A stretch of DNA of 50,783 nt from NCBI GenBank assembly GCA_017466825.1, contig JAFTTJ010000013.1:1-50783 (forward strand). Direction: 5' to 3'. Source of the DNA: Clostridia bacterium (GTDB taxonomy: Bacteria; Bacillota; Clostridia; Christensenellales; Borkfalkiaceae). Below are positions 1 to 50,783 of the stretch, one piece after another (positions within the stretch are counted from its first letter, which is position 1; every line of letters starts with the position of its first letter). The notes under the pieces were generated by a model, which was not told where the DNA came from, did not search any database, and saw only the letters and a list, made by a program, of their open reading frames with translations. Made by a program: the position numbers and the translations under genes.

Positions 1-45
1 CATAACTGCTTGTGACAGGTCGTTTCCGTTTACGATAAATTTCAT
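1..45 (-). CDS. dnaN: DNA polymerase III beta clamp, N-terminal fragment
   Basis: Only the first 15 codons lie in the window, read on the minus strand from the ATG at 45. They give MKFIVNGNDLSQAVM, which resembles the start of clostridial beta clamps (MKF, then a short strand and a helix). An AAGGA ribosome site lies about 8-10 nt upstream. The clamp tethers DNA polymerase III to DNA. The gene points away from rsmG, and the AT-rich region between them carries DnaA-box-like sites, which fits dnaN beside a replication origin. The call rests on few residues plus context. Confidence 0.6.
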   Translation of the reverse strand, partial: MKFIVNGNDLSQAVM

Positions 46-59
46 GCTCGTGCTTCCTT

Positions 60-490
60 GATTAAAAATATCTTTTTAAATAGATTTTAGTAATAGTAAT
101 AATAGTGGCGGTGGATATGTGGAAAAGTGGCTTAAAAAACTAAAATTCCTTTATAAATCAACGGTTTTTTAAAGTTTATAAATGTTAAAAAATAAGTGGA
201 AAAACAGTTGATAAGTAAAAACTGACGTTGATAAAAAGTTGATAAGTTTTTGCCTTTTATTTATAAAAAACGTCACTCACTATAATAATATATATATTAT
301 TATAAATAATAACGTAAAAAAAAGCAACAAAAAAGAGCCTTAAAAACAAACTTTATTTATTTTTTAAAAATTATTAACGCTAGTTAAAAAGTTATCCACA
401 CTTATCAACGGTTTTAAATAAACGTGGTTGATATCTTTTAAAAAATGGCTTAAATAATTGAAATTTGTTGAAATTTTTGTTATTATATAA
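60..490. other. oriC: candidate chromosomal replication origin (oriC)
   Basis: An AT-rich non-coding stretch of about 430 bp lies between divergent dnaN (minus) and rsmG (plus), a neighbourhood typical of Firmicute origins. It holds one perfect DnaA box TTATCCACA at 392-400, a near box TTATCAACG at 402-410, TGTGGAAAA at 119-127, and three GTTGATAA sites at 208-215, 228-235 and 238-245, which are the reverse complement of TTATCAAC. A perfect 24-bp AT palindrome at 281-304 lies between the two box groups and could be the unwinding element. dnaA itself is not between the two genes. Origin activity is inferred. Confidence 0.65.
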
Positions 491-492
491 AT
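458..492 (+). promoter_or_regulatory. rsmG promoter, leaderless type
   Basis: TTGAAA at 458-463, a 17-nt spacer and TATTAT at 481-486 place the transcription start at or next to the ATG at 493. No Shine-Dalgarno sequence is visible before that ATG. The sequence therefore predicts a leaderless rsmG transcript. Confidence 0.5.
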
Positions 493-1182
493 ATGGAAAA
501 AATATTTGAAGAAAAAGGAATAGTTTTAACCCCAAAACAGTATCAAGATTTTGAAGAATATAGGGAATTATTGCTATTTTATAACCAAAAATTTAATATA
601 ACGACTATTACTGAAAAACAAGACGTTTACGTGAAACATTTTTTAGACAGCGTTTTGTGTAAAGATTATTTTAAAGATAATTCGTCCGTCGTTGAAATAG
701 GATCGGGCGGTGGATTTCCGTCAATACCTTTAAAGATTGCAAACCCATCGCTTAGTTTTAAACTAATAGAGTCGACGGGTAAAAAATGTCTTTTTTTAAA
801 AGAAGTCGTTAAAAAGTTAAAGTTGGACGGAGTTGAAGTTTTAAACGGTAGGGCGGAAGATTTTGGCAAAGACCCCGCTTTTAGGGAAAAATTTGATTTT
901 TCTACTGCGAGAGCGGTAGCAAGGCTCAACACCCTTTGCGAGTACTGTATACCTTTCGTTAAGGTGGGCGGTAGTTTTATAGCCTTAAAAGCCAACGCTG
1001 AAGAAGAGATAAACGAGAGTAAAAAAGCCCTTAAAATATTAGGCGGAAAAATATCACAAGTAAAAGAGTATTATCTGCCTTTTGAAGAAGGAAAACGCAC
1101 TTTAATTAAAATTGATAAAATTCAAAAAACCCCTTCTTTATATCCAAGGGGAAACGGAAAGGAAAGAAAAAATCCATTATAA
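493..1182 (+). CDS. rsmG: 16S rRNA (guanine-527 N7) methyltransferase RsmG
   Basis: The 229-residue length is usual for RsmG/GidB. The SAM-binding loop VVEIGSGGGFPSIPLKI lies near residues 66-82 and matches the family's (D/E)IGSGxGFPxIPL signature; FSTARAVARL further on matches the conserved RAVA segment. The enzyme methylates G527 of 16S rRNA in the 530 loop. It is the first plus-strand gene to the right of the putative origin, where rsmG is often found in Firmicutes. The usual partners mnmG/mnmE are absent here; a MORN-repeat gene follows after 3 nt. The start has no ribosome site but a well-placed -10 box. Confidence 0.95.
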   Translation: MEKIFEEKGIVLTPKQYQDFEEYRELLLFYNQKFNITTITEKQDVYVKHFLDSVLCKDYFKDNSSVVEIGSGGGFPSIPLKIANPSLSFKLIESTGKKCLFLKEVVKKLKLDGVEVLNGRAEDFGKDPAFREKFDFSTARAVARLNTLCEYCIPFVKVGGSFIALKANAEEEINESKKALKILGGKISQVKEYYLPFEEGKRTLIKIDKIQKTPSLYPRGNGKERKNPL

Positions 1183-1185
1183 ACT

Positions 1186-3729
1186 ATGAGAGAAATTATT
1201 GAAGAAAAAATTAAAAAGATAAAGAGAATAAGTGAAAAATTAGAGTTTTTTAAAAGCGTAAAAAAGGAATACGGAACGCCTTACGCCACGCAGGAAGAAC
1301 TTGCTAAAATAAGGGATTTATATTACGATTTAAAAGATGAAATATCTAATATAGCTTGCGAAAAAATCAAGGAAAATAAAGAGATTTTTGATTTATGTGA
1401 AGATTTGATAGAAAGTTATCTTTGCGTTTTTAAAGACTTTACCGGCGAAGCCGAAATAAAGGATGAAGACGGAGTTTTTGAAGGTAGCGTAGTAAACGGA
1501 AGAAAAAGCGGAAAAGGAAGAAAAAAATTCAACGACGAATCCTTTTACGAAGGCAATTTTGAAAACGGCGGTATTTGCGGTAAGGGGAAGAAAACTTATA
1601 AAAACGGCGAAGTTTACGAAGGCGAGTGGTTGAGCGGTTTAAGGCACGGTTATGGCGTTTACAAAAGGAACGGCGAAGTCGTTTACGAAGGAAATTGGAA
1701 GGGCGGAGTTTATCACGGCTACGGCGTTGAATATAACAAATTTTCAGGTACTTACGAAGGCGAATTTGAAAACGACGAATATTGCGGAAAAGGTAAAAAA
1801 ACTTTTAAAGACGGGTCTTTTTACGAAGGTTATTTTTATAAAAACGAGTTTGACGGAGTAGGCGTTTTTACGGACAAAGACGGAAACGTTTACGACGGAG
1901 ATTGGACGGACGGCAAAAAGAACGGTTTTGGCAAAAAGACCTTTAAAAACGGCGACGTGTACGAAGGCTATTGGAAGGAAGATTATTATCACGGTAAAGG
2001 TATATATATGTCGGAAGAAACCGTGTACGAAGGCGAGTGGGACGAAGGCGAAAGAGAAGGTTTTGGAAAGATGACCAACGCCGACGGCACGTACTACGTC
2101 GGCATGTGGAAGGAAAACCTTTTTGAAGGAAAGGGTAAATTCAAATACCTAAACGGCGAAGTCTACGACGGAAATTGGCACAAGGGTAAAAAGCACGGCG
2201 CAGGCGCTTATTTTTCAAACGATGGAAGCGTTTATAAAGGCGATTGGAGAAACGACGTAAAACACGGTAAAGGACAGATAACAAAAGCCGACGGAACAAT
2301 TATTGAAGGCGAGTGGGAAAGCGACGTTTTAGTTAGTCAATACGGCTTGTTTAAAGACGGCGAATCTTATTATAAAGGCGGTTTAGAAAACGGACTTTTC
2401 CAAGGCGAAGGCGAGCGTAAATTTAAAAACGGAAACGTTTATAAAGGTTATTTTGAAAACGGCTATATGAGCGGAAAAGGCTCGTTAATCTACCTATCGG
2501 GGCACTTTTATGAAGGAAACTTTGCAAAAGGCTACCCAGACGGGGTTGGAATTATGACCTATCCCGACGGCTCTAAAAAGTTTGGTAATTTTAAAAAAGG
2601 ACTTTATATTTCTACCGAAAACGGCATTTATAAAATAACGGAAATAGACGATAGAAAAAAGAGAATAATTTACCATAACGGCGATTATTACGACGGAGAA
2701 GTAATAGATGAAAAGCCTAACGGAAAAGGCGTTTTGTACTTTTTGAACGGCGACGTGTACGAAGGAGATTTCGTTTGCGGTAAGTTTGAAGGCAAGGGCG
2801 TTTTAAAATGTGAAACGGGCTATTTTTATGAAGGCGAATTTAAAGGCGGACTCTTTTTTGGAAAGGGGAAATTAAATATTCCAAACAAAGAGAGATACGA
2901 CGGCGAATTTGAATACGGAATCTACTGCGGAAAAGGAAATCTCGTTTACGATACGGGCGACACCTATACAGGCGTTTTTAAAGACGGCAAACTCTGCGGA
3001 AAGGGAAAAATCGTTAAAAAAGACTTTTCGTACGAAGGCGATCTGCAAGATAATTTGCCCCACGGCGAAGGTTATATGATCTACGACGACGGCAAGGCTT
3101 ATAGGGGCTCTTTCCTTTTAGGCAAGCGCCACGGCTACGGCGTTTTGGAAAGAATTAAGAAAAATGAAGAAGATATAGAAAATTTTTTTGATAACCTTTT
3201 TAGCGGAAGAAACGATTATAAAGTTGAAAGTTACGAAGGCGATTGGAAAAACGACGACATGACCGGCAAAGGTAAAATTCATTACTTAAACGGCGACGTG
3301 TATGAAGGCGAACTACTTTCGCACAAGCCTCACGGCGTTGGCTTTATGGTATTTGCTGAAGGCGACGAGTATAGTGGTGATTGGGTTTACGGCAAAAAGG
3401 AAGGCAAGGGCGTTTTAAGAAAAGAAGACGGTTGCGTTTACGACGGCGATTGGTTTAAGGACTTAAAAACGGGCTTTGGAAAAGAAACTTTTGCAAACGG
3501 CGACGTGTACGAAGGTGAGTATAAACGCGGAAGATTTTTTGGTAAAGGAAAGAAGATTTTATCAAACGGCGACGTATACGACGGCGAGTGGATAGGCGAT
3601 AAAATTATAAAGGGTAAACTGCTTTACGCCGACGGACGAGTTTTTGAAGGAAACTTTAAAAACGGCAACCCCGACGACGACTCTTCAAACGGAGATCCGA
3701 TAGATATAGGAAACGGCGATTTATTCTAA
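1186..3729 (+). CDS. large MORN-repeat protein
   Basis: This 847-residue protein starts 3 nt after the rsmG stop, so it is probably co-transcribed and translationally coupled. The first 85 or so residues are charged and probably helical. From about residue 97 to the end it is almost only MORN repeats of about 23 residues, pattern Y-(E/D)-G-x-(W/F)-x5-G-x-G; I count about 31. Two repeats carry insertions: near residue 480, and a longer acidic one near 655-680. There is no signal peptide or membrane segment, so it is probably cytoplasmic. MORN arrays form elongated beta structures in membrane or scaffold proteins. No catalytic domain is visible and the function is unknown. Confidence 0.85.
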   Translation: MREIIEEKIKKIKRISEKLEFFKSVKKEYGTPYATQEELAKIRDLYYDLKDEISNIACEKIKENKEIFDLCEDLIESYLCVFKDFTGEAEIKDEDGVFEGSVVNGRKSGKGRKKFNDESFYEGNFENGGICGKGKKTYKNGEVYEGEWLSGLRHGYGVYKRNGEVVYEGNWKGGVYHGYGVEYNKFSGTYEGEFENDEYCGKGKKTFKDGSFYEGYFYKNEFDGVGVFTDKDGNVYDGDWTDGKKNGFGKKTFKNGDVYEGYWKEDYYHGKGIYMSEETVYEGEWDEGEREGFGKMTNADGTYYVGMWKENLFEGKGKFKYLNGEVYDGNWHKGKKHGAGAYFSNDGSVYKGDWRNDVKHGKGQITKADGTIIEGEWESDVLVSQYGLFKDGESYYKGGLENGLFQGEGERKFKNGNVYKGYFENGYMSGKGSLIYLSGHFYEGNFAKGYPDGVGIMTYPDGSKKFGNFKKGLYISTENGIYKITEIDDRKKRIIYHNGDYYDGEVIDEKPNGKGVLYFLNGDVYEGDFVCGKFEGKGVLKCETGYFYEGEFKGGLFFGKGKLNIPNKERYDGEFEYGIYCGKGNLVYDTGDTYTGVFKDGKLCGKGKIVKKDFSYEGDLQDNLPHGEGYMIYDDGKAYRGSFLLGKRHGYGVLERIKKNEEDIENFFDNLFSGRNDYKVESYEGDWKNDDMTGKGKIHYLNGDVYEGELLSHKPHGVGFMVFAEGDEYSGDWVYGKKEGKGVLRKEDGCVYDGDWFKDLKTGFGKETFANGDVYEGEYKRGRFFGKGKKILSNGDVYDGEWIGDKIIKGKLLYADGRVFEGNFKNGNPDDDSSNGDPIDIGNGDLF

Positions 3730-3730
3730 T

Positions 3731-3778
3731 AAAAAAGTGGCGATAATCGACTTATAGACCGATATTTCGCCACTTTTT
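3731..3778. terminator. bidirectional terminator containing the CTTATAG motif
   Basis: An A-run plus GTGGCGA pairs with TCGCCAC plus a T-run, so the hairpin can end both the MORN gene (plus) and the LRR gene (minus). Its loop contains motif copy 1, TAATCGACTTATAGACC (3744-3760). Confidence 0.75.
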
Positions 3779-3802
3779 ATATTTTTATTTAGTTTTTTAA
3801 AG

Positions 3803-4258
3803 CTATAAAAAAGTCTTTTTAAAAACGTAGTCACAAAATAAAACGCCGTTCTTATAAAAAAGTTTATCGTCCTTAACTAAAAAACGCGGGTTGTCTTTTT
3901 CTATTTCAAGTTTAAAAAAATGACATTTATAAAAGGCGTAATAAGAAATACTAGTAATGGTTTTAGGAATAACGACCTTTTCCACAAAGGGAGGAAAAAG
4001 GTAGGAAAGACTGTCGAGTTCGTATTTATCGGGCTCGAAGTCAGAGCCTTTAGCAGGGTGATGCCAGTCCGCCCAAACTTCATGACCTGGCACGAAAATT
4101 TCCTTATAGCCAAGGTGAGTTACGGGCTTGCCGTTAAAAAAAGCGGGGAGAGTAATAATTTTGTCCTTTTCGTCAAAAATTATTTCGGTTATCGCAAGGA
4201 AACTTTCTTCCGCGCCTAAATAACCTTTTCTTATCTTTTCTATTTTAAAATTAGCCAT
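3803..4258 (-). CDS. small LRR_5 (BspA-like) leucine-rich repeat protein
   Basis: About 151 residues from the ATG at 4258; a TTG two codons upstream is possible but less likely. The C-terminal half contains VVIPKTITSISYYAFYKC, the typical VxIPxxVxxIxxxAFxxC unit of LRR_5 proteins, followed by LEIEKDNPRFLVKDDKLFYK, which is typical for the end of such arrays. Only about one full repeat is present, so this is a short member. No signal peptide is seen. The upstream sequence TTGCTT-17-TATAAT ends 6 nt before the ATG with no ribosome site, suggesting a leaderless mRNA. Function unknown. Confidence 0.7.
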   Translation of the reverse strand: MANFKIEKIRKGYLGAEESFLAITEIIFDEKDKIITLPAFFNGKPVTHLGYKEIFVPGHEVWADWHHPAKGSDFEPDKYELDSLSYLFPPFVEKVVIPKTITSISYYAFYKCHFFKLEIEKDNPRFLVKDDKLFYKNGVLFCDYVFKKTFL

Positions 4259-4322
4259 AGACAAATTATATTATAGTTTTATCAAAAAAGCAAGAAAAAT
4301 TTTAAAAAGGCTTTGAAATTGC

Positions 4323-4351
4323 TTGACACTAGTTTTATAAAATGCTATACT
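4323..4351 (+). promoter_or_regulatory. tRNA-Phe promoter
   Basis: A consensus TTGACA at 4323-4328, 17-nt spacer and TATACT at 4346-4351 with an extended TG. The tRNA starts 14 nt after the -10 box. Confidence 0.8.
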
Positions 4352-4364
4352 AACAAAGCATTAA

Positions 4365-4440
4365 GCCTCTGTAGCTCAGTAGGTAGAGCAGGGGACTGAA
4401 AATCCCCGTGTCCCTGGTTCGATTCCGGGCGGAGGCACCA
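4365..4440 (+). tRNA. tRNA-Phe (GAA)
   Basis: A full cloverleaf of 76 nt with encoded CCA. The acceptor stem GCCTCTG pairs with CGGAGGC, the anticodon stem GGGGA/TCCCC encloses ACTGAAAAT with anticodon GAA, and the T-loop GGTTCGATTCC is canonical. It lies about 3 kb upstream of pheST, the genes for its cognate synthetase. Confidence 0.97.
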
Positions 4441-4442
4441 TA

Positions 4443-4475
4443 AAAACCCTTGTCCTTTTGGGCAAGGGTTTTTTT
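4443..4475 (+). terminator. Rho-independent terminator of tRNA-Phe
   Basis: AACCCTTG pairs with CAAGGGTT and is followed by a run of seven T, directly after the tRNA CCA end. Confidence 0.9.
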
Positions 4476-4507
4476 GTGCTTTCTACCGAAGAACCGCTTT
4501 TCCTAAT

Positions 4508-4632
4508 GAAAAGGTTTATATACTTCGCAAAAGAGCGTTACTGCTTTTAGTTTTCGACCCCAATGACCAACAAGGTCTATTGTGTCCGTCAACTAAAAGC
4601 GAGCCTTCTTTTGCTCGCATCTAAAACTTTTC
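4508..4632 (+). repeat. structured repeat R1, copy B
   Basis: A 125-nt element. P1 is GAAAAG-GTTTA with TAAAA-CTTTTC (4508-4518/4622-4632, one G.A mismatch); P2 is CGC-AAAAGA-GCG; P3 is GCTTTTAGTT with AACTAAAAGC, capped by TGACCAACAAGGTCTA; P4 is GCGAGCC...GCTCGC. It has the same architecture as copies A, C, D and E but different stem sequences. Confidence 0.75.
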
Positions 4633-4691
4633 ACAAAATTTTACTTAAAAGGAAAAGGGTTCGCAATAAGCGAGCAAAGCGAGCGTTATTC

Positions 4692-4746
4692 TTGGCTATG
4701 GAAAAGGGTATAATGAAAAAAATTTAATAAAAATTTCCATAGCCAA
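4692..4746. repeat. 13-bp perfect inverted repeat with 29-nt loop
   Basis: TTGGCTATGGAAA (4692-4704) pairs perfectly with TTTCCATAGCCAA (4734-4746). The loop holds a TATAAT-like stretch. It lies in the 490-bp gap between the tRNA and the ABC gene, downstream of R1 copy B. No other feature explains it. Confidence 0.6.
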
Positions 4747-4877
4747 ATTCCGCATATAAAACGCAAACGAAGTATTAAAAACGCCCAAGGCATTGTCAGA
4801 CGCAAAACGCCGTTTACGGCAAGGCTTAAAAACGCCAAAAAGCAACCTATAGTTGCATAAATGCAATATATAATTAC

Positions 4878-4906
4878 TTGACTATTGCTATGCTTCGTGC
4901 TATACT
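4878..4906 (+). promoter_or_regulatory. promoter of the ABC exporter gene
   Basis: TTGACT at 4878-4883, 17-nt spacer and TATACT at 4901-4906, followed by a short leader and a GGAAGGG ribosome site before the ATG at 4932. Confidence 0.7.
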
Positions 4907-4931
4907 TTTTTAAAAAAACGGGAAGGGAAAA

Positions 4932-6650
4932 ATGGAAAAAGATAAAGTTTGCATAAAAAAATACACCCGTCAATTTTACAAAAATAACGGTTGGCTATTT
5001 TTTATTGCTTTAATACAAACGCTTTTTGAAGGGGCTGTAATGCTAGTTATATCTTGGCTATTGCAACAACTCGTCGATTTGGCGAGTGGCTCTACGAACG
5101 GCTTAAATTTACTTCAACTTACCATAGTTGCGTTGGTGGTTTTGGCGCTTTCAATTATTTCAAGCGTGATAACCTACCACACAAGGCCAAAATTCATAGC
5201 GCGTGGAATGGCGCAGTATAAAGAGTACGTTTTTGAAAAGTTAACCAAAAAGAGCATATCCGCCTTTTCGGCAGAAAACACGACGAGTTATATTTCGGCG
5301 CTTACAAACGATTTAGCAAGCATTGAAAAGGGCTATTTAGAAAATATTTTCACTTTGATATTACATATTTTTATGTTCGTAGGGGCTTTTGCTATGATGA
5401 TTATTTACAGCCCCCTACTTACTTTAATAGCCGTAGGGCTCACCATTTTGCCCCTTATCGTAACCCTTTTGACGGGCAATAAAGTTGCCGAAGCCGAGAG
5501 TAAACTTTCAAAAGAAAACGAAGGATATACCCTTTCAATAACCGACAGTTTAAACGGTTTTTCGGTAATTAAGTCCTTTAAAGCCGAGAAAAAAACCTTG
5601 CAAATTTTTATTGAAAACCTTAAAAGAATCGCTTCGGTGCAGGGATATAAAGAAAAAATGAAGGTTTTAGTGCAATCGCTTAGTTCGATTACGGGTATAG
5701 TCGTCCAAATAGGAGTGTTTATATTCGGCGTACTTTTATCCATTATGGGTTACGGCGTAACCGCAGGTACTACTATAATTTTCGTACAACTTATGAACTA
5801 CGTATTGCAACCGATCGGCGTAGTGCCAACCTGCCTTGCCGAAAGAAAAGCGGCTAAAGCGCTTATTCAAAAGACTGCAACTAAGTTAGAAGAAAACGTC
5901 CGCAAGGAAGTAAAAGGCGAAAAAATCACTTTGAAAAAAGGGATTGAAATCAAAGGCCTTTCGTTTAGTTACGAAGAAGAAAAGCCCGTGTTAAATGACG
6001 TAAATTGCTTTTTTGAAGTGGGCAAAAAATACGCCCTTGTAGGAGCGTCGGGTAGCGGAAAGAGTACTTTTTTACGACTTTTGACTGCTTCCTATCCTAA
6101 TTATAGCGGACAAATTTTATACGACGGCGTAGAACTGAAAGATATTTCAAGCGAAAATCTTTACGACGCCGTGAGCGTTATTCAACAAAACGTATTCGTT
6201 TTTAACGCTAGCGTAAAGGATAATATTACTATGTTTAGCGAATTTCCGCCCGAGCAAATCGAAACCGCCGTGCGCCTTTCGGGGCTTGCGACTTTGGTTG
6301 AAGAAAAAGGCGAAGATTACCTTTGCGGAGAAAACGGGGTTGGGCTTTCCGGTGGTGAAAAACAACGCGTTTCGATAGCGAGAAGCCTGCTTAAAAAGGC
6401 GCAAATTTTACTCGTTGACGAAGGTACTGCCGCGCTTGACAAGGAAACTGCTCACCAAGTTTCAAACGCAATATTGGGGCTTGACGGCGTTACCGAAATA
6501 ATCATAACGCACGCTTTAGAAGAGAGTTTGCTTAAAAAATACGACGGCATTTTAACCATGAAAGGCGGACGTATTATAGAAAGTGGAACTTTTGACGAAT
6601 TAATGGATAAAAAAGGTTATTTTTATTCGTTATTTACTATTTCGCAGTAA
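4932..6650 (+). CDS. ABC exporter half-transporter (membrane domain fused to ATPase)
   Basis: A 572-residue type IV ABC half-transporter. Residues 1-310 hold about six membrane helices; the ATPase follows with Walker A GASGSGKST (about 372), Q-loop VIQQNVF, signature LSGGEKQRVSIARS (about 474), Walker B ILLVDEGTAALD and an H-loop ITHALEE. The Walker B end reads DEGTAALD instead of the usual DEATSALD, so the position after the catalytic Glu is Gly. It probably works as a homodimer in the cytoplasmic membrane exporting a drug, lipid or peptide; the substrate cannot be read. It sits alone with its own promoter and no partner gene. Start supported by GGAAGGG. Confidence 0.9.
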   Translation: MEKDKVCIKKYTRQFYKNNGWLFFIALIQTLFEGAVMLVISWLLQQLVDLASGSTNGLNLLQLTIVALVVLALSIISSVITYHTRPKFIARGMAQYKEYVFEKLTKKSISAFSAENTTSYISALTNDLASIEKGYLENIFTLILHIFMFVGAFAMMIIYSPLLTLIAVGLTILPLIVTLLTGNKVAEAESKLSKENEGYTLSITDSLNGFSVIKSFKAEKKTLQIFIENLKRIASVQGYKEKMKVLVQSLSSITGIVVQIGVFIFGVLLSIMGYGVTAGTTIIFVQLMNYVLQPIGVVPTCLAERKAAKALIQKTATKLEENVRKEVKGEKITLKKGIEIKGLSFSYEEEKPVLNDVNCFFEVGKKYALVGASGSGKSTFLRLLTASYPNYSGQILYDGVELKDISSENLYDAVSVIQQNVFVFNASVKDNITMFSEFPPEQIETAVRLSGLATLVEEKGEDYLCGENGVGLSGGEKQRVSIARSLLKKAQILLVDEGTAALDKETAHQVSNAILGLDGVTEIIITHALEESLLKKYDGILTMKGGRIIESGTFDELMDKKGYFYSLFTISQ

Positions 6651-6682
6651 AAAACGTTAATTGAAAAAGGCAAAATAAATAA

Positions 6683-6735
6683 AGTCTCCCTTGTGTAAAG
6701 GGAGATGCCACGCAAAGCGTGGCAAAGGGATTGTA
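6683..6735 (-). repeat. palindromic two-hairpin repeat (CTCCCTT family), left copy
   Basis: CTCCCTTGTGTAAAGGGAG forms hairpin 1, GCCACG-CAAAG-CGTGGC forms hairpin 2, and AAGGGATTGT closes the unit. It is the inverted counterpart of the unit at 7155-7203, sharing a 19-nt identical hairpin 1. The tail AAAGGGA doubles as the ribosome site of the DUF559 gene. Confidence 0.75.
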
Positions 6736-7095
6736 ATGCAAAGGAAACATAATAAAAATCTCGTTCCTAAAGCAATAACGCTAAGAAAGAATATGACCAA
6801 GGAAGAAAGACGGCTTTGGTATGATTTTTTGCGCGCCTATCCAGTCCGTTTTTTAAGGCAAAAAGTTTTAGGAAATTATATCGTTGATTTTTATTGTGCC
6901 ACGGCGCAACTAGTTATCGAACTTGACGGTTCGGGGCATTATACTTCTGACGGCGAGCGATACGATAACGAAAGAACCATTTTTCTTGAAGAATACGGCT
7001 TAACGGTTGTTAGAATACCTAATACGGAAATACATAAAAATTTTAAAGGCGTTTGCGAATATATTGATGGTATTGTAAAACAATCTCTAGTTTAG
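6736..7095 (+). CDS. DUF559 endonuclease-like protein
   Basis: A 119-residue protein starting at the ATG at 6736; an upstream ATG at 6691 lies inside the flanking repeat and is rejected. The sequence follows the DUF559 (Vsr/MutH-like) pattern: LRKNMTKEERRLWYDFLR at the start, RFLRQKVLGNYIVDFYC in the middle, then VIELDGSGHY with the Asp of the PD-(D/E)XK-type core and TVVRIPNTEI at the end. DUF559 members are small putative nucleases often found singly. Its ribosome site AAAGGGA is supplied by a palindromic repeat, and related repeats follow the gene in inverted orientation, suggesting gene and repeats form one module. Target unknown. Confidence 0.85.
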   Translation: MQRKHNKNLVPKAITLRKNMTKEERRLWYDFLRAYPVRFLRQKVLGNYIVDFYCATAQLVIELDGSGHYTSDGERYDNERTIFLEEYGLTVVRIPNTEIHKNFKGVCEYIDGIVKQSLV

Positions 7096-7103
7096 TAGAA
7101 CAA

Positions 7104-7135
7104 AAGGCTCCCTTTTCGCAAGGGAGCCTTTTTTT
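7104..7135 (+). terminator. terminator of the DUF559 gene
   Basis: GGCTCCC pairs with GGGAGCC around TTTTCGCAA, followed by seven T. The stem resembles hairpin 1 of the flanking repeats. Confidence 0.85.
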
Positions 7136-7154
7136 AGCGATTTATAATATGAAA

Positions 7155-7203
7155 CAATCCTTCAGTCAGTAAAACTGACAGCTCCCTTTACACAAGGGAG
7201 CCT
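7155..7203 (+). repeat. palindromic two-hairpin repeat (CTCCCTT family), right copy 1
   Basis: Reads CAATCCTTCAGTCAG...CTGACAGCTCCCTTTACACAAGGGAGCC in pieces: hairpin 2 is AGTCAGTAAAACTGACA and hairpin 1 is CTCCCTTTACACAAGGGAG. It is inverted relative to the copy at 6683-6735. Confidence 0.75.
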
Positions 7204-7233
7204 TTTTAAGATTCGTAATTATTATAGCGAATA

Positions 7234-7283
7234 ACAATCCCCCAGTCAGTAGTGCTGACGTATCCCTTTTCGCAAGGGGGACT
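7234..7283 (+). repeat. palindromic two-hairpin repeat (CTCCCTT family), right copy 2
   Basis: Same architecture as the unit at 7155: CAATCCCCCAGTCAG, loop, CTGACG, then ATCCCTTTTCGCAAGGGGG. The hairpin loops differ while pairing is kept. Confidence 0.7.
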
Positions 7284-7348
7284 TTTATATATGCGACGTA
7301 ATTTAATAGAAAATAAAAAGATAAATTCTTCTTTACTTTTTAAAATCG

Positions 7349-7377
7349 TTGACTTTTTAAAGGTCAACTACTATAAT
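7349..7377 (+). promoter_or_regulatory. pheST promoter with overlapping inverted repeat
   Basis: TTGACT at 7349-7354, 17-nt spacer and TATAAT at 7372-7377. TTGACTTTTTAAAGGTCAA (7349-7367) is an imperfect palindrome covering the -35 box, a possible operator. The 90-nt leader contains a CTATAAA/TTTATAG hairpin (7400-7433) but no T-box sequence. Confidence 0.7.
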
Positions 7378-7467
7378 ATAAGAGTTATATTATATAAATC
7401 TATAAACGGCGTTTAAAAAGCGACGATTTATAGCCAAAATCGCTCTAAAAGAGTAGGAGAAAAAAAT

Positions 7468-8505
7468 ATGAAAGAAAAATTAGACAGTTTGCTCCGTGAC
7501 GGCGAACAAGCCGTTTTAAACGCAAAAACCGCCGAAGAATTGCAAAAAGTAAATAGCGATTTTCTCGGTAAACAAGGCGCTATAAGCGAACTTTTAAAAG
7601 CCCTTCCTAAAATGGACGCGGCTCTTCGCCCCGAAATGGGCAAGGCAATCAATCTCGTTAAAAACCAACTCAAGGCAAAAATTGACGAGAGAATGGAAGA
7701 AGTTGAACTTCTCGCCCTTTCCGTGCCAGAAGATTTCGACTGTACTATTCCGAGCATTGCGCCAAAGTCGGGCGGTCTTCATCCCATAACTCAAATGTGT
7801 TACGACTTAAACGACGCTTTCCGTTCAATGGGATTCCAAGTATTTTCAGGCCCTGAAATTACTAGCGAAGGCTATGCTTTCGACAACCTTAACTTCCCCG
7901 AAAACCACCCTGCGAGAGAGAGTATGGACACCTATTGGATTGCGGGACACGATAGCGGAAAGGCACAGGACAAACTCTGTCTTCGCCCCCACTTAACGGG
8001 CGATAGCGTAAGGTATATGCAAACGCATAAACCCCCGTATAGGTTCGTTTATCCGGGTAGAGTATACCGTAACGAAACGACGGACGCTCGCCACGAACGC
8101 GCCTTTTTCCAATACGAAGCCCTTATCGTAGATAAAGATTTTACCTTTACTTCGGGTAAAGTTATGATTAAAACTATTCTTTCAAAGGTGTTCGGTAAAG
8201 ACGTACCCGTAAGAATGAGAGCGGGCTTTTTCCCCTTCGTTGAGCCGGGTTTTGAAATCGATATGGGATGTCTCGTTTGCGGTGGCAAAGGATGTAGCGT
8301 TTGTAAAAACGTTGGCTGGATAGAAATTATGCCCGGTGGTACGCCCCACCCCAACGTTCTTCGCTCGGCAGGGCTCGATCCCGACGAGTATACCGGTTTT
8401 TACGTAAATATCGGTCTTGACAGACTCGTTATGATGCGTTACGGCGTGGACGACGTAAGACTTTTCCACAGTGGCGACTTAAGATTTTTAAAACAGTTCC
8501 GTTAA
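7468..8505 (+). CDS. pheS: phenylalanine--tRNA ligase alpha subunit
   Basis: A 345-residue class II synthetase subunit. The N-terminal 90 residues form the coiled-coil tRNA-binding arm. The catalytic core has motif 2 VYRNETTDARHERAFFQYE and motif 3 VNIGLDRLVMMRYGVDDVR, and the CLVCGGKGCSVC segment seen in many bacterial PheS. With PheT it forms the alpha2-beta2 enzyme charging tRNA-Phe. The ribosome site is AGGAG. pheT follows after 12 nt, and the cognate tRNA-Phe gene lies 3 kb upstream. Confidence 0.97.
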   Translation: MKEKLDSLLRDGEQAVLNAKTAEELQKVNSDFLGKQGAISELLKALPKMDAALRPEMGKAINLVKNQLKAKIDERMEEVELLALSVPEDFDCTIPSIAPKSGGLHPITQMCYDLNDAFRSMGFQVFSGPEITSEGYAFDNLNFPENHPARESMDTYWIAGHDSGKAQDKLCLRPHLTGDSVRYMQTHKPPYRFVYPGRVYRNETTDARHERAFFQYEALIVDKDFTFTSGKVMIKTILSKVFGKDVPVRMRAGFFPFVEPGFEIDMGCLVCGGKGCSVCKNVGWIEIMPGGTPHPNVLRSAGLDPDEYTGFYVNIGLDRLVMMRYGVDDVRLFHSGDLRFLKQFR

Positions 8506-8517
8506 GGAGAAAGAAAG

Positions 8518-10959
8518 ATGAAATTATCATTAAATTGGATTAAAGATTACGTAGAAATTCCTGCGGATATGGATTTGAGCGCTCTCGCTCACGACCTTAC
8601 TATGTCTACCGTTGAAGTAGAAGGCGCGGAAAATTTAGCAGAGCGATTTGAAAAAATTATCGTAGGCGAAATAAAAGAAGTAAACCCCCACCCCAACGCC
8701 AACAAACTCAGAGTTTGTAAGGTGGATATCGGCGACGGCGAAATTAAAGATATCGTATGTGGCGGTAGCAACCTTGAAATCGGTCAAAAGGTAGTAGTCG
8801 CTTGCCCCGGCGCTATGGTGCGTTGGCACGGTGAAGGCGATCTCGTTGAAATTAAAAACGCCGAACTTCGCGGTGTGCCGAGTTTCGGTATGATTTGCGC
8901 TAGCGAAGAAGTAGGACTCGGCGACCTTTTACCGTCTAATAGCGACCACGAAATTATGGACGTTACGGTTTTCGGCGCAAAGGCGGGTACGCCCGTTTCG
9001 GTTGCGCTCGGTCTTGACGACGTTATTTTAGAAATAGACAACAAGTCCATGACTAACCGCCCCGACCTTTGGGGACACTACGGCATTGCAAGGGAAATCG
9101 CCGCTTTATACGATCTTCCTTTAAAGCCTATTGAAAAAATCGTACCTAAAACAACTCAAAGTTTACCCATTGAAATTCACGATGCGGACAGATGCCCCCG
9201 TTATATCGGCGCAAAAATCGAAGGGCTCGGCGTAAAACCCGCCCCGTTTGAAATGCAAAGTCGTATTTGGAGAGTCGGCATGCGCCCAATCAACGCGCTC
9301 GTCGACGTAACTAACTACGTTATGCTCGCCGTAGGACAACCTACTCACGTTTTCGATAGCAATCACATTATCGACCACGTTGAAGTTCGCCTTGCAAAGG
9401 AAAATGAAAAATTACGCCTTTTAAACGACAAGGAAATAACCCTTTCCACCGACGATTTAGTTATCGCCGACAAGGAAGGCGCAGTTGCGCTTGCAGGCGT
9501 TATGGGTGGCGCAAAAGATTCCGTTCTTCCCGAAACGGACAGCGTTATTTTAGAAGTTGCCAACTTTAATTCGCAAAGCGTTAGAAGGACGGCTCTTCGT
9601 TACGACAACCGTACCGAAGCGTCGGCAAGATACGAAAAGGCTATCGACCCCGAGCGTTGCGACCAAGCCTTGGCGCTCGCTGTAAAACTCTTTGGCGAAA
9701 TCTACCCCGATATGAAGATTACGGCGTTTAACGACAACTACGTTAAACCCCTTGAAAGAAAGAAAATCGACGTTGAAATAAGTTGGCTTACGAGAAGGCT
9801 CGGCAAGGAATTCCCCAAGGAACTCGTCGCTAAAAAACTTGGAATAATCGGCTTCGACGTGGACTTTGACGGCGAAATGATGCATGTAACCGTTCCCACT
9901 TGGCGTTCTACCGGCGACGTTTCTATTAAGGAAGACGTAATGGAAGAAGTGGCAAGACTTTACGGCTACGAAAACTTCGAGCCCACTCCCATTTCGATAA
10001 CTTACGACGGCGGTGTAAACCAACTCGATTACGACCTTGTGAGAAAGGTTAAAGAATATCTCGCTTTCCGCGCGGACATGCAAGAAATCTTTACCTACCC
10101 TTGGATGAGCGACGAATTCGTAAACGCGCTCTTCCCGTCGACGGACAAAATGCTCGCTTTGGCAACACCCCCGTCGCCTACCGAAAGGCTCGTAAGAAGT
10201 TCTTTACTTCCCAATATTTGCAAAGTTATCGTTAAAAACGAACACAACTTTGAAGAATTTGATATCTTTGAAGAAGCCAAAGTATTTATCGACGACGATT
10301 ATACTTCAAATTATAAAAATGAAAAATTACCTTGCGAAAAGCGCCGTTTAGGTATGGCTTTCGTAGGTAAATTCGCTAATATTTCGACTATTTTCCGTCG
10401 CGCAAAGGGCGTCGTTGAAAATATGCCACGCTACACCCACATGGAAGGTTTTACCTTTAAAAAGGTTGAAAAGCCGTGCTGGGCGGATGGCGTAGTTTGG
10501 CAAAATATCTACCTTGGCGATAAAAAGATTGGCGATATAGCCCTTCTCGGCGCAAAACAGGCTAAAAACTGCGGTATGAAAGTGCTTTCCGCCGTTTTAG
10601 TAGAAATGGATATGGAAGAATTCGTACCCTTTAAGTCAAGGACTAACCGCTATGAAAGACTTCGCGAGTTCCCCCTTAACGAATACGACGTTTCGTTTAT
10701 CGTCGATTCGCTCGTAACTTTTGACGCTATTTCGACGGCAGTTATGCAAGTCGCAACTCAAAAGCCCCTTTTAAGAGCAGTTAAATTCGTTGACGAATAC
10801 AAGGGTGAAAAGATCCCCCAAGGTAAAAAGTCGGTAACTATCCGCCTTGAAATCGGCTCTGACGAAAAAACTCTTACTGGCGCTGAAATCGATAGCGTTG
10901 CTAACGCCGTTATGGACGTGATTGAGAGTGGGCTTAAAGGGGAAGTTCGTCGCTCTTAA
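8518..10959 (+). CDS. pheT: phenylalanine--tRNA ligase beta subunit
   Basis: An 813-residue protein of normal length. The order is an N-terminal core, an EMAP-type OB-fold tRNA-binding domain around residues 40-150 (EIKEVNPHPNANKLRVCKV), the B3/4 domain near 210-380 (where editing of mischarged Tyr-tRNA occurs in the family; IWRVGMRPINALVDVTNYVM), the B5 domain near 405-475, the catalytic-like domain, and the FDX-ACB anticodon-binding domain at about 720-813 (FPLNEYDVSFIVD). It has a strong AAGGAG ribosome site. Its stop codon lies inside the first stem of R1 copy C, so the end of the pheST mRNA should fold into that structure. Confidence 0.97.
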   Translation: MKLSLNWIKDYVEIPADMDLSALAHDLTMSTVEVEGAENLAERFEKIIVGEIKEVNPHPNANKLRVCKVDIGDGEIKDIVCGGSNLEIGQKVVVACPGAMVRWHGEGDLVEIKNAELRGVPSFGMICASEEVGLGDLLPSNSDHEIMDVTVFGAKAGTPVSVALGLDDVILEIDNKSMTNRPDLWGHYGIAREIAALYDLPLKPIEKIVPKTTQSLPIEIHDADRCPRYIGAKIEGLGVKPAPFEMQSRIWRVGMRPINALVDVTNYVMLAVGQPTHVFDSNHIIDHVEVRLAKENEKLRLLNDKEITLSTDDLVIADKEGAVALAGVMGGAKDSVLPETDSVILEVANFNSQSVRRTALRYDNRTEASARYEKAIDPERCDQALALAVKLFGEIYPDMKITAFNDNYVKPLERKKIDVEISWLTRRLGKEFPKELVAKKLGIIGFDVDFDGEMMHVTVPTWRSTGDVSIKEDVMEEVARLYGYENFEPTPISITYDGGVNQLDYDLVRKVKEYLAFRADMQEIFTYPWMSDEFVNALFPSTDKMLALATPPSPTERLVRSSLLPNICKVIVKNEHNFEEFDIFEEAKVFIDDDYTSNYKNEKLPCEKRRLGMAFVGKFANISTIFRRAKGVVENMPRYTHMEGFTFKKVEKPCWADGVVWQNIYLGDKKIGDIALLGAKQAKNCGMKVLSAVLVEMDMEEFVPFKSRTNRYERLREFPLNEYDVSFIVDSLVTFDAISTAVMQVATQKPLLRAVKFVDEYKGEKIPQGKKSVTIRLEIGSDEKTLTGAEIDSVANAVMDVIESGLKGEVRRS

Positions 10960-11081
10960 AGGCTTATATACTTCGCCCCGCGTCGTTTACTGCAAGTGCT
11001 TGCCGACTGGGATGACCAACAAGGTCTATCCCATCCGTCAACCCCTTGCGAGCCTAGCGGTGCTCGCATCTAAGCCTTTAA
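10956..11081 (+). repeat. structured repeat R1, copy C (overlaps pheT stop)
   Basis: A 126-nt element. P1 TTAAAGGCTTA pairs perfectly with TAAGCCTTTAA (10956-10966/11071-11081) and contains the pheT TAA. P3 is GCAA/TTGC plus GGGAT/ATCCC capped by GACC-AACAA-GGTC; P4 is GCGAGC/GCTCGC. Confidence 0.75.
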
Positions 11082-11085
11082 CAGG

Positions 11086-11210
11086 TTAAAGGCGTATAAA
11101 CTACGCAATACTGCGTTTCTGTTTTATTGTCAAGACTTCGGTGACCAACAAGGTCTACCAAATCCTTGCCAATAAAACGAGCCTTGTCTTGCTTGTTTTT
11201 ACACCTTTAA
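11086..11210 (+). repeat. structured repeat R1, copy D
   Basis: A 125-nt element 4 nt after copy C. P1 TTAAAGGCGTA pairs with TACACCTTTAA (one C.A mismatch), P2 is ACGCAATACTGCGT, and P3 GTTTTATTG pairs perfectly with CAATAAAAC beneath the GACC-AACAA-GGTC cap. Confidence 0.75.
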
Positions 11211-11225
11211 ATCAATTTGAAAAGA

Positions 11226-11380
11226 GATGACCAACAAGGTCTATCCCATCCGTCAACCCTTTGCGAGCCTAGCGGTGCTTGCATCTAAGCCTTTAACAAG
11301 TTAAAGGCGTATAAACTACGCAAAAGCGCGTTACTGCATTAAAGTCTACTGCAAAGCCTTGCTTGTATTAAAAACTACAA
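11226..11380 (+). repeat. truncated R1 copies F and G
   Basis: 11226-11297 repeats the 3' half of copy C nearly exactly, from the GACC cap to TAAGCCTTTAA. From 11302 a new 5' half starts (TTAAAGGCGTATAAACTACGC) and then decays. The join suggests recombination between tandem R1 units. Confidence 0.65.
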
Positions 11381-11386
11381 AAGATA

Positions 11387-11415
11387 AAAAAGGCTCGGGT
11401 TTACCGAGCCTTTTT
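11387..11415. terminator. bidirectional terminator
   Basis: AAAAAGGCTCGG pairs with CCGAGCCTTTTT, with A- and T-runs on both sides, between the pheST/R1 array and the convergent DUF1893 gene. Confidence 0.85.
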
Positions 11416-11421
11416 AATGTT

Positions 11422-11844
11422 TTATTTGGTTAAACTTTCAAGTGTTCGTTTTATTTGTTCTAATGCCAAAGTTGGGCTATAAGTCGATAAAACGGCGGTT
11501 TCAATAGGGCAAAGCCCCGTTTTTGAGCGGTTTTGCACGTTTAAGACCAACTCGTCGTAATAGACTTTTACGCCGTTTTCATTTAAAAGGTTTAAAGCGT
11601 GTTTAGATATGACTTTTGCGTACACGGCTTTAACTTTTAATAGTATATACAAAAACCCTGCGCCCTTACCGACGACTTTGTCGGCTACTGAAAAGGCAGA
11701 AAAATCAGTTCCGCTTTCTAAAAATTCTAATAGTGGTTTTACACCGCGTTTAGTAGACGAAAAGACCTTTTCGCCGTTTACAAAAACGCAAGTTAAGCCG
11801 TCTTTTTCAAGCAAGGCAATAGCCTTTTTTAAATCGTTAGACAT
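11422..11844 (-). CDS. DUF1893 family protein
   Basis: A 140-residue protein from the ATG at 11844; an in-frame ATG five codons upstream lies within the preceding gene and is less likely. The pattern matches DUF1893: VFVNGEKVFSSTKRGVKPLL near the start, AFSVADKVVGKGAGFLY in the middle, and LVLNVQNRSKTGLCPIE towards the end. The family belongs to the cytidine-deaminase-like fold; its role is unknown. The ATG lies 1 nt beyond the stop of the aldo/keto reductase gene, so the two form an operon. It contains an in-frame copy of the CTATAAGTCGAT motif near 11474. Confidence 0.85.
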   Translation of the reverse strand: MSNDLKKAIALLEKDGLTCVFVNGEKVFSSTKRGVKPLLEFLESGTDFSAFSVADKVVGKGAGFLYILLKVKAVYAKVISKHALNLLNENGVKVYYDELVLNVQNRSKTGLCPIETAVLSTYSPTLALEQIKRTLESLTK

Positions 11845-11845
11845 A

Positions 11846-12958
11846 TTATTTCTTCTCAAAAATCCAGCCGAGATGATCTAGATATTTGCGTATTTTAATT
11901 TGTTGCGGACAGGCGCTTTCACACTTTCCGCAGGAAATACAGTCGGTTGCTTTACCGCCGTTTGCGGTGATTTTTTCATAGTCGCCTTCACGCAAAACGT
12001 TAGTCAAAAGCGAGTTGTTATAAAGGGCGAAAATATCGGGAATCGCTATTTTTTTAGGGCATCCGTCAACGCAATAACGGCAATTCGTACACGGAATAAC
12101 GCTCTCTTTATTTAAAATTTCAGCGACCTTTTCAAGGGCGACGCGCTCGGTTTTAGTAATGGGCTTTAAATCTTTAAAAGTCTTTACGTTGTCGGTAATC
12201 ATATCCATACTGCCCATGCCCGAAAGCACCGAGATTATGCCGTCGAATCCTGCGACGAATCTGAGCGCGTAACTAGCGTAAGAACAGTTGCCGTCAAGTT
12301 CGTCTAAAACCGCCTTTGACTCGCCCGAAAGGTTGGCAAGTCTACCGCCCCTAACGGGTTCCATAACGAGTACGGGCTTGCCGTGTTTACGGCATACTTC
12401 ATAGCAAAGTTTGCTTTGGTTTACGGGGCTTTCGTAATCGAGATAGTTAAACTGAATTTGCACCACTTCAATTTGGGGGTTTTCAGTCAAAATCATATCC
12501 AAAACGTCCGCCGTATCGTGAAAAGAAAGCCCTACGTGCTTTATAAGCCCTTCCTTTTTAAGTTCAAAAGCCGTTTGGTAAGCCTTACAAGCCTTATATT
12601 TTTTATAACTTTCTCTGCTTTGGGCATGCATTAGGTAAAAATCAAAATAGTCAACACCGCAAAGTTCAAGTTGTTTTTTTACGAAAGGACGGATATCTTC
12701 CTGACGGGAAAAACAGTTGAAAGAGAGTTTATCCGTCAAAACGAAATCTTCCCTAGGGTATCTCTCGGCAAGGCATTTTTTGAGAGCCTTTTCGCTCTCG
12801 CCGTTAAGGTAAATGTGGGCGGTATCAAAATAGTTAAAACCGCTTTGCATAAAAAAGTCTATCATTTGGTTAAAAAGGGGATAGTTTACCTTGTCGCCGT
12901 CCATGGCAAGGCGCATGCACCCAAAACCGAGTTTGCCTTTAATCTTTTCAAAACTCAT
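11846..12958 (-). CDS. aldo/keto reductase with C-terminal ferredoxin domain
   Basis: A 370-residue protein. Residues 1-275 form an AKR barrel with the expected GFGCMRL start, YFDTAHIY (catalytic Asp/Tyr region), TDKLS (Lys) and LMHAQ (His). The C-terminal 90 residues carry two cluster motifs, CTNCRYCVDGCP near 287 and CISCGKCESACP near 340, for two [4Fe-4S] clusters. This is the common clostridial ferredoxin-linked AKR type, a cytosolic oxidoreductase with unknown substrate. Its ribosome site is GGTGAT. The DUF1893 gene follows directly. Confidence 0.92.
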   Translation of the reverse strand: MSFEKIKGKLGFGCMRLAMDGDKVNYPLFNQMIDFFMQSGFNYFDTAHIYLNGESEKALKKCLAERYPREDFVLTDKLSFNCFSRQEDIRPFVKKQLELCGVDYFDFYLMHAQSRESYKKYKACKAYQTAFELKKEGLIKHVGLSFHDTADVLDMILTENPQIEVVQIQFNYLDYESPVNQSKLCYEVCRKHGKPVLVMEPVRGGRLANLSGESKAVLDELDGNCSYASYALRFVAGFDGIISVLSGMGSMDMITDNVKTFKDLKPITKTERVALEKVAEILNKESVIPCTNCRYCVDGCPKKIAIPDIFALYNNSLLTNVLREGDYEKITANGGKATDCISCGKCESACPQQIKIRKYLDHLGWIFEKK

Positions 12959-13043
12959 AATATCACCTAACTAAAATCGTTAGTTATAGTATAACAAAAA
13001 TTTTAAATCAATGCAATAACTTAACTAAAAAACCCATAAAACC

Positions 13044-13098
13044 TTGCTATTTTATGCCGTTAGTGATATAATTTGTTTATCTACTTTCAGTAGATAAA
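13044..13098 (+). promoter_or_regulatory. promoter and 5' hairpin of the small membrane protein gene
   Basis: TTGCTA (13044-13049), 17-nt spacer, TATAAT (13067-13072). A perfect 10-bp hairpin TTTATCTACT-TTC-AGTAGATAAA (13076-13098) would sit at the extreme 5' end of the mRNA, just before AAGGAG. It could protect the mRNA or act as an operator. Confidence 0.65.
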
Positions 13099-13109
13099 AG
13101 GAGAACGTT

Positions 13110-13577
13110 ATGGAATGGTATTGGTGGGTAATTATCATTTACGCAGGGCTTTGGATATTTAGTAAAATTGCCGCGTCTATGCTACAAGGAAACAGCATTT
13201 TAAGGCATATTATCAGCATAGGCATTGCAGTCGCTTACCCCATTATCGCCCTTTGCAATCAAGACGATTCCTTACTTATAATCGTGATAGGAGCGTTTGC
13301 CTTGGGTATGTTTAAATACGTTTGCAATCCGGACGTTTGGGAAGGTGACGGGCCAAGCGACTTTTTAGTCGAAATCGCATTGTCGATAACGGGTAGTGAA
13401 AACGGATTTATATTGATTTTAATGATTTTATTAGCCGCCGTGTTTGGCGTGCTTATGCTACTACCTACCTTACTTTTCATTTGGCTTGAGTGGGATTTTA
13501 TGATAGCCGTTTCGCTATTTTTCCCTGCCGTGTACTGTATTATAACGGCGGTTATAAGTTTTAGAGAAGACTATTAA
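13110..13577 (+). CDS. small multi-span membrane protein
   Basis: A 155-residue hydrophobic protein with about four membrane helices (near 5-22, 32-48, 52-70, 100-150) and a short acidic stretch NPDVWEGDGPSDF between the halves. I do not recognise a family. The start is set by AAGGAG 6 nt upstream and a good promoter. It stands alone, between the divergent AKR gene and a CCCCCGTATAA hairpin terminator. Confidence 0.75.
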   Translation: MEWYWWVIIIYAGLWIFSKIAASMLQGNSILRHIISIGIAVAYPIIALCNQDDSLLIIVIGAFALGMFKYVCNPDVWEGDGPSDFLVEIALSITGSENGFILILMILLAAVFGVLMLLPTLLFIWLEWDFMIAVSLFFPAVYCIITAVISFREDY

Positions 13578-13587
13578 AATTTTTAAC

Positions 13588-13624
13588 GGAGATTGCACAA
13601 GGCTTCGCCCTTCGCAATGACAAA
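13588..13624 (-). repeat. dispersed ATTGC...GCAATGACA palindromic repeat
   Basis: AGATTGCACAAGGCTTCGCC followed by CTTCGCAATGACA is an imperfect palindrome. A relative in the opposite orientation occurs at 36479-36515 (TCATTGCGAGCC...GTGGCAATCT). Such units are common between genes in many Firmicutes. Confidence 0.5.
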
Positions 13625-13654
13625 TTAGATTATAGTCAATGACGTTGATAAATT

Positions 13655-13690
13655 AAAACCCCCGTATAATCGACTTATACGGGGGTTTTT
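13655..13690 (+). terminator. terminator built around the CTTATAG motif
   Basis: CCCCCGTATAA pairs with TTATACGGGGG, loop TCGAC, followed by five T. The loop and inner stem spell TAATCGACTTATA, the recurring motif. Confidence 0.85.
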
Positions 13691-13766
13691 ATATGATTTT
13701 ATTGATAAAATAGAGTTAAAATTTTTGCGTAGTTTTATATATGCAATACTCTAAAAAGTTTTTTCG

Positions 13767-14333
13767 CTAGTCGTCAAAGCGTTTAAAGACGAGTTCACCG
13801 CTATCGACTTTTTCGCCAAGTTCTTGAATAGTCCCGCTATAAACGAGTTCGATATTAGGCAGGGTTAAAAAGTCCTTGGGGCGCATGAGCGAAGTGTGGC
13901 GAGGGAGTTCTATTTTAGCCCCGTCGTGCAAGAGATTTGCAACGAATTGCGAGCAAAAACGCTTGTACTTAAAAGTTTTTTTAATGCCAAACCAACAAAA
14001 AGCCGCGCCGAGTAGGGCGTATTTATATTTTTCAATTTCGGCTTCATATTTTTCGATTTCGGCTAAAAGACTTTGGTAGTTTTCGTCTTCGATTTCAAGG
14101 CGGTAGACTTCACAATAGCATTTACCCTGTACGGCAAGCATATTTTTGCGCACGTTTTCATGCACGAAACCTGCGGGGAAAGGTTTTAAAGTCTTTCTGC
14201 CAAAGGTATACATATAGTCGAATTTACCGTTTAAGCAAAGGGCAGAGTGGGTAGTTTTGCTCTTTGTAAATAGCCCGACGAATTTTGAAACGTTGGTTTT
14301 TGTAGACGATAAAAATAAAAATATTTCCTTCAT
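13767..14333 (-). CDS. permuted papain-like (NlpC/P60 superfamily, YiiX-like) protein
   Basis: A 188-residue protein. The sequence has an early His in KTTHSALCL (residues 28-36) and a late Cys in KRFCSQFVANLL (about 126), the order typical of circularly permuted papain-fold YiiX/C92-type enzymes (His before Cys). No signal peptide is seen, so it may act in the cytoplasm. Its ATG overlaps the stop of the upstream YpsA-family gene (ATGA), so the two are translationally coupled. The substrate, perhaps an amide or thioester, is unknown. Confidence 0.65.
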   Translation of the reverse strand: MKEIFLFLSSTKTNVSKFVGLFTKSKTTHSALCLNGKFDYMYTFGRKTLKPFPAGFVHENVRKNMLAVQGKCYCEVYRLEIEDENYQSLLAEIEKYEAEIEKYKYALLGAAFCWFGIKKTFKYKRFCSQFVANLLHDGAKIELPRHTSLMRPKDFLTLPNIELVYSGTIQELGEKVDSGELVFKRFDD

Positions 14334-14803
14334 TTACTATCTCCGTAAAACTTGATTTGCAGGAAATTTTCTTTTGCTTTTTTTACGGTGTAGTAAGTGC
14401 CGCCTTTTTTCTCTCCGTTAAAGTACGCGTATAAAAGCGAAGAATTTTCAATTAAAAAATCATTGCGAAGGAGCATACAACCCCTAAAATAGGGGCGGTC
14501 TTCCTTGGCGATAAAATCCGCGTTTAAAACCATTTGTTCGTATTCTGCCCGATCTTTAGCCGAATAATACTTGCTTTGATCGGAGCAGGGTATAACGGCG
14601 CAAATTTTTATTTGCGGATAGTCCTTTTTAAGGCTCTCTAAAGCCTTAAAACAAGCCATGTCAAAACCTTTCGCCATGCCCGTCAAAAAAACGGAATAGC
14701 CTTTTTCAACGATTTGCGCAAGGTCGTTTTTAAGTTTTTCTTGATCAAAATCGTCACCGAGTACTCTATGCCCCGTAACGGCGCAAGTAATCGTTTTAGT
14801 CAT
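14330..14803 (-). CDS. YpsA/DUF1273 SLOG-family protein
   Basis: About 157 residues from the ATG at 14803; an ATG at 14827 is in frame, and neither has a clear ribosome site. The opening ITCAVTGHR and VFLTGMAKGFDMACFKAL match the DUF1273/YpsA family of the SLOG nucleotide-binding superfamily, and AYFNGEKKGGTYYTVKKAK near the end fits the family's ligand-binding loop. Family members probably bind nucleotides or related ligands; YpsA influences cell division in some Firmicutes. The gene is coupled to the papain-like gene through an ATGA overlap. Confidence 0.85.
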   Translation of the reverse strand: MTKTITCAVTGHRVLGDDFDQEKLKNDLAQIVEKGYSVFLTGMAKGFDMACFKALESLKKDYPQIKICAVIPCSDQSKYYSAKDRAEYEQMVLNADFIAKEDRPYFRGCMLLRNDFLIENSSLLYAYFNGEKKGGTYYTVKKAKENFLQIKFYGDSK

Positions 14804-14837
14804 TGGTAAAAGGTTGCAAGTTATCATAAAACATCAA

Positions 14838-14855
14838 TTAATCGGCTTATAGCCC
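14838..14855 (+). repeat. CTTATAG motif copy (14838)
   Basis: TTAATCGGCTTATAGCCCT, 16 nt beyond the stop of the pepV-like gene (minus strand) and upstream of the ypsA-like start. Confidence 0.7.
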
Positions 14856-14870
14856 TACTTTTCTATATTT

Positions 14871-16136
14871 TTACTCGGTGAGAGCCTTTATTGCCTTTTT
14901 ATATACGGCAAGTTGGAACTTTAAGTTTTCAACCGTAACGTACTCGTTGGGTTGATGGATAGTTTCTTCTTCGCCCGGCATTTCAGGGCCGAAAGCAACG
15001 CCGTTTTTAAGGGCTCTTGCGTAAGTACCGCCACCGATAGCCACGGGCTCTAATTTTACCCCCGACGTTTCGGCGTAAATGCTAGATAAGGTTTTAATAA
15101 GGAAACTTTCCTTGTCGTTGTATAAAGGAAGTTGGTGCGAAAGCACGTCGTAAGGCGCGATTTCTAAAAGTTGTTTTTTGAGTTTTTCGCCGTCGTAAGT
15201 TGCGGGGTAGCGAATATCTACTTTAACGTAAATTTTGCCGTCTTTTATTGAAATTACGTCGGGGCTTAAGGTGAGATTGCCCGTCTCGTCTTTGATGGAC
15301 GTAAGGGACAAAACGTCTTCAAAAAGATACTTTCTTATTCTATTATCGATAAGTTCGGCAGACTCTAAGTAGCACACCATTTTATGGATGGCGTTTTCGC
15401 CTTTTTCGGGGGTAGAGCCGTGGGCGGTTTTGCCGTAAGAATAAATCTTTCCGCCTTCGGATTTTACGCCGTAAACTTCGGCAATACTCTCAATAAACGG
15501 CGCTATAGCCTCACATTTGTCGCAAACGACGTTAATTCTGTCACCGCCTGCGATATGCTCTAAGTTAAGTTCATTATCAAAATAAAAACCTACGTGGAGT
15601 ATTCCTTTTTCGGCGTAGATTACGGGGAAGCCTGCGTCGGGCGAAAAGCCGAATTCGGGCATTTTTGCCACTTTGTTGTAGTGATCGATACACTTCCAAC
15701 CCGACTCTTCATTACAGCCTAAAATGAGTTTAATTTTCTTTTTAGGGGTAAAGCCTTCGTCCTTTAAAGCCTTCATACAGTAAAGGCACGTAATGGCAGG
15801 GCCTTTGTCGTCCATAGTGCCTCTGCCGTAAATTTTGCCGTCTACTTCCTTGCCCGAAAACGGGGGATATATCCAGTCCGATTCCTTGCCGACGGGCACT
15901 ACGTCGAGATGGGTTAAAATAGCCATTTCTTCCCCTTCGCCCCAAACGACTTCGCCGATATAATTGTCGTAGTTTACCGTTTCAAAACCAAACGACTTCG
16001 CCAAGTCTAAAACGTAATGAAGGGCGTCGTGCACGTCCTTGCCGAAAGGCATATTTTCAAGTGGGGCGGACTCAACCGAAGGTATGCGGACGAGTTCGCA
16101 AAGGCTTTTTTTGACGTCAGATAAATATTTTTCCAT
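14871..16136 (-). CDS. pepV: M20 family metallopeptidase, PepV-like dipeptidase
   Basis: A 421-residue protein from the ATG at 16136, which has a GGAGAG ribosome site; the longer frame up to 16247 is leader sequence. Metal ligands follow the M20 pattern: LTHLDVVPVG (His/Asp), GRGTMDDKGP (Asp), GCNEESGW (Glu-Glu) and a final HQPNEYV (His). The lid domain lies in the middle. The long form with PPFSGKEVDGKIYGRG is typical of PepV/Xaa-His dipeptidases that cleave short peptides in the cytosol. It is divergent from gltX; TTTACC-17-TATAAT on the minus strand (around 16173-16201) is its likely promoter. Confidence 0.9.
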   Translation of the reverse strand: MEKYLSDVKKSLCELVRIPSVESAPLENMPFGKDVHDALHYVLDLAKSFGFETVNYDNYIGEVVWGEGEEMAILTHLDVVPVGKESDWIYPPFSGKEVDGKIYGRGTMDDKGPAITCLYCMKALKDEGFTPKKKIKLILGCNEESGWKCIDHYNKVAKMPEFGFSPDAGFPVIYAEKGILHVGFYFDNELNLEHIAGGDRINVVCDKCEAIAPFIESIAEVYGVKSEGGKIYSYGKTAHGSTPEKGENAIHKMVCYLESAELIDNRIRKYLFEDVLSLTSIKDETGNLTLSPDVISIKDGKIYVKVDIRYPATYDGEKLKKQLLEIAPYDVLSHQLPLYNDKESFLIKTLSSIYAETSGVKLEPVAIGGGTYARALKNGVAFGPEMPGEEETIHQPNEYVTVENLKFQLAVYKKAIKALTE

Positions 16137-16226
16137 TTTTCTCTCCGTTATTTTAAAAAATGTTGTAATTTCATTATACACTTTTTTTATTTTATGGTAA
16201 AATAAAATAAATAAGATTTTTAAAAA

Positions 16227-16254
16227 CTTCCGATAAATTTTTATCAAACGGAAG
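16227..16254 (+). promoter_or_regulatory. leader hairpin before gltX
   Basis: CTTCC-GATAAA-TT-TTTATC-AAAC-GGAAG forms a hairpin ending 4 nt before the AAGGTG ribosome site. It may mask or expose that site. Confidence 0.4.
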
Positions 16255-16268
16255 AAAAAGGTGAAAAA

Positions 16269-17705
16269 ATGTCAAAAGTAAGAACGAGATTTGCGCCTAG
16301 CCCAACGGGCTTTATGCACCTTGGCGGTCTTCGTACCGCTCTTTACGCCTACCTTTACGCAAAGGCTAACGGCGGAGACTTTATTCTCCGCGTTGAAGAC
16401 ACCGACCAACAGCGTTACGTCGAAGGGGCTGTAGAACTTATTTACAGTTCGCTTTTAGAGTCGGGGCTTAAATATGACGAAGGTCCGGATATTGGCGGTA
16501 ACTACGGTCCGTATATCCAAAGCGAAAGAAAGCATATCTACGGCGAATACGCTAAAAAACTCGTCGAACTCGGCGGAGCGTATTATTGTTTTTGTTCAAA
16601 GGAAAGACTTGAGAGTTTGACCGACGAAAACGGCAACAGAAAGTACGACAAGCATTGCTTAAAACTCTCTAAAGAAGAAGTTGAAAGAAGAATTGCAAGC
16701 GGTGAGCCTTACGTTATCCGCCAAAATATTCCCACCGAAGGCACTTCGTCTTACGAAGACCTTATTTACGGAAGAATAGACGTTGATTATAAAGAACTCG
16801 AAGACAACGTTTTAATTAAGTCGGACGGTATGCCTACTTATAACTTTGCAAACGTTATCGACGACCACCTTATGGGCATAACTCACGTTATTCGCGGTAC
16901 GGAATATCTTTCTTCTACCCCCAAATACAACCTTATGTACGACGCTTTCGGTTGGGAAAGGCCCGTTTATATACATCTTCCTACGATAATGAAAGACGCT
17001 ACGAGAAAACTCTCTAAGCGCTACGGCGACGCCAACTTTGACGATTTCGTGTCTAAGGGCTACTTAAAGGAAGCGATTATCAACTACGTCGCTCTTCTCG
17101 GTTGGGCGCCTAAGGACAATTCTGAAAAGATGACTCTTACCGAAATGGTTGAAAAATTTTCGCTCGACGGCATTTCAAAGTCCCCGTCTATCTTTGACGA
17201 AGTTAAACTCCGTTGGCTCAACGGCGAATACGTAAAGGCTTTGACCGACGAAGAGTTTTACGATATCGCTCGCCCCTTCCTTGAAAAATCTAAGGTGAAC
17301 GGCGTTTTCGACCTTAAAAAGATTGCTAAACTCTTGCATTCTAGAGTGGACGTTTTAGGCGAAATTCCCGAAAAAATAGATTGGCTTGCCGAACTCACCC
17401 CTTACGACCTTGCCCTTTTTGACAACAAGAAGAACAAGACGAGCGCCGACGTCGCGCGAGATTTATTGCCAAAGATTAAAGAGACTATTTTGGCTATCGA
17501 CGAGTTTGAAAACGACAAAATCTTTGCAACCCTTTCTGAAAAGGCAGGCGAATTCGGCGTTAAGAGCGGAGCGATTTTCTGGGTGCTTAGAATTGCAATC
17601 ACAGGTCAAAGCGTTACCCCCGGTGGCGCAACCGAACTCGCCGCCCTTATCGGCAAGGACGAAACGGTAAAGAGAATTGACTATTCTTTATCTCTCTTGG
17701 GCTAA
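16269..17705 (+). CDS. gltX: glutamate--tRNA ligase
   Basis: A 478-residue class I synthetase of normal length. RFAPSPTGFMHLGGLRTALY carries the HIGH-equivalent (HLGG), and ATRKLSKRYGD is the KMSKS-equivalent. The C-terminal helical domain from about residue 330 recognises the anticodon. It charges tRNA-Glu in the cytosol (and tRNA-Gln in organisms lacking GlnRS; that cannot be told here). The ribosome site AAGGTG supports the start. A GGGAGTGA/TCGCTCCC terminator follows. Confidence 0.97.
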   Translation: MSKVRTRFAPSPTGFMHLGGLRTALYAYLYAKANGGDFILRVEDTDQQRYVEGAVELIYSSLLESGLKYDEGPDIGGNYGPYIQSERKHIYGEYAKKLVELGGAYYCFCSKERLESLTDENGNRKYDKHCLKLSKEEVERRIASGEPYVIRQNIPTEGTSSYEDLIYGRIDVDYKELEDNVLIKSDGMPTYNFANVIDDHLMGITHVIRGTEYLSSTPKYNLMYDAFGWERPVYIHLPTIMKDATRKLSKRYGDANFDDFVSKGYLKEAIINYVALLGWAPKDNSEKMTLTEMVEKFSLDGISKSPSIFDEVKLRWLNGEYVKALTDEEFYDIARPFLEKSKVNGVFDLKKIAKLLHSRVDVLGEIPEKIDWLAELTPYDLALFDNKKNKTSADVARDLLPKIKETILAIDEFENDKIFATLSEKAGEFGVKSGAIFWVLRIAITGQSVTPGGATELAALIGKDETVKRIDYSLSLLG

Positions 17706-17769
17706 AAGACTTGTAAGTTTTGCAAAAGCGTTACTGTTTAAATAATATAATATATAATGTATTGAAAAA

Positions 17770-17794
17770 GGGAGTGAAAGTCGCTCCCTTTTTT
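17770..17794 (+). terminator. gltX terminator
   Basis: GGGAGTGA pairs with TCGCTCCC (one G.U pair) and is followed by six T. Confidence 0.85.
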
Positions 17795-17842
17795 ATTGTT
17801 AGATAATTTTAAAATTTGCTAATTTATATACTAGCATTAGAT

Positions 17843-17877
17843 AAAAAATACGGCGTTGCGATTTTCGCAACGCCGTA
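17843..17877 (-). terminator. cvpA terminator
   Basis: TACGGCGTTGCG pairs with CGCAACGCCGTA; the T-run lies on the minus-strand side. Confidence 0.85.
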
Positions 17878-17922
17878 AAAGAGCATAGTTATAACTTTTT
17901 TATTGGTTAAAAAGCAAGTAAA

Positions 17923-18567
17923 TTAAGCAGCGGTTACTGCGGAATAACCCTTGCAGATTAAATCCCAAATTTGACCGAAGAAGCCCGAAACGACGTCCAT
18001 GTGGTCGAGAATAAACGGTTTAACGGCAAAACCACCGTCGCTAATAAACGCCAAAGCGTCAGCCATAGCGGTGGTAACGCCTTCGGGAATAAACGTCCAG
18101 TTGAGAGCCGAAGTCCAAAGAAGAAGAACAGCGCCAACTAAAATTACGCCGAAAGCAAGGCCAAGGATAAGACCGAAAATTCTGTCGAATACCTTAATAA
18201 CGGGAAGGTCGCAAATCTTGAAGAAGATTTTGAAGAACTTCCAAACGAGAGAAACGACGATAAAAAGAACTACGTAAAGAACTAAAAGCATAGCCCATTC
18301 TGCAAAGAGAGTTGCGGTAGTCTTGCCGAATTCTGCTGCGTAAGAGTCAAGGAAGGTGAGCGGAGCAAGTAAACCTGCTAAACCGTCGACAACGCCTTTA
18401 AGGAAAAGGTCGTATAAAAGGTTGTAAACGGGCATAAGTAAAAGATACGCGCCGATAAAACCGATGAAAATACTTAAAACACCGTAAATTTGTTTAGCAA
18501 AACCCCTAAAAAGACCGATAAGTCCAAATACTATGAGAATTGCGCCACAAGCAATGTCTAAAATCAT
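17923..18567 (-). CDS. CvpA family membrane protein
   Basis: A 214-residue protein with four to five membrane helices. The start MILDIACGAILIVFGLIGLF followed by RGF fits the CvpA pattern (D-x-x-x-G-x-x-x-G-x-x-RG), and VFDRIFGLILGLAFG in the second half matches the family's second conserved segment. CvpA proteins affect colicin V export in E. coli and envelope functions elsewhere; the molecular role is unclear. A GGAGG sits about 12 nt before the ATG. Transcribed alone. Confidence 0.85.
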   Translation of the reverse strand: MILDIACGAILIVFGLIGLFRGFAKQIYGVLSIFIGFIGAYLLLMPVYNLLYDLFLKGVVDGLAGLLAPLTFLDSYAAEFGKTTATLFAEWAMLLVLYVVLFIVVSLVWKFFKIFFKICDLPVIKVFDRIFGLILGLAFGVILVGAVLLLWTSALNWTFIPEGVTTAMADALAFISDGGFAVKPFILDHMDVVSGFFGQIWDLICKGYSAVTAA

Positions 18568-18635
18568 AGTGGATGTAAACCTCCATATACGTCAGTATAG
18601 TTATTTTAACACATTATTTTTTATTTTGCAAGTAG

Positions 18636-18669
18636 TTTACAAAAATTATTATTGTTAATAATAATATTT
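18636..18669 (+). promoter_or_regulatory. yyaC promoter, leaderless type
   Basis: TTTACA (18636-18641), 17-nt spacer and TAATAA (18659-18664) end 5 nt before the ATG at 18670; there is no ribosome site. Confidence 0.4.
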
Positions 18670-19203
18670 ATGGAAAAATTTTGTGTAAATTACGACTTTT
18701 TAGGGTCGGACGTTAAAATTTGTAAAACTCTTGCTAAAATTTTGGGTAAAAAGTTGCCCGTTATCGTGTGTATCGGCACGGACGCCGTAGTCGGCGACTG
18801 CCTAGGTCCGCTCGTAGGGAGCCTTTTAAAGGAACGCCTTAAAGGAAAAACCTACGTTTTTGGCACGGTGGAAAGCCCCGTTACCGCAAAGGAAGTGCAA
18901 ACCGTTGGCGAATTTATTAAAAACGCCTACCCCTATTCCCCCGTGCTCGCTATCGACGCCGCGCTCGGTAGCCCCGACGAAATAGGCAGTTTAAAAATTG
19001 CCGATTGCCCCATAAAACCCGGGCTTGGGGTGGATAAAAACCTGCAAAGCCTTGGCACGGCGTCTATAATGGGCGTCGTCGAAGATAGAGATAGGGGCAA
19101 AAACCTTTTGTCAACCGTCAGATTTTCACTCGTATACAAAATGGCAAAGGCAATTTGTGGGGGCGTTTCGTGCTTTATTGAAAACTGTTTGGGCTACGAA
19201 TAG
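18670..19203 (+). CDS. yyaC: YyaC-like (DUF1256, GPR-protease-fold) protein
   Basis: A 177-residue protein from the ATG at 18670; an upstream in-frame ATG at 18652 has no support. VIVCIGTDAVVGDCLGPLVG is the hallmark of YyaC/DUF1256, a family related to the germination protease GPR and hydrogenase maturation proteases, and AIDAALG and KPGLGVDKNLQSLG are its other conserved blocks. YyaC is a sporulation-associated protein in Bacillus with poorly defined function. Together with the CwlD-like gene it suggests spore-former ancestry. No ribosome site; see the promoter entry. Confidence 0.88.
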   Translation: MEKFCVNYDFLGSDVKICKTLAKILGKKLPVIVCIGTDAVVGDCLGPLVGSLLKERLKGKTYVFGTVESPVTAKEVQTVGEFIKNAYPYSPVLAIDAALGSPDEIGSLKIADCPIKPGLGVDKNLQSLGTASIMGVVEDRDRGKNLLSTVRFSLVYKMAKAICGGVSCFIENCLGYE

Positions 19204-19272
19204 CCCTTATTTTTTTTAAAAAGAATAATTCCCCTTTAAAAAATTTTAATACTATTTTTTATAAAAATTGCA

Positions 19273-19291
19273 GTTAATCGACTTATAGACC
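19273..19291 (+). repeat. CTTATAG motif copy (19273)
   Basis: GTTAATCGACTTATAGACC, 70 nt after the yyaC stop and upstream of the padR promoter. Confidence 0.7.
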
Positions 19292-19364
19292 GTTTTTTTG
19301 CATAAAATTTTATAAATAAGGCTCATTTTTCCCGTGGCGACGAAAAAAACTTTTCAAAAAAGTA

Positions 19365-19400
19365 TTGACATACTATGCAACGCGTGGTATAATACTATGC
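19365..19400 (+). promoter_or_regulatory. padR operon promoter with direct-repeat operator
   Basis: Consensus TTGACA (19365-19370), 17-nt spacer, TATAAT (19388-19393). ATACTATGC occurs at 19370-19378 and again at 19392-19400, 22 bp apart on the same DNA face and flanking the core promoter. This suits autoregulation by the PadR repressor encoded next. Confidence 0.65.
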
Positions 19401-19445
19401 GTAACAAGGTATTTGGTTGTCGACCTTATCGGCAAAGGAGAAGAG

Positions 19446-19757
19446 ATGGACGTTCAGTTAAAACGCGGGCTTTTAGACGTATGCGTATTGGCGGTTTTAA
19501 AGCAGGGCGAGTCTTACGGGTATAAAATAATATCCGAACTGTCGCCTTACATTGAAATTTGCGAATCCACACTCTACCCCATTTTAAAAAGGCTTGAAAA
19601 GAGCGGATGCGTAACCACGCGCACCGCCGAGCATAACGGGCGTCTGCGTAAGTACTATATGATTACGCAGATGGGTAAGCACAAAATTAACGAGTTTTTG
19701 TCGGATATGGACGAATTTGTTAAAGTTCACGAGTTTATAAGGAGAAGAAACGTATGA
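19446..19757 (+). CDS. PadR family transcriptional regulator
   Basis: A 103-residue winged-helix protein from the ATG at 19446, with AAAGGAG upstream; the longer frame from 19365 runs into the promoter. VLAVLKQGESYGYKI (recognition region) and STLYPILKRLEKSGCV are typical for PadR, followed by RLRKYYMIT. PadR proteins are dimeric repressors, often controlling their own operon. It overlaps the DUF1700 gene by an ATGA, and PadR-DUF1700-DUF4097 is a recurrent Firmicute arrangement. Confidence 0.93.
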   Translation: MDVQLKRGLLDVCVLAVLKQGESYGYKIISELSPYIEICESTLYPILKRLEKSGCVTTRTAEHNGRLRKYYMITQMGKHKINEFLSDMDEFVKVHEFIRRRNV

Positions 19758-20359
19758 CGGCTAAAGAGTGGTTGGAAATTTTAGAATCGGAATTAAAAAA
19801 ATTGCCCAAAGCCGAGCGTGAAGGGATTATATCATATTATAATGAGATGATTGCCGACGGGTTAGAGTGTGGAAAAGACGAGCAAGAAATTGTAAATTCG
19901 CTCGGCAACCCGTTTGACGTTGCGTCAAAGATTTTGCAAGAAAACGGAATTTATCAAAAAGCGGGTGAAGGCAACCAAGAGTTTTACCAAACCCCACCGC
20001 CGAGAAAAAACGGCTTGCCCGTTTGGGCAATGCTTTTAATAGGCTTTTTCGGCGTGGTAGTGGGAATACCCGTAGTCGTAAGCCTTTTCGCCGCATGGCT
20101 TGCCGTAGTTATTTCGTTTTGGGCATGTTTTATTGCCTTCGTCGTTAGCGCGGTCGGTTGCGCGCTAGGCGCTATCGTGGCGATATTTATGGGAATAGTC
20201 GGCGCTATTGAAAACGGATGGGCGATCGTCGGGGCTTGTATTTTAGGCACGGGCGTTTGCTCGCTACTTTCGGTAGGCTTTTGGTATCTTTCAATCGGCT
20301 TTGGCAAACTGACCGTTTGGGTAAAAAAACTAATAACTGAAAGGGGTAAAAAAGCATGA
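19754..20359 (+). CDS. DUF1700 family membrane protein
   Basis: A 201-residue protein. The N-terminal 65 residues (EWLEILESELKKLPKAERE, then YYNEMIADGLECGKDEQEI and SLGNPFDVA) are the soluble HAAS-like part; a proline-rich linker and four or so glycine-rich membrane helices (about 90-190) follow. This is the DUF1700 pattern, a membrane protein that travels with PadR regulators. Overlaps of 4 nt on both sides show tight coupling with padR and the DUF4097 gene. Its role, perhaps envelope stress sensing with DUF4097, is inferred. Confidence 0.88.
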   Translation: MTAKEWLEILESELKKLPKAEREGIISYYNEMIADGLECGKDEQEIVNSLGNPFDVASKILQENGIYQKAGEGNQEFYQTPPPRKNGLPVWAMLLIGFFGVVVGIPVVVSLFAAWLAVVISFWACFIAFVVSAVGCALGAIVAIFMGIVGAIENGWAIVGACILGTGVCSLLSVGFWYLSIGFGKLTVWVKKLITERGKKA

Positions 20360-21267
20360 AAAATTTTATTAAAGTTTTAGTGATAGTCGGTATAATTTTA
20401 ACCCTTGTAGGCGGAACGATTTTCGTGATAAGTATGAGCGCTAACGGTTGGGATTTTAATTCGCTATCCACAAGGACTGTTGAAGAAAAAACTATCGACT
20501 TAGAAGACGGTATCGACGACGTTAATTCGGTTAAAGTTATCGCGGCGACCGCCAACGTAAACCTAACCTACCACGACGAGCAAAGAATAACCGTAGAGTG
20601 CTACGACGTCATATCAAAAAAAGGCGAACTTTTAAGAGAAGTAACCGCAAACGTAGTAGGCAACGAACTTATAATAAAGGACGAATCTAAGAATTTTCAA
20701 TTGTTTTCACTAGGTTTTGAAAACGCAGCGATAACCGTAAAATTACCTAGGGGAAAGGTCGTTAGCGCAGGCGTAGAAATAAGCACGGGCTCTATAAAAA
20801 TAGGCGAAAAGGGCGAAGAGATAAATTTTGGCAACCTAGATTTAGAAACGAGCACGGGGCATATAAAAATGGAAGCAAACCTTACGTGCAACGCAGTTTA
20901 TTTGACGACGAGTACGGGCGCGGTTTATATAAACGGCAACCTAAACGCAACCGAAATCGAAGTTGAAGGCTCTACTAGCGATTTAGTTATAAACGGCAGT
21001 ATCGTTGCAAAGGAAATAGAGATTGACCATAGCACGGGCGACGTAACTTGTAACGCCTTTATAACGGCGGAAGAAATCTACGTAGGCACTAGCACGGGCG
21101 ACGTAGAACTCAAACTTTTAGGCTCTCAAAACGATTATTCTTATACCTACGATATAGGTACTGGTAAAAGTAATATTTTCCCCACTTTCGGCGGGGCAAA
21201 AAACGTGCACGTGGAAACGGGCACGGGCGACGTGTTTATTTATTTTGAAGTGTCGCCACATTTATAA
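20356..21267 (+). CDS. DUF4097 beta-repeat membrane-anchored protein
   Basis: A 303-residue protein with one N-terminal membrane helix (about residues 4-27) and an external beta-repeat region. The hallmark STG motif recurs about every 20-25 residues (ISTGSIKIG, TSTGHIKM, TSTGAVYI, HSTGDVTC, TSTGDVEL, TGTGDVFI), as in DUF4097 beta-helix proteins. It is the last gene of the PadR operon, starting at the ATGA overlap with DUF1700. A direct-repeat block with terminator follows at 21289. Confidence 0.88.
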   Translation: MKNFIKVLVIVGIILTLVGGTIFVISMSANGWDFNSLSTRTVEEKTIDLEDGIDDVNSVKVIAATANVNLTYHDEQRITVECYDVISKKGELLREVTANVVGNELIIKDESKNFQLFSLGFENAAITVKLPRGKVVSAGVEISTGSIKIGEKGEEINFGNLDLETSTGHIKMEANLTCNAVYLTTSTGAVYINGNLNATEIEVEGSTSDLVINGSIVAKEIEIDHSTGDVTCNAFITAEEIYVGTSTGDVELKLLGSQNDYSYTYDIGTGKSNIFPTFGGAKNVHVETGTGDVFIYFEVSPHL

Positions 21268-21288
21268 AAATTAGAGCGAATTTTGTTA

Positions 21289-21406
21289 AAAGTTAGGCTA
21301 TAAGTCGGTTAATTGATTGTTTTAGCAAAACCACCAGCAAAATTTAAGTATAAAAGATTAAAAAACGCCCGAGCGGAAAAGTTATTCCGCTCGGGCGTAA
21401 GTTTTT
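21289..21406 (+). repeat. 118-bp direct repeat, left copy (with terminator)
   Basis: Matches 22749-22866 at all but a few positions. It contains the CTTATAG motif (reverse orientation, 21294-21314) and a terminator whose stem CGCCCGAGCGGAA pairs with TTCCGCTCGGGCG (21366-21397). The two copies bracket exactly one gene. Confidence 0.9.
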
Positions 21407-21450
21407 CGACTTTTAAAGCGAGAAACATTCGTAAAATTTTATAATACGTA

Positions 21451-21479
21451 TTGCAATGGCGCGTATCGTATGGTATAAT
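21451..21479 (+). promoter_or_regulatory. promoter of lipoprotein gene 21501
   Basis: TTGCAA (21451-21456), 17-nt spacer, TATAAT (21474-21479). Confidence 0.75.
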
Positions 21480-21500
21480 GTAAAGCATAAAGGAGGCAAT

Positions 21501-22742
21501 ATGAAAAGAATAATAGCAATAATTTTATTAGTTGCAAGCCTACTAACTTTTATATCGTGTAAAAAAAATGATAAAAAAGAAGACGTAGAAATAGTTAGTT
21601 GCACATATAGGTCTATTGGTTATAGTAATTTTTCATATAAAGGGTTTTTAAATCAGGTTGAAGAATATAATGAAGATGTTAGTGAAGACTTTTTCGTCGT
21701 TGCGCCACAAGATTATAGCGTTAGGCCGGGATGGTTTTTAAGCGTTAGCGAAAGGTGGATAAAAGAAGAAAGTATTAGAAAAAAAACAGTTTTGGTTCAG
21801 CAATCTTTTTACGTTTGCAACGAAGAAAAATACGGACGGCAAGTTATGGACTGGGGGCAATATGGGGGCTTTGGGATAAATTTTGAAGTGGAGTTTGTTT
21901 CAAATGGTGTATACTTACCCAAATATGATCAAGAAATAATTATAAAGCATATATTCGTAAGCGAAATAGGAAATGCCGTTGATCTTTATCAGGGGGAAAC
22001 GTGTTTTGCTTCTATGACATTTATGTTTTGGGATGAAATACCGACTGAAGAAAATAGAAAAATTTACGTGGAAAACTATATAAGAGATAACGTAATGCCC
22101 CATAGCGAATATTTAGTTCGTAATGAAAATGGTGAAATTAAAAAATCGGATGACGTTTTTGACGCAAGCGACGTTCCGCAAGAAAAGCAGATATATACCG
22201 GTTTAGGATTCCTTCACGATTCTAATGTGAGAGATACTTTTGAGCCCCTGGCAAAATATGGGTTACCGTTTTTATATCTTGAATATATACATCTTGAAGA
22301 TTCTAATTGGGAAGGCAGACCACTTAATTGGCCGACGACGGAAATTAGCATATATGCAAAAGATTACGATGACAACAATAACCTTGTAGAACCGTTTTTT
22401 GGTAGTAAGGTTGATATTTATATTGACGAATTGGGCGGTAAGAGAGTGACGCCCATTTGGACTAATTTTACAGTGGAAATGGTCACAGTACCATTGTATA
22501 TAGAAGAATTTGACGTAGAATTAGTCCGGCTTGAAGAAATCTCAGTCCAAATAACTGGATTACCTTACACCAGCGTAGTTAATCTTTATTACGACGACTT
22601 TTGTTGCGCAACGATAAGTTATTATTCCGTGGGAGATGCCGTTTTAACGACAAAAGAAGAGCGCTATGCGTATTTTGAAAATTACGTAAAGACTTATTTG
22701 CGTTATTATAACCCCAACGAAGAAGTTGAACAAGCAAATTAA
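21501..22742 (+). CDS. putative lipoprotein with internal duplication
   Basis: A 413-residue protein from the ATG at 21501 with AAAGGAGG; the earlier ATG at 21456 overlaps the promoter. The signal sequence MKRIIAIILLVASLLTFISC ends in a lipobox Cys. Two related halves are visible: VDLYQGETCFASMTFMFW with ENRKIYVENYIRDNV (about 170-205), and VNLYYDDFCCATISYY with EERYAYFENYVKTYL (about 360-400). No family recognised. The gene and its promoter lie alone between two 118-bp direct repeats, suggesting it was gained or duplicated as a cassette. Probably anchored on the outer face of the membrane. Confidence 0.8.
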   Translation: MKRIIAIILLVASLLTFISCKKNDKKEDVEIVSCTYRSIGYSNFSYKGFLNQVEEYNEDVSEDFFVVAPQDYSVRPGWFLSVSERWIKEESIRKKTVLVQQSFYVCNEEKYGRQVMDWGQYGGFGINFEVEFVSNGVYLPKYDQEIIIKHIFVSEIGNAVDLYQGETCFASMTFMFWDEIPTEENRKIYVENYIRDNVMPHSEYLVRNENGEIKKSDDVFDASDVPQEKQIYTGLGFLHDSNVRDTFEPLAKYGLPFLYLEYIHLEDSNWEGRPLNWPTTEISIYAKDYDDNNNLVEPFFGSKVDIYIDELGGKRVTPIWTNFTVEMVTVPLYIEEFDVELVRLEEISVQITGLPYTSVVNLYYDDFCCATISYYSVGDAVLTTKEERYAYFENYVKTYLRYYNPNEEVEQAN

Positions 22743-22748
22743 AAAACC

Positions 22749-22866
22749 AAAGTTAGGCTATAAGTCGGTTAATTGATTGTTTTAGCAAAACCGCCAGCAA
22801 AATTTAAGTATAAAAGATTAAAAAACGCCCGAGCGGAAAGAGTTTTCCGCTCGGGCGTAAGTTTTT
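22749..22866 (+). repeat. 118-bp direct repeat, right copy (with terminator)
   Basis: Second copy of the block at 21289-21406. Its terminator stem (22826-22857) also has an A-run on the left, so it can serve both the lipoprotein gene and the convergent PH-like gene. Confidence 0.9.
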
Positions 22867-22898
22867 AACGATTAAAATTTTAACGGCTAAGGCTAAAT

Positions 22899-23351
22899 TT
22901 AAGTTGCGTCCGTTTCGCCGTAACAAACGTTTTTATTAGTCTTGATTATTTCCGCAGAAAAGTCGTCAAAGTTTTTTTGTTCAATAACCACTCTTAAAGT
23001 GCTTTCGTCTTTAAAATTTATGACTAACATATCCGTTTTTAAGTTTTTAACGATACTAGCCATTTCGTTAATTTTGTATTCGTCGCCGATAAACCCAAAC
23101 TTTACTTTTAAAATACCGCCGTCTACTTTGTAGTAAGACGAAACGAGCATTGCCGTAATAAAGACCGAAACGACTATGGGAAGAACTAGACAAAGTAGGG
23201 TAGAAATAATTTTATAACTGTCTAGTTCGATTTGAGAGTTAACTGACTCAATAAACCTAATTAAGTTCCACACGAAACATACCGTGGCGAGCACGTACAT
23301 AACGATAAATAAAACGATAACGAGAGTTGAATATTTATACTTAAACTTCAT
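22899..23351 (-). CDS. small membrane protein with bacterial PH-like domain
   Basis: A 150-residue protein with two N-terminal membrane helices (about 8-32 and 44-70), followed by a soluble part starting SSYYKVDGGILKVKFGFIGDEYKI and ending LRVVIEQKNFDDFSAEI. The order of two helices, then a Y-x-(V/I)-x-x-x-x-L-x-(V/I) strand and I-x-x-(I/M) turn, resembles bacterial PH-domain (DUF304-like) membrane proteins. The assignment is by pattern only. GGATAA precedes the ATG. No operon partner. Confidence 0.6.
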   Translation of the reverse strand: MKFKYKYSTLVIVLFIVMYVLATVCFVWNLIRFIESVNSQIELDSYKIISTLLCLVLPIVVSVFITAMLVSSYYKVDGGILKVKFGFIGDEYKINEMASIVKNLKTDMLVINFKDESTLRVVIEQKNFDDFSAEIIKTNKNVCYGETDAT

Positions 23352-23537
23352 AATTTATCCTTTGCCGAAAAATCGGCTAAACTTATATGCTTATTATATA
23401 ATAAATCACGCTAAAATGCAACACGTATTAAAAATTTTCAAGTATCTTTTGTCAAATTTTGCCAATCTTTTATTCTAGCGTAGTCAAACTTTAAAGCGCA
23501 ACACTAAAAAGTGTTAAAAGTTCAAAAAGGGGGAATA

Positions 23538-23633
23538 ATGGACTATAAGGGCAAGCCCGCCCCTAAAAGATTGCAAAATTTTGCGAGTTATGGTAAAATA
23601 CGCGTAGATTATACTTTTGGAGCAAGCAAATGA
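23538..23633 (+). CDS. 31-residue upstream ORF coupled to the ABC-F gene
   Basis: ATG at 23538 with a strong AAGGGGG ribosome site starts a 31-codon frame (MDYKGKPAPK...FGASK) whose TGA overlaps the ABC-F start codon as ATGA. A leader peptide or coupling ORF is plausible because many ABC-F genes are controlled by translated leaders. Against this, a second promoter (TTGCAA-17-TAAAAT, 23571-23599) lies within the frame, so the ORF could be skipped. Not recognised. Confidence 0.35.
   Translation: MDYKGKPAPKRLQNFASYGKIRVDYTFGASK
23571..23599 (+). promoter_or_regulatory. internal promoter of the ABC-F gene
   Basis: TTGCAA (23571-23576), 17-nt spacer, TAAAAT (23594-23599), upstream of GGAGC and the ATG at 23630. 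Confidence 0.55.
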
Positions 23634-25174
23634 GCATACTTGAAATTAAAGGGCTTACACATAGATACGACGACCGCGACTTATTCGTAAAATCCGACCT
23701 TACCGTAAATAACGGTGAGCATATCGGCGTAGTAGGGTTAAACGGCGCGGGCAAGTCTACCTTTATAAATATAGTTGCAGGCAAACTCGTGCAAGACGAA
23801 GGCGAAATTAAGCGCCAACCGAATTTAAGAATAGGCTATCTCGACCAGCACGCGACCTTGGATAAATCGCTCACCGTTATGGAATATTTAAGGGGCGCTT
23901 TTTCCTACCTTGACGAAATAAACGCTCGCCTTGAAAAAATGTATGAAGACATGGGCTCGGCAGACGGCGAAAAATTAGATAAACTCATTGAAAAATCGTC
24001 TAAATTACAAGAGCAGTTAGACGACGCAAACTTTTACGATTTAGACTCGCAAATCAAAAGGGTTGCAAACGGCTTGGGCGTCAATAAGTTCGGCTATGAG
24101 TCGATTATTGGCAATCTTTCGGGTGGAGAAAGGGCAAAATTGATGCTTTCAAAACTGCTTCTTGAAGGGCAAGATTTAACCTTGCTTGACGAGCCTACCA
24201 ACTTTTTGGACGTAGAACACGTAGAGTGGCTTATTAAATTTTTAAACGGATATAAAAAGACCTTTTTAGTTATTTCGCACGACACACTCTTTTTAAACCA
24301 AGTCGCAAAGACGATAGTTAGCATTGAAAACGGGCAGATAAGGAAATTTTCTGGCAACTACGATCAATATCTCGTTCAGCGAGAAATTTTAAACAAGCAG
24401 TATGAAGACGACTATAATCGCCAACAAGCCGAAATAAAGCGACTTCAAGATTATATCGACCGCAACAAAGCCCGCGCGGCAACGGCAGGTATGGCAAATT
24501 CACGCAAAAAAATGCTAGATAGAATTGAAGTTATGGCAAAACCGATAGTAGAACACGATTGCGAGTTTTCCTTTCCGTATCTCGACCTTAACACCAAGGA
24601 TATGCTAATTACGACCGACCTTAAAGTTGGTTACGACCACCAACTTATCCCCGACGTAAATCTGCATTTAGGCTCTCAATCAAAGGTGTGGATAAGGGGT
24701 ACTAACGGCGTAGGTAAAACGACGCTCGTAAAAACTTTGCTACGCAAAATACCAATGCTCGGGGGAAGGTTTTTATTTCACCCTGCTGCAAAAATAGGCT
24801 ATATCGAACAAGATTTAAACTTCGACAACCGCAGCGCCACGGCGTATAACGTTTATCAAGACGCTTTTCCTAGAGCGTCCCAAAAGGAAGTTCGCTCGGC
24901 GCTTGCAAAAGTCGGGCTTATCGGCGAACTTGCAATAAAGCCCGTCGGCAACCTTTCGGGCGGTGAAATGATGCGTTTAAAACTCGCAATTATGTGCCAA
25001 ACCCCGTCTAATATCTTGATTTTGGACGAGCCGACAAACCACTTGGACGTAAAGGCGAAGCGCGCCCTAAAACAGGCAATTCAGTCTTACGACGGCGCGC
25101 TTATACTCGTAACGCACGAGCCCGATTTTGCCGAGGACGTTTGCGACGTAATAATAGATATTAAAGCAAAATAA
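23630..25174 (+). CDS. ABC-F family ATPase (ribosome-associated)
   Basis: A 514-residue soluble protein with two ABC domains and no membrane segment. Domain 1: Walker A GLNGAGKST (about 37), signature NLSGGERAKL (about 163), Walker B LTLLDEPTNFLD. The linker (about 245-310) is charged and helical, including QQAEIKRLQDYIDRNKARAA. Domain 2: GTNGVGKTT (about 358), NLSGGEMMRL (about 443), ILILDEPTNHLD. ABC-F proteins act at the ribosomal E site, resolving stalls or giving resistance to ribosome-targeting drugs; which one applies is not visible. Ribosome site GGAGC; the start overlaps a 31-codon upstream ORF. Confidence 0.93.
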   Translation: MSILEIKGLTHRYDDRDLFVKSDLTVNNGEHIGVVGLNGAGKSTFINIVAGKLVQDEGEIKRQPNLRIGYLDQHATLDKSLTVMEYLRGAFSYLDEINARLEKMYEDMGSADGEKLDKLIEKSSKLQEQLDDANFYDLDSQIKRVANGLGVNKFGYESIIGNLSGGERAKLMLSKLLLEGQDLTLLDEPTNFLDVEHVEWLIKFLNGYKKTFLVISHDTLFLNQVAKTIVSIENGQIRKFSGNYDQYLVQREILNKQYEDDYNRQQAEIKRLQDYIDRNKARAATAGMANSRKKMLDRIEVMAKPIVEHDCEFSFPYLDLNTKDMLITTDLKVGYDHQLIPDVNLHLGSQSKVWIRGTNGVGKTTLVKTLLRKIPMLGGRFLFHPAAKIGYIEQDLNFDNRSATAYNVYQDAFPRASQKEVRSALAKVGLIGELAIKPVGNLSGGEMMRLKLAIMCQTPSNILILDEPTNHLDVKAKRALKQAIQSYDGALILVTHEPDFAEDVCDVIIDIKAK

Positions 25175-25193
25175 GGGTAAAACGTAAAGGTAG

Positions 25194-25218
25194 CCCCAAT
25201 CTTTTGCAAAATGGGGCG
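25194..25218. repeat. hairpin downstream of the ABC-F gene
   Basis: GCCCCA pairs with TGGGGC around a 13-nt loop, 20 nt after the stop. There is no T-run, so it is a weak terminator candidate. Confidence 0.4.
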
Positions 25219-25266
25219 CTAGGATAAATGGATAGAACGAGATTAGTAAAAAATTGTAAAAAATAA

Positions 25267-25295
25267 TTGACTTTAAAGGGGCGTTCTATTATAAT
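25267..25295 (+). promoter_or_regulatory. gap promoter
   Basis: TTGACT (25267-25272), 17-nt spacer, TATAAT (25290-25295); GGAGG precedes the start codon at 25363. Confidence 0.8.
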
Positions 25296-25362
25296 ATAAT
25301 AGGTTAGGGCAAAATAGCCCGATTATTAAATTAGTAAATAAATTTTCGGAGGTCATATTAAA

Positions 25363-26385
25363 ATGGCAAATGTAAAAGTTGCAATTAACGGTTTCGGAAG
25401 AATCGGCCGTCTTGCATTCAGACAAATGTTCGGCGCAGAAGGTTATGAAGTTGTTGCTATCAACGACCTTACCAGCCCTTCAATGCTCGCTCACCTTCTT
25501 AAATACGACTCGGCTCAAGGCAGATACGCTCTTGCAGACACCGTTTCGGCAAACGACGAAGAAGGCACTATCACCGTAAACGGCAAAACTATCAAAATTT
25601 ACGCTGAAAAAGACGCTGTTAACTGTCCTTGGGGCGCTCTTGACGTAGACGTAGTACTTGAATGTACCGGTTTCTACTGCTCAAAGGCTAAATCTCAAGC
25701 GCACATTGACGCAGGCGCAAAGAAAGTTGTTATTTCTGCTCCCGCAGGTAACGACCTTAAAACTATCGTTTATAGCGTTAACGAAAACACCCTTGATGCA
25801 AGCGACGTAATCATCTCTGCTGCATCTTGTACTACTAACTGTCTTGCTCCTATGGCAAACACTCTTAACAAACTCGCTGAAATCAAGAGCGGTATCATGA
25901 CGACCGTTCATGCTTACACCGGCGACCAAATGGTACTTGACGGTCCTCACAGAAAGGGCGATTTAAGACGTGCTAGAGCGGCTGCTGTTAACATCGTTCC
26001 TAACTCTACCGGCGCTGCAAAGGCTATCGGTCTTGTTATTCCCGAACTTAACGGCAAACTTATCGGTTCTGCTCAAAGAGTTCCCGTTCCTACCGGTTCT
26101 ACCACTTTATTAGTTGCAGTTGTTAAGGGTAACGTTTCTAAAGAAGATATCAACGCTGCTATGAAGGCTGCTTCTTCTGCTTCTTTCGGTTACACCGAAG
26201 AACCCCTTGTATCTTCTGATATTATCGGTATCACTTACGGTTCACTTTTCGATGCTACTCAAACCATGGTTAAGTACATCCCCGAAACCGACGAAACTCA
26301 AGTACAAGTTGTTGCTTGGTACGATAACGAAAACTCTTATACTAGCCAAATGGTTAGAACTATTAAGTATTTCGCTCAAATCTAA
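25363..26385 (+). CDS. gap: glyceraldehyde-3-phosphate dehydrogenase
   Basis: A 340-residue glycolytic enzyme. The NAD fold begins with [13 protein letters not shown], the catalytic Cys is in [12 protein letters not shown] (about 155), the active-site His in TVHAYTGDQ (about 182), and [15 protein letters not shown] ends the protein as usual. It oxidises glyceraldehyde-3-phosphate with phosphate and NAD. Codon use is more uniform than in the neighbours (many GCT, CTT, ACC), as expected for high expression. The stop codon lies in the first stem of R1 copy E. No pgk follows. Confidence 0.98.
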
Positions 26386-26508
26386 GGCTTTATAAACATC
26401 GTTATACTTTGTTTCTAAAAAGGGTAAGCGACTGGGATGACCAACAAGGTCTATCCCATCCGCTTACCCTTTTTGAGCCTGGTCTAACTCGTTTCTAAAA
26501 CCTTAGAT
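26380..26508 (+). repeat. structured repeat R1, copy E (overlaps gap stop)
   Basis: A 129-nt element. P1 ATCTAAGG pairs with CCTTAGAT and includes the gap TAA. P3 AAAAAGGGTAAGCG pairs perfectly with CGCTTACCCTTTTT (14 bp), then GGGAT/ATCCC and the GACC-AACAA-GGTC cap. P4 is GAG...CTC. Same architecture as copies A-D but the most divergent stems. Confidence 0.75.
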
Positions 26509-26533
26509 AGCACTTTAAAAAAGGATGCAACGT

Positions 26534-26581
26534 CACGTTGCTGACCAACAAGGTCTATCCCATCCGCCAACCCCTTGCGAG
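26534..26581 (+). repeat. truncated R1 copy H
   Basis: CACGTTGCTGACCAACAAGG followed by the TCTATCCCATCC segment matches the cap and 3' side of P3 in other R1 copies; it then runs straight into R2. The 5' part and P4 are missing. Confidence 0.6.
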
Positions 26582-26743
26582 CGCGTCGCAAATCGGCTTT
26601 TTGTCAGCCAACCGCAAAATGCGGTTAGCAAAACTTTATAGCCGTTTGCTCCTTTTCCCAAAAATTCTTTTGCAGAGCAAAATTATTTTCGGGATATATG
26701 GTAAAGAACGCCGTAGGGGAGGGGCTTGCTCCTCCCGTCAAAC
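26582..26743 (+). repeat. structured repeat R2, copy 1
   Basis: 162 nt, nearly identical to 36281-36442. Stems include GCAAATCGGCT with AGCCGTTTGC (one bulge), AACCGC-AAAAT-GCGGTT, a long imperfect hairpin around CTTTTGC-AGA-GCAAAA, and GGAG-GGGCTTG-CTCC. Both R2 copies directly follow an R1 element. Confidence 0.85.
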
Positions 26744-26853
26744 GAAAACCTTATTGGGCGGAATACAGCCTCGTCCCCTATGAAATCTTATTAAATAAGA
26801 TTTTCAAAAAATATCGTCACCTTGTCTAACAAGGTCTACTAAGTCTTTAAAGG

Positions 26854-26893
26854 CAAAATAGTAATTAAGCCGACGGTTTTCCGTCGGCTTTTT
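26854..26893 (+). repeat. 40-bp direct repeat with terminator, left copy
   Basis: Identical to 27301-27340. It starts CAAAATAGTAATT and holds the terminator stem AAGCCGACGG-TTTT-CCGTCGGCTT plus T-run. The two copies bracket the leaderless HTH gene. Confidence 0.9.
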
Positions 26894-26998
26894 ATTTTAA
26901 GATACTTACCTATAGTTTAGCATGTAAAAAGTTCAGAAATATTTATTTTCAACTTATAAAAGTTCTCCTTGCTGGTGTTTCTTCTTATTATTATATAC

Positions 26999-27045
26999 GG
27001 CTAATAGCAGTATGTCAAGACAAATAAGGCTAAAAGCAGTATAAT
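26999..27045 (+). promoter_or_regulatory. HTH gene promoter with direct-repeat operator
   Basis: GGCTAATAGCAGTAT (26999-27013) and GGCTAAAAGCAGTAT (27028-27042) are direct repeats; the second overlaps the -10 box TATAAT (27040-27045). The -10 ends 6 nt before the ATG and no ribosome site is present, so the mRNA is probably leaderless. Confidence 0.6.
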
Positions 27046-27051
27046 ATAATT

Positions 27052-27255
27052 ATGAATAAATTTAGCGAACGCTTTAGACAAGCGCTAGAAGAAAATGGAA
27101 TATCTCAAAACGCTTTTGCAAAGAAGATAGGTATGTCGCAAGGCATTATAAACAATTATTGCACGGGCAAAAGAGAACCGTCTTTAGACGTTTTAGTTTT
27201 AATTTGCCGTGAACTTGGCGAGAGCGCGGACTATCTTTTAGGAGTAAAAGATTAA
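27052..27255 (+). CDS. small XRE-family HTH regulator
   Basis: A 67-residue protein that is all DNA-binding domain: FRQALEENGISQNAFAKKIG, MSQGIINNYCTGKREPSLD, LICRELGESADYLLGVKD. The form is Cro/cI-like with the recognition helix around SQGIINNY. It probably represses itself through the direct repeats in its promoter. There is no target gene beside it: gene and operator are alone between two identical 40-bp terminator repeats. The start lacks a ribosome site but has a -10 box 6 nt upstream, as for lambda cI from PRM. Confidence 0.85.
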   Translation: MNKFSERFRQALEENGISQNAFAKKIGMSQGIINNYCTGKREPSLDVLVLICRELGESADYLLGVKD

Positions 27256-27300
27256 AATTAAGTTTTGAGTGTGATATAAAATATTTAACTTACGCAAAAA

Positions 27301-27340
27301 CAAAATAGTAATTAAGCCGACGGTTTTCCGTCGGCTTTTT
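27301..27340 (+). repeat. 40-bp direct repeat with terminator, right copy
   Basis: Perfect second copy of 26854-26893, 447 bp further on. It works as the terminator of the HTH gene. Confidence 0.9.
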
Positions 27341-27348
27341 CTTTATAT

Positions 27349-27381
27349 CAAAAAACGGCAGGCGGTAGCACCGCCTGCCGA
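27349..27381 (-). terminator. terminator of lipoprotein gene 27390
   Basis: CGGCAGGCGG pairs with CCGCCTGCCG; the T-run lies on the minus-strand side. Confidence 0.85.
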
Positions 27382-27389
27382 ATTGACGC

Positions 27390-28487
27390 TTATTCAGGGA
27401 TTAGTTCTATACTAATTTCAAAAGTTTTTAAGTTTACGATGATGTCGTACGTGCCGACTTGTTTAAAAGAATGGTAGTCGTCGCTACTTATTATATAATC
27501 TGACGGAAGAACGGTAAGCGCGTAAGTTGCGTATCCTGCCGAATAAAAGTCCGGCACGCTCTTATATTTGCGGTCTACGACTAATCTTCTGCGGAAGATA
27601 TGCGGTTGGTTTTCGTCGTAAGGGGTAAGAACAGCGAAATCGCCGTCTTCAAAATAAAGGCAAGAATAGGTAGCCGAGTCGGTGTTGGTGAGTTCAAAGC
27701 GGACTACGTAAGTATTTTTGTTGATATACACGTTATAAATTCCGCCTACGTTTACGGTAACTATCTTACCACCGCCACTTGCTAATTTATCCAAACAACT
27801 CTCGTCGACGATAACCTTAAACCAACTCGTATGAACGTAGTTGAAAAAACTTACCGTATCGCCCGAGCCAACGTTAAAATTATTTATTACGAACTCGTTT
27901 TCGTCGTTTGGGTTTACGCTCATTTCAACCCAACTCGTTTTTTCGGTGTAAATACTGCAATTTTTAATAGGGTAGTACTTTGGCGTAGTAATTTCCGCCT
28001 TGTATTCCATATCAAATTTAAGTGTGTCAACGTCAAAAACAAGTTTATATATGCCCGATTTTTTAACGTTTATTTGCACGTCGTAACCGTCTTCTCTTTC
28101 TTCTTCGGCAAACTCGCTATCGCCACTTGGATCGCTTAGCGAAGCGTACCAACCCTTAAAGTCGTCGGTTATCATATAAAAATAATCTCTTTCGTAAAGG
28201 TATACGTTGTCGTAAATACGTTTATTGCCGTCGAGAGTAAAATACTCGAGCGTAAAGTAAGCGCCGTTTACTTCCATCCAGAGTTGAAGCCCGGGCGAAG
28301 TGTAGTAAGTAGCGTCGTCTTCTTTTATAAAGGTATCCGCAACGACGTCTTCGGGCGCAACGACGGAAACGTCCGCATTATAGTCGGTATTTGACGGCAA
28401 ATCACCCCCAAAATCGCAACTAGCAAAGGTAAAAACGCTCGCTAAAAGGAGCAAAAGGCTGACAAAACTTGCAAAAAACTTCTTCAT
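27390..28487 (-). CDS. lipoprotein with three beta-sandwich-like repeats
   Basis: A 365-residue protein with the signal MKKFFASFVSLLLLLASVFT and lipobox FASC. The mature part shows three units of about 100 residues, each ending in a related strand pair: SGIYKLVFDVDTLKFDMEYK, GGIYNVYINKNTYVVRFEL and VGTYDIIVNLKTFEISIEL. The G-x-Y-x-(I/V)-x-(V/I)-(D/N)-x-x-T pattern resembles SusE/SusF-like starch-binding modules, so a carbohydrate-binding surface lipoprotein is possible but unproven. The GGGGG ribosome site is clear. Single gene with its own terminator. Confidence 0.75.
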   Translation of the reverse strand: MKKFFASFVSLLLLLASVFTFASCDFGGDLPSNTDYNADVSVVAPEDVVADTFIKEDDATYYTSPGLQLWMEVNGAYFTLEYFTLDGNKRIYDNVYLYERDYFYMITDDFKGWYASLSDPSGDSEFAEEEREDGYDVQINVKKSGIYKLVFDVDTLKFDMEYKAEITTPKYYPIKNCSIYTEKTSWVEMSVNPNDENEFVINNFNVGSGDTVSFFNYVHTSWFKVIVDESCLDKLASGGGKIVTVNVGGIYNVYINKNTYVVRFELTNTDSATYSCLYFEDGDFAVLTPYDENQPHIFRRRLVVDRKYKSVPDFYSAGYATYALTVLPSDYIISSDDYHSFKQVGTYDIIVNLKTFEISIELIPE

Positions 28488-28652
28488 AATAACCCCCTTT
28501 TTGCAGTTTTCTTAAAATATTATACCACCTAAAACCGCAAAATGCAATACCTTTTTAATTTTGATAAAAATTATGGCTATACGAGATACCGCCTTAAAAA
28601 TAAACACTTGCAATTTTAAGATATAGCGATGGGGACAAAACCACGCTTAAAA

Positions 28653-28865
28653 TTAAAACTCGTTTTTTAAGCCGAGTAAATAGTCCACCGACACGTCGAA
28701 AAATATTGCCATTTCCGCCAAAATTGCAAGCGGTGGCTCTCTTTGACCTTTTTCGTAATGTAAATAGGTTACGCTATGCAAATTGAGTTTTTGCGCAACT
28801 TCTTTTTGCGTTAGTTTTAATTCTTCTCGCAATTCTTTTAATCTTTTTGCTAATAAAATTTCCAT
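28653..28865 (-). CDS. XRE-family HTH repressor
   Basis: A 70-residue protein from the ATG at 28865 (AAGGTG upstream; the earlier ATG at 28898 lies in the operator). LAKRLKELREELKLTQKEVA, HSVTYLHYEKGQREPPLAIL and FFDVSVDYLLGL are typical of small XRE regulators. It is divergent from the YbjN-like pair, with two TACCA...TGGTA palindromes between, and so probably represses both sides. Confidence 0.88.
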   Translation of the reverse strand: MEILLAKRLKELREELKLTQKEVAQKLNLHSVTYLHYEKGQREPPLAILAEMAIFFDVSVDYLLGLKNEF

Positions 28866-28883
28866 AAAGTTTTCACCTTCCCC

Positions 28884-28939
28884 TTGACATATTACCATTT
28901 TGGTAGTAAAATAAACTAAAAACTACCAAAAATGGTAGT
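28884..28939. promoter_or_regulatory. divergent operator region with two palindromes
   Basis: O1 TACCATTTTGGTA (28893-28905) lies in the spacer of a plus-strand promoter TTGACA (28884-28889) and TAAAAT (28907-28912). O2 ACTACCA-AAAA-TGGTAGT (28922-28939) follows the predicted start site. The position of O1 would block RNA polymerase when the HTH protein binds. Confidence 0.75.
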
Positions 28940-28955
28940 AACAATTAGGAAACCA

Positions 28956-29381
28956 ATGAAGAAAATTAACGTAACCCAAATTATGATTTGCGCAAAAGAA
29001 GATCTTGAAAAAAATTATAGGCGCGTAAATTTTAAGTTTAAGGTAAACGACGGAAATCAAGCGATAGTCTCGGCAGAGTTTAGTGTTGGCGGTGAAGAAG
29101 TCTGTTTTTTGATTGAGATATTCGGTAGTGGTGAAGTTTTTTTAAGAGCGATTTTTAACGAAGTCGTTATAAATGAACAGTCGCTAGATTTACTCAATAC
29201 GCTAAACGAAAATCACCCGTTTAAAATCAGAATTAGAGTTGACGGATATTTGGAAGCGTCGCAAACGGTCGTTGTTTACGACGAGAGCGGAGTTGGTAAA
29301 TACGGTAGCGAATTTTTGTCAAGGCTTGTAAAAATACTTGAAGACGGTAATATGAAAAAGTTATTACTAATGAAGAGATAA
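28956..29381 (+). CDS. YbjN-like protein of unknown function
   Basis: A 141-residue protein from the ATG at 28956 with AGGA upstream; an ATG at 28932 lies in operator O2. The alternating strand pattern, with FKFKVNDGNQAIVSAEFSVGG, the central helix SLDLLNTLNENHPF, IRVDGYLEASQTVVVY and a C-terminal helix, resembles YbjN/T3SS-chaperone-like folds; this is a fold guess. No signal peptide. The next gene is a divergent paralogue. Both are probably controlled by the divergent HTH repressor. Confidence 0.6.
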   Translation: MKKINVTQIMICAKEDLEKNYRRVNFKFKVNDGNQAIVSAEFSVGGEEVCFLIEIFGSGEVFLRAIFNEVVINEQSLDLLNTLNENHPFKIRIRVDGYLEASQTVVVYDESGVGKYGSEFLSRLVKILEDGNMKKLLLMKR

Positions 29382-29386
29382 CAACT

Positions 29387-29817
29387 ATGTGTGTAAACTT
29401 AAAAAGAGCAATGTTTTTTATGAAAGAGTATTTTGACAAGATAAGAGAAGATCTTAACTTGAAATACAATATTATCGACGGCAAAAAAGCCGAAGTTTTT
29501 GGCTCGGTAACGTATAAAGGTTTAAAGAGCGAGATAGCGCTTATCGCAAAGGTGTATGCCGAAGGTTGGGCGTATTTTAAACTCGTTTTTGATAAAATTG
29601 ATAAAAATTTACAAAGTTTGAGTTTAGTTCAGTCTTTAAATAATGAAGATCCTTTTTTACGGCTTTTATCAGGGACGATGGTTTTTTAGAACTAGCGCAC
29701 GTAGTAAGGGTTTATAACGAAAAATTTTTGGGCGAATATTCTGCCGAATTTATGAAAAGGGCGATACTCGTTTTAAAAAACAAAAACTTAAAAAAATTAG
29801 ACGAACTTATTCAATAA
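29387..29817 (+). CDS. YbjN-like paralogue needing a -1 frameshift
   Basis: The zero frame (29387-29689) matches the preceding paralogue up to NNEDPF, then stops shortly after. The -1 frame from 29659 to the TAA at 29815-29817 continues the homology (DDGFLELAHVVRVYNEKF, EYSAEFMKRAIL, then NKNLKKL against the paralogue's DGYLEASQTVVVYDESG, KYGSEFLSRLVK, GNMKKL). The join lies on T-TTT-TTA (29653-29659), phased as CCT TTT TTA, a classic -1 slippery heptamer. The product would be about 130-143 residues, close to the paralogue's 141. Either programmed frameshifting or loss of one T from a run of seven. The start is uncertain (29387, 29411 or 29420). Confidence 0.6.
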
Positions 29818-29823
29818 CGCAAC

Positions 29824-29851
29824 AAAACCCGCCGAAAAAGGGCGGGTTTTT
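29824..29851 (+). terminator. terminator of the YbjN-like pair
   Basis: AAAACCCGCC pairs with GGCGGGTTTT and is followed by T residues; it sits just after the -1-frame stop rather than the zero-frame stop. Confidence 0.85.
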
Positions 29852-29915
29852 AATATAAAAATTACTACGTTAAAAATCTTTGGTGAAAATGAGATAAAAA
29901 TTATTAAAAAGCGTA

Positions 29916-29944
29916 TTGACAAGTAAAAAAAGTCGTGATAGAAT
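29916..29944 (+). promoter_or_regulatory. promoter of lipoprotein gene 30022
   Basis: TTGACA (29916-29921), 17-nt spacer, TAGAAT (29939-29944); AGGAG precedes the ATG. Confidence 0.75.
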
Positions 29945-30021
29945 ATGCGCGCAAAATCGTATATATATAAAGGCTAGTCGTAGCGCAAAAACCGCATTAT
30001 GGCAAGCCGTATAGGAGATTT

Positions 30022-32232
30022 ATGAAGAACTTAAAAAAGAAGATTTTGAGCCTAATACTCAGCGTAAGCACCTTGCTAAGCGTTTTTTCGGCTACGGGGT
30101 GTGGCGAAGTCGCATTGCAAGGCACGGCGCTTGCTAAAGCGTTGCTTGCAGGCGAGCGAATAAATCACGAGCATTTAAGCGGTAGTTTTGACTTTTTAGA
30201 CGACCGTTTAAAGGAAAACGAGTCGACGAGCGCCCAAACCCTTTCTCTTAAAAGTTTTGACGGTACAAACAAAATTAGCCCCCAAAAAACGGCTAGCACT
30301 AAAGGTGAAATCGTTAGCGGTAGTGGTGATAACGCCGTTTACTCGTGGAAGAGTTTTGAAAATTTAGTCGTTGAACTGTCCTATTTTGAATCCCACTTTG
30401 AAGCGGGGCAAGTTCATACCGAAGGCGTTGAAGAAAATATAAACTTTATTGAAGAGCGCACTTCGCTCAAAGGCAAATGGATAAACGGCTTGTCTTATAC
30501 CGACTACTTAATGCAGGTAGAAGAAAATAGAGAACTCGTTTTTGAAAACGATACCCATAACGAAAATTACAACGTTGGCATACGCACGGTAAACGACGAA
30601 GTCAACACCACGTACGAGTCTTATAAAAATCAGGGCGAATATCAATTCCGCACCCTTTCCACCCCTAATCGCAGGTACGAATACACCACTCAAAACGGAG
30701 ATGAAGTAATGGCTTTCGTTGCCGACAACGACAATGGCTATTGGCGTTTTGCTCAAATGAATTCGGCGTACGGCACGTCCCTTTCCTTAAATATTATAAT
30801 AATGACCGAAGATTTGGCGTACTCGTTTACGACCATTATAGACGAAGACAAAACTTATTCTTACGATCTCGTTTTAATTTCGCCCGACTTAAAGTACGAA
30901 ATAGCAAAACTTAACGATTCTGAAATTACTATTTACCCCGGCTCTTACACGGGCATTAAAGAACTTCGAGTAAGTCAAGAAGAGCAAAAAGCGCTTGGCG
31001 AACTCGGCAATGCAGTTGCTTTTACAAAAGATTACGGCTATTATTCGACTTACGCCGCGCCCCATATTTATACGGATAAAGGCGTTATTTCCGCCCCCGT
31101 AAAAAATATAACGGAAGAAGACTACCTTATAGAAGGCGAAGTTCCGCTCGACGAAAACGTTTCTTACGTGGACGGCAACGTGCGCGGATTGTGGGAGTAC
31201 GTTTACCCCGAATTGACCTTTAACGTAAAGGGTGATACTTGGCAAGAAAAATTCGACAATTTGCATACCGCGCTTAATCTTTTCGGCATAAAGCCCATTT
31301 ATAATAAAGATACCGTGGCTAAGATGGCGGAAGACGCGACAAAGGTACGCGATGCCTTCCACTCTCACTACGTTTGGAACGGCGAAGTTTTATCTTCGCA
31401 CCAAAACGCAATGAAGGCTTACCAAATCGAAAAAAGCAAAAAAGACGGGTATGAAAATATCTTCTCTTCGGCAAAGACCTTACCTAAGGCAACCGATCAA
31501 GAATTGGTTGAAATTCAACAAAACCTAGCGTTTCCACAAATTACTCTTACTGCGGACTTGCCGATTTCGGTAGAAAACGGCGTGCTCACCTTAAACGGGC
31601 TTACCGCAACGGTTGGCTCGCACGAAGTTTTGCAAAGCGGTGAAAGTTACGTCTTGCGCCTTGCGCTCAAGAAAAATACCGATCAACTCGAAGAATTAGT
31701 CGTTTTGGATAATCTTTCGGGCAACGCGCCGTCAACCTACTCGGGCGACAAGATTTCAGTAAGTTTAAGCGGTAAGTTTAATTTGCCCACGAGCCTTGCG
31801 GAAGGCAGTTACGACTTAGTCGCTTACGTCGCTACCGCAAACGAAGGCATTAGGGTTAGTAAATTCCAAAGACTATCTTGCGTGGGGCAGGTAAACGACC
31901 AAGTAACCTTGGCAAAAACGTCGCTTACAACGATTATTACCGACCAAAAAGTGCTAAACGCAACCTATCAAAAACTCTTCGGCGTGCATATCGAATTAGA
32001 GCAAAAGAGCGAGTTGTACGACTACGACGAAGTGCTTAGAAAAATGGAAGACGCCGTTATGGACAACGGATATTTCTTTGCTGGCGCAAAACTCGAAAAA
32101 TACGACCAAACGACCAAGACTTACGCCGAATTTACGGGCGAGCAACTCCCTGCGGGTACGTATAGACTTGAATACTTAGCCCAATTTGATAGCGGTGCGG
32201 TTGAGAGTTACGTGTACTGCGAAATAGCGTAG
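30022..32232 (+). CDS. large putative lipoprotein
   Basis: A 736-residue protein. The signal (KKKILSLILSVSTLLSVFS) ends in the lipobox SATGC. The first 400 residues are beta-rich with many Tyr and acidic residues; about 410-480 looks helical (TALNLFGIKPIYNKDTVAKM, AFHSHYVWNGEVLSSHQ); the C-terminal 230 residues contain Ig-like strands such as GVLTLNGLTATVGSHEVL and AEGSYDLVAYVATANEG. No enzyme motif is visible and no family is recognised. Probably a surface protein on the outer face of the membrane. AGGAG and a consensus promoter support the start. Confidence 0.8.
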   Translation: MKNLKKKILSLILSVSTLLSVFSATGCGEVALQGTALAKALLAGERINHEHLSGSFDFLDDRLKENESTSAQTLSLKSFDGTNKISPQKTASTKGEIVSGSGDNAVYSWKSFENLVVELSYFESHFEAGQVHTEGVEENINFIEERTSLKGKWINGLSYTDYLMQVEENRELVFENDTHNENYNVGIRTVNDEVNTTYESYKNQGEYQFRTLSTPNRRYEYTTQNGDEVMAFVADNDNGYWRFAQMNSAYGTSLSLNIIIMTEDLAYSFTTIIDEDKTYSYDLVLISPDLKYEIAKLNDSEITIYPGSYTGIKELRVSQEEQKALGELGNAVAFTKDYGYYSTYAAPHIYTDKGVISAPVKNITEEDYLIEGEVPLDENVSYVDGNVRGLWEYVYPELTFNVKGDTWQEKFDNLHTALNLFGIKPIYNKDTVAKMAEDATKVRDAFHSHYVWNGEVLSSHQNAMKAYQIEKSKKDGYENIFSSAKTLPKATDQELVEIQQNLAFPQITLTADLPISVENGVLTLNGLTATVGSHEVLQSGESYVLRLALKKNTDQLEELVVLDNLSGNAPSTYSGDKISVSLSGKFNLPTSLAEGSYDLVAYVATANEGIRVSKFQRLSCVGQVNDQVTLAKTSLTTIITDQKVLNATYQKLFGVHIELEQKSELYDYDEVLRKMEDAVMDNGYFFAGAKLEKYDQTTKTYAEFTGEQLPAGTYRLEYLAQFDSGAVESYVYCEIA

Positions 32233-32358
32233 TAAAAACGGATATTTACTACGATAAAACGGCTATAATTTGCGCCTAGAAAAAAATAAAATTTGCTTTT
32301 TACAACCCCCCCGAGAAAAAGGCTTTTAACGGCGCAGAAAGTTCGGAAAAATTAAACT

Positions 32359-32388
32359 ATGCAAGGCGAAAAATCGCCTTGCATTTTT
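32359..32388 (+). terminator. terminator downstream of lipoprotein gene 30022
   Basis: GCAAGGCG pairs with CGCCTTGC and is followed by ATTTTT. Confidence 0.8.
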
Positions 32389-32431
32389 GTATAAAAAAAC
32401 GCATAAAAACCCCTGTAAAATCCTTGTTTTT

Positions 32432-32523
32432 TGTGGAAAAAGGTATCGCCAATGTGGATAAGTCGGGGGTTTTGGCAAAAGTTATCCACATTTATCCACA
32501 CAAACGAACGTTCGTGTGGAAAA
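32432..32523. promoter_or_regulatory. cluster of five DnaA boxes
   Basis: TGTGGAAAA (32432-32440), TGTGGATAA (32453-32461), TTATCCACA (32482-32490), TTATCCACA (32492-32500) and TGTGGAAAA (32515-32523). Three are perfect DnaA boxes and two differ at one position. A 12-bp palindrome ACGAACGTTCGT (32504-32515) lies between the last two. It is upstream of the cwlD-like gene and 32 kb from the dnaN-rsmG intergenic region. Confidence 0.8.
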
Positions 32524-32602
32524 GTCGATTTTTAGCGAAATCGCCCGTTTTGTTATAAAATTTAAGGTTAGTAAATAATATAATACAAAGGGTGTATAAG
32601 CG

Positions 32603-33304
32603 TTGGTTTTTTCACGAAAAAAGGCTAAAAAAATAACCGTTGCCGTAATGGTTTTTACGGCTACTTTTCTCGCCGTTTTTTATCTTAGTAAAATTTTAGC
32701 AAGTCAAGTGTTTAAAACGCACGCAAGTTTGTTTACCGTCGTTATCGACGCGGGGCACGGCGGTATCGACGGCGGAGTTTCGGGGGTTAACACTAAGGTC
32801 AAAGAGAGCGACCTAAATTTGGATATCGCCAAAAAACTCAAAGCCGAATTTGAAAGCGCAGGGATAAAGGCTATTATGACTCGCTCGTCCTACGGTGGGC
32901 TTTACGGCACTACGGCAAAGGGCTTTAAACTTAGGGATATGAAAAAGCGGATAGAAATTATAAATTCGGCAAACGCCGACTTAATGATTTCGGTGCATTT
33001 AAACTGCTATTCGTCGCCTAATAGGCGTGGAGCAACGACCTTTTTCGGTCAAGGCAAAACGCAAGGTCAGCGCCTTGCAAGTTGTATTCAAAAGCGCTTT
33101 AACTTATTGAGTGGGCAAACGAGAGATTTTAACCCCTTAAAGGGAGATTATTATCTCTTAAACTATTCGGCTTGTCCGTCGGTAATTTGCGAGTGTGGGT
33201 TTTTGTCTAGCCCGGAAGACGAAAAATTGCTTTTAACCGAAGACTATCGCAAAGAAATCGCAAAGAGCATTTTTTTAGGCGCGGTTGAATTTTTGCTAGA
33301 ATAA
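32603..33304 (+). CDS. cwlD: N-acetylmuramoyl-L-alanine amidase, CwlD-like
   Basis: A 233-residue protein starting with TTG at 32603 (AAGGGTG 9 nt upstream). An N-terminal membrane helix (about 10-30) is followed by an Amidase_3 domain: VVIDAGHGGIDGG with the first Zn ligand His, a SDLNLDIAKKL helix, ISVHLNCY with another His, and ICECGFLSSPEDE with the catalytic Glu. The length and single anchor match CwlD, which trims stem peptides for muramic-lactam formation in spore cortex, but a vegetative amidase is possible. The DnaA-box cluster lies in its upstream region. Confidence 0.88.
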   Translation: MVFSRKKAKKITVAVMVFTATFLAVFYLSKILASQVFKTHASLFTVVIDAGHGGIDGGVSGVNTKVKESDLNLDIAKKLKAEFESAGIKAIMTRSSYGGLYGTTAKGFKLRDMKKRIEIINSANADLMISVHLNCYSSPNRRGATTFFGQGKTQGQRLASCIQKRFNLLSGQTRDFNPLKGDYYLLNYSACPSVICECGFLSSPEDEKLLLTEDYRKEIAKSIFLGAVEFLLE

Positions 33305-33327
33305 AGCGGTAAAATTTTGAATTTAAG

Positions 33328-33354
33328 AGCGGATAGGATTTTCTATCCGCTTTT
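33328..33354 (+). terminator. terminator of the amidase gene
   Basis: AGCGGATAG pairs with CTATCCGCT, followed by TTTT. Confidence 0.8.
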
Positions 33355-33424
33355 GTTATATATTTGCTTGAAAAACGGGCTAAAAAGTGATAAAATCTAA
33401 TTATAAAGACCAAAAGGGGAAGAG

Positions 33425-36028
33425 ATGTTTACTTTTACCGACGAGCAAAAGCGAGTAATTTACGAAAAAACTAAAAATCAACTTTTACTTGCTGGCGCAG
33501 GCTCGGGCAAGACTTTTACCGTGGCGCATAAAATAGCCGAGAGAATTAGGTCGGGCGTTTTGCCTGAAGAGATTCTCTGCCTTACTTTTACCGTAAAGGG
33601 CGCGGGCGAAATAAAAGACGACGTTGAAAAATACTGCAATAAAGCGGGGGTAAACGTCTTTACCATACACAGTTTTTGCTACTTTATTATTAAGGAATAT
33701 TTAAAAGAGAGTGGGGCGTTTAACGAGCCCACCGTCGCCGACGAAGTAGACTCAGGAGAGATTTTGGCAAACGTATTAAGGGTTTTTGCGTTAGACGGCG
33801 AGTACGAATTAGTCGACGAAATGCCACTTTTGCCCGAAAGGCAACTTGCAAAAATAATGTCCGAAATCAAGCACGAGCGAGATTTGCTAGGTTACCCTTA
33901 TACATCAGAAGAAGGCTACGGCAAGACGATTAGAAAACTCTTTGCCGACAGTTCGGCTTTTAACTCACTCTTTTCGGTGAGAAAGTCCGGCGTAAAAATA
34001 ACCGATTATTCGCTAATTAAACTTTTAAAGGAAAAAGGCGACTCTTTCGCCCTTGCTTATCAACGCAGTTTAAGGTCGTCAAGACTTGTCGACTTTGACG
34101 ATTTACTCTTTTTTGCAAAACAACTTATTTTAGAAGGCGTTTACAAAAAACCTGCCTATAAGTTGATTATCGTTGATGAAATGCAAGATACGAGCATGCT
34201 TGAATACCAAATTGCAAAGAGTTTTTTTGATAAAGCGCAAATTTTAATGTGTGGCGATCCTTATCAAACTATATACTCTTGGCGCGGTAGTGAGCCTTTC
34301 GCTATTATGGAAGACTTTGAAAAAAACTTTTTTGCCGAAAGGATAACTTTGAGCGGAAATTACCGCTCGACCGATCTCTTGACCTACGCGGGCAGGTACT
34401 ATCTTGCCGAGAGTTTTCAAGGTAAAATACCCTATCCGCCTGAGCCTAAAACGGACGGGGAAGAAAAGATAGACCTAGTAAAGTGCTTTGACGAAGTTGA
34501 AGAAGCCGATTATCTTTTTGATCTTATAAGTTCATACGACGGCGACCGCTCGTCAATTTGCGTTATGGCAAGGGCAAACCGCTATCTTACTAATTTATAT
34601 AAAAAGTTAGAGCGCAAAAATTTGTCGGTGGTTAAAAGCGAGCGCATACCATTTTTTACCGCCGATTCCGACTTGCAGTTTTACAAAAAACCCGTTATCA
34701 AAGATTTTTTGAGTTTTTTGAGATTGCTAGTAAACCCCTTTGACAACTCGGCGTTTGAGAGAATTGCTTTAAAGTACGTAAGGGGAATAGGAAAAGAAAC
34801 CGTTTCCGCTATGACTGACTTTGGCGCGTACGGGATTTCGCTCTCGGCGTTTTTGCAAGCCGACGCATACGTTTACGGCGACCCCTATTATTCGCTAATA
34901 TCCGCCTATAAGTCGATTAACGTAGTTATTTACGACCTAGAAACGACGGGGCTTGACCTTGAAAAGGACGAAATTATACAAATTTCCGCCCTTAAAATAG
35001 GCACGGGCGAAACCTTTAATAGGTTCGTTATTCCCACTTGCGAAATTTCAAAAAAGGCGATATCCACCCACGGTTACGACTTAAAGTATATAACTGAAAA
35101 CGGTGGCGCTAGCGCGAGCGAAGTTTTAAAAGATTTCCGCTCTTTCGTAGCAAACGCCGTTCTCGTTGGGCATAACAGTTCGTCATTTGACGATAATATT
35201 TTAAACAGGCAGTTAAAGTCCGTAGGGCTTGATTTGGATAAAAATCTTCGTTACGACACCTTGGTTTTAGCCCAAGCCGTTTTGCCTAATCTCGGCAATT
35301 ATACCTTGGAAAACTGCGCTAAAAACTTCGGTATAGTAAACGAAAGAGCGCACGACGCCTTTGCCGACGTCAAAGCGACTGCAAAACTCTTTGAAAAACT
35401 ATTAGGCGATTTTTATATCCCCCAAACGGACGCAAGAAAGAGAATCGTTTCTCAAAAATCCCCAAAATTTAAAGATTTTTACGAAAAATTTAAACAAATG
35501 CAATTAGCGTTAAAAGACGGAAAGACGCTCGAACTCGTCAAGTTTATAAACGACGAATTCGGCGTGCTTGAATTAAACAAACGCCCGTCGGACAGAGAGT
35601 CTGCAAACGACCTTTTTAGAGCATTGAAAGGAATTGAAAACGCAACGGAAAAGTCGCTTTGGCTACGCTCGTTTTTAAGCGACGCGTCGCTATCGGGCAG
35701 TCAAATGGACTTGATTATCAAAAAGCACGGCAAAATTCCGCTGATCACCGTTCATCAATCAAAAGGTTGCGAGTTTGATTTGGTTGTTTTGGTCGGCGCG
35801 GACGAAAACGAGTTGCCGTCTTACGGGGCTCGTCAAAGCGGTAGCGAAGACGAAGAAAAGCGAATTTTTTACGTAGCGCTATCTAGAGCGAAGAAAAAAT
35901 TCGTCGTTACCTACCCCGCCAATAAGGTTTACGGGCAAAACGTTTACCCTAAAAACCCAACCCCGTACGTAAGCCGTTTGCCAAAAACTGCCGTAAACGC
36001 CTTTTCCCCTTACGCCAAAAAGGACTGA
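33425..36028 (+). CDS. UvrD-like helicase with inserted DnaQ-type exonuclease
   Basis: An 867-residue SF1A helicase. Motif I AGAGSGKT (about 20-27), Ia CLTFTVKGAGEI, motif II IIVDEMQDTS (about 249), III MCGDPYQTIYSWRGS, IV GNYRSTD; then after an insertion motif V VHQSKGCEFD (about 775) and VI FYVALSRAKKK. The insertion (about 498-665) is a DEDDh exonuclease: VIYDLETTGLDL, LVGHNSSSFDDNIL and HDAFADVKATAKLF supply the acidic residues and His. So 3'-5' unwinding and 3'-5' degradation are joined within the second helicase lobe. Ribosome site GGGGAAGAG. A role in repair is inferred. An in-frame CTATAAGTCGATTA motif (34913-34931) marks the left junction. Confidence 0.88.
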   Translation: MFTFTDEQKRVIYEKTKNQLLLAGAGSGKTFTVAHKIAERIRSGVLPEEILCLTFTVKGAGEIKDDVEKYCNKAGVNVFTIHSFCYFIIKEYLKESGAFNEPTVADEVDSGEILANVLRVFALDGEYELVDEMPLLPERQLAKIMSEIKHERDLLGYPYTSEEGYGKTIRKLFADSSAFNSLFSVRKSGVKITDYSLIKLLKEKGDSFALAYQRSLRSSRLVDFDDLLFFAKQLILEGVYKKPAYKLIIVDEMQDTSMLEYQIAKSFFDKAQILMCGDPYQTIYSWRGSEPFAIMEDFEKNFFAERITLSGNYRSTDLLTYAGRYYLAESFQGKIPYPPEPKTDGEEKIDLVKCFDEVEEADYLFDLISSYDGDRSSICVMARANRYLTNLYKKLERKNLSVVKSERIPFFTADSDLQFYKKPVIKDFLSFLRLLVNPFDNSAFERIALKYVRGIGKETVSAMTDFGAYGISLSAFLQADAYVYGDPYYSLISAYKSINVVIYDLETTGLDLEKDEIIQISALKIGTGETFNRFVIPTCEISKKAISTHGYDLKYITENGGASASEVLKDFRSFVANAVLVGHNSSSFDDNILNRQLKSVGLDLDKNLRYDTLVLAQAVLPNLGNYTLENCAKNFGIVNERAHDAFADVKATAKLFEKLLGDFYIPQTDARKRIVSQKSPKFKDFYEKFKQMQLALKDGKTLELVKFINDEFGVLELNKRPSDRESANDLFRALKGIENATEKSLWLRSFLSDASLSGSQMDLIIKKHGKIPLITVHQSKGCEFDLVVLVGADENELPSYGARQSGSEDEEKRIFYVALSRAKKKFVVTYPANKVYGQNVYPKNPTPYVSRLPKTAVNAFSPYAKKD

Positions 36029-36055
36029 CAAACTTAAATTTTAAACTAAAAGTCC

Positions 36056-36072
36056 GCCTATAAGCCGAAAAA
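36056..36072 (-). repeat. CTTATAG motif copy (36056)
   Basis: GCCTATAAGCCGAAAAA, reverse orientation, 28 nt after the helicase stop. Confidence 0.6.
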
Positions 36073-36145
36073 CGCTATAAATAAATTCTTTAAGAATTTA
36101 CAAGCGTTAAAAACCTTGACAAAATAAGGGTAATTAAGTACAATA

Positions 36146-36270
36146 TTTAAGTCTTATATACTTCGCAAAAGTGCGTTTCTGTTTTATCGCCAAGACCTCG
36201 GTGACCAAAAAGGTCTACCAAACCCTTGTCGCCAAAACGAGCCTTCTTTTGCTCGTATCTAAAACTTAAA
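36146..36270 (+). repeat. structured repeat R1, copy A
   Basis: A 125-nt element. P1 TTTAAGT-CTTA pairs with TAAA-ACTTAAA (one C.A mismatch at the same place as in copies D and E), P2 CGC-AAAAGT-GCG, P3 GTTTT/AAAAC plus CAAG/CTTG capped by GACC-AAAAA-GGTC, P4 CGAGC...GCTCG. Confidence 0.75.
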
Positions 36271-36280
36271 TAGGCTAAAA

Positions 36281-36442
36281 CGCGTCGCAAATCGGCTTTT
36301 TGTCAGCCAACCGCAAAATGCGGTTAGCAAGACTTTATAGCCGTTTGCTCCTTTTCCCAAAAATTCTTTTGCGAAGCAAAATTATTTTCGGGATATATGG
36401 TAAAGCACGCCGTAGGGGAGGGGCTTGCTCCTCCTATCAAAC
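36281..36442 (+). repeat. structured repeat R2, copy 2
   Basis: Nearly identical over 162 nt to 26582-26743, with a few substitutions. It begins 10 nt after R1 copy A, so R1 and R2 are again adjacent and in the same orientation. Confidence 0.85.
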
Positions 36443-36478
36443 CAAGGTTTGGTTTTAATTAAAATATTTCACCCAACT

Positions 36479-36515
36479 GTCATTGCGAGCCTACGAGAGT
36501 AGGCGTGGCAATCTA
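36479..36515 (+). repeat. dispersed TCATTGCGAG...GGCAATCT repeat
   Basis: TCATTGCGAGCC, hairpin CTACGAGAGTAG, GCGTGGCAATCT. Opposite orientation to the related unit at 13588. Common intergenic palindrome family. Confidence 0.5.
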
Positions 36516-36631
36516 AAATTTTAAAAAGAGATCCCTTCGCTAAATGACGATAGAAAAATAACTAACCTAATAGTAACAAAAGACTAAACTTAGTAAAAGA
36601 CAAAAAAACTTTCCGATAAAGGAGAAAACAA

Positions 36632-38734
36632 ATGGAAAACTTCGATTTTAAGAGTAGGTTTGCCGAAAGCGTATTTACCGACGGCGAAATGAAAAAGAGA
36701 ATGGCAAGTTCCGCCTACGCCGAGTACGAAGAAATAGTTGCAAAAAATAAACCCCTTCCGCTCAGCCTTGCGCACGAAATCGCTACGGCTATGAAGGACT
36801 GGGCTATAGAAAAGGGCGCAACCCACTATACCCATTGGTTTCAACCTTTAACGGGTGTTACCGCCGAAAAACACGATAGTTTTATCGAGCCCGACGGCAA
36901 CGATAACGTAATAATGAAGTTTACGGGCAAAACTTTGGTCAGGGGGGAGTCGGACGCGTCCAGTCTTCCTAACGGTGGCTTGCGCACAACCTTTGAAGCA
37001 AGGGGCTATACCGCATGGGACCCGACTTCAAAGGCTTTCGTTAGGGACGGCTCGCTCTATATTCCCACCGTTTTCTGTTCTTACGGCGGTGAATCTCTCG
37101 ATAAAAAAACCCCCCTTCTTCGAAGCGTTGAAGCGATAAATAAACAGGCTCTTCGCATTTTGCGCGCTCTTGGCGATACGAAAACGAATAAAGTTTTCCC
37201 CACCGTCGGCGTTGAGCAAGAGTATTTTTTAGTAGATAAGAGCGTTTACGAAAAGCGACTCGACCTTGCCAACTGCGGTAGGACGCTCTTCGGCGCAAAA
37301 CCTCCCAAGGGACAGGAAATTGAAGACCATTATCTCGGCAAAATTAAGGCAAGAGTTTGGGATTATATGGCGGATCTCGATAGGGAACTTTGGAAACTTG
37401 GCGTTTACGCCAAAACTAAACACAACGAAGTTGCCCCCGCTCAGCACGAACTTGCTTCGGTATATACCACCACGAATTTAGCAGTAGACCACAACCAACT
37501 TATTATGTCCGTTATGAAGAGCGTTGCAAACCGCCACGGCATGGTATGCCTTCTTCACGAAAAGCCCTTTGAAGGGGTAAACGGTAGCGGTAAGCACAAT
37601 AACTGGTCGCTCGCCACCGATTTAGGCGAAAATCTTTTTGATCCTACCGAAAAACCGTGCGAAAACAAACGCTTTTTACTTTTCTTTACTGCAGTAGTTT
37701 CGGCGGTTGATAAATATCAAGACCTTCTTCGCATATCGGCGACTTCCGCAGGCAACGATCACCGTTTGGGCGGTAGCGAAGCCCCCCCGTCGGTTATTTC
37801 AATGTTTATTGGCGACGATTTGTCCGAAGTTTTCACAGCAATCGAATCGGGAACTAAATATCAGGACAAAGACCCTGACGAAGTTGAGTTTTGCGAAGGC
37901 ATTTTGCCCCACCTTAAAAAGGACAAGACGGATAGAAACAGGACTTCGCCGTTTGCGTTTACGGGCAATAAATTTGAATTCCGTATGGTCGGCTCAAATA
38001 TGTCGGTTGCCGACGCGAATATCGTTTTAAATACAATCGTAGCCGAGCAGTTTAGAATTATTGCCGACAAACTCGAAAAAGCCGAAAATCTTGACGACGC
38101 TATCGATTATCTCGTAGTAAAGGCGATTAGAAAACACGGTAGAATTATCTTTAACGGCAACAATTATTCGGACGAGTGGAAAAAAGAAGCCGAAAGGCGT
38201 GGGCTTTTGAATTTGCCTACCACCGTCGACGCGTTGCGCCACTACGCAGAGCAAAAGAATATCGAACTTTTTGAGCGCCACGAAGTATTCACGGCGACCG
38301 AAGTTGAAAGCCGTCATGAAATCTTGCTTGAAAGTTATAGCAAGGCTATCGACGTTGAGGCAAGGACTATGGCGCATATCGTAAAAAGGCAAATTATTCC
38401 TGCGGTAATTTCTTTTGAAAAGGTCGTTGCCGAAACGCTCAACGCAAAACAAGCCTTGACGTTAGGTCTTAAAAATTCCGCCGAAGGCGCGCTTATCGTA
38501 AACCTTTCAAAGGGGCTTGATTCTCTTTATACCGCCGTTTCTAAACTCGAATACGACTTGTCCGTCGGCGCGGATATTAAGTGCAGTAAGGAAAAAGCCG
38601 AATACGATAAATCGGTAATTTTAGCCGATATGAGCAAGGTTAGAGAGTGGGCGGACTTTTTGGAAAGTATAACCGATAAAGAAATTTGGCCCTTCCCCAA
38701 TTACACCGAGATTTTAAATAGCGTTTCTTATTAA
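36632..38734 (+). CDS. glnN: glutamine synthetase type III
   Basis: A 700-residue protein, the length of type III (GlnN) enzymes rather than the 440-470 of type I. Conserved blocks include GVEQEYFLV, KHNEVAPAQHELASVYTTTN, NGSGKHNNWS and NRTSPFAFTGNKFEFRMVGS, which bind ATP, glutamate and metal. It makes glutamine from glutamate and ammonia in the cytosol as a dodecamer. Ribosome site AAGGAG. It is not next to a glnK/amtB or glnR gene. R1 and R2 repeats fill the 600 bp upstream. Confidence 0.97.
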   Translation: MENFDFKSRFAESVFTDGEMKKRMASSAYAEYEEIVAKNKPLPLSLAHEIATAMKDWAIEKGATHYTHWFQPLTGVTAEKHDSFIEPDGNDNVIMKFTGKTLVRGESDASSLPNGGLRTTFEARGYTAWDPTSKAFVRDGSLYIPTVFCSYGGESLDKKTPLLRSVEAINKQALRILRALGDTKTNKVFPTVGVEQEYFLVDKSVYEKRLDLANCGRTLFGAKPPKGQEIEDHYLGKIKARVWDYMADLDRELWKLGVYAKTKHNEVAPAQHELASVYTTTNLAVDHNQLIMSVMKSVANRHGMVCLLHEKPFEGVNGSGKHNNWSLATDLGENLFDPTEKPCENKRFLLFFTAVVSAVDKYQDLLRISATSAGNDHRLGGSEAPPSVISMFIGDDLSEVFTAIESGTKYQDKDPDEVEFCEGILPHLKKDKTDRNRTSPFAFTGNKFEFRMVGSNMSVADANIVLNTIVAEQFRIIADKLEKAENLDDAIDYLVVKAIRKHGRIIFNGNNYSDEWKKEAERRGLLNLPTTVDALRHYAEQKNIELFERHEVFTATEVESRHEILLESYSKAIDVEARTMAHIVKRQIIPAVISFEKVVAETLNAKQALTLGLKNSAEGALIVNLSKGLDSLYTAVSKLEYDLSVGADIKCSKEKAEYDKSVILADMSKVREWADFLESITDKEIWPFPNYTEILNSVSY

Positions 38735-38766
38735 AAACGTATTGCGTAAAAAAAGATTAAATATTT

Positions 38767-38812
38767 TAAAACGTGCGCCCTGAAGTTTATCAACTTCAGG
38801 GCGCGTTTTTTT
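38767..38812. terminator. terminator between glnN and addA
   Basis: GCGCCCTGAAGTT pairs perfectly with AACTTCAGGGCGC around TATC and is followed by seven T. It lies between the convergent genes glnN (plus) and addA (minus). Confidence 0.9.
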
Positions 38813-38836
38813 GTTAGTTATTTTTGGTTTTTTAAA

Positions 38837-41800
38837 TTAAATTTCTACGCAAAGACCGCTTGGAAGAGCCAAAATAAACGTCTTTTCAACCCTTAATTTA
38901 AGGCATTTTTCGATTGCTTTTTTATAGAGAGAAAGTTGAGTTTGATAGTCTTTTTTAAGCCTATCGGCTAAGTGGTCGCTAAACTTATAATCTATCAAGA
39001 TTACCTTTCCGTCCTTTACCGCCAAAAGGTCGATTATACCTTGAACTAAAATCTTGGCGTCGGTGTCGTCGCCGTAGAGTTCACGGGCGGAAAAATAGGT
39101 CATAAAGGGTTGTTCTTTGTAAAGTTTATACCCTTTTAGCGTATCCCAAACGGGCAATGCAAGCACGCCGTTTAGGTCGTTTACGTTTAAGAGTTCGGCT
39201 TGCGATTTTTCAATTAAACCTGCGTTAAGCATACCTATAAGTTGATTATCGGCGTTTTTATCATTAAAATCGCAAAGTTGTAAAAAGCGGTGGTAAGCAA
39301 CGCCTTGCTTTTGCCTATCTTCCTTAACTTTTAAAGGCGCGCTAAAATCTAACAAGTCTTCTTCGGCAGATAGTTCTTCCGCAAAATGCGGAAAAGCAAA
39401 ATCTTCCGTCGCCCTTTTCGCCATTTCCACTTGCCTTGCGTTTATCGCCGTAACCGAAGTTTTAACGGGTAAAGTTACGTCCTTTTGGTGGGGGTATGCA
39501 AAGGATAAATTGTTATAAATCAAATCGGTCAAAGACTGCCTGCCTTCGTTTAAAACCACTTGTTTTATATTAAAGTCGTTGGGGGTTTTAAGCGACGATT
39601 GAGCGTAGGTTATTACGGGCATATCTTTAAGGGACAAAAAGTCGGTAAATTTTTTAGCCAAAACGAATTTTTCTTCGGCTCTACTGTCTTGAATTTCGCT
39701 AGTAGAAACAAGGTGCAATCTAGACTTTGCTCTCGTCATAGCCACGTAAAAAACGCGCGCTTCTTCGTTGGCTCTTTCTAAACTAGCCGACTGCTTGAAA
39801 AAGACGTTGGCAAGCGTTGGTGTTTTTTTGCGTGTGTCTTCGTCGTAGTGGTAAACGGCTAGCCCGTTTTTGCGAGAAAACAAAACTTCGGCGCGGTCGT
39901 CGACGGCGTTGAATTTTTTATGAAGTCCGGGTATGATAACCACGGGGAATTCCAAACCCTTCGAGCCGTGCATGCTCATTACCTTAACCGAGTCGCTACC
40001 CGAAACTTCGGAATTAGCCGTAAAAGTGTCGGCGGAATTGATTTTATCCAAAAACTCGGCAATCGTGAGTTTTTTGCCGTCGGGGGTGCTTTCGGCAATA
40101 AACCTTTCAACTCTTGACAAGCGTATTTTGCCAAGCGGTTTGCTTGCAATTTGATAGTCGAGTCCCGTTTCGCGCAAGACCTTAGCGATAAGTTCGCCTG
40201 CGCCCATAAACTCGGAAAGAACTCTTATCTTTGAAAAATATTCGTCAAAAGCGAGTAGTTTTTGCCTTAAAAGGACGTCTGTTCCATTTTTTTGGTAAAC
40301 TTCTAAGCAATCTAAAAAGGACGGTTTTTCCTTGGACTTAATTTCGTCTAGTCCAAACCTTCTTATCTTTGCCAATTCTTCGTCGCTAACGTTGCCAACC
40401 GCGCTTTTTAAAACGGCAACTAGCGGTGGGTCGTCGGCGTAGTAATTTATAAGTTTAACGAGGTCGACTAAAAGTTTAATTTCGGGGAAGTCCAAAACGT
40501 TTACCCTACTTTCCGAAACGACGGGGATACCTTCTCTAACGAGCCTTTTGACAATCTCGTCCGTATAACCTTTCGCCGAGCGTGTTAAAACCGCCACGTC
40601 GGAGAGTTCAACCTTTCTCGTCTTTCCTATTTTTTCGTCGTAAAAAGTTTTGGTAAGTTCGTCTTGAATAATCTTCGCAACTAGCGCGCCTTCGTAAAAA
40701 TCGTCTTCCTCATCTAGGGTTAAAGCGTCCTTTACAAGGTCGTAAAGTCCTTCTATAGGTCGTTTATCGGCAGTTTCTTTCTCAATTAAGTGCAAGGTAG
40801 AACTGCCGTAGCCTTCTTCGTAAAGACCGCCCCTTTGCATAGGATTATTTTTATAGTCGACACCGCCGTGCTCTTTTGTGATAAGGTCGGAAAAGACATT
40901 GTTTACGGCGGACAAAACCCCGTCTGAACTACGGAAGTTTTTATCTAGCGGAATAGCGTCGCCAATTTTAGTTTGTTCGTATTCGTCGTATTTTTTTGCA
41001 AAGATTTCGGGGTTGCAACCACGGAAGGCGTAGATAGACTGTTTCACGTCGCCCACCATAAACAAATTATCTTGCGAAATCAAGTTTAAAATCTCTTCTT
41101 GCACGCCGTTTACGTCTTGATATTCGTCGGCGAAAACGTAAGAGTATTTTTCTCTAACCGCAGATAAAACGTCGGGGTGTTGCTTTAAGAGTTTTAGGGT
41201 TTTAATCTCTAAATCGTTAAAGTCTAAAACGCCGTCTTTGTCCTTTAACTCGTCGAATTTGCGAGCGTATAACAGGGTGAGATTTGCAAGCGTTTTTATA
41301 ACGGGCTTGGTATCGAGAAAGTTTTGTAAATCGGCGTTTCTATCCGCAGGGATAAGCGCGCACAGTTCCTTGCAAATTTTAGAAAAGTCCGCCTTTAAGT
41401 CGGAAATCTCGCTTTTTACTTGCAAAACGCTCTCCTCCGTAGTCTTTTTTCTCGTCATTGCGCTAAGTTCTATCAAAAGCGCGTTTTGAGCGTCCGACAG
41501 AGTTTTTGCCTTATTTATCGCCGTTAGTTTATTGATTATTTCGCTTGCCGAAAGGGCTAGCGACTGGGCTACGCCGTCTTGGGGGTTTAAGAGTTTTACG
41601 TCTTCAATAAGCCCGTTTATTCCCAAGGTTTTAGCGAGCGCAACGTCCTTTATTCTCTGCAAAATAGAGTCTTCGTAAAAGGCGTAAGTACTCTCGTTTA
41701 TCCCGTCAACCGCCGAGAGTAAAAATTCTTCGGGGTTTTCTTCGCTAACGCACTTTGAAAAGAGTTGCAAAACCATATTTTTCAACTCGCCGTCGCCACG

Positions 41801-42298
41801 GTATTTACGGTAAATTCTAACCGTTTTTAAAAAGTCGGCGTCTTGGGCTTTATACAGTTCGTTAAAAACGCCGTCTATCGCCAAGGAAGAAAGTTCTTTT
41901 CGCTTTGACTCTTCGGCAACCGTAAAGTCGGGGTCTACGTCCGCAACGTAAAAGTAGGTTTTTAAAAGGTTAAGGCAAAAACTGTGCATGGTCGAAATGT
42001 CCGCCGTGGGGATTTCGTCCAAGGTTCTGCGCATGCGTGCAACGTCTTTTCCTTCGCTTATTTTTTTGATTACCGCCTTTACGAGTTTTTGCTTCATCTC
42101 GCTTGCGGCAAGGTTGGTGTAAGTCACGGCTAAAATACTGCCGACGTCTACGTTTTGCTCGGTGATGAGTTTTATAATTCGCTCTATCATAACGAAGGTT
42201 TTGCCCGACCCAGCCGACGCCGAAACGAGCACGTTTTTGCCCGTTGACGAAATTGCTCGCGCTTGGTTTGGAGTTGTTTTATCAGTCGTTTTCGTCAT
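38837..42298 (-). CDS. addA: ATP-dependent helicase/nuclease subunit A (AddA)
   Basis: An 1153-residue UvrD-type helicase with a C-terminal RecB-like nuclease. Walker A SASAGSGKT (about 28-36), motif II VFADEYQDV (about 390), LFMVGDVKQSIYAFRG, KVMSMHGSKGLEFPVV, FYVAMTRAKSRL. The nuclease shows LVQGIIDLL and KVILIDYKFSD near the end (Asp and DYK). With AddB it processes double-strand breaks to 3' tails for RecA, responding to Chi. Its start overlaps the addB end by 17 nt, so translation is coupled. Confidence 0.95.
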   Translation of the reverse strand: MTKTTDKTTPNQARAISSTGKNVLVSASAGSGKTFVMIERIIKLITEQNVDVGSILAVTYTNLAASEMKQKLVKAVIKKISEGKDVARMRRTLDEIPTADISTMHSFCLNLLKTYFYVADVDPDFTVAEESKRKELSSLAIDGVFNELYKAQDADFLKTVRIYRKYRGDGELKNMVLQLFSKCVSEENPEEFLLSAVDGINESTYAFYEDSILQRIKDVALAKTLGINGLIEDVKLLNPQDGVAQSLALSASEIINKLTAINKAKTLSDAQNALLIELSAMTRKKTTEESVLQVKSEISDLKADFSKICKELCALIPADRNADLQNFLDTKPVIKTLANLTLLYARKFDELKDKDGVLDFNDLEIKTLKLLKQHPDVLSAVREKYSYVFADEYQDVNGVQEEILNLISQDNLFMVGDVKQSIYAFRGCNPEIFAKKYDEYEQTKIGDAIPLDKNFRSSDGVLSAVNNVFSDLITKEHGGVDYKNNPMQRGGLYEEGYGSSTLHLIEKETADKRPIEGLYDLVKDALTLDEEDDFYEGALVAKIIQDELTKTFYDEKIGKTRKVELSDVAVLTRSAKGYTDEIVKRLVREGIPVVSESRVNVLDFPEIKLLVDLVKLINYYADDPPLVAVLKSAVGNVSDEELAKIRRFGLDEIKSKEKPSFLDCLEVYQKNGTDVLLRQKLLAFDEYFSKIRVLSEFMGAGELIAKVLRETGLDYQIASKPLGKIRLSRVERFIAESTPDGKKLTIAEFLDKINSADTFTANSEVSGSDSVKVMSMHGSKGLEFPVVIIPGLHKKFNAVDDRAEVLFSRKNGLAVYHYDEDTRKKTPTLANVFFKQSASLERANEEARVFYVAMTRAKSRLHLVSTSEIQDSRAEEKFVLAKKFTDFLSLKDMPVITYAQSSLKTPNDFNIKQVVLNEGRQSLTDLIYNNLSFAYPHQKDVTLPVKTSVTAINARQVEMAKRATEDFAFPHFAEELSAEEDLLDFSAPLKVKEDRQKQGVAYHRFLQLCDFNDKNADNQLIGMLNAGLIEKSQAELLNVNDLNGVLALPVWDTLKGYKLYKEQPFMTYFSARELYGDDTDAKILVQGIIDLLAVKDGKVILIDYKFSDHLADRLKKDYQTQLSLYKKAIEKCLKLRVEKTFILALPSGLCVEI

Positions 42299-45200
42299 TT
42301 GCGTCTTCTCCTTGGGTTGGGTTTTCGTGTTGCCAAACGGCTTGTGATATAACGGACGGATTTACCGAAGATACCGACCTTTGCCTGTATCCGCAATCGT
42401 CGTCGCGACCGCAAATACTGCCGAATTCGCAGTAAGAACAAGCCTTTTCGTAGGGCGACGGAATAATAACGCCGTCTAAAACGTCGTTTACTGCTTTTTC
42501 GGTCAAGAGTTTTGCATATTTCATATAATCGGTCAAAACGTCTTGACTAACCGTCTTTCCAGATAGCGAAGCCCCCTTTTTGGCGGTGATTTTTTTGCCC
42601 GCTTCGATAACGTCGCTAGTAAAGGTTTCGTCGAGTCCGAATTTGGGGTCGGTGGCCTGCAAAACTTCGTCGCTGGCGAGCGTTTTGCCGTACATAAAGG
42701 GCGGTTTGTCGTCGTCAGAGCCAAAGTCGTCGTTTACGGCGTAGTAGTACGCGCCCGCAGGCTTGTCCCCGTTGGCGGTAAAGGCGTTTAGGTAAAGGTA
42801 GAGTTGTAAATTTTGCCCCGTGTAAAACTTGTCGTCGGCGCTTTTTCCCTGAGCGTTGCCCGTTTTGTAGTCGATAATTCTAACGTAGTCTTTATACTTA
42901 TCGAGTCGGTCGGCTTTGCCGAACAACTTGTAAACTCCTTTTTTAGAAAGCAGTTTAAGGGGCTTATAATCGTTGGACCATTCGGCAAACCAAATCTCGT
43001 TGCCGATAGGTTTAAACTGTGAATTTTTGTGTTGGCGGTAAAGGTCTACACAGAGTTTACGCCCTTCTTTTTTGGTTAAAAACGCCGAATAAACGTAGTC
43101 CGCGCGCTTTAAAAACCTAGAATATTTTTCATCTTTAAACTCTTCGTCTACGAGTAAATCAGCGAGAGCAACGCATTCTTCTTCGCTTTTTACTTGGTCT
43201 ATTTTAGGCATAAATTTTTCGGCCAAGGTGTGCAAAATGTTGCCGAAATCTAGCGAGCGAATATCCGCTGAAACGGTGTCCTTTACCCCTACGCCATAGC
43301 GAATAAAGCACTTATAGGGGCACGAATAGTAAGTTTCTATCGTCGTAGCCGAAACGTTTCCACGCGCAAAATAGTTATCAACGGGGAAAGACGCCGTTAT
43401 TTTTTGGCTCTCGTTTATCTTGCCTACGAGAGCGTTTGCAAGGGGTAAGAACTCGCCGCCGCTGAGTTTTGAAAGAGCCTTTATAAAAGACGACGGCTCG
43501 GTTACGTCTTTTAAAGCGCCGTGCTTAAAATCGTCACCGCTCGAAAGTAGCGAGAGCATTGCAGGGCGAAGACTAAGGTATGCAAAACTAGCCCTGTCGT
43601 CTTCGTCGCTTTGGTTTTCAAAGGGGCGGATGAGCGAAGCCGAAGTAGCCTTTGCAATTTTTTTATCATTTGATGAAAAAATGTTTTCAAGATAGTCTAC
43701 TATTTCACTCCTGACCGTTGCCTTTCCGCCTGCGGTCGTCAAACTGTAAGTTAGGGTAAGCGAGTCTTCAAAACTTGCAAAAGCAAGGGCGGTCGCTTCC
43801 TTTTCACGCCTGTTTACAACCCTGATTTTAGGCTCGATTGAAAGGGCGAGAGCGTCGAGTTTAGAAATGTCGCCGTCTAAAAGTAACGCCGTGTCGGGTT
43901 TTACGAAAGGTACGTCGCCCGAAAGCCCCATCATGACGACGCAAGGGTATTTTTTAAATCTTAAATTTTTGATTTCGGAAAGATAAACGCAGTCGCTATA
44001 TTCGGGGATGAGCGAAATTTCGCCCGCGTCGAGTCCCGACGCGAGAATTTTTAAAAATTCTTCGGCGGTGATAACGTCTTTACCTAAGATGTTTTTTATC
44101 TCGTCCAAAACGCCAAAAAAGTTCTTTGTTGCGCTCTCTAAAAACCTAATCTCTTCTTCCGCGCCGAGTTTTTGAAGGTTTTTGAGCATGATTGCAAAGT
44201 TAGAGTCGGGCGAGTAGTCCTTTTCAGGTGAATATCCCGACGATTTTACCGTAAAGTCTTTTATTTTTTCTACGAAGACTTCGGCTTGCGCGCTCTTTGG
44301 CACGCCGTTTATAAAAGTTATTAAATCGTCCTTCTTTTTGGAAATAACGGTAAGGTTAAATCTCTCGATAGGGTCGGTGGACTTTTCGTTGGGTTGGGGA
44401 ACGAAGTCGTCCCCGTCGATAAATGAATTTACGGTTACCGACTTTTCGGTTAAAAGTCGAATAAATTTGTCGGCAAGTTTTTTGTCGGCTATAAATAGAC
44501 CGCTAGTTATAACTTTTTTAATTTCGGAAAGATCGCGGCGACGTATTGCCGAGCGAAGGGCGTTTATTGCAAGTTTGCAAAGCGGGTGAGAAGACAGCGC
44601 CCTTTTTTTGTCTGCGAAAAAGGGTATTTGGTAGTCGGCGAGTTTGCGCTCTAATAAAAGTTCGTAATCTTTTAAATTGCCAACGCCGATTGCAATATCT
44701 TTATACCTATATCCGCCGCGCAGGACTTTTTGTTTGATTAAAGAGCATACGTAGTCGACTTCTTCGGCAAGGCTTTTACCTTCAAAAATATGTGTTTTAT
44801 CGCTATATAGCCCCACTTTTGAGAAAATTTCGGGGTTGTAAAGCCCGTCTAAAACCATTTCGGATTCGCTATGATTCGCATACGGAAGGGTCATTGGTTT
44901 TTCACCCGTCAAAGAGATTGCGAAGTTTAAAAACTCGTCGGTGTAAACGTCCTTATTATCCCCGGTAACGGCAAAAAAGTCGCAGGAAAGACAAACGGCG
45001 TTTAACTTTTCCATTACGGCGCAAGTCTGTTTCGTAACCGAAGAATAGCCCACGATTATAACTCGCGCGTTTTTAATTTGCTCGTCTTTTTCAATGGCGA
45101 AAAGCGCGTCTTGCAAGCCGTTGCTACTGTCGGTTAAGCCGTTTTGGGCTAAAAATTCTTCGTAGCCGTCGAAAACGGTTGCCACGTCACGCAGTTTTCT

Positions 45201-45623
45201 CGCGACGTTTTCAGGGCAGCCGTCTAAAACGCCAAACAGCATTTGGGGGGTAACTTTCGCGCTTTTTAGTTGGGCAATAAGTTCGGAAGTTTTTACGGCG
45301 AGCGACGGGCTTGCTTTAAGTCCGCCCAAAACCTGCAAGTCCTTGCTTTTTTCCGACAAAATCTTTTTGACCGCCATAGCAGAGCCTTCCTTTGAAAGGG
45401 TTTTCCTGTCGGGATTTAGTTTGGTCGCGTACCTGCCGAAAGATAGGACTTCCGCGCCGAAAGCCCCGCCCGCTTTTTCAACGAGCGCGCTCTCTACCGA
45501 AAGGGTGAGTTTGTCTTCACAAAAGATAACAATCTTTTGATCTAGGCTTACGCCAAAACTCGCGGCGTAGTCGCACGCCCCGTCGATACAGTCAAAATAA
45601 GTTTTTGCCGTGTAGATTGCCAT
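42282..45623 (-). CDS. addB: ATP-dependent helicase/nuclease subunit B (AddB)
   Basis: A 1113-residue protein. The helicase-like N-terminal region lacks a clean Walker A (compare KIVIFCEDKLTLSVESAL), as expected for divergent AddB proteins. The C-terminal nuclease has GKADRLDKYKD and VRIIDYKTG. The [4Fe-4S] cysteines are present: one in YYSCPYKCF (about 770) and three in CSYCEFGSICG (about 1075), as in B. subtilis AddB. It is first in the minus-strand addB-addA operon, with AAGGTG before the ATG. The 250-bp upstream gap to the lipoprotein gene at 45875 holds both promoters. Confidence 0.93.
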   Translation of the reverse strand: MAIYTAKTYFDCIDGACDYAASFGVSLDQKIVIFCEDKLTLSVESALVEKAGGAFGAEVLSFGRYATKLNPDRKTLSKEGSAMAVKKILSEKSKDLQVLGGLKASPSLAVKTSELIAQLKSAKVTPQMLFGVLDGCPENVARKLRDVATVFDGYEEFLAQNGLTDSSNGLQDALFAIEKDEQIKNARVIIVGYSSVTKQTCAVMEKLNAVCLSCDFFAVTGDNKDVYTDEFLNFAISLTGEKPMTLPYANHSESEMVLDGLYNPEIFSKVGLYSDKTHIFEGKSLAEEVDYVCSLIKQKVLRGGYRYKDIAIGVGNLKDYELLLERKLADYQIPFFADKKRALSSHPLCKLAINALRSAIRRRDLSEIKKVITSGLFIADKKLADKFIRLLTEKSVTVNSFIDGDDFVPQPNEKSTDPIERFNLTVISKKKDDLITFINGVPKSAQAEVFVEKIKDFTVKSSGYSPEKDYSPDSNFAIMLKNLQKLGAEEEIRFLESATKNFFGVLDEIKNILGKDVITAEEFLKILASGLDAGEISLIPEYSDCVYLSEIKNLRFKKYPCVVMMGLSGDVPFVKPDTALLLDGDISKLDALALSIEPKIRVVNRREKEATALAFASFEDSLTLTYSLTTAGGKATVRSEIVDYLENIFSSNDKKIAKATSASLIRPFENQSDEDDRASFAYLSLRPAMLSLLSSGDDFKHGALKDVTEPSSFIKALSKLSGGEFLPLANALVGKINESQKITASFPVDNYFARGNVSATTIETYYSCPYKCFIRYGVGVKDTVSADIRSLDFGNILHTLAEKFMPKIDQVKSEEECVALADLLVDEEFKDEKYSRFLKRADYVYSAFLTKKEGRKLCVDLYRQHKNSQFKPIGNEIWFAEWSNDYKPLKLLSKKGVYKLFGKADRLDKYKDYVRIIDYKTGNAQGKSADDKFYTGQNLQLYLYLNAFTANGDKPAGAYYYAVNDDFGSDDDKPPFMYGKTLASDEVLQATDPKFGLDETFTSDVIEAGKKITAKKGASLSGKTVSQDVLTDYMKYAKLLTEKAVNDVLDGVIIPSPYEKACSYCEFGSICGRDDDCGYRQRSVSSVNPSVISQAVWQHENPTQGEDANDEND

Positions 45624-45874
45624 AGTTCACCTTAAACGCAAATTTATATTGCTCATACTTTGCGCTTTATTATAATTATAACACATAAATAATAATAATC
45701 GTGTGAAAATTGCAAACTTTTTATAATTTTGTTTTTACTTTTTTAATAATTTATGATACAATAGGTTTATGCGATAAAATTTTCGCCTTTGGCGGTTTGA
45801 CAAAAACCAAAAAAACCGTCAAACGCGCTTTTTGGCTTGGCGACGGACAGTCGCTTTAAGCAACGGAGAATTAT

Positions 45875-46951
45875 ATGAAGAAAAAATTGCTCGCTTTAAT
45901 ATCCGCAGTTTTGTGTTTAGCAACCCTTTTTGGTTGTAGCGGTATACCCAACAGCGGTTTTGCAGGATCTTATTGGTTGGACGTTCCTTCGCTCACAAAA
46001 GCCCCCGACGGCTTTTACGAAAGAATCGAATATGAAATTTCTACCGAAACTAAAACCGACTTTGCGTCTAGTTTATATCCCGTAAACGAAAAACTCACGT
46101 TTACCGTAGACCAAGCCAAGTCGGCTTTCGTAACCGAACTTATCGGCGACGGCGACGGATATATTTACAAGACCACCCTTAACTTATCGGGAACGTACTC
46201 TTATATCGACGAAGAAAATTCAATCAACTTCACCTATACGGTTGAAGGTGATACCACTACGACCGAAACTCATTTTAAGGGCTTTGAGCAAGGTTTTGCG
46301 TGCGTTAAGTCTACGCAGTCTTTGGTAAACACCCTTCCCATATCGGCGTTCCCGACGAGCGAAAAAGATTTTACTAAACTTATCGTTCAAACAGAAACCG
46401 TCTACGGCGAAAAGGACGCCGTTCATACCGTAAAGAGCGACGACCCCGCTACTTCGGTGTTGCTCACCAACAACGGCGTACCCAAAACTGTTGGCGACTA
46501 TAAGAAAGACGCGTATATTGACAACGCGCTTGTCCCCCTTATTTTTAGATGTTTTAAATATGACAACACTTTAAATTACACCTTTTATAGTATAGAAATT
46601 TCTTCGGGAGAACTCAAAGGTAGCAAGGGGTCGGCAAAACTCGCCGTTGAAACCTCGCCTGATAGTTCTACCACTCAAACGGCTATTAAAACTATGACGG
46701 TTGACTGCAAAATTGATGGCGATAGCAGAATGGACGTAAGTTTTAACACCTTTGGCGTTACCATTTCGACGGTGGGCGAATACTCGCAAGAGTACACCAC
46801 CGCTTACTATGCAAACAGTATCGGCAACGACGTTTTAGACGCAAGCAACCGCGCTCGCCACTATATGGTCAAGTGTTATAGACCTATGATTTATAACGCT
46901 TGTTATTTGGTTTACACCCTTTCGACCGTAAGCCACGTAAAAACGATTTAA
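45875..46951 (+). CDS. putative lipoprotein
   Basis: A 358-residue protein. The signal peptide (KKKLLALISAVLCLA) ends in the lipobox TLFGC. The mature part is beta-rich with many Thr/Ser and no catalytic motif; it ends in NRARHYMVKCYRPMIYNACYL. Not recognised. CGGAG precedes the ATG. The leader (about 45791-45829) contains GCGGTTTGAC, which can pair with GTCAAACGC. TTTACT-17-TACAAT is a likely promoter. Confidence 0.75.
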   Translation: MKKKLLALISAVLCLATLFGCSGIPNSGFAGSYWLDVPSLTKAPDGFYERIEYEISTETKTDFASSLYPVNEKLTFTVDQAKSAFVTELIGDGDGYIYKTTLNLSGTYSYIDEENSINFTYTVEGDTTTTETHFKGFEQGFACVKSTQSLVNTLPISAFPTSEKDFTKLIVQTETVYGEKDAVHTVKSDDPATSVLLTNNGVPKTVGDYKKDAYIDNALVPLIFRCFKYDNTLNYTFYSIEISSGELKGSKGSAKLAVETSPDSSTTQTAIKTMTVDCKIDGDSRMDVSFNTFGVTISTVGEYSQEYTTAYYANSIGNDVLDASNRARHYMVKCYRPMIYNACYLVYTLSTVSHVKTI

Positions 46952-46952
46952 T

Positions 46953-46988
46953 AAAAAGCCCTTTACGCCGTTAGCGCAAAGGGTTTTT
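46953..46988 (+). terminator. terminator of lipoprotein gene 45875
   Basis: CCCTTT and CGC pair with GCG and AAAGGG (small mismatch between them), followed by five T. Confidence 0.75.
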
Positions 46989-47042
46989 AAAATTCAGCGA
47001 TTAAAAATTTTAGGAACTTTTCTTAAAAATATTAAAAAACAC

Positions 47043-47071
47043 TTGATTTGTTTAAAATTTTATGATATTAT
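47043..47071 (+). promoter_or_regulatory. promoter of the FprA-like gene
   Basis: TTGATT (47043-47048), 17-nt spacer, TATTAT (47066-47071); AAGGAGAAGG precedes the ATG. Confidence 0.65.
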
Positions 47072-47100
47072 AAATTTGATAAAAGCAAGGAGAAGGAATT

Positions 47101-48888
47101 ATGTTTATAACTAGCGACGTTAAATACGTAGGAGTAAACGACAAAAATATAGACCTTTTTGAAGGTCAATACGTAGTGCCAAACGGCATGGCGTACAACT
47201 CGTACGTTATTTTAGACCAAAAGATTGCCGTTATGGACACGGTTGACGCAAACTTTACTCACGAGTGGCTCGATAACGTTCAACACGCTTTAAACGGCAG
47301 AACGCCCGACTATCTCGTAGTTCAACACATGGAGCCCGACCACTCGGCTAACATTTTAAACTTTGCAAAAACCTATAAAAACGCTAAAATCGTTTCGTCG
47401 AATAAGGCGTTTATAATGATGAAAAATTACTTTGGCACAGACTTTGAAGAAAGGAGAATAGTCGTTTCGGAAGGGGACGAATTAGACCTTGGCAAACACA
47501 AACTCCACTTTGTTGCCGCGCCCATGGTGCATTGGCCGGAAGTTATCGTAACTTACGATTCTACGGATAAAATTCTTTTCTCGGCGGACGGGTTCGGCAA
47601 ATTCGGCGCGCTCGACGTTGAAGAAGACTGGGCTTGCGAAGCAAGGCGCTATTATATAGGTATCGTTGGCAAATACGGCGCTCAAGTACAAAGCCTTTTG
47701 AAAAAGGCGGCGGGGCTTGATATTCAAACCATTTGCCCTTTGCACGGACCTGTTTTAAAAGAAAATTTAGGTTATTATATCAATCTTTATAACACTTGGT
47801 CTAGTTATCAACCCGAAGAAGACGGCGTAGTTATAGCCTATACTTCGGTTTACGGCAACACCAAAAAGGCGGTTGAACGCTTGGCGGAAAAACTTAAAGT
47901 CAGCGGTTGCCCCAAGGTCGTCGTAAACGACTTGGCTAGATGCGATATGGCGGAAGCGGTTGAAGACGCTTTCCGTTATAGCAAAATCGTACTTGCAACC
48001 ACTACTTATAACGCGGATATCTTCCCCTTTATGAAGGAATTTATTCACCATCTTACCGAAAGGAATTTCCAAAATCGTACGGTGGCGTTTATTGAAAACG
48101 GCAGTTGGGCGCCAATGGCAACCAAGGTGATGAAAGATATGCTTGCAGGTAGCAAAAATCTTACTTTTACCGAAGCGGGCGTTAGAATTCTATCCGCTTT
48201 AAACGACGAGAGCAACAAGCAAATCGACGAGTTGGCAGACGAACTTTGTAGAGAATACGTTGCTCAAAGCGACGGCGCAAACAAAAACGACCTTACGGCT
48301 TTGTTTAAGATAGGTTACGGTCTTTACGTCGTAACTTCAAACGACGGCAAAAAGGACAACGGGCTTATCGTAAACACGGTTACGCAGGTTACGTCAACCC
48401 CCAACAGAATTGCGGTTACTATCAACAAGGAAAATTATTCTCACCACGTAATAAAGCAGTCGGGAATTATGAACGTAAACTGCCTTACCACCGAAGCCCC
48501 CTTCTCTGTGTTTGAAAGATTCGGTTTCGTTAGCGGAAGAAACGTAGATAAGTTTGAAGGATACGAACCCCTTCGCTCTGACAACGGGCTAGTTTTCTTG
48601 CCTAGATATATCAACTCGTTTATGTCCTTAAAGGTCGAAAACTACGTGGATATGGGCACGCACGGTATGTTTATATGCTCTATCACCGAAGCGAGAGTTA
48701 TGGGCGACAAAGAGTCAATGACCTACGCTTACTATCACGAAAACGTTAAGCCCAAGCCCCAAACGGAAGGCAAAAAGGGTTACGTTTGCAAAATTTGCGG
48801 TTACGTTTACGAAGGCGAACCGCTCCCCGAAGATTTTATTTGCCCCCTTTGCAAACACGGCGCTCAAGATTTTGAGCCTATCGTATAA
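47101..48888 (+). CDS. A-type flavoprotein (FprA-like) with flavin reductase and rubredoxin domains
   Basis: A 595-residue four-domain protein. A beta-lactamase-fold diiron domain (1-240) has VQHMEPDHSAN and later MVHWPE and CPLHGP as metal ligands. The flavodoxin domain (about 243-385) starts IAYTSVYGNTKKAVERL. A flavin-reductase-like domain (about 400-540) contains YGLYVVTSND and NYSHHVIKQSGIMNVNCL. A C-terminal rubredoxin (about 557-595) has YVCKICGYVYEG and FICPLCKHG. Such proteins reduce O2 or NO to harmless products in anaerobes; the fused reductase and rubredoxin make an internal electron chain. A separate rubredoxin gene follows 79 bp later. Confidence 0.95.
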   Translation: MFITSDVKYVGVNDKNIDLFEGQYVVPNGMAYNSYVILDQKIAVMDTVDANFTHEWLDNVQHALNGRTPDYLVVQHMEPDHSANILNFAKTYKNAKIVSSNKAFIMMKNYFGTDFEERRIVVSEGDELDLGKHKLHFVAAPMVHWPEVIVTYDSTDKILFSADGFGKFGALDVEEDWACEARRYYIGIVGKYGAQVQSLLKKAAGLDIQTICPLHGPVLKENLGYYINLYNTWSSYQPEEDGVVIAYTSVYGNTKKAVERLAEKLKVSGCPKVVVNDLARCDMAEAVEDAFRYSKIVLATTTYNADIFPFMKEFIHHLTERNFQNRTVAFIENGSWAPMATKVMKDMLAGSKNLTFTEAGVRILSALNDESNKQIDELADELCREYVAQSDGANKNDLTALFKIGYGLYVVTSNDGKKDNGLIVNTVTQVTSTPNRIAVTINKENYSHHVIKQSGIMNVNCLTTEAPFSVFERFGFVSGRNVDKFEGYEPLRSDNGLVFLPRYINSFMSLKVENYVDMGTHGMFICSITEARVMGDKESMTYAYYHENVKPKPQTEGKKGYVCKICGYVYEGEPLPEDFICPLCKHGAQDFEPIV

Positions 48889-48895
48889 AACAGTC

Positions 48896-48914
48896 GATAA
48901 TCGACTTATAGGCA
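48896..48914 (+). repeat. CTTATAG motif copy (48896)
   Basis: GATAATCGACTTATAGGCA, 8 nt after the stop of the FprA-like gene. Confidence 0.7.
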
Positions 48915-48967
48915 ACTATTTATAACAAAAAACACGGCGTTTACGCCAATTAGAAAGGAGAAAAATT

Positions 48968-49123
48968 ATGAAATATCAATGTGACGTATGCGGTTGGACT
49001 TACGACGAAAGCCAAGGCTTACCCGAAGAAGGTATCCCTGCGGGAACGAAGTTTGAAGATTTACCCGAAGATTTCGTTTGCCCCCTTTGCGGAGTCGGTA
49101 AGGACTCGTTTTCCGCTGAATAA
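48968..49123 (+). CDS. rubredoxin
   Basis: A 51-residue protein with MKYQCDVCGWTYDESQG and DLPEDFVCPLCGVGKDSF. The two C-x2-C-G pairs bind one iron. Length and pattern are those of a standalone rubredoxin, a small cytosolic electron carrier. AAGGAG supports the start. It probably feeds electrons to the FprA-like protein encoded just upstream, which already carries its own rubredoxin domain. A hairpin terminator follows at 49146. Confidence 0.97.
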   Translation: MKYQCDVCGWTYDESQGLPEEGIPAGTKFEDLPEDFVCPLCGVGKDSFSAE

Positions 49124-49145
49124 ATACTAAATATTTGTAAACAAT

Positions 49146-49180
49146 AAAAATACGTCTGCTTTTTCGTAGGCGTATTTTTT
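49146..49180 (+). terminator. rubredoxin terminator
   Basis: AATACGTCTGC pairs with a CGTAGGCGTATT arm (with G.U pairs), followed by six T. Confidence 0.8.
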
Positions 49181-49263
49181 ATAACTTTGAGCGGCTAATT
49201 TCCACTTTGACGACAGAGTTAAGGTTGGCATGCTTATAATAAAAGACGAAATAGGAGAAAGAT

Positions 49264-50271
49264 ATGAAAGATAATTTAATAAAGGTAGCCTTTTTCGACG
49301 CTAAGCCGTACGATAAACCCGCCTTTGAAAAACTTGCCGAAGAAAGGGGGTTAAGGATAAAATATTTTGAAACTCGCCTTACCGAAGATACCGTTAATTT
49401 GGCAAGGGGTTACGACGCCGTTTGCGTTTTCGTAAACGACTCGGTTACGGCGGAAGTAATAGAGTCGCTCGTTGAATTTGGCGTAAAGATAATCGCGCTA
49501 AGATGCGCGGGCTTTAACAACGTGGATATAAAGAGCGCAAAAGGTAAAATAAAGGTGGTGAGAGTGCCTGCCTATTCGCCGTACGCCGTTGCCGAGCATA
49601 CCATGGCGTTACTTTTAACGTCGATAAGGCGAATCCATAAGGCTTATATAAGGACGAGAGATTTTAATTTTAGCCTTTCAAACCTTACGGGTTTTGACCT
49701 ACACGGTAAGACGGTGGGGGTTGTCGGAACGGGTAAAATAGGCAGGGTATTTATAGATATTTGCAAGGGTTTCGGTATGAAAGTTTTATGTTACGACAAA
49801 TACCCAAATCCCGAAGTGGAAGACGGAAAAACGGTTGTTTACGCGCCTATAGACCGACTTTTTGAAGAAAGCGACGTCATTTCCTTGCATTGTCCACTCA
49901 CCGAAGAAACCTATCACTTAATAGACGAAAAGAGTTTAGAAAAGTGTAAAAAGGGCGTGGTTATTTTAAACACGTCAAGGGGCGCGCTAGTTGACGCCGA
50001 AGCCCTTTTGGCAGGAATAAAGAGTAGAAAGGTCGGCGCGGCTTGCCTTGACGTATACGAAGAAGAAAGCGATCTGTTTTTTGAAGACAAGTCGGGGCAT
50101 ATTATGGAAGACGACGTTTTGGCAAGGCTTATTTCAATGCCAAACGTAATCGTAACGTCCCACCAAGCCTTTTTAACCGAAGAAGCCCTTTCGGCGATTG
50201 CCGAAGTTACCGTTGAAAATATAACGCAAGTTTTATCGGGTGGCAAATGCCAAAACGAAGTCGAGATATAA
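49264..50271 (+). CDS. ldhA: D-2-hydroxyacid dehydrogenase, probably D-lactate dehydrogenase
   Basis: A 335-residue NAD-dependent enzyme. The NAD loop GVVGTGKIGRVF lies near 152-163; the catalytic Arg is in LNTSRGALVD (about 236), Glu in CLDVYEEES (about 264) and His in VTSHQAFLTEEAL (about 299). The VYEEESDLFFEDKSG segment and overall length are typical of D-lactate dehydrogenases of the LdhA group, which turn pyruvate into D-lactate in fermentation. Other D-2-hydroxyacid substrates are possible. AGGAG precedes the ATG. Single gene. Confidence 0.9.
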   Translation: MKDNLIKVAFFDAKPYDKPAFEKLAEERGLRIKYFETRLTEDTVNLARGYDAVCVFVNDSVTAEVIESLVEFGVKIIALRCAGFNNVDIKSAKGKIKVVRVPAYSPYAVAEHTMALLLTSIRRIHKAYIRTRDFNFSLSNLTGFDLHGKTVGVVGTGKIGRVFIDICKGFGMKVLCYDKYPNPEVEDGKTVVYAPIDRLFEESDVISLHCPLTEETYHLIDEKSLEKCKKGVVILNTSRGALVDAEALLAGIKSRKVGAACLDVYEEESDLFFEDKSGHIMEDDVLARLISMPNVIVTSHQAFLTEEALSAIAEVTVENITQVLSGGKCQNEVEI

Positions 50272-50338
50272 ATAAGTCGTTTTTAGGCGTAAATTTGTCT
50301 AAAAAATTGTTCTACAAGCAAAAAAAATTAAAAACCCC

Positions 50339-50367
50339 TTGAAAAACCAACGTTTTTAATATATAAT
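50339..50367 (+). promoter_or_regulatory. promoter before the small ORF at 50392
   Basis: TTGAAA (50339-50344), 17-nt spacer, TATAAT (50362-50367). A second TATAAT lies at 50381-50386. Confidence 0.5.
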
Positions 50368-50391
50368 GATGTAGAGAGTTTATAATGGATA

Positions 50392-50514
50392 ATGCTTTTA
50401 GGTGCTAAACCCATTATCGGCGGTTCGGTTATTCCCCTTGACGAAAAGGGCGAAATCGTCAACCCGTACATTTATTATTGCGGTGACGTTTTTGGTACTA
50501 ACCCCACCGTTTAA
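50392..50514 (+). CDS. 40-codon ORF, possibly a gene fragment
   Basis: ATG at 50392 opens MLLGAKPIIGGSVIPL, DEKGEIVNPYIYYCGDVFG and TNPTV, then stop. The composition looks like real protein (strand, turn, strand), more like a remnant of a larger gene than a random frame. There is no clear ribosome site. A promoter ends 24 nt upstream, and a second -10-like TATAAT ends 5 nt before the ATG. Not recognised. It could be a truncated C-terminal fragment or a small leaderless gene. Confidence 0.3.
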   Translation: MLLGAKPIIGGSVIPLDEKGEIVNPYIYYCGDVFGTNPTV

Positions 50515-50530
50515 CAAATCATAAAAGCCT

Positions 50531-50550
50531 AATAATCGTCTTATAGGCTA
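50531..50550 (+). repeat. CTTATAG motif copy (50531)
   Basis: AATAATCGTCTTATAGGCTA, 17 nt after the stop of the 40-codon ORF. Confidence 0.6.
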
Positions 50551-50647
50551 GGTTTTAACAAAAAGGCTCTATCGCGCACGTGACTGATATTTAATTGCTT
50601 ATATGCTGTGATATCGCCATAAAAAATATTATATAAGGAAGGATAGT

Positions 50648-50783
50648 ATGCGTAAAATTTTATTGCTAATTATGGCGATTTCATTGTCGCTAGCATTGGT
50701 TTGTTGCGGTGAAGAAGAGTCTACGTCTTCGCCCGACTCTACCCCTGAATCGATTACGATTTCAGTAAGTGAATCTGAAAGCG
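50648..50783 (+). CDS. lipoprotein, N-terminal fragment (runs off the window)
   Basis: The ATG at 50648 follows AAGGAAGGA. The 45 visible codons give a signal peptide (MRKILLLIMAISLSLALVC) ending in a CC lipobox, then a Ser/Thr/Glu-rich linker (GEEESTSSPDSTPES, then SVSESES) as in surface lipoproteins such as substrate-binding proteins. The domain that would show its function lies beyond 50783. Confidence 0.75.
   Translation, partial: MRKILLLIMAISLSLALVCCGEEESTSSPDSTPESITISVSESES

What the first reader, a model, noticed from the sequence alone, without database searches (positions are those of the whole stretch)
4508..36270. R1: a 125-nt structured element with compensating stem changes, possible new ncRNA family
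Seen: five full copies (4508-4632, 10956-11081, 11086-11210, 26380-26508, 36146-36270) plus truncated ones. All share P1, P2, P3 and P4 and the constant cap GACC-AACAA-GGTC-TA. P1 is GAAAAG/CTTTTC, TTAAAGGCTTA/TAAGCCTTTAA, TTTAAGT/ACTTAAA or ATCTAAGG/CCTTAGAT, and P3 is GCTTTTAGTT/AACTAAAAGC, GTTTTATTG/CAATAAAAC or a 14-bp stem in copy E: sequence changes while pairing stays. P1 keeps a mismatched A at the same 3' position in four copies. All copies are on the plus strand. Inference: the fold is under selection, as RNA (3' end element or ncRNA) or as a ssDNA mobile hairpin. I know no named family with this layout.
Basis: partly seen in the sequence, partly recalled or inferred. Interest (0 to 1): 0.9.

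Follow-up and report, generated by a model that had tools for sequence, protein, structure and literature searches.

The report
Leading-strand hairpin repeats at gene ends
A gut bacterium and its relatives carry dozens of copies of a folded DNA repeat that sits mostly at the ends of genes on one replication strand, and whose outer arms usually fit the site they lie in, which points to an undescribed kind of spreading DNA hairpin rather than an ordinary RNA gene.

Summary
Five copies lie at the stated places; sequence-only alignment of 20 copies gives 42 pairs, 33 with kept double changes. No Rfam family matches. It is a genome-wide family: 72 hits in the host genome, hits in 25 of 61 genomes searched (own included) and, with a wider model, in 30 of 398 genomes of the phylum (own included).

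Four results shape the reading. (1) 51 of 51 arrays checked lie on the GC-skew (leading) strand; where skew flips in one contig, the strand flips. (2) Of 79 arrays with held surroundings, 72 follow a co-oriented gene; 53 start within 20 nt of its stop codon. (3) In well-paired columns G.T and A.C are equally rare (32 and 26 of 3382), unlike tRNA (78 and 0 of 1048); wider sets are less clear. (4) Same-type copies at different sites carry different P1 arms, fitting their own site (own better in 36 of 42 pairs, never worse).

Best explanation: a non-autonomous DNA hairpin that spreads into gene ends, its arms re-perfected by fold-back copying during replication. No mobilising enzyme was found and there is no expression evidence. 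An RNA 3'-end function is the main rival. It resembles REP or bcr repeats but met no membership test.

The parts
4508..4632 (+). R1 unit A, about 30 nt behind the T-run that follows tRNA-Phe; P1 GAAAAG/CTTTTC
10956..11081 (+). R1 unit B; P1 5' arm includes the pheT stop codon (gene ends 10959)
11086..11210 (+). R1 unit C, head-to-tail behind B
11219..11295 (+). R1 unit lacking its 5' part
11301..11346 (+). 5' part of a further R1 unit
26380..26508 (+). R1 unit D; P1 5' arm is the last codon and stop of gapdh (gene ends 26385) plus 2 nt
26533..26581 (+). R1 unit lacking its 5' part, running into a repeat module
26582..26746 (+). 3' module behind a truncated R1 unit (96% identical to 36281-36445)
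26823..26848 (+). cap remnant (2 mismatches)
36146..36270 (+). R1 unit E, directly behind a consensus-like promoter of glnA (TTGACA 36116, TACAAT 36139, by eye); no unit there in four relatives
36281..36445 (+). 3' module behind unit E

Best explanation
R1 is a non-autonomous, chromosomally dispersed DNA hairpin element, the local branch of a wider family in the phylum. Shown: the hairpin with conserved internal loops, near-identical cores at separate loci, head-to-tail arrays of mixed unit types, leading-strand orientation in the window's lineage, placement at stop codons or behind T-runs, absence from one orthologous site in four relatives, and P1 arms that mostly fit their own site. Inferred: when the leading strand is copied, the new strand (same sense as the element) folds back on its own 5' arm and copies it, so the 3' arm comes to complement the host sequence before the element. 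That would perfect stems without G.U intermediates and favour one orientation. How cores move is inferred only as ssDNA- or replication-associated insertion; the enzyme is unknown.
For: Copies: 72 hits in own genome; 39 full units in the own-genome stretches held, the two commonest types with 9 and 8 near-identical copies at 8 separate sites each, left identity ending at about TTTAAAG. Empty site: the helicase-glnA spacer is about 161, 90, 139 and 137 nt in four relatives against 603 in the window. Strand: 51 of 51 arrays on the skew-positive strand in 14 contigs or segments, P 1.5e-6 if strand followed gene orientation; 41 of 42 contigs with two or more hits have one strand only, the exception being G036:C4, where orientation flips with skew. 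DNA pairing: G.T 32, A.C 26 of 3382 well-paired cells against tRNA 78 G.T, 0 A.C of 1048. Site tracking: P1 own arms 85.2% Watson-Crick, arms swapped between random copies 54.7%; in 42 same-type pairs whose 5' arms differ at two or more of nine positions own beats swapped in 36, ties in 6, loses in 0. At gapdh the P1 5' arm is the gene's last codon and stop; G000 ATCTAAGG/CCTTAGAT and G006 ATTTAAGG/CCTTAAAT match on both sides. Template switching can make and mend hairpins (PMC8794818, abstract and opening text read).
Against: No mobilising gene of the three tested tracks the family. Placement at stop codons of co-oriented genes would also follow from an RNA role. Diverged relatives beside rRNA and tRNA genes lie antisense to them, so they are probably not on the leading strand: the bias is not shown for the wider family. 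Class-wide copies show more G.T (30) than A.C (8). Core replacement by gene conversion inside resident arms would also give result (4). One pair with identical cores, both in one array of contig C8, has different 5' arms but the same 3' arm (a tie).
Confidence: 0.5

Rival explanations
1. R1 is an RNA-level 3'-end element: a structured 3' UTR placed at the stop codon that helps termination, blocks Rho or nucleases, or insulates neighbouring genes. Leading-strand placement reflects highly expressed genes.
For: 72 of 75 arrays with a called upstream gene follow a co-oriented one and 53 of 79 start within -20..+15 nt of its stop codon. Window arrays at 10956 and 26380 lie before a terminator-like hairpin at about 11387 and 26868 (by eye). 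In the G010 gapdh locus and several G021 loci a terminator-like hairpin sits between the outer P1 arms (by eye). Class-wide copies have more G.T than A.C.
Against: No excess of G.U over A.C in R1 itself; strand bias beyond gene orientation; 17 of the 26 arrays away from a stop codon lie behind a T-run; unit E is in a 5' leader; arms differ where cores hardly do.
Confidence: 0.25
2. Selfish or passive palindromes only: conversion between copies moves cores, quasipalindrome template switching perfects arms, and no dedicated transposition exists.
For: Same site, different unit types in related species (gapdh: G000, G006 and G008 share one type, G001, G002 and G010 differ, by eye); neighbouring units share P1.
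Against: No unit at the glnA site in four relatives; internal loops conserved far beyond the genus, which arm-perfecting alone would erase.
Confidence: 0.15
3. A site-specific recombination cassette family like attC, read as folded single strands by a tyrosine recombinase.
For: Arrays of mixed units, variable stems with conserved unpaired positions, strand bias. 36 of 41 genomes have weaker matches to the integrase model, as have all 14 control genomes.
Against: No integron integrase over the curated cut-off in 41 genomes; no conserved motif at the element's ends; units carry no genes.
Confidence: 0.05
4. IS200/IS605-type (REP/RAYT-like) element moved by a Y1 transposase.
For: Leading-strand sense, i.e. 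lagging-strand template, which IS608 and ISDra2 target (PMC6006769, start of abstract in search listing).
Against: Y1_Tnp not found in 6 of the 10 genomes with at least 20 R1 hits (several are incomplete MAGs); among 12 Y1 loci scanned only L139 holds an R1 unit, beside an IS200 with its own ends.
Confidence: 0.05

Closest known systems
bcr1 and other bcr repeats of the Bacillus cereus group
   Same: 100-400 bp intergenic repeats; bcr1 averages 39 copies per strain; MITE-like, mobility tied to repeats of a TTTAT motif (passages read in PMC6542083 and PMC3446304). R1 junctions carry TTTAA.
   Different: Sequences were not compared. R1 arms are site-specific, its units form mixed arrays, and it keeps to one replication strand and mostly to gene ends.
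REP/BIME palindromes with RAYT (Y1) transposases
   Same: Intergenic palindromes in clusters; single-strand transposition would give strand bias.
   Different: REPs are 20-40 bp and GTAG- or CGTC-tagged (PMC3733652, title and start of abstract in listing); R1 is about 125 nt, shows no such tag among its invariant columns, and Y1 genes do not track it.
Integron attC sites
   Same: Recombine as a folded single strand with little sequence conservation (PMC2727003, start of abstract in listing).
   Different: No integrase over the cut-off, no cassette genes, no conserved end boxes.
ERIC elements (recalled)
   Same: About 127-bp imperfect palindromes between genes, mover unknown.
   Different: From memory only; not compared here.

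Membership tests
Known Rfam RNA family | match at gathering score on the element | tested here: not met
   Whole window: only tRNA. Nine loci with diverged members: no hit on the elements. Sixteen phylum-level loci: no hit on the elements.
REP/RAYT (IS200/IS605) | Y1 transposase present in hosts | tested here: not met
   Not found in 6 of 10 genomes with at least 20 hits (G000, G002, G005, G010, G021, G031); several are incomplete MAGs.
REP/RAYT (IS200/IS605) | GTAG or CGTC tag at one end of a 20-40 bp palindrome | tested here: not met
   Not among invariant columns of 20 aligned copies; unit about 125 nt.
Integron attC | integron integrase (TIGR02249) | tested here: not met
   0 of 41 genomes over the cut-off; 36 of 41 have weaker matches, as do all 14 controls.
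Integron attC | GTTRRRY core site at the base (motif recalled) | tested here: not met
   No conserved end motif in A5; outer arms vary from site to site.
Group II intron-mobilised element | group II intron RT/maturase (TIGR04416) in hosts | tested here: not met
   0 of 41 genomes over the cut-off; weaker matches (E up to 1e-20) in 5, one of them in G000.
Classical DDE-type MITE | fixed terminal inverted repeats | tested here: not met
   End arms differ between same-type copies and fit the local flank.
Classical DDE-type MITE | direct target duplication | tested here: inconclusive
   Only looked at by eye at the glnA and gapdh sites.
Classical DDE-type MITE | related autonomous transposon with the same ends | not tested
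   No search for transposons with R1 ends was made.
bcr-type repeat | sequence similarity to bcr1-18 | not tested
   No bcr sequence was fetched.
Structured RNA | G.U pairs tolerated over A.C | tested here: inconclusive
   R1: not met, 32 G.T and 26 A.C of 3382 well-paired cells, 48 and 117 of 5147 over all. Wider sets lean the other way: 30 and 8 of 844, 18 and 11 of 624.
Structured RNA | discrete transcript | not testable with these tools
   No expression data for these genomes.

The most novel reading that the evidence does not exclude
A new class of mobile DNA hairpin with an inverted target-site signature. The core inserts at the ends of leading-strand genes, and the outer 3' arm is then written as the reverse complement of the host sequence just upstream, often the last codon and stop codon, by fold-back copying on the leading strand. 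The replication machinery thus both locks the element to its site and fixes its orientation. The wider family, with its conserved asymmetric internal loops, would be bound by a still unknown enzyme.
Probability: 0.3. Interest if true: 0.88.

Novelty: new variant of a known kind. Interest (0 to 1): 0.7.

Why it matters
Covariation is usually taken as proof of a functional RNA. Here a family with very strong covariation carries signs that the pairing is kept on DNA, by a process that also copies host sequence into the repeat. That is a warning for RNA-discovery pipelines and a natural test bed for template switching in replication. If the arms are re-templated at each site, insertion leaves an inverted rather than a direct duplication. 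Diverged members occur in many families of a bacterial phylum, so the unknown mover, or its absence, is a question that can be tested directly.

Tried and rejected
Y1 transposase, integron integrase and group II intron RT as movers: each searched across relatives, none tracks the family. Phage or plasmid carriage: no match for window 10956-11210 in the phage or plasmid collections, nor for one class-level member; one phylum-level member gave nothing in plasmids and two 26-nt weak matches (E 0.4) in phages. Viral contigs: two base-module patterns gave 0; the cap pattern gave 6 stretches, none matching model R2. An IS200 beside an R1 unit (L139) has its own ends. Rfam with permissive thresholds on 10900-11460 gave 21 weak matches, the best over the terminator-like end. 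Two script versions found too few units because the pattern was too strict, and one P1 test used wrong boundaries and gave a weak result (own better in 41, worse in 25 of 98 same-type pairs); it was redone with alignment columns. A first hand tally of 48 arrays was short; the recount gives 51. The pheT site could not serve for empty-site comparison because its protein is only 23-27% identical to that of relatives. Geobacter multicopy sequences were considered as kin; the class said to recur in other genomes has a different (CCYTC) make-up (PMC2700814, passages). Passages of PMC2267715 and PMC2864571 and a word search in PMC10969869 without hits gave nothing nearer. Ten paper searches found no description of this element; most subscription journals are not held.

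Limits of counts: genes come from a simple ORF caller. One search used 111 of the 214 hits of four genomes (55 of 72 own, 56 of 142 others), those whose surroundings I held. Four of its 79 arrays had no identifiable upstream gene. A T-run is only a sign of a terminator. Pairs share copies and are not independent. A2, A3 and A4 were fitted to the structure; A5 was not. In the tRNA control ARAGORN lists only standard pairs, which may hide mismatches. One search scored at most 52 candidates per genome and 150 of 369, so counts are lower bounds; wide searches used stricter filters.
Full report
WHAT IS THERE. The window is contig C3 of a 1.65 Mb, 39-contig genome, 83.6% complete. The five copies exist as described and fold far better than shuffles. 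The fold is one long hairpin: P1, internal loop TATAnAC-nnCG / CTnG-nnTCTA, P2, internal loop CGTTnCTG / CGAGCCT, P3, a third loop, P4 and the cap GACC-AAnAA-GGTC-TA. In 20 copies aligned by sequence alone the invariant columns fall mainly in the loops and cap, while 33 of 42 predicted pairs show kept double changes.

A FAMILY, NOT FIVE COPIES. A covariance model of the five copies (R1) finds 72 places in the own genome and matches in 25 of 61 genomes, own included; in the genus 13 of 15 have it, G007 and G011 do not. Three genomes of other genera have 44, 46 and 52 hits. Units stand head to tail at about 125-131 nt, with different stem types in one array, and last units are often cut off by fixed 3' modules; a shorter form spaced 85 nt also occurs. 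A model from 116 copies (R2) hits 15 of 291 genomes of the class, of which three (own and two) are of the window's family. A model from 43 aligned members, mostly of that wider set (R3), hits 30 of 398 genomes of the phylum; apart from the own genome all 29 lie outside the class, and no other same-class genome in that draw reached the threshold, so the spread is patchy. Of the 27 phylum loci read, most keep the asymmetric loops, e.g. TTGAAAAAC-TTCG / CTCG-TTTTTGAA, as class loci keep GATAAGC-nnCG / CTTG-CTTCT. That makes common descent more likely than mere long hairpins, although the weakest hits could be convergent. Some lie beside rRNA or tRNA genes, antisense to them (L248, L250, L318, L319, L326, L330).

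STRAND AND PLACE. Of 42 contigs with two or more hits in four genomes, 41 have one strand only; the exception, G036:C4, flips between 86 and 146 kb, where GC skew flips at about 137-140 kb. Over 14 contigs or segments with measured skew, 51 of 51 arrays are on the skew-positive strand; with 62-100% of genes on that strand, the chance of this if strand followed genes is 1.5e-6. Of 79 arrays whose surroundings I held, 72 follow a co-oriented gene, 3 an opposite one (one of these is the window copy behind tRNA-Phe, a gene the ORF caller cannot see), and 4 have none called; 53 begin within -20..+15 nt of the co-oriented stop codon, and of the other 26, 17 have a run of five or more T within 25 nt upstream. 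In nine arrays the called gene ends 13 nt into the element, which then supplies the stop codon. Unit E is an exception: it follows a consensus-like promoter of glnA, and the spacer there is about 90-161 nt in four relatives against 603 in the window.

DNA OR RNA. In all 46 pairs outside helix 4, G.T is 48 of 5147 cells, A.C 117 and C.T 390. In the 30 pairs with under 15% mismatch, G.T is 32 and A.C 26 of 3382. If single-stranded sense RNA were selected, G.U should far exceed A.C; 48 distinct tRNAs in held loci have 78 G.T and no A.C in 1048 pairs (with the caveat that ARAGORN draws only standard pairs). The wider sets are less clear: class-wide 30 G.T and 8 A.C of 844, phylum-wide 18 and 11 of 624.

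ARMS THAT FIT THE SITE. In one search, 39 full own-genome units fall into types; the two largest have 9 and 8 near-identical copies at 8 separate sites each, with left identity ending at about TTTAAAG. Taking each row's own P1 arms, 85.2% of the nine positions are Watson-Crick; with arms swapped between random copies 54.7%. Among same-type pairs (core at least 85% identical) whose 5' arms differ at two or more positions, own beats swapped in 36 of 42, ties in 6 and never loses. Examples with 97% and 95% identical cores carry GAAAAGGTT/AAACTTTTC against TTAAAGGCT/AACCTTTAA, and CTAAAGGCG/CCCCTTTAG against AAAAAGTCT/AAACTTTTT. Against this, two units of one C8 array with identical cores differ in the 5' arm but share the 3' arm. 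At gapdh the 5' arm is the last codon and stop of the gene plus 2 nt; four of eight genus members without R1 there end in the same ATY TAA, and the 3' arm follows the synonymous change between G000 and G006. So the 3' arm is the element-side part and tracks the host. Slow compensation does not suit cores that have hardly changed.

MECHANISM. Shown: spread, orientation, placement, local arms. Inferred: on the leading strand the nascent strand has the element's own sense; it makes the 5' arm first and can fold back on it when it reaches the 3' arm, which copies the host flank into the repeat. Template switching that makes and mends hairpins is described (PMC8794818, abstract and opening text read). 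Not shown: how cores travel. Y1 transposase, integron integrase and group II intron RT do not track the family, and no phage or plasmid record was found to carry it. Gene conversion of cores inside resident arms is a serious alternative for some sites, but not for the glnA site, which has no unit in four relatives.

COMPARISON. What it works like: dispersed intergenic palindromes such as REP/BIME, ERIC (recalled) and above all the bcr repeats (passages). Membership: none met (see table). Interest lies in the combination of strict strand, stop-codon placement, site-specific arms and internal loops kept far outside the genus.

Noticed in passing
window 8518-10959: The C-terminal 299 residues of PheT are only 23-27% identical to PheT in 21 of 22 related genomes (one had no match), while GAPDH is 94-96% identical in the five closest; the window's pheT may be horizontally acquired.
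   Followed up: no
window 26582-26746 and 36281-36445: A 165-nt repeat (96%) behind R1 units ends in GTAGGGGAGGGGCTTGCTCCTCC, resembling a GTAG-tagged REP.
   Followed up: partly
window 7071-7290: Three tandem repeats of about 75 nt, each with a hairpin and T-run, directly behind a DUF559 gene (6691-7095).
   Followed up: no
window 36479-36556: A further palindromic repeat (TGTCATTGCGAGCC ... GATCCCTTCGC ... ATGACG) between unit E and glnA.
   Followed up: no
window 21289-21406 and 22749-22866: A 118-nt repeat pair, 96% identical, 1460 nt apart.
   Followed up: no
G021 loci such as L148, and L179 (G010 gapdh): By eye, a terminator-like hairpin lies between the outer and inner P1 arms; in G021 its A-rich 5' flank recurs at several loci while the GC stem varies.
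   Followed up: partly
G000:C27:64062-64865: A reverse transcriptase-like frame (402 aa) below the group II intron cut-off.
   Followed up: no
L248, L250 (scanned); L252, L270, L275 (by eye): Diverged members lie beside 5S, 23S or 16S rRNA genes, antisense to them.
   Followed up: partly
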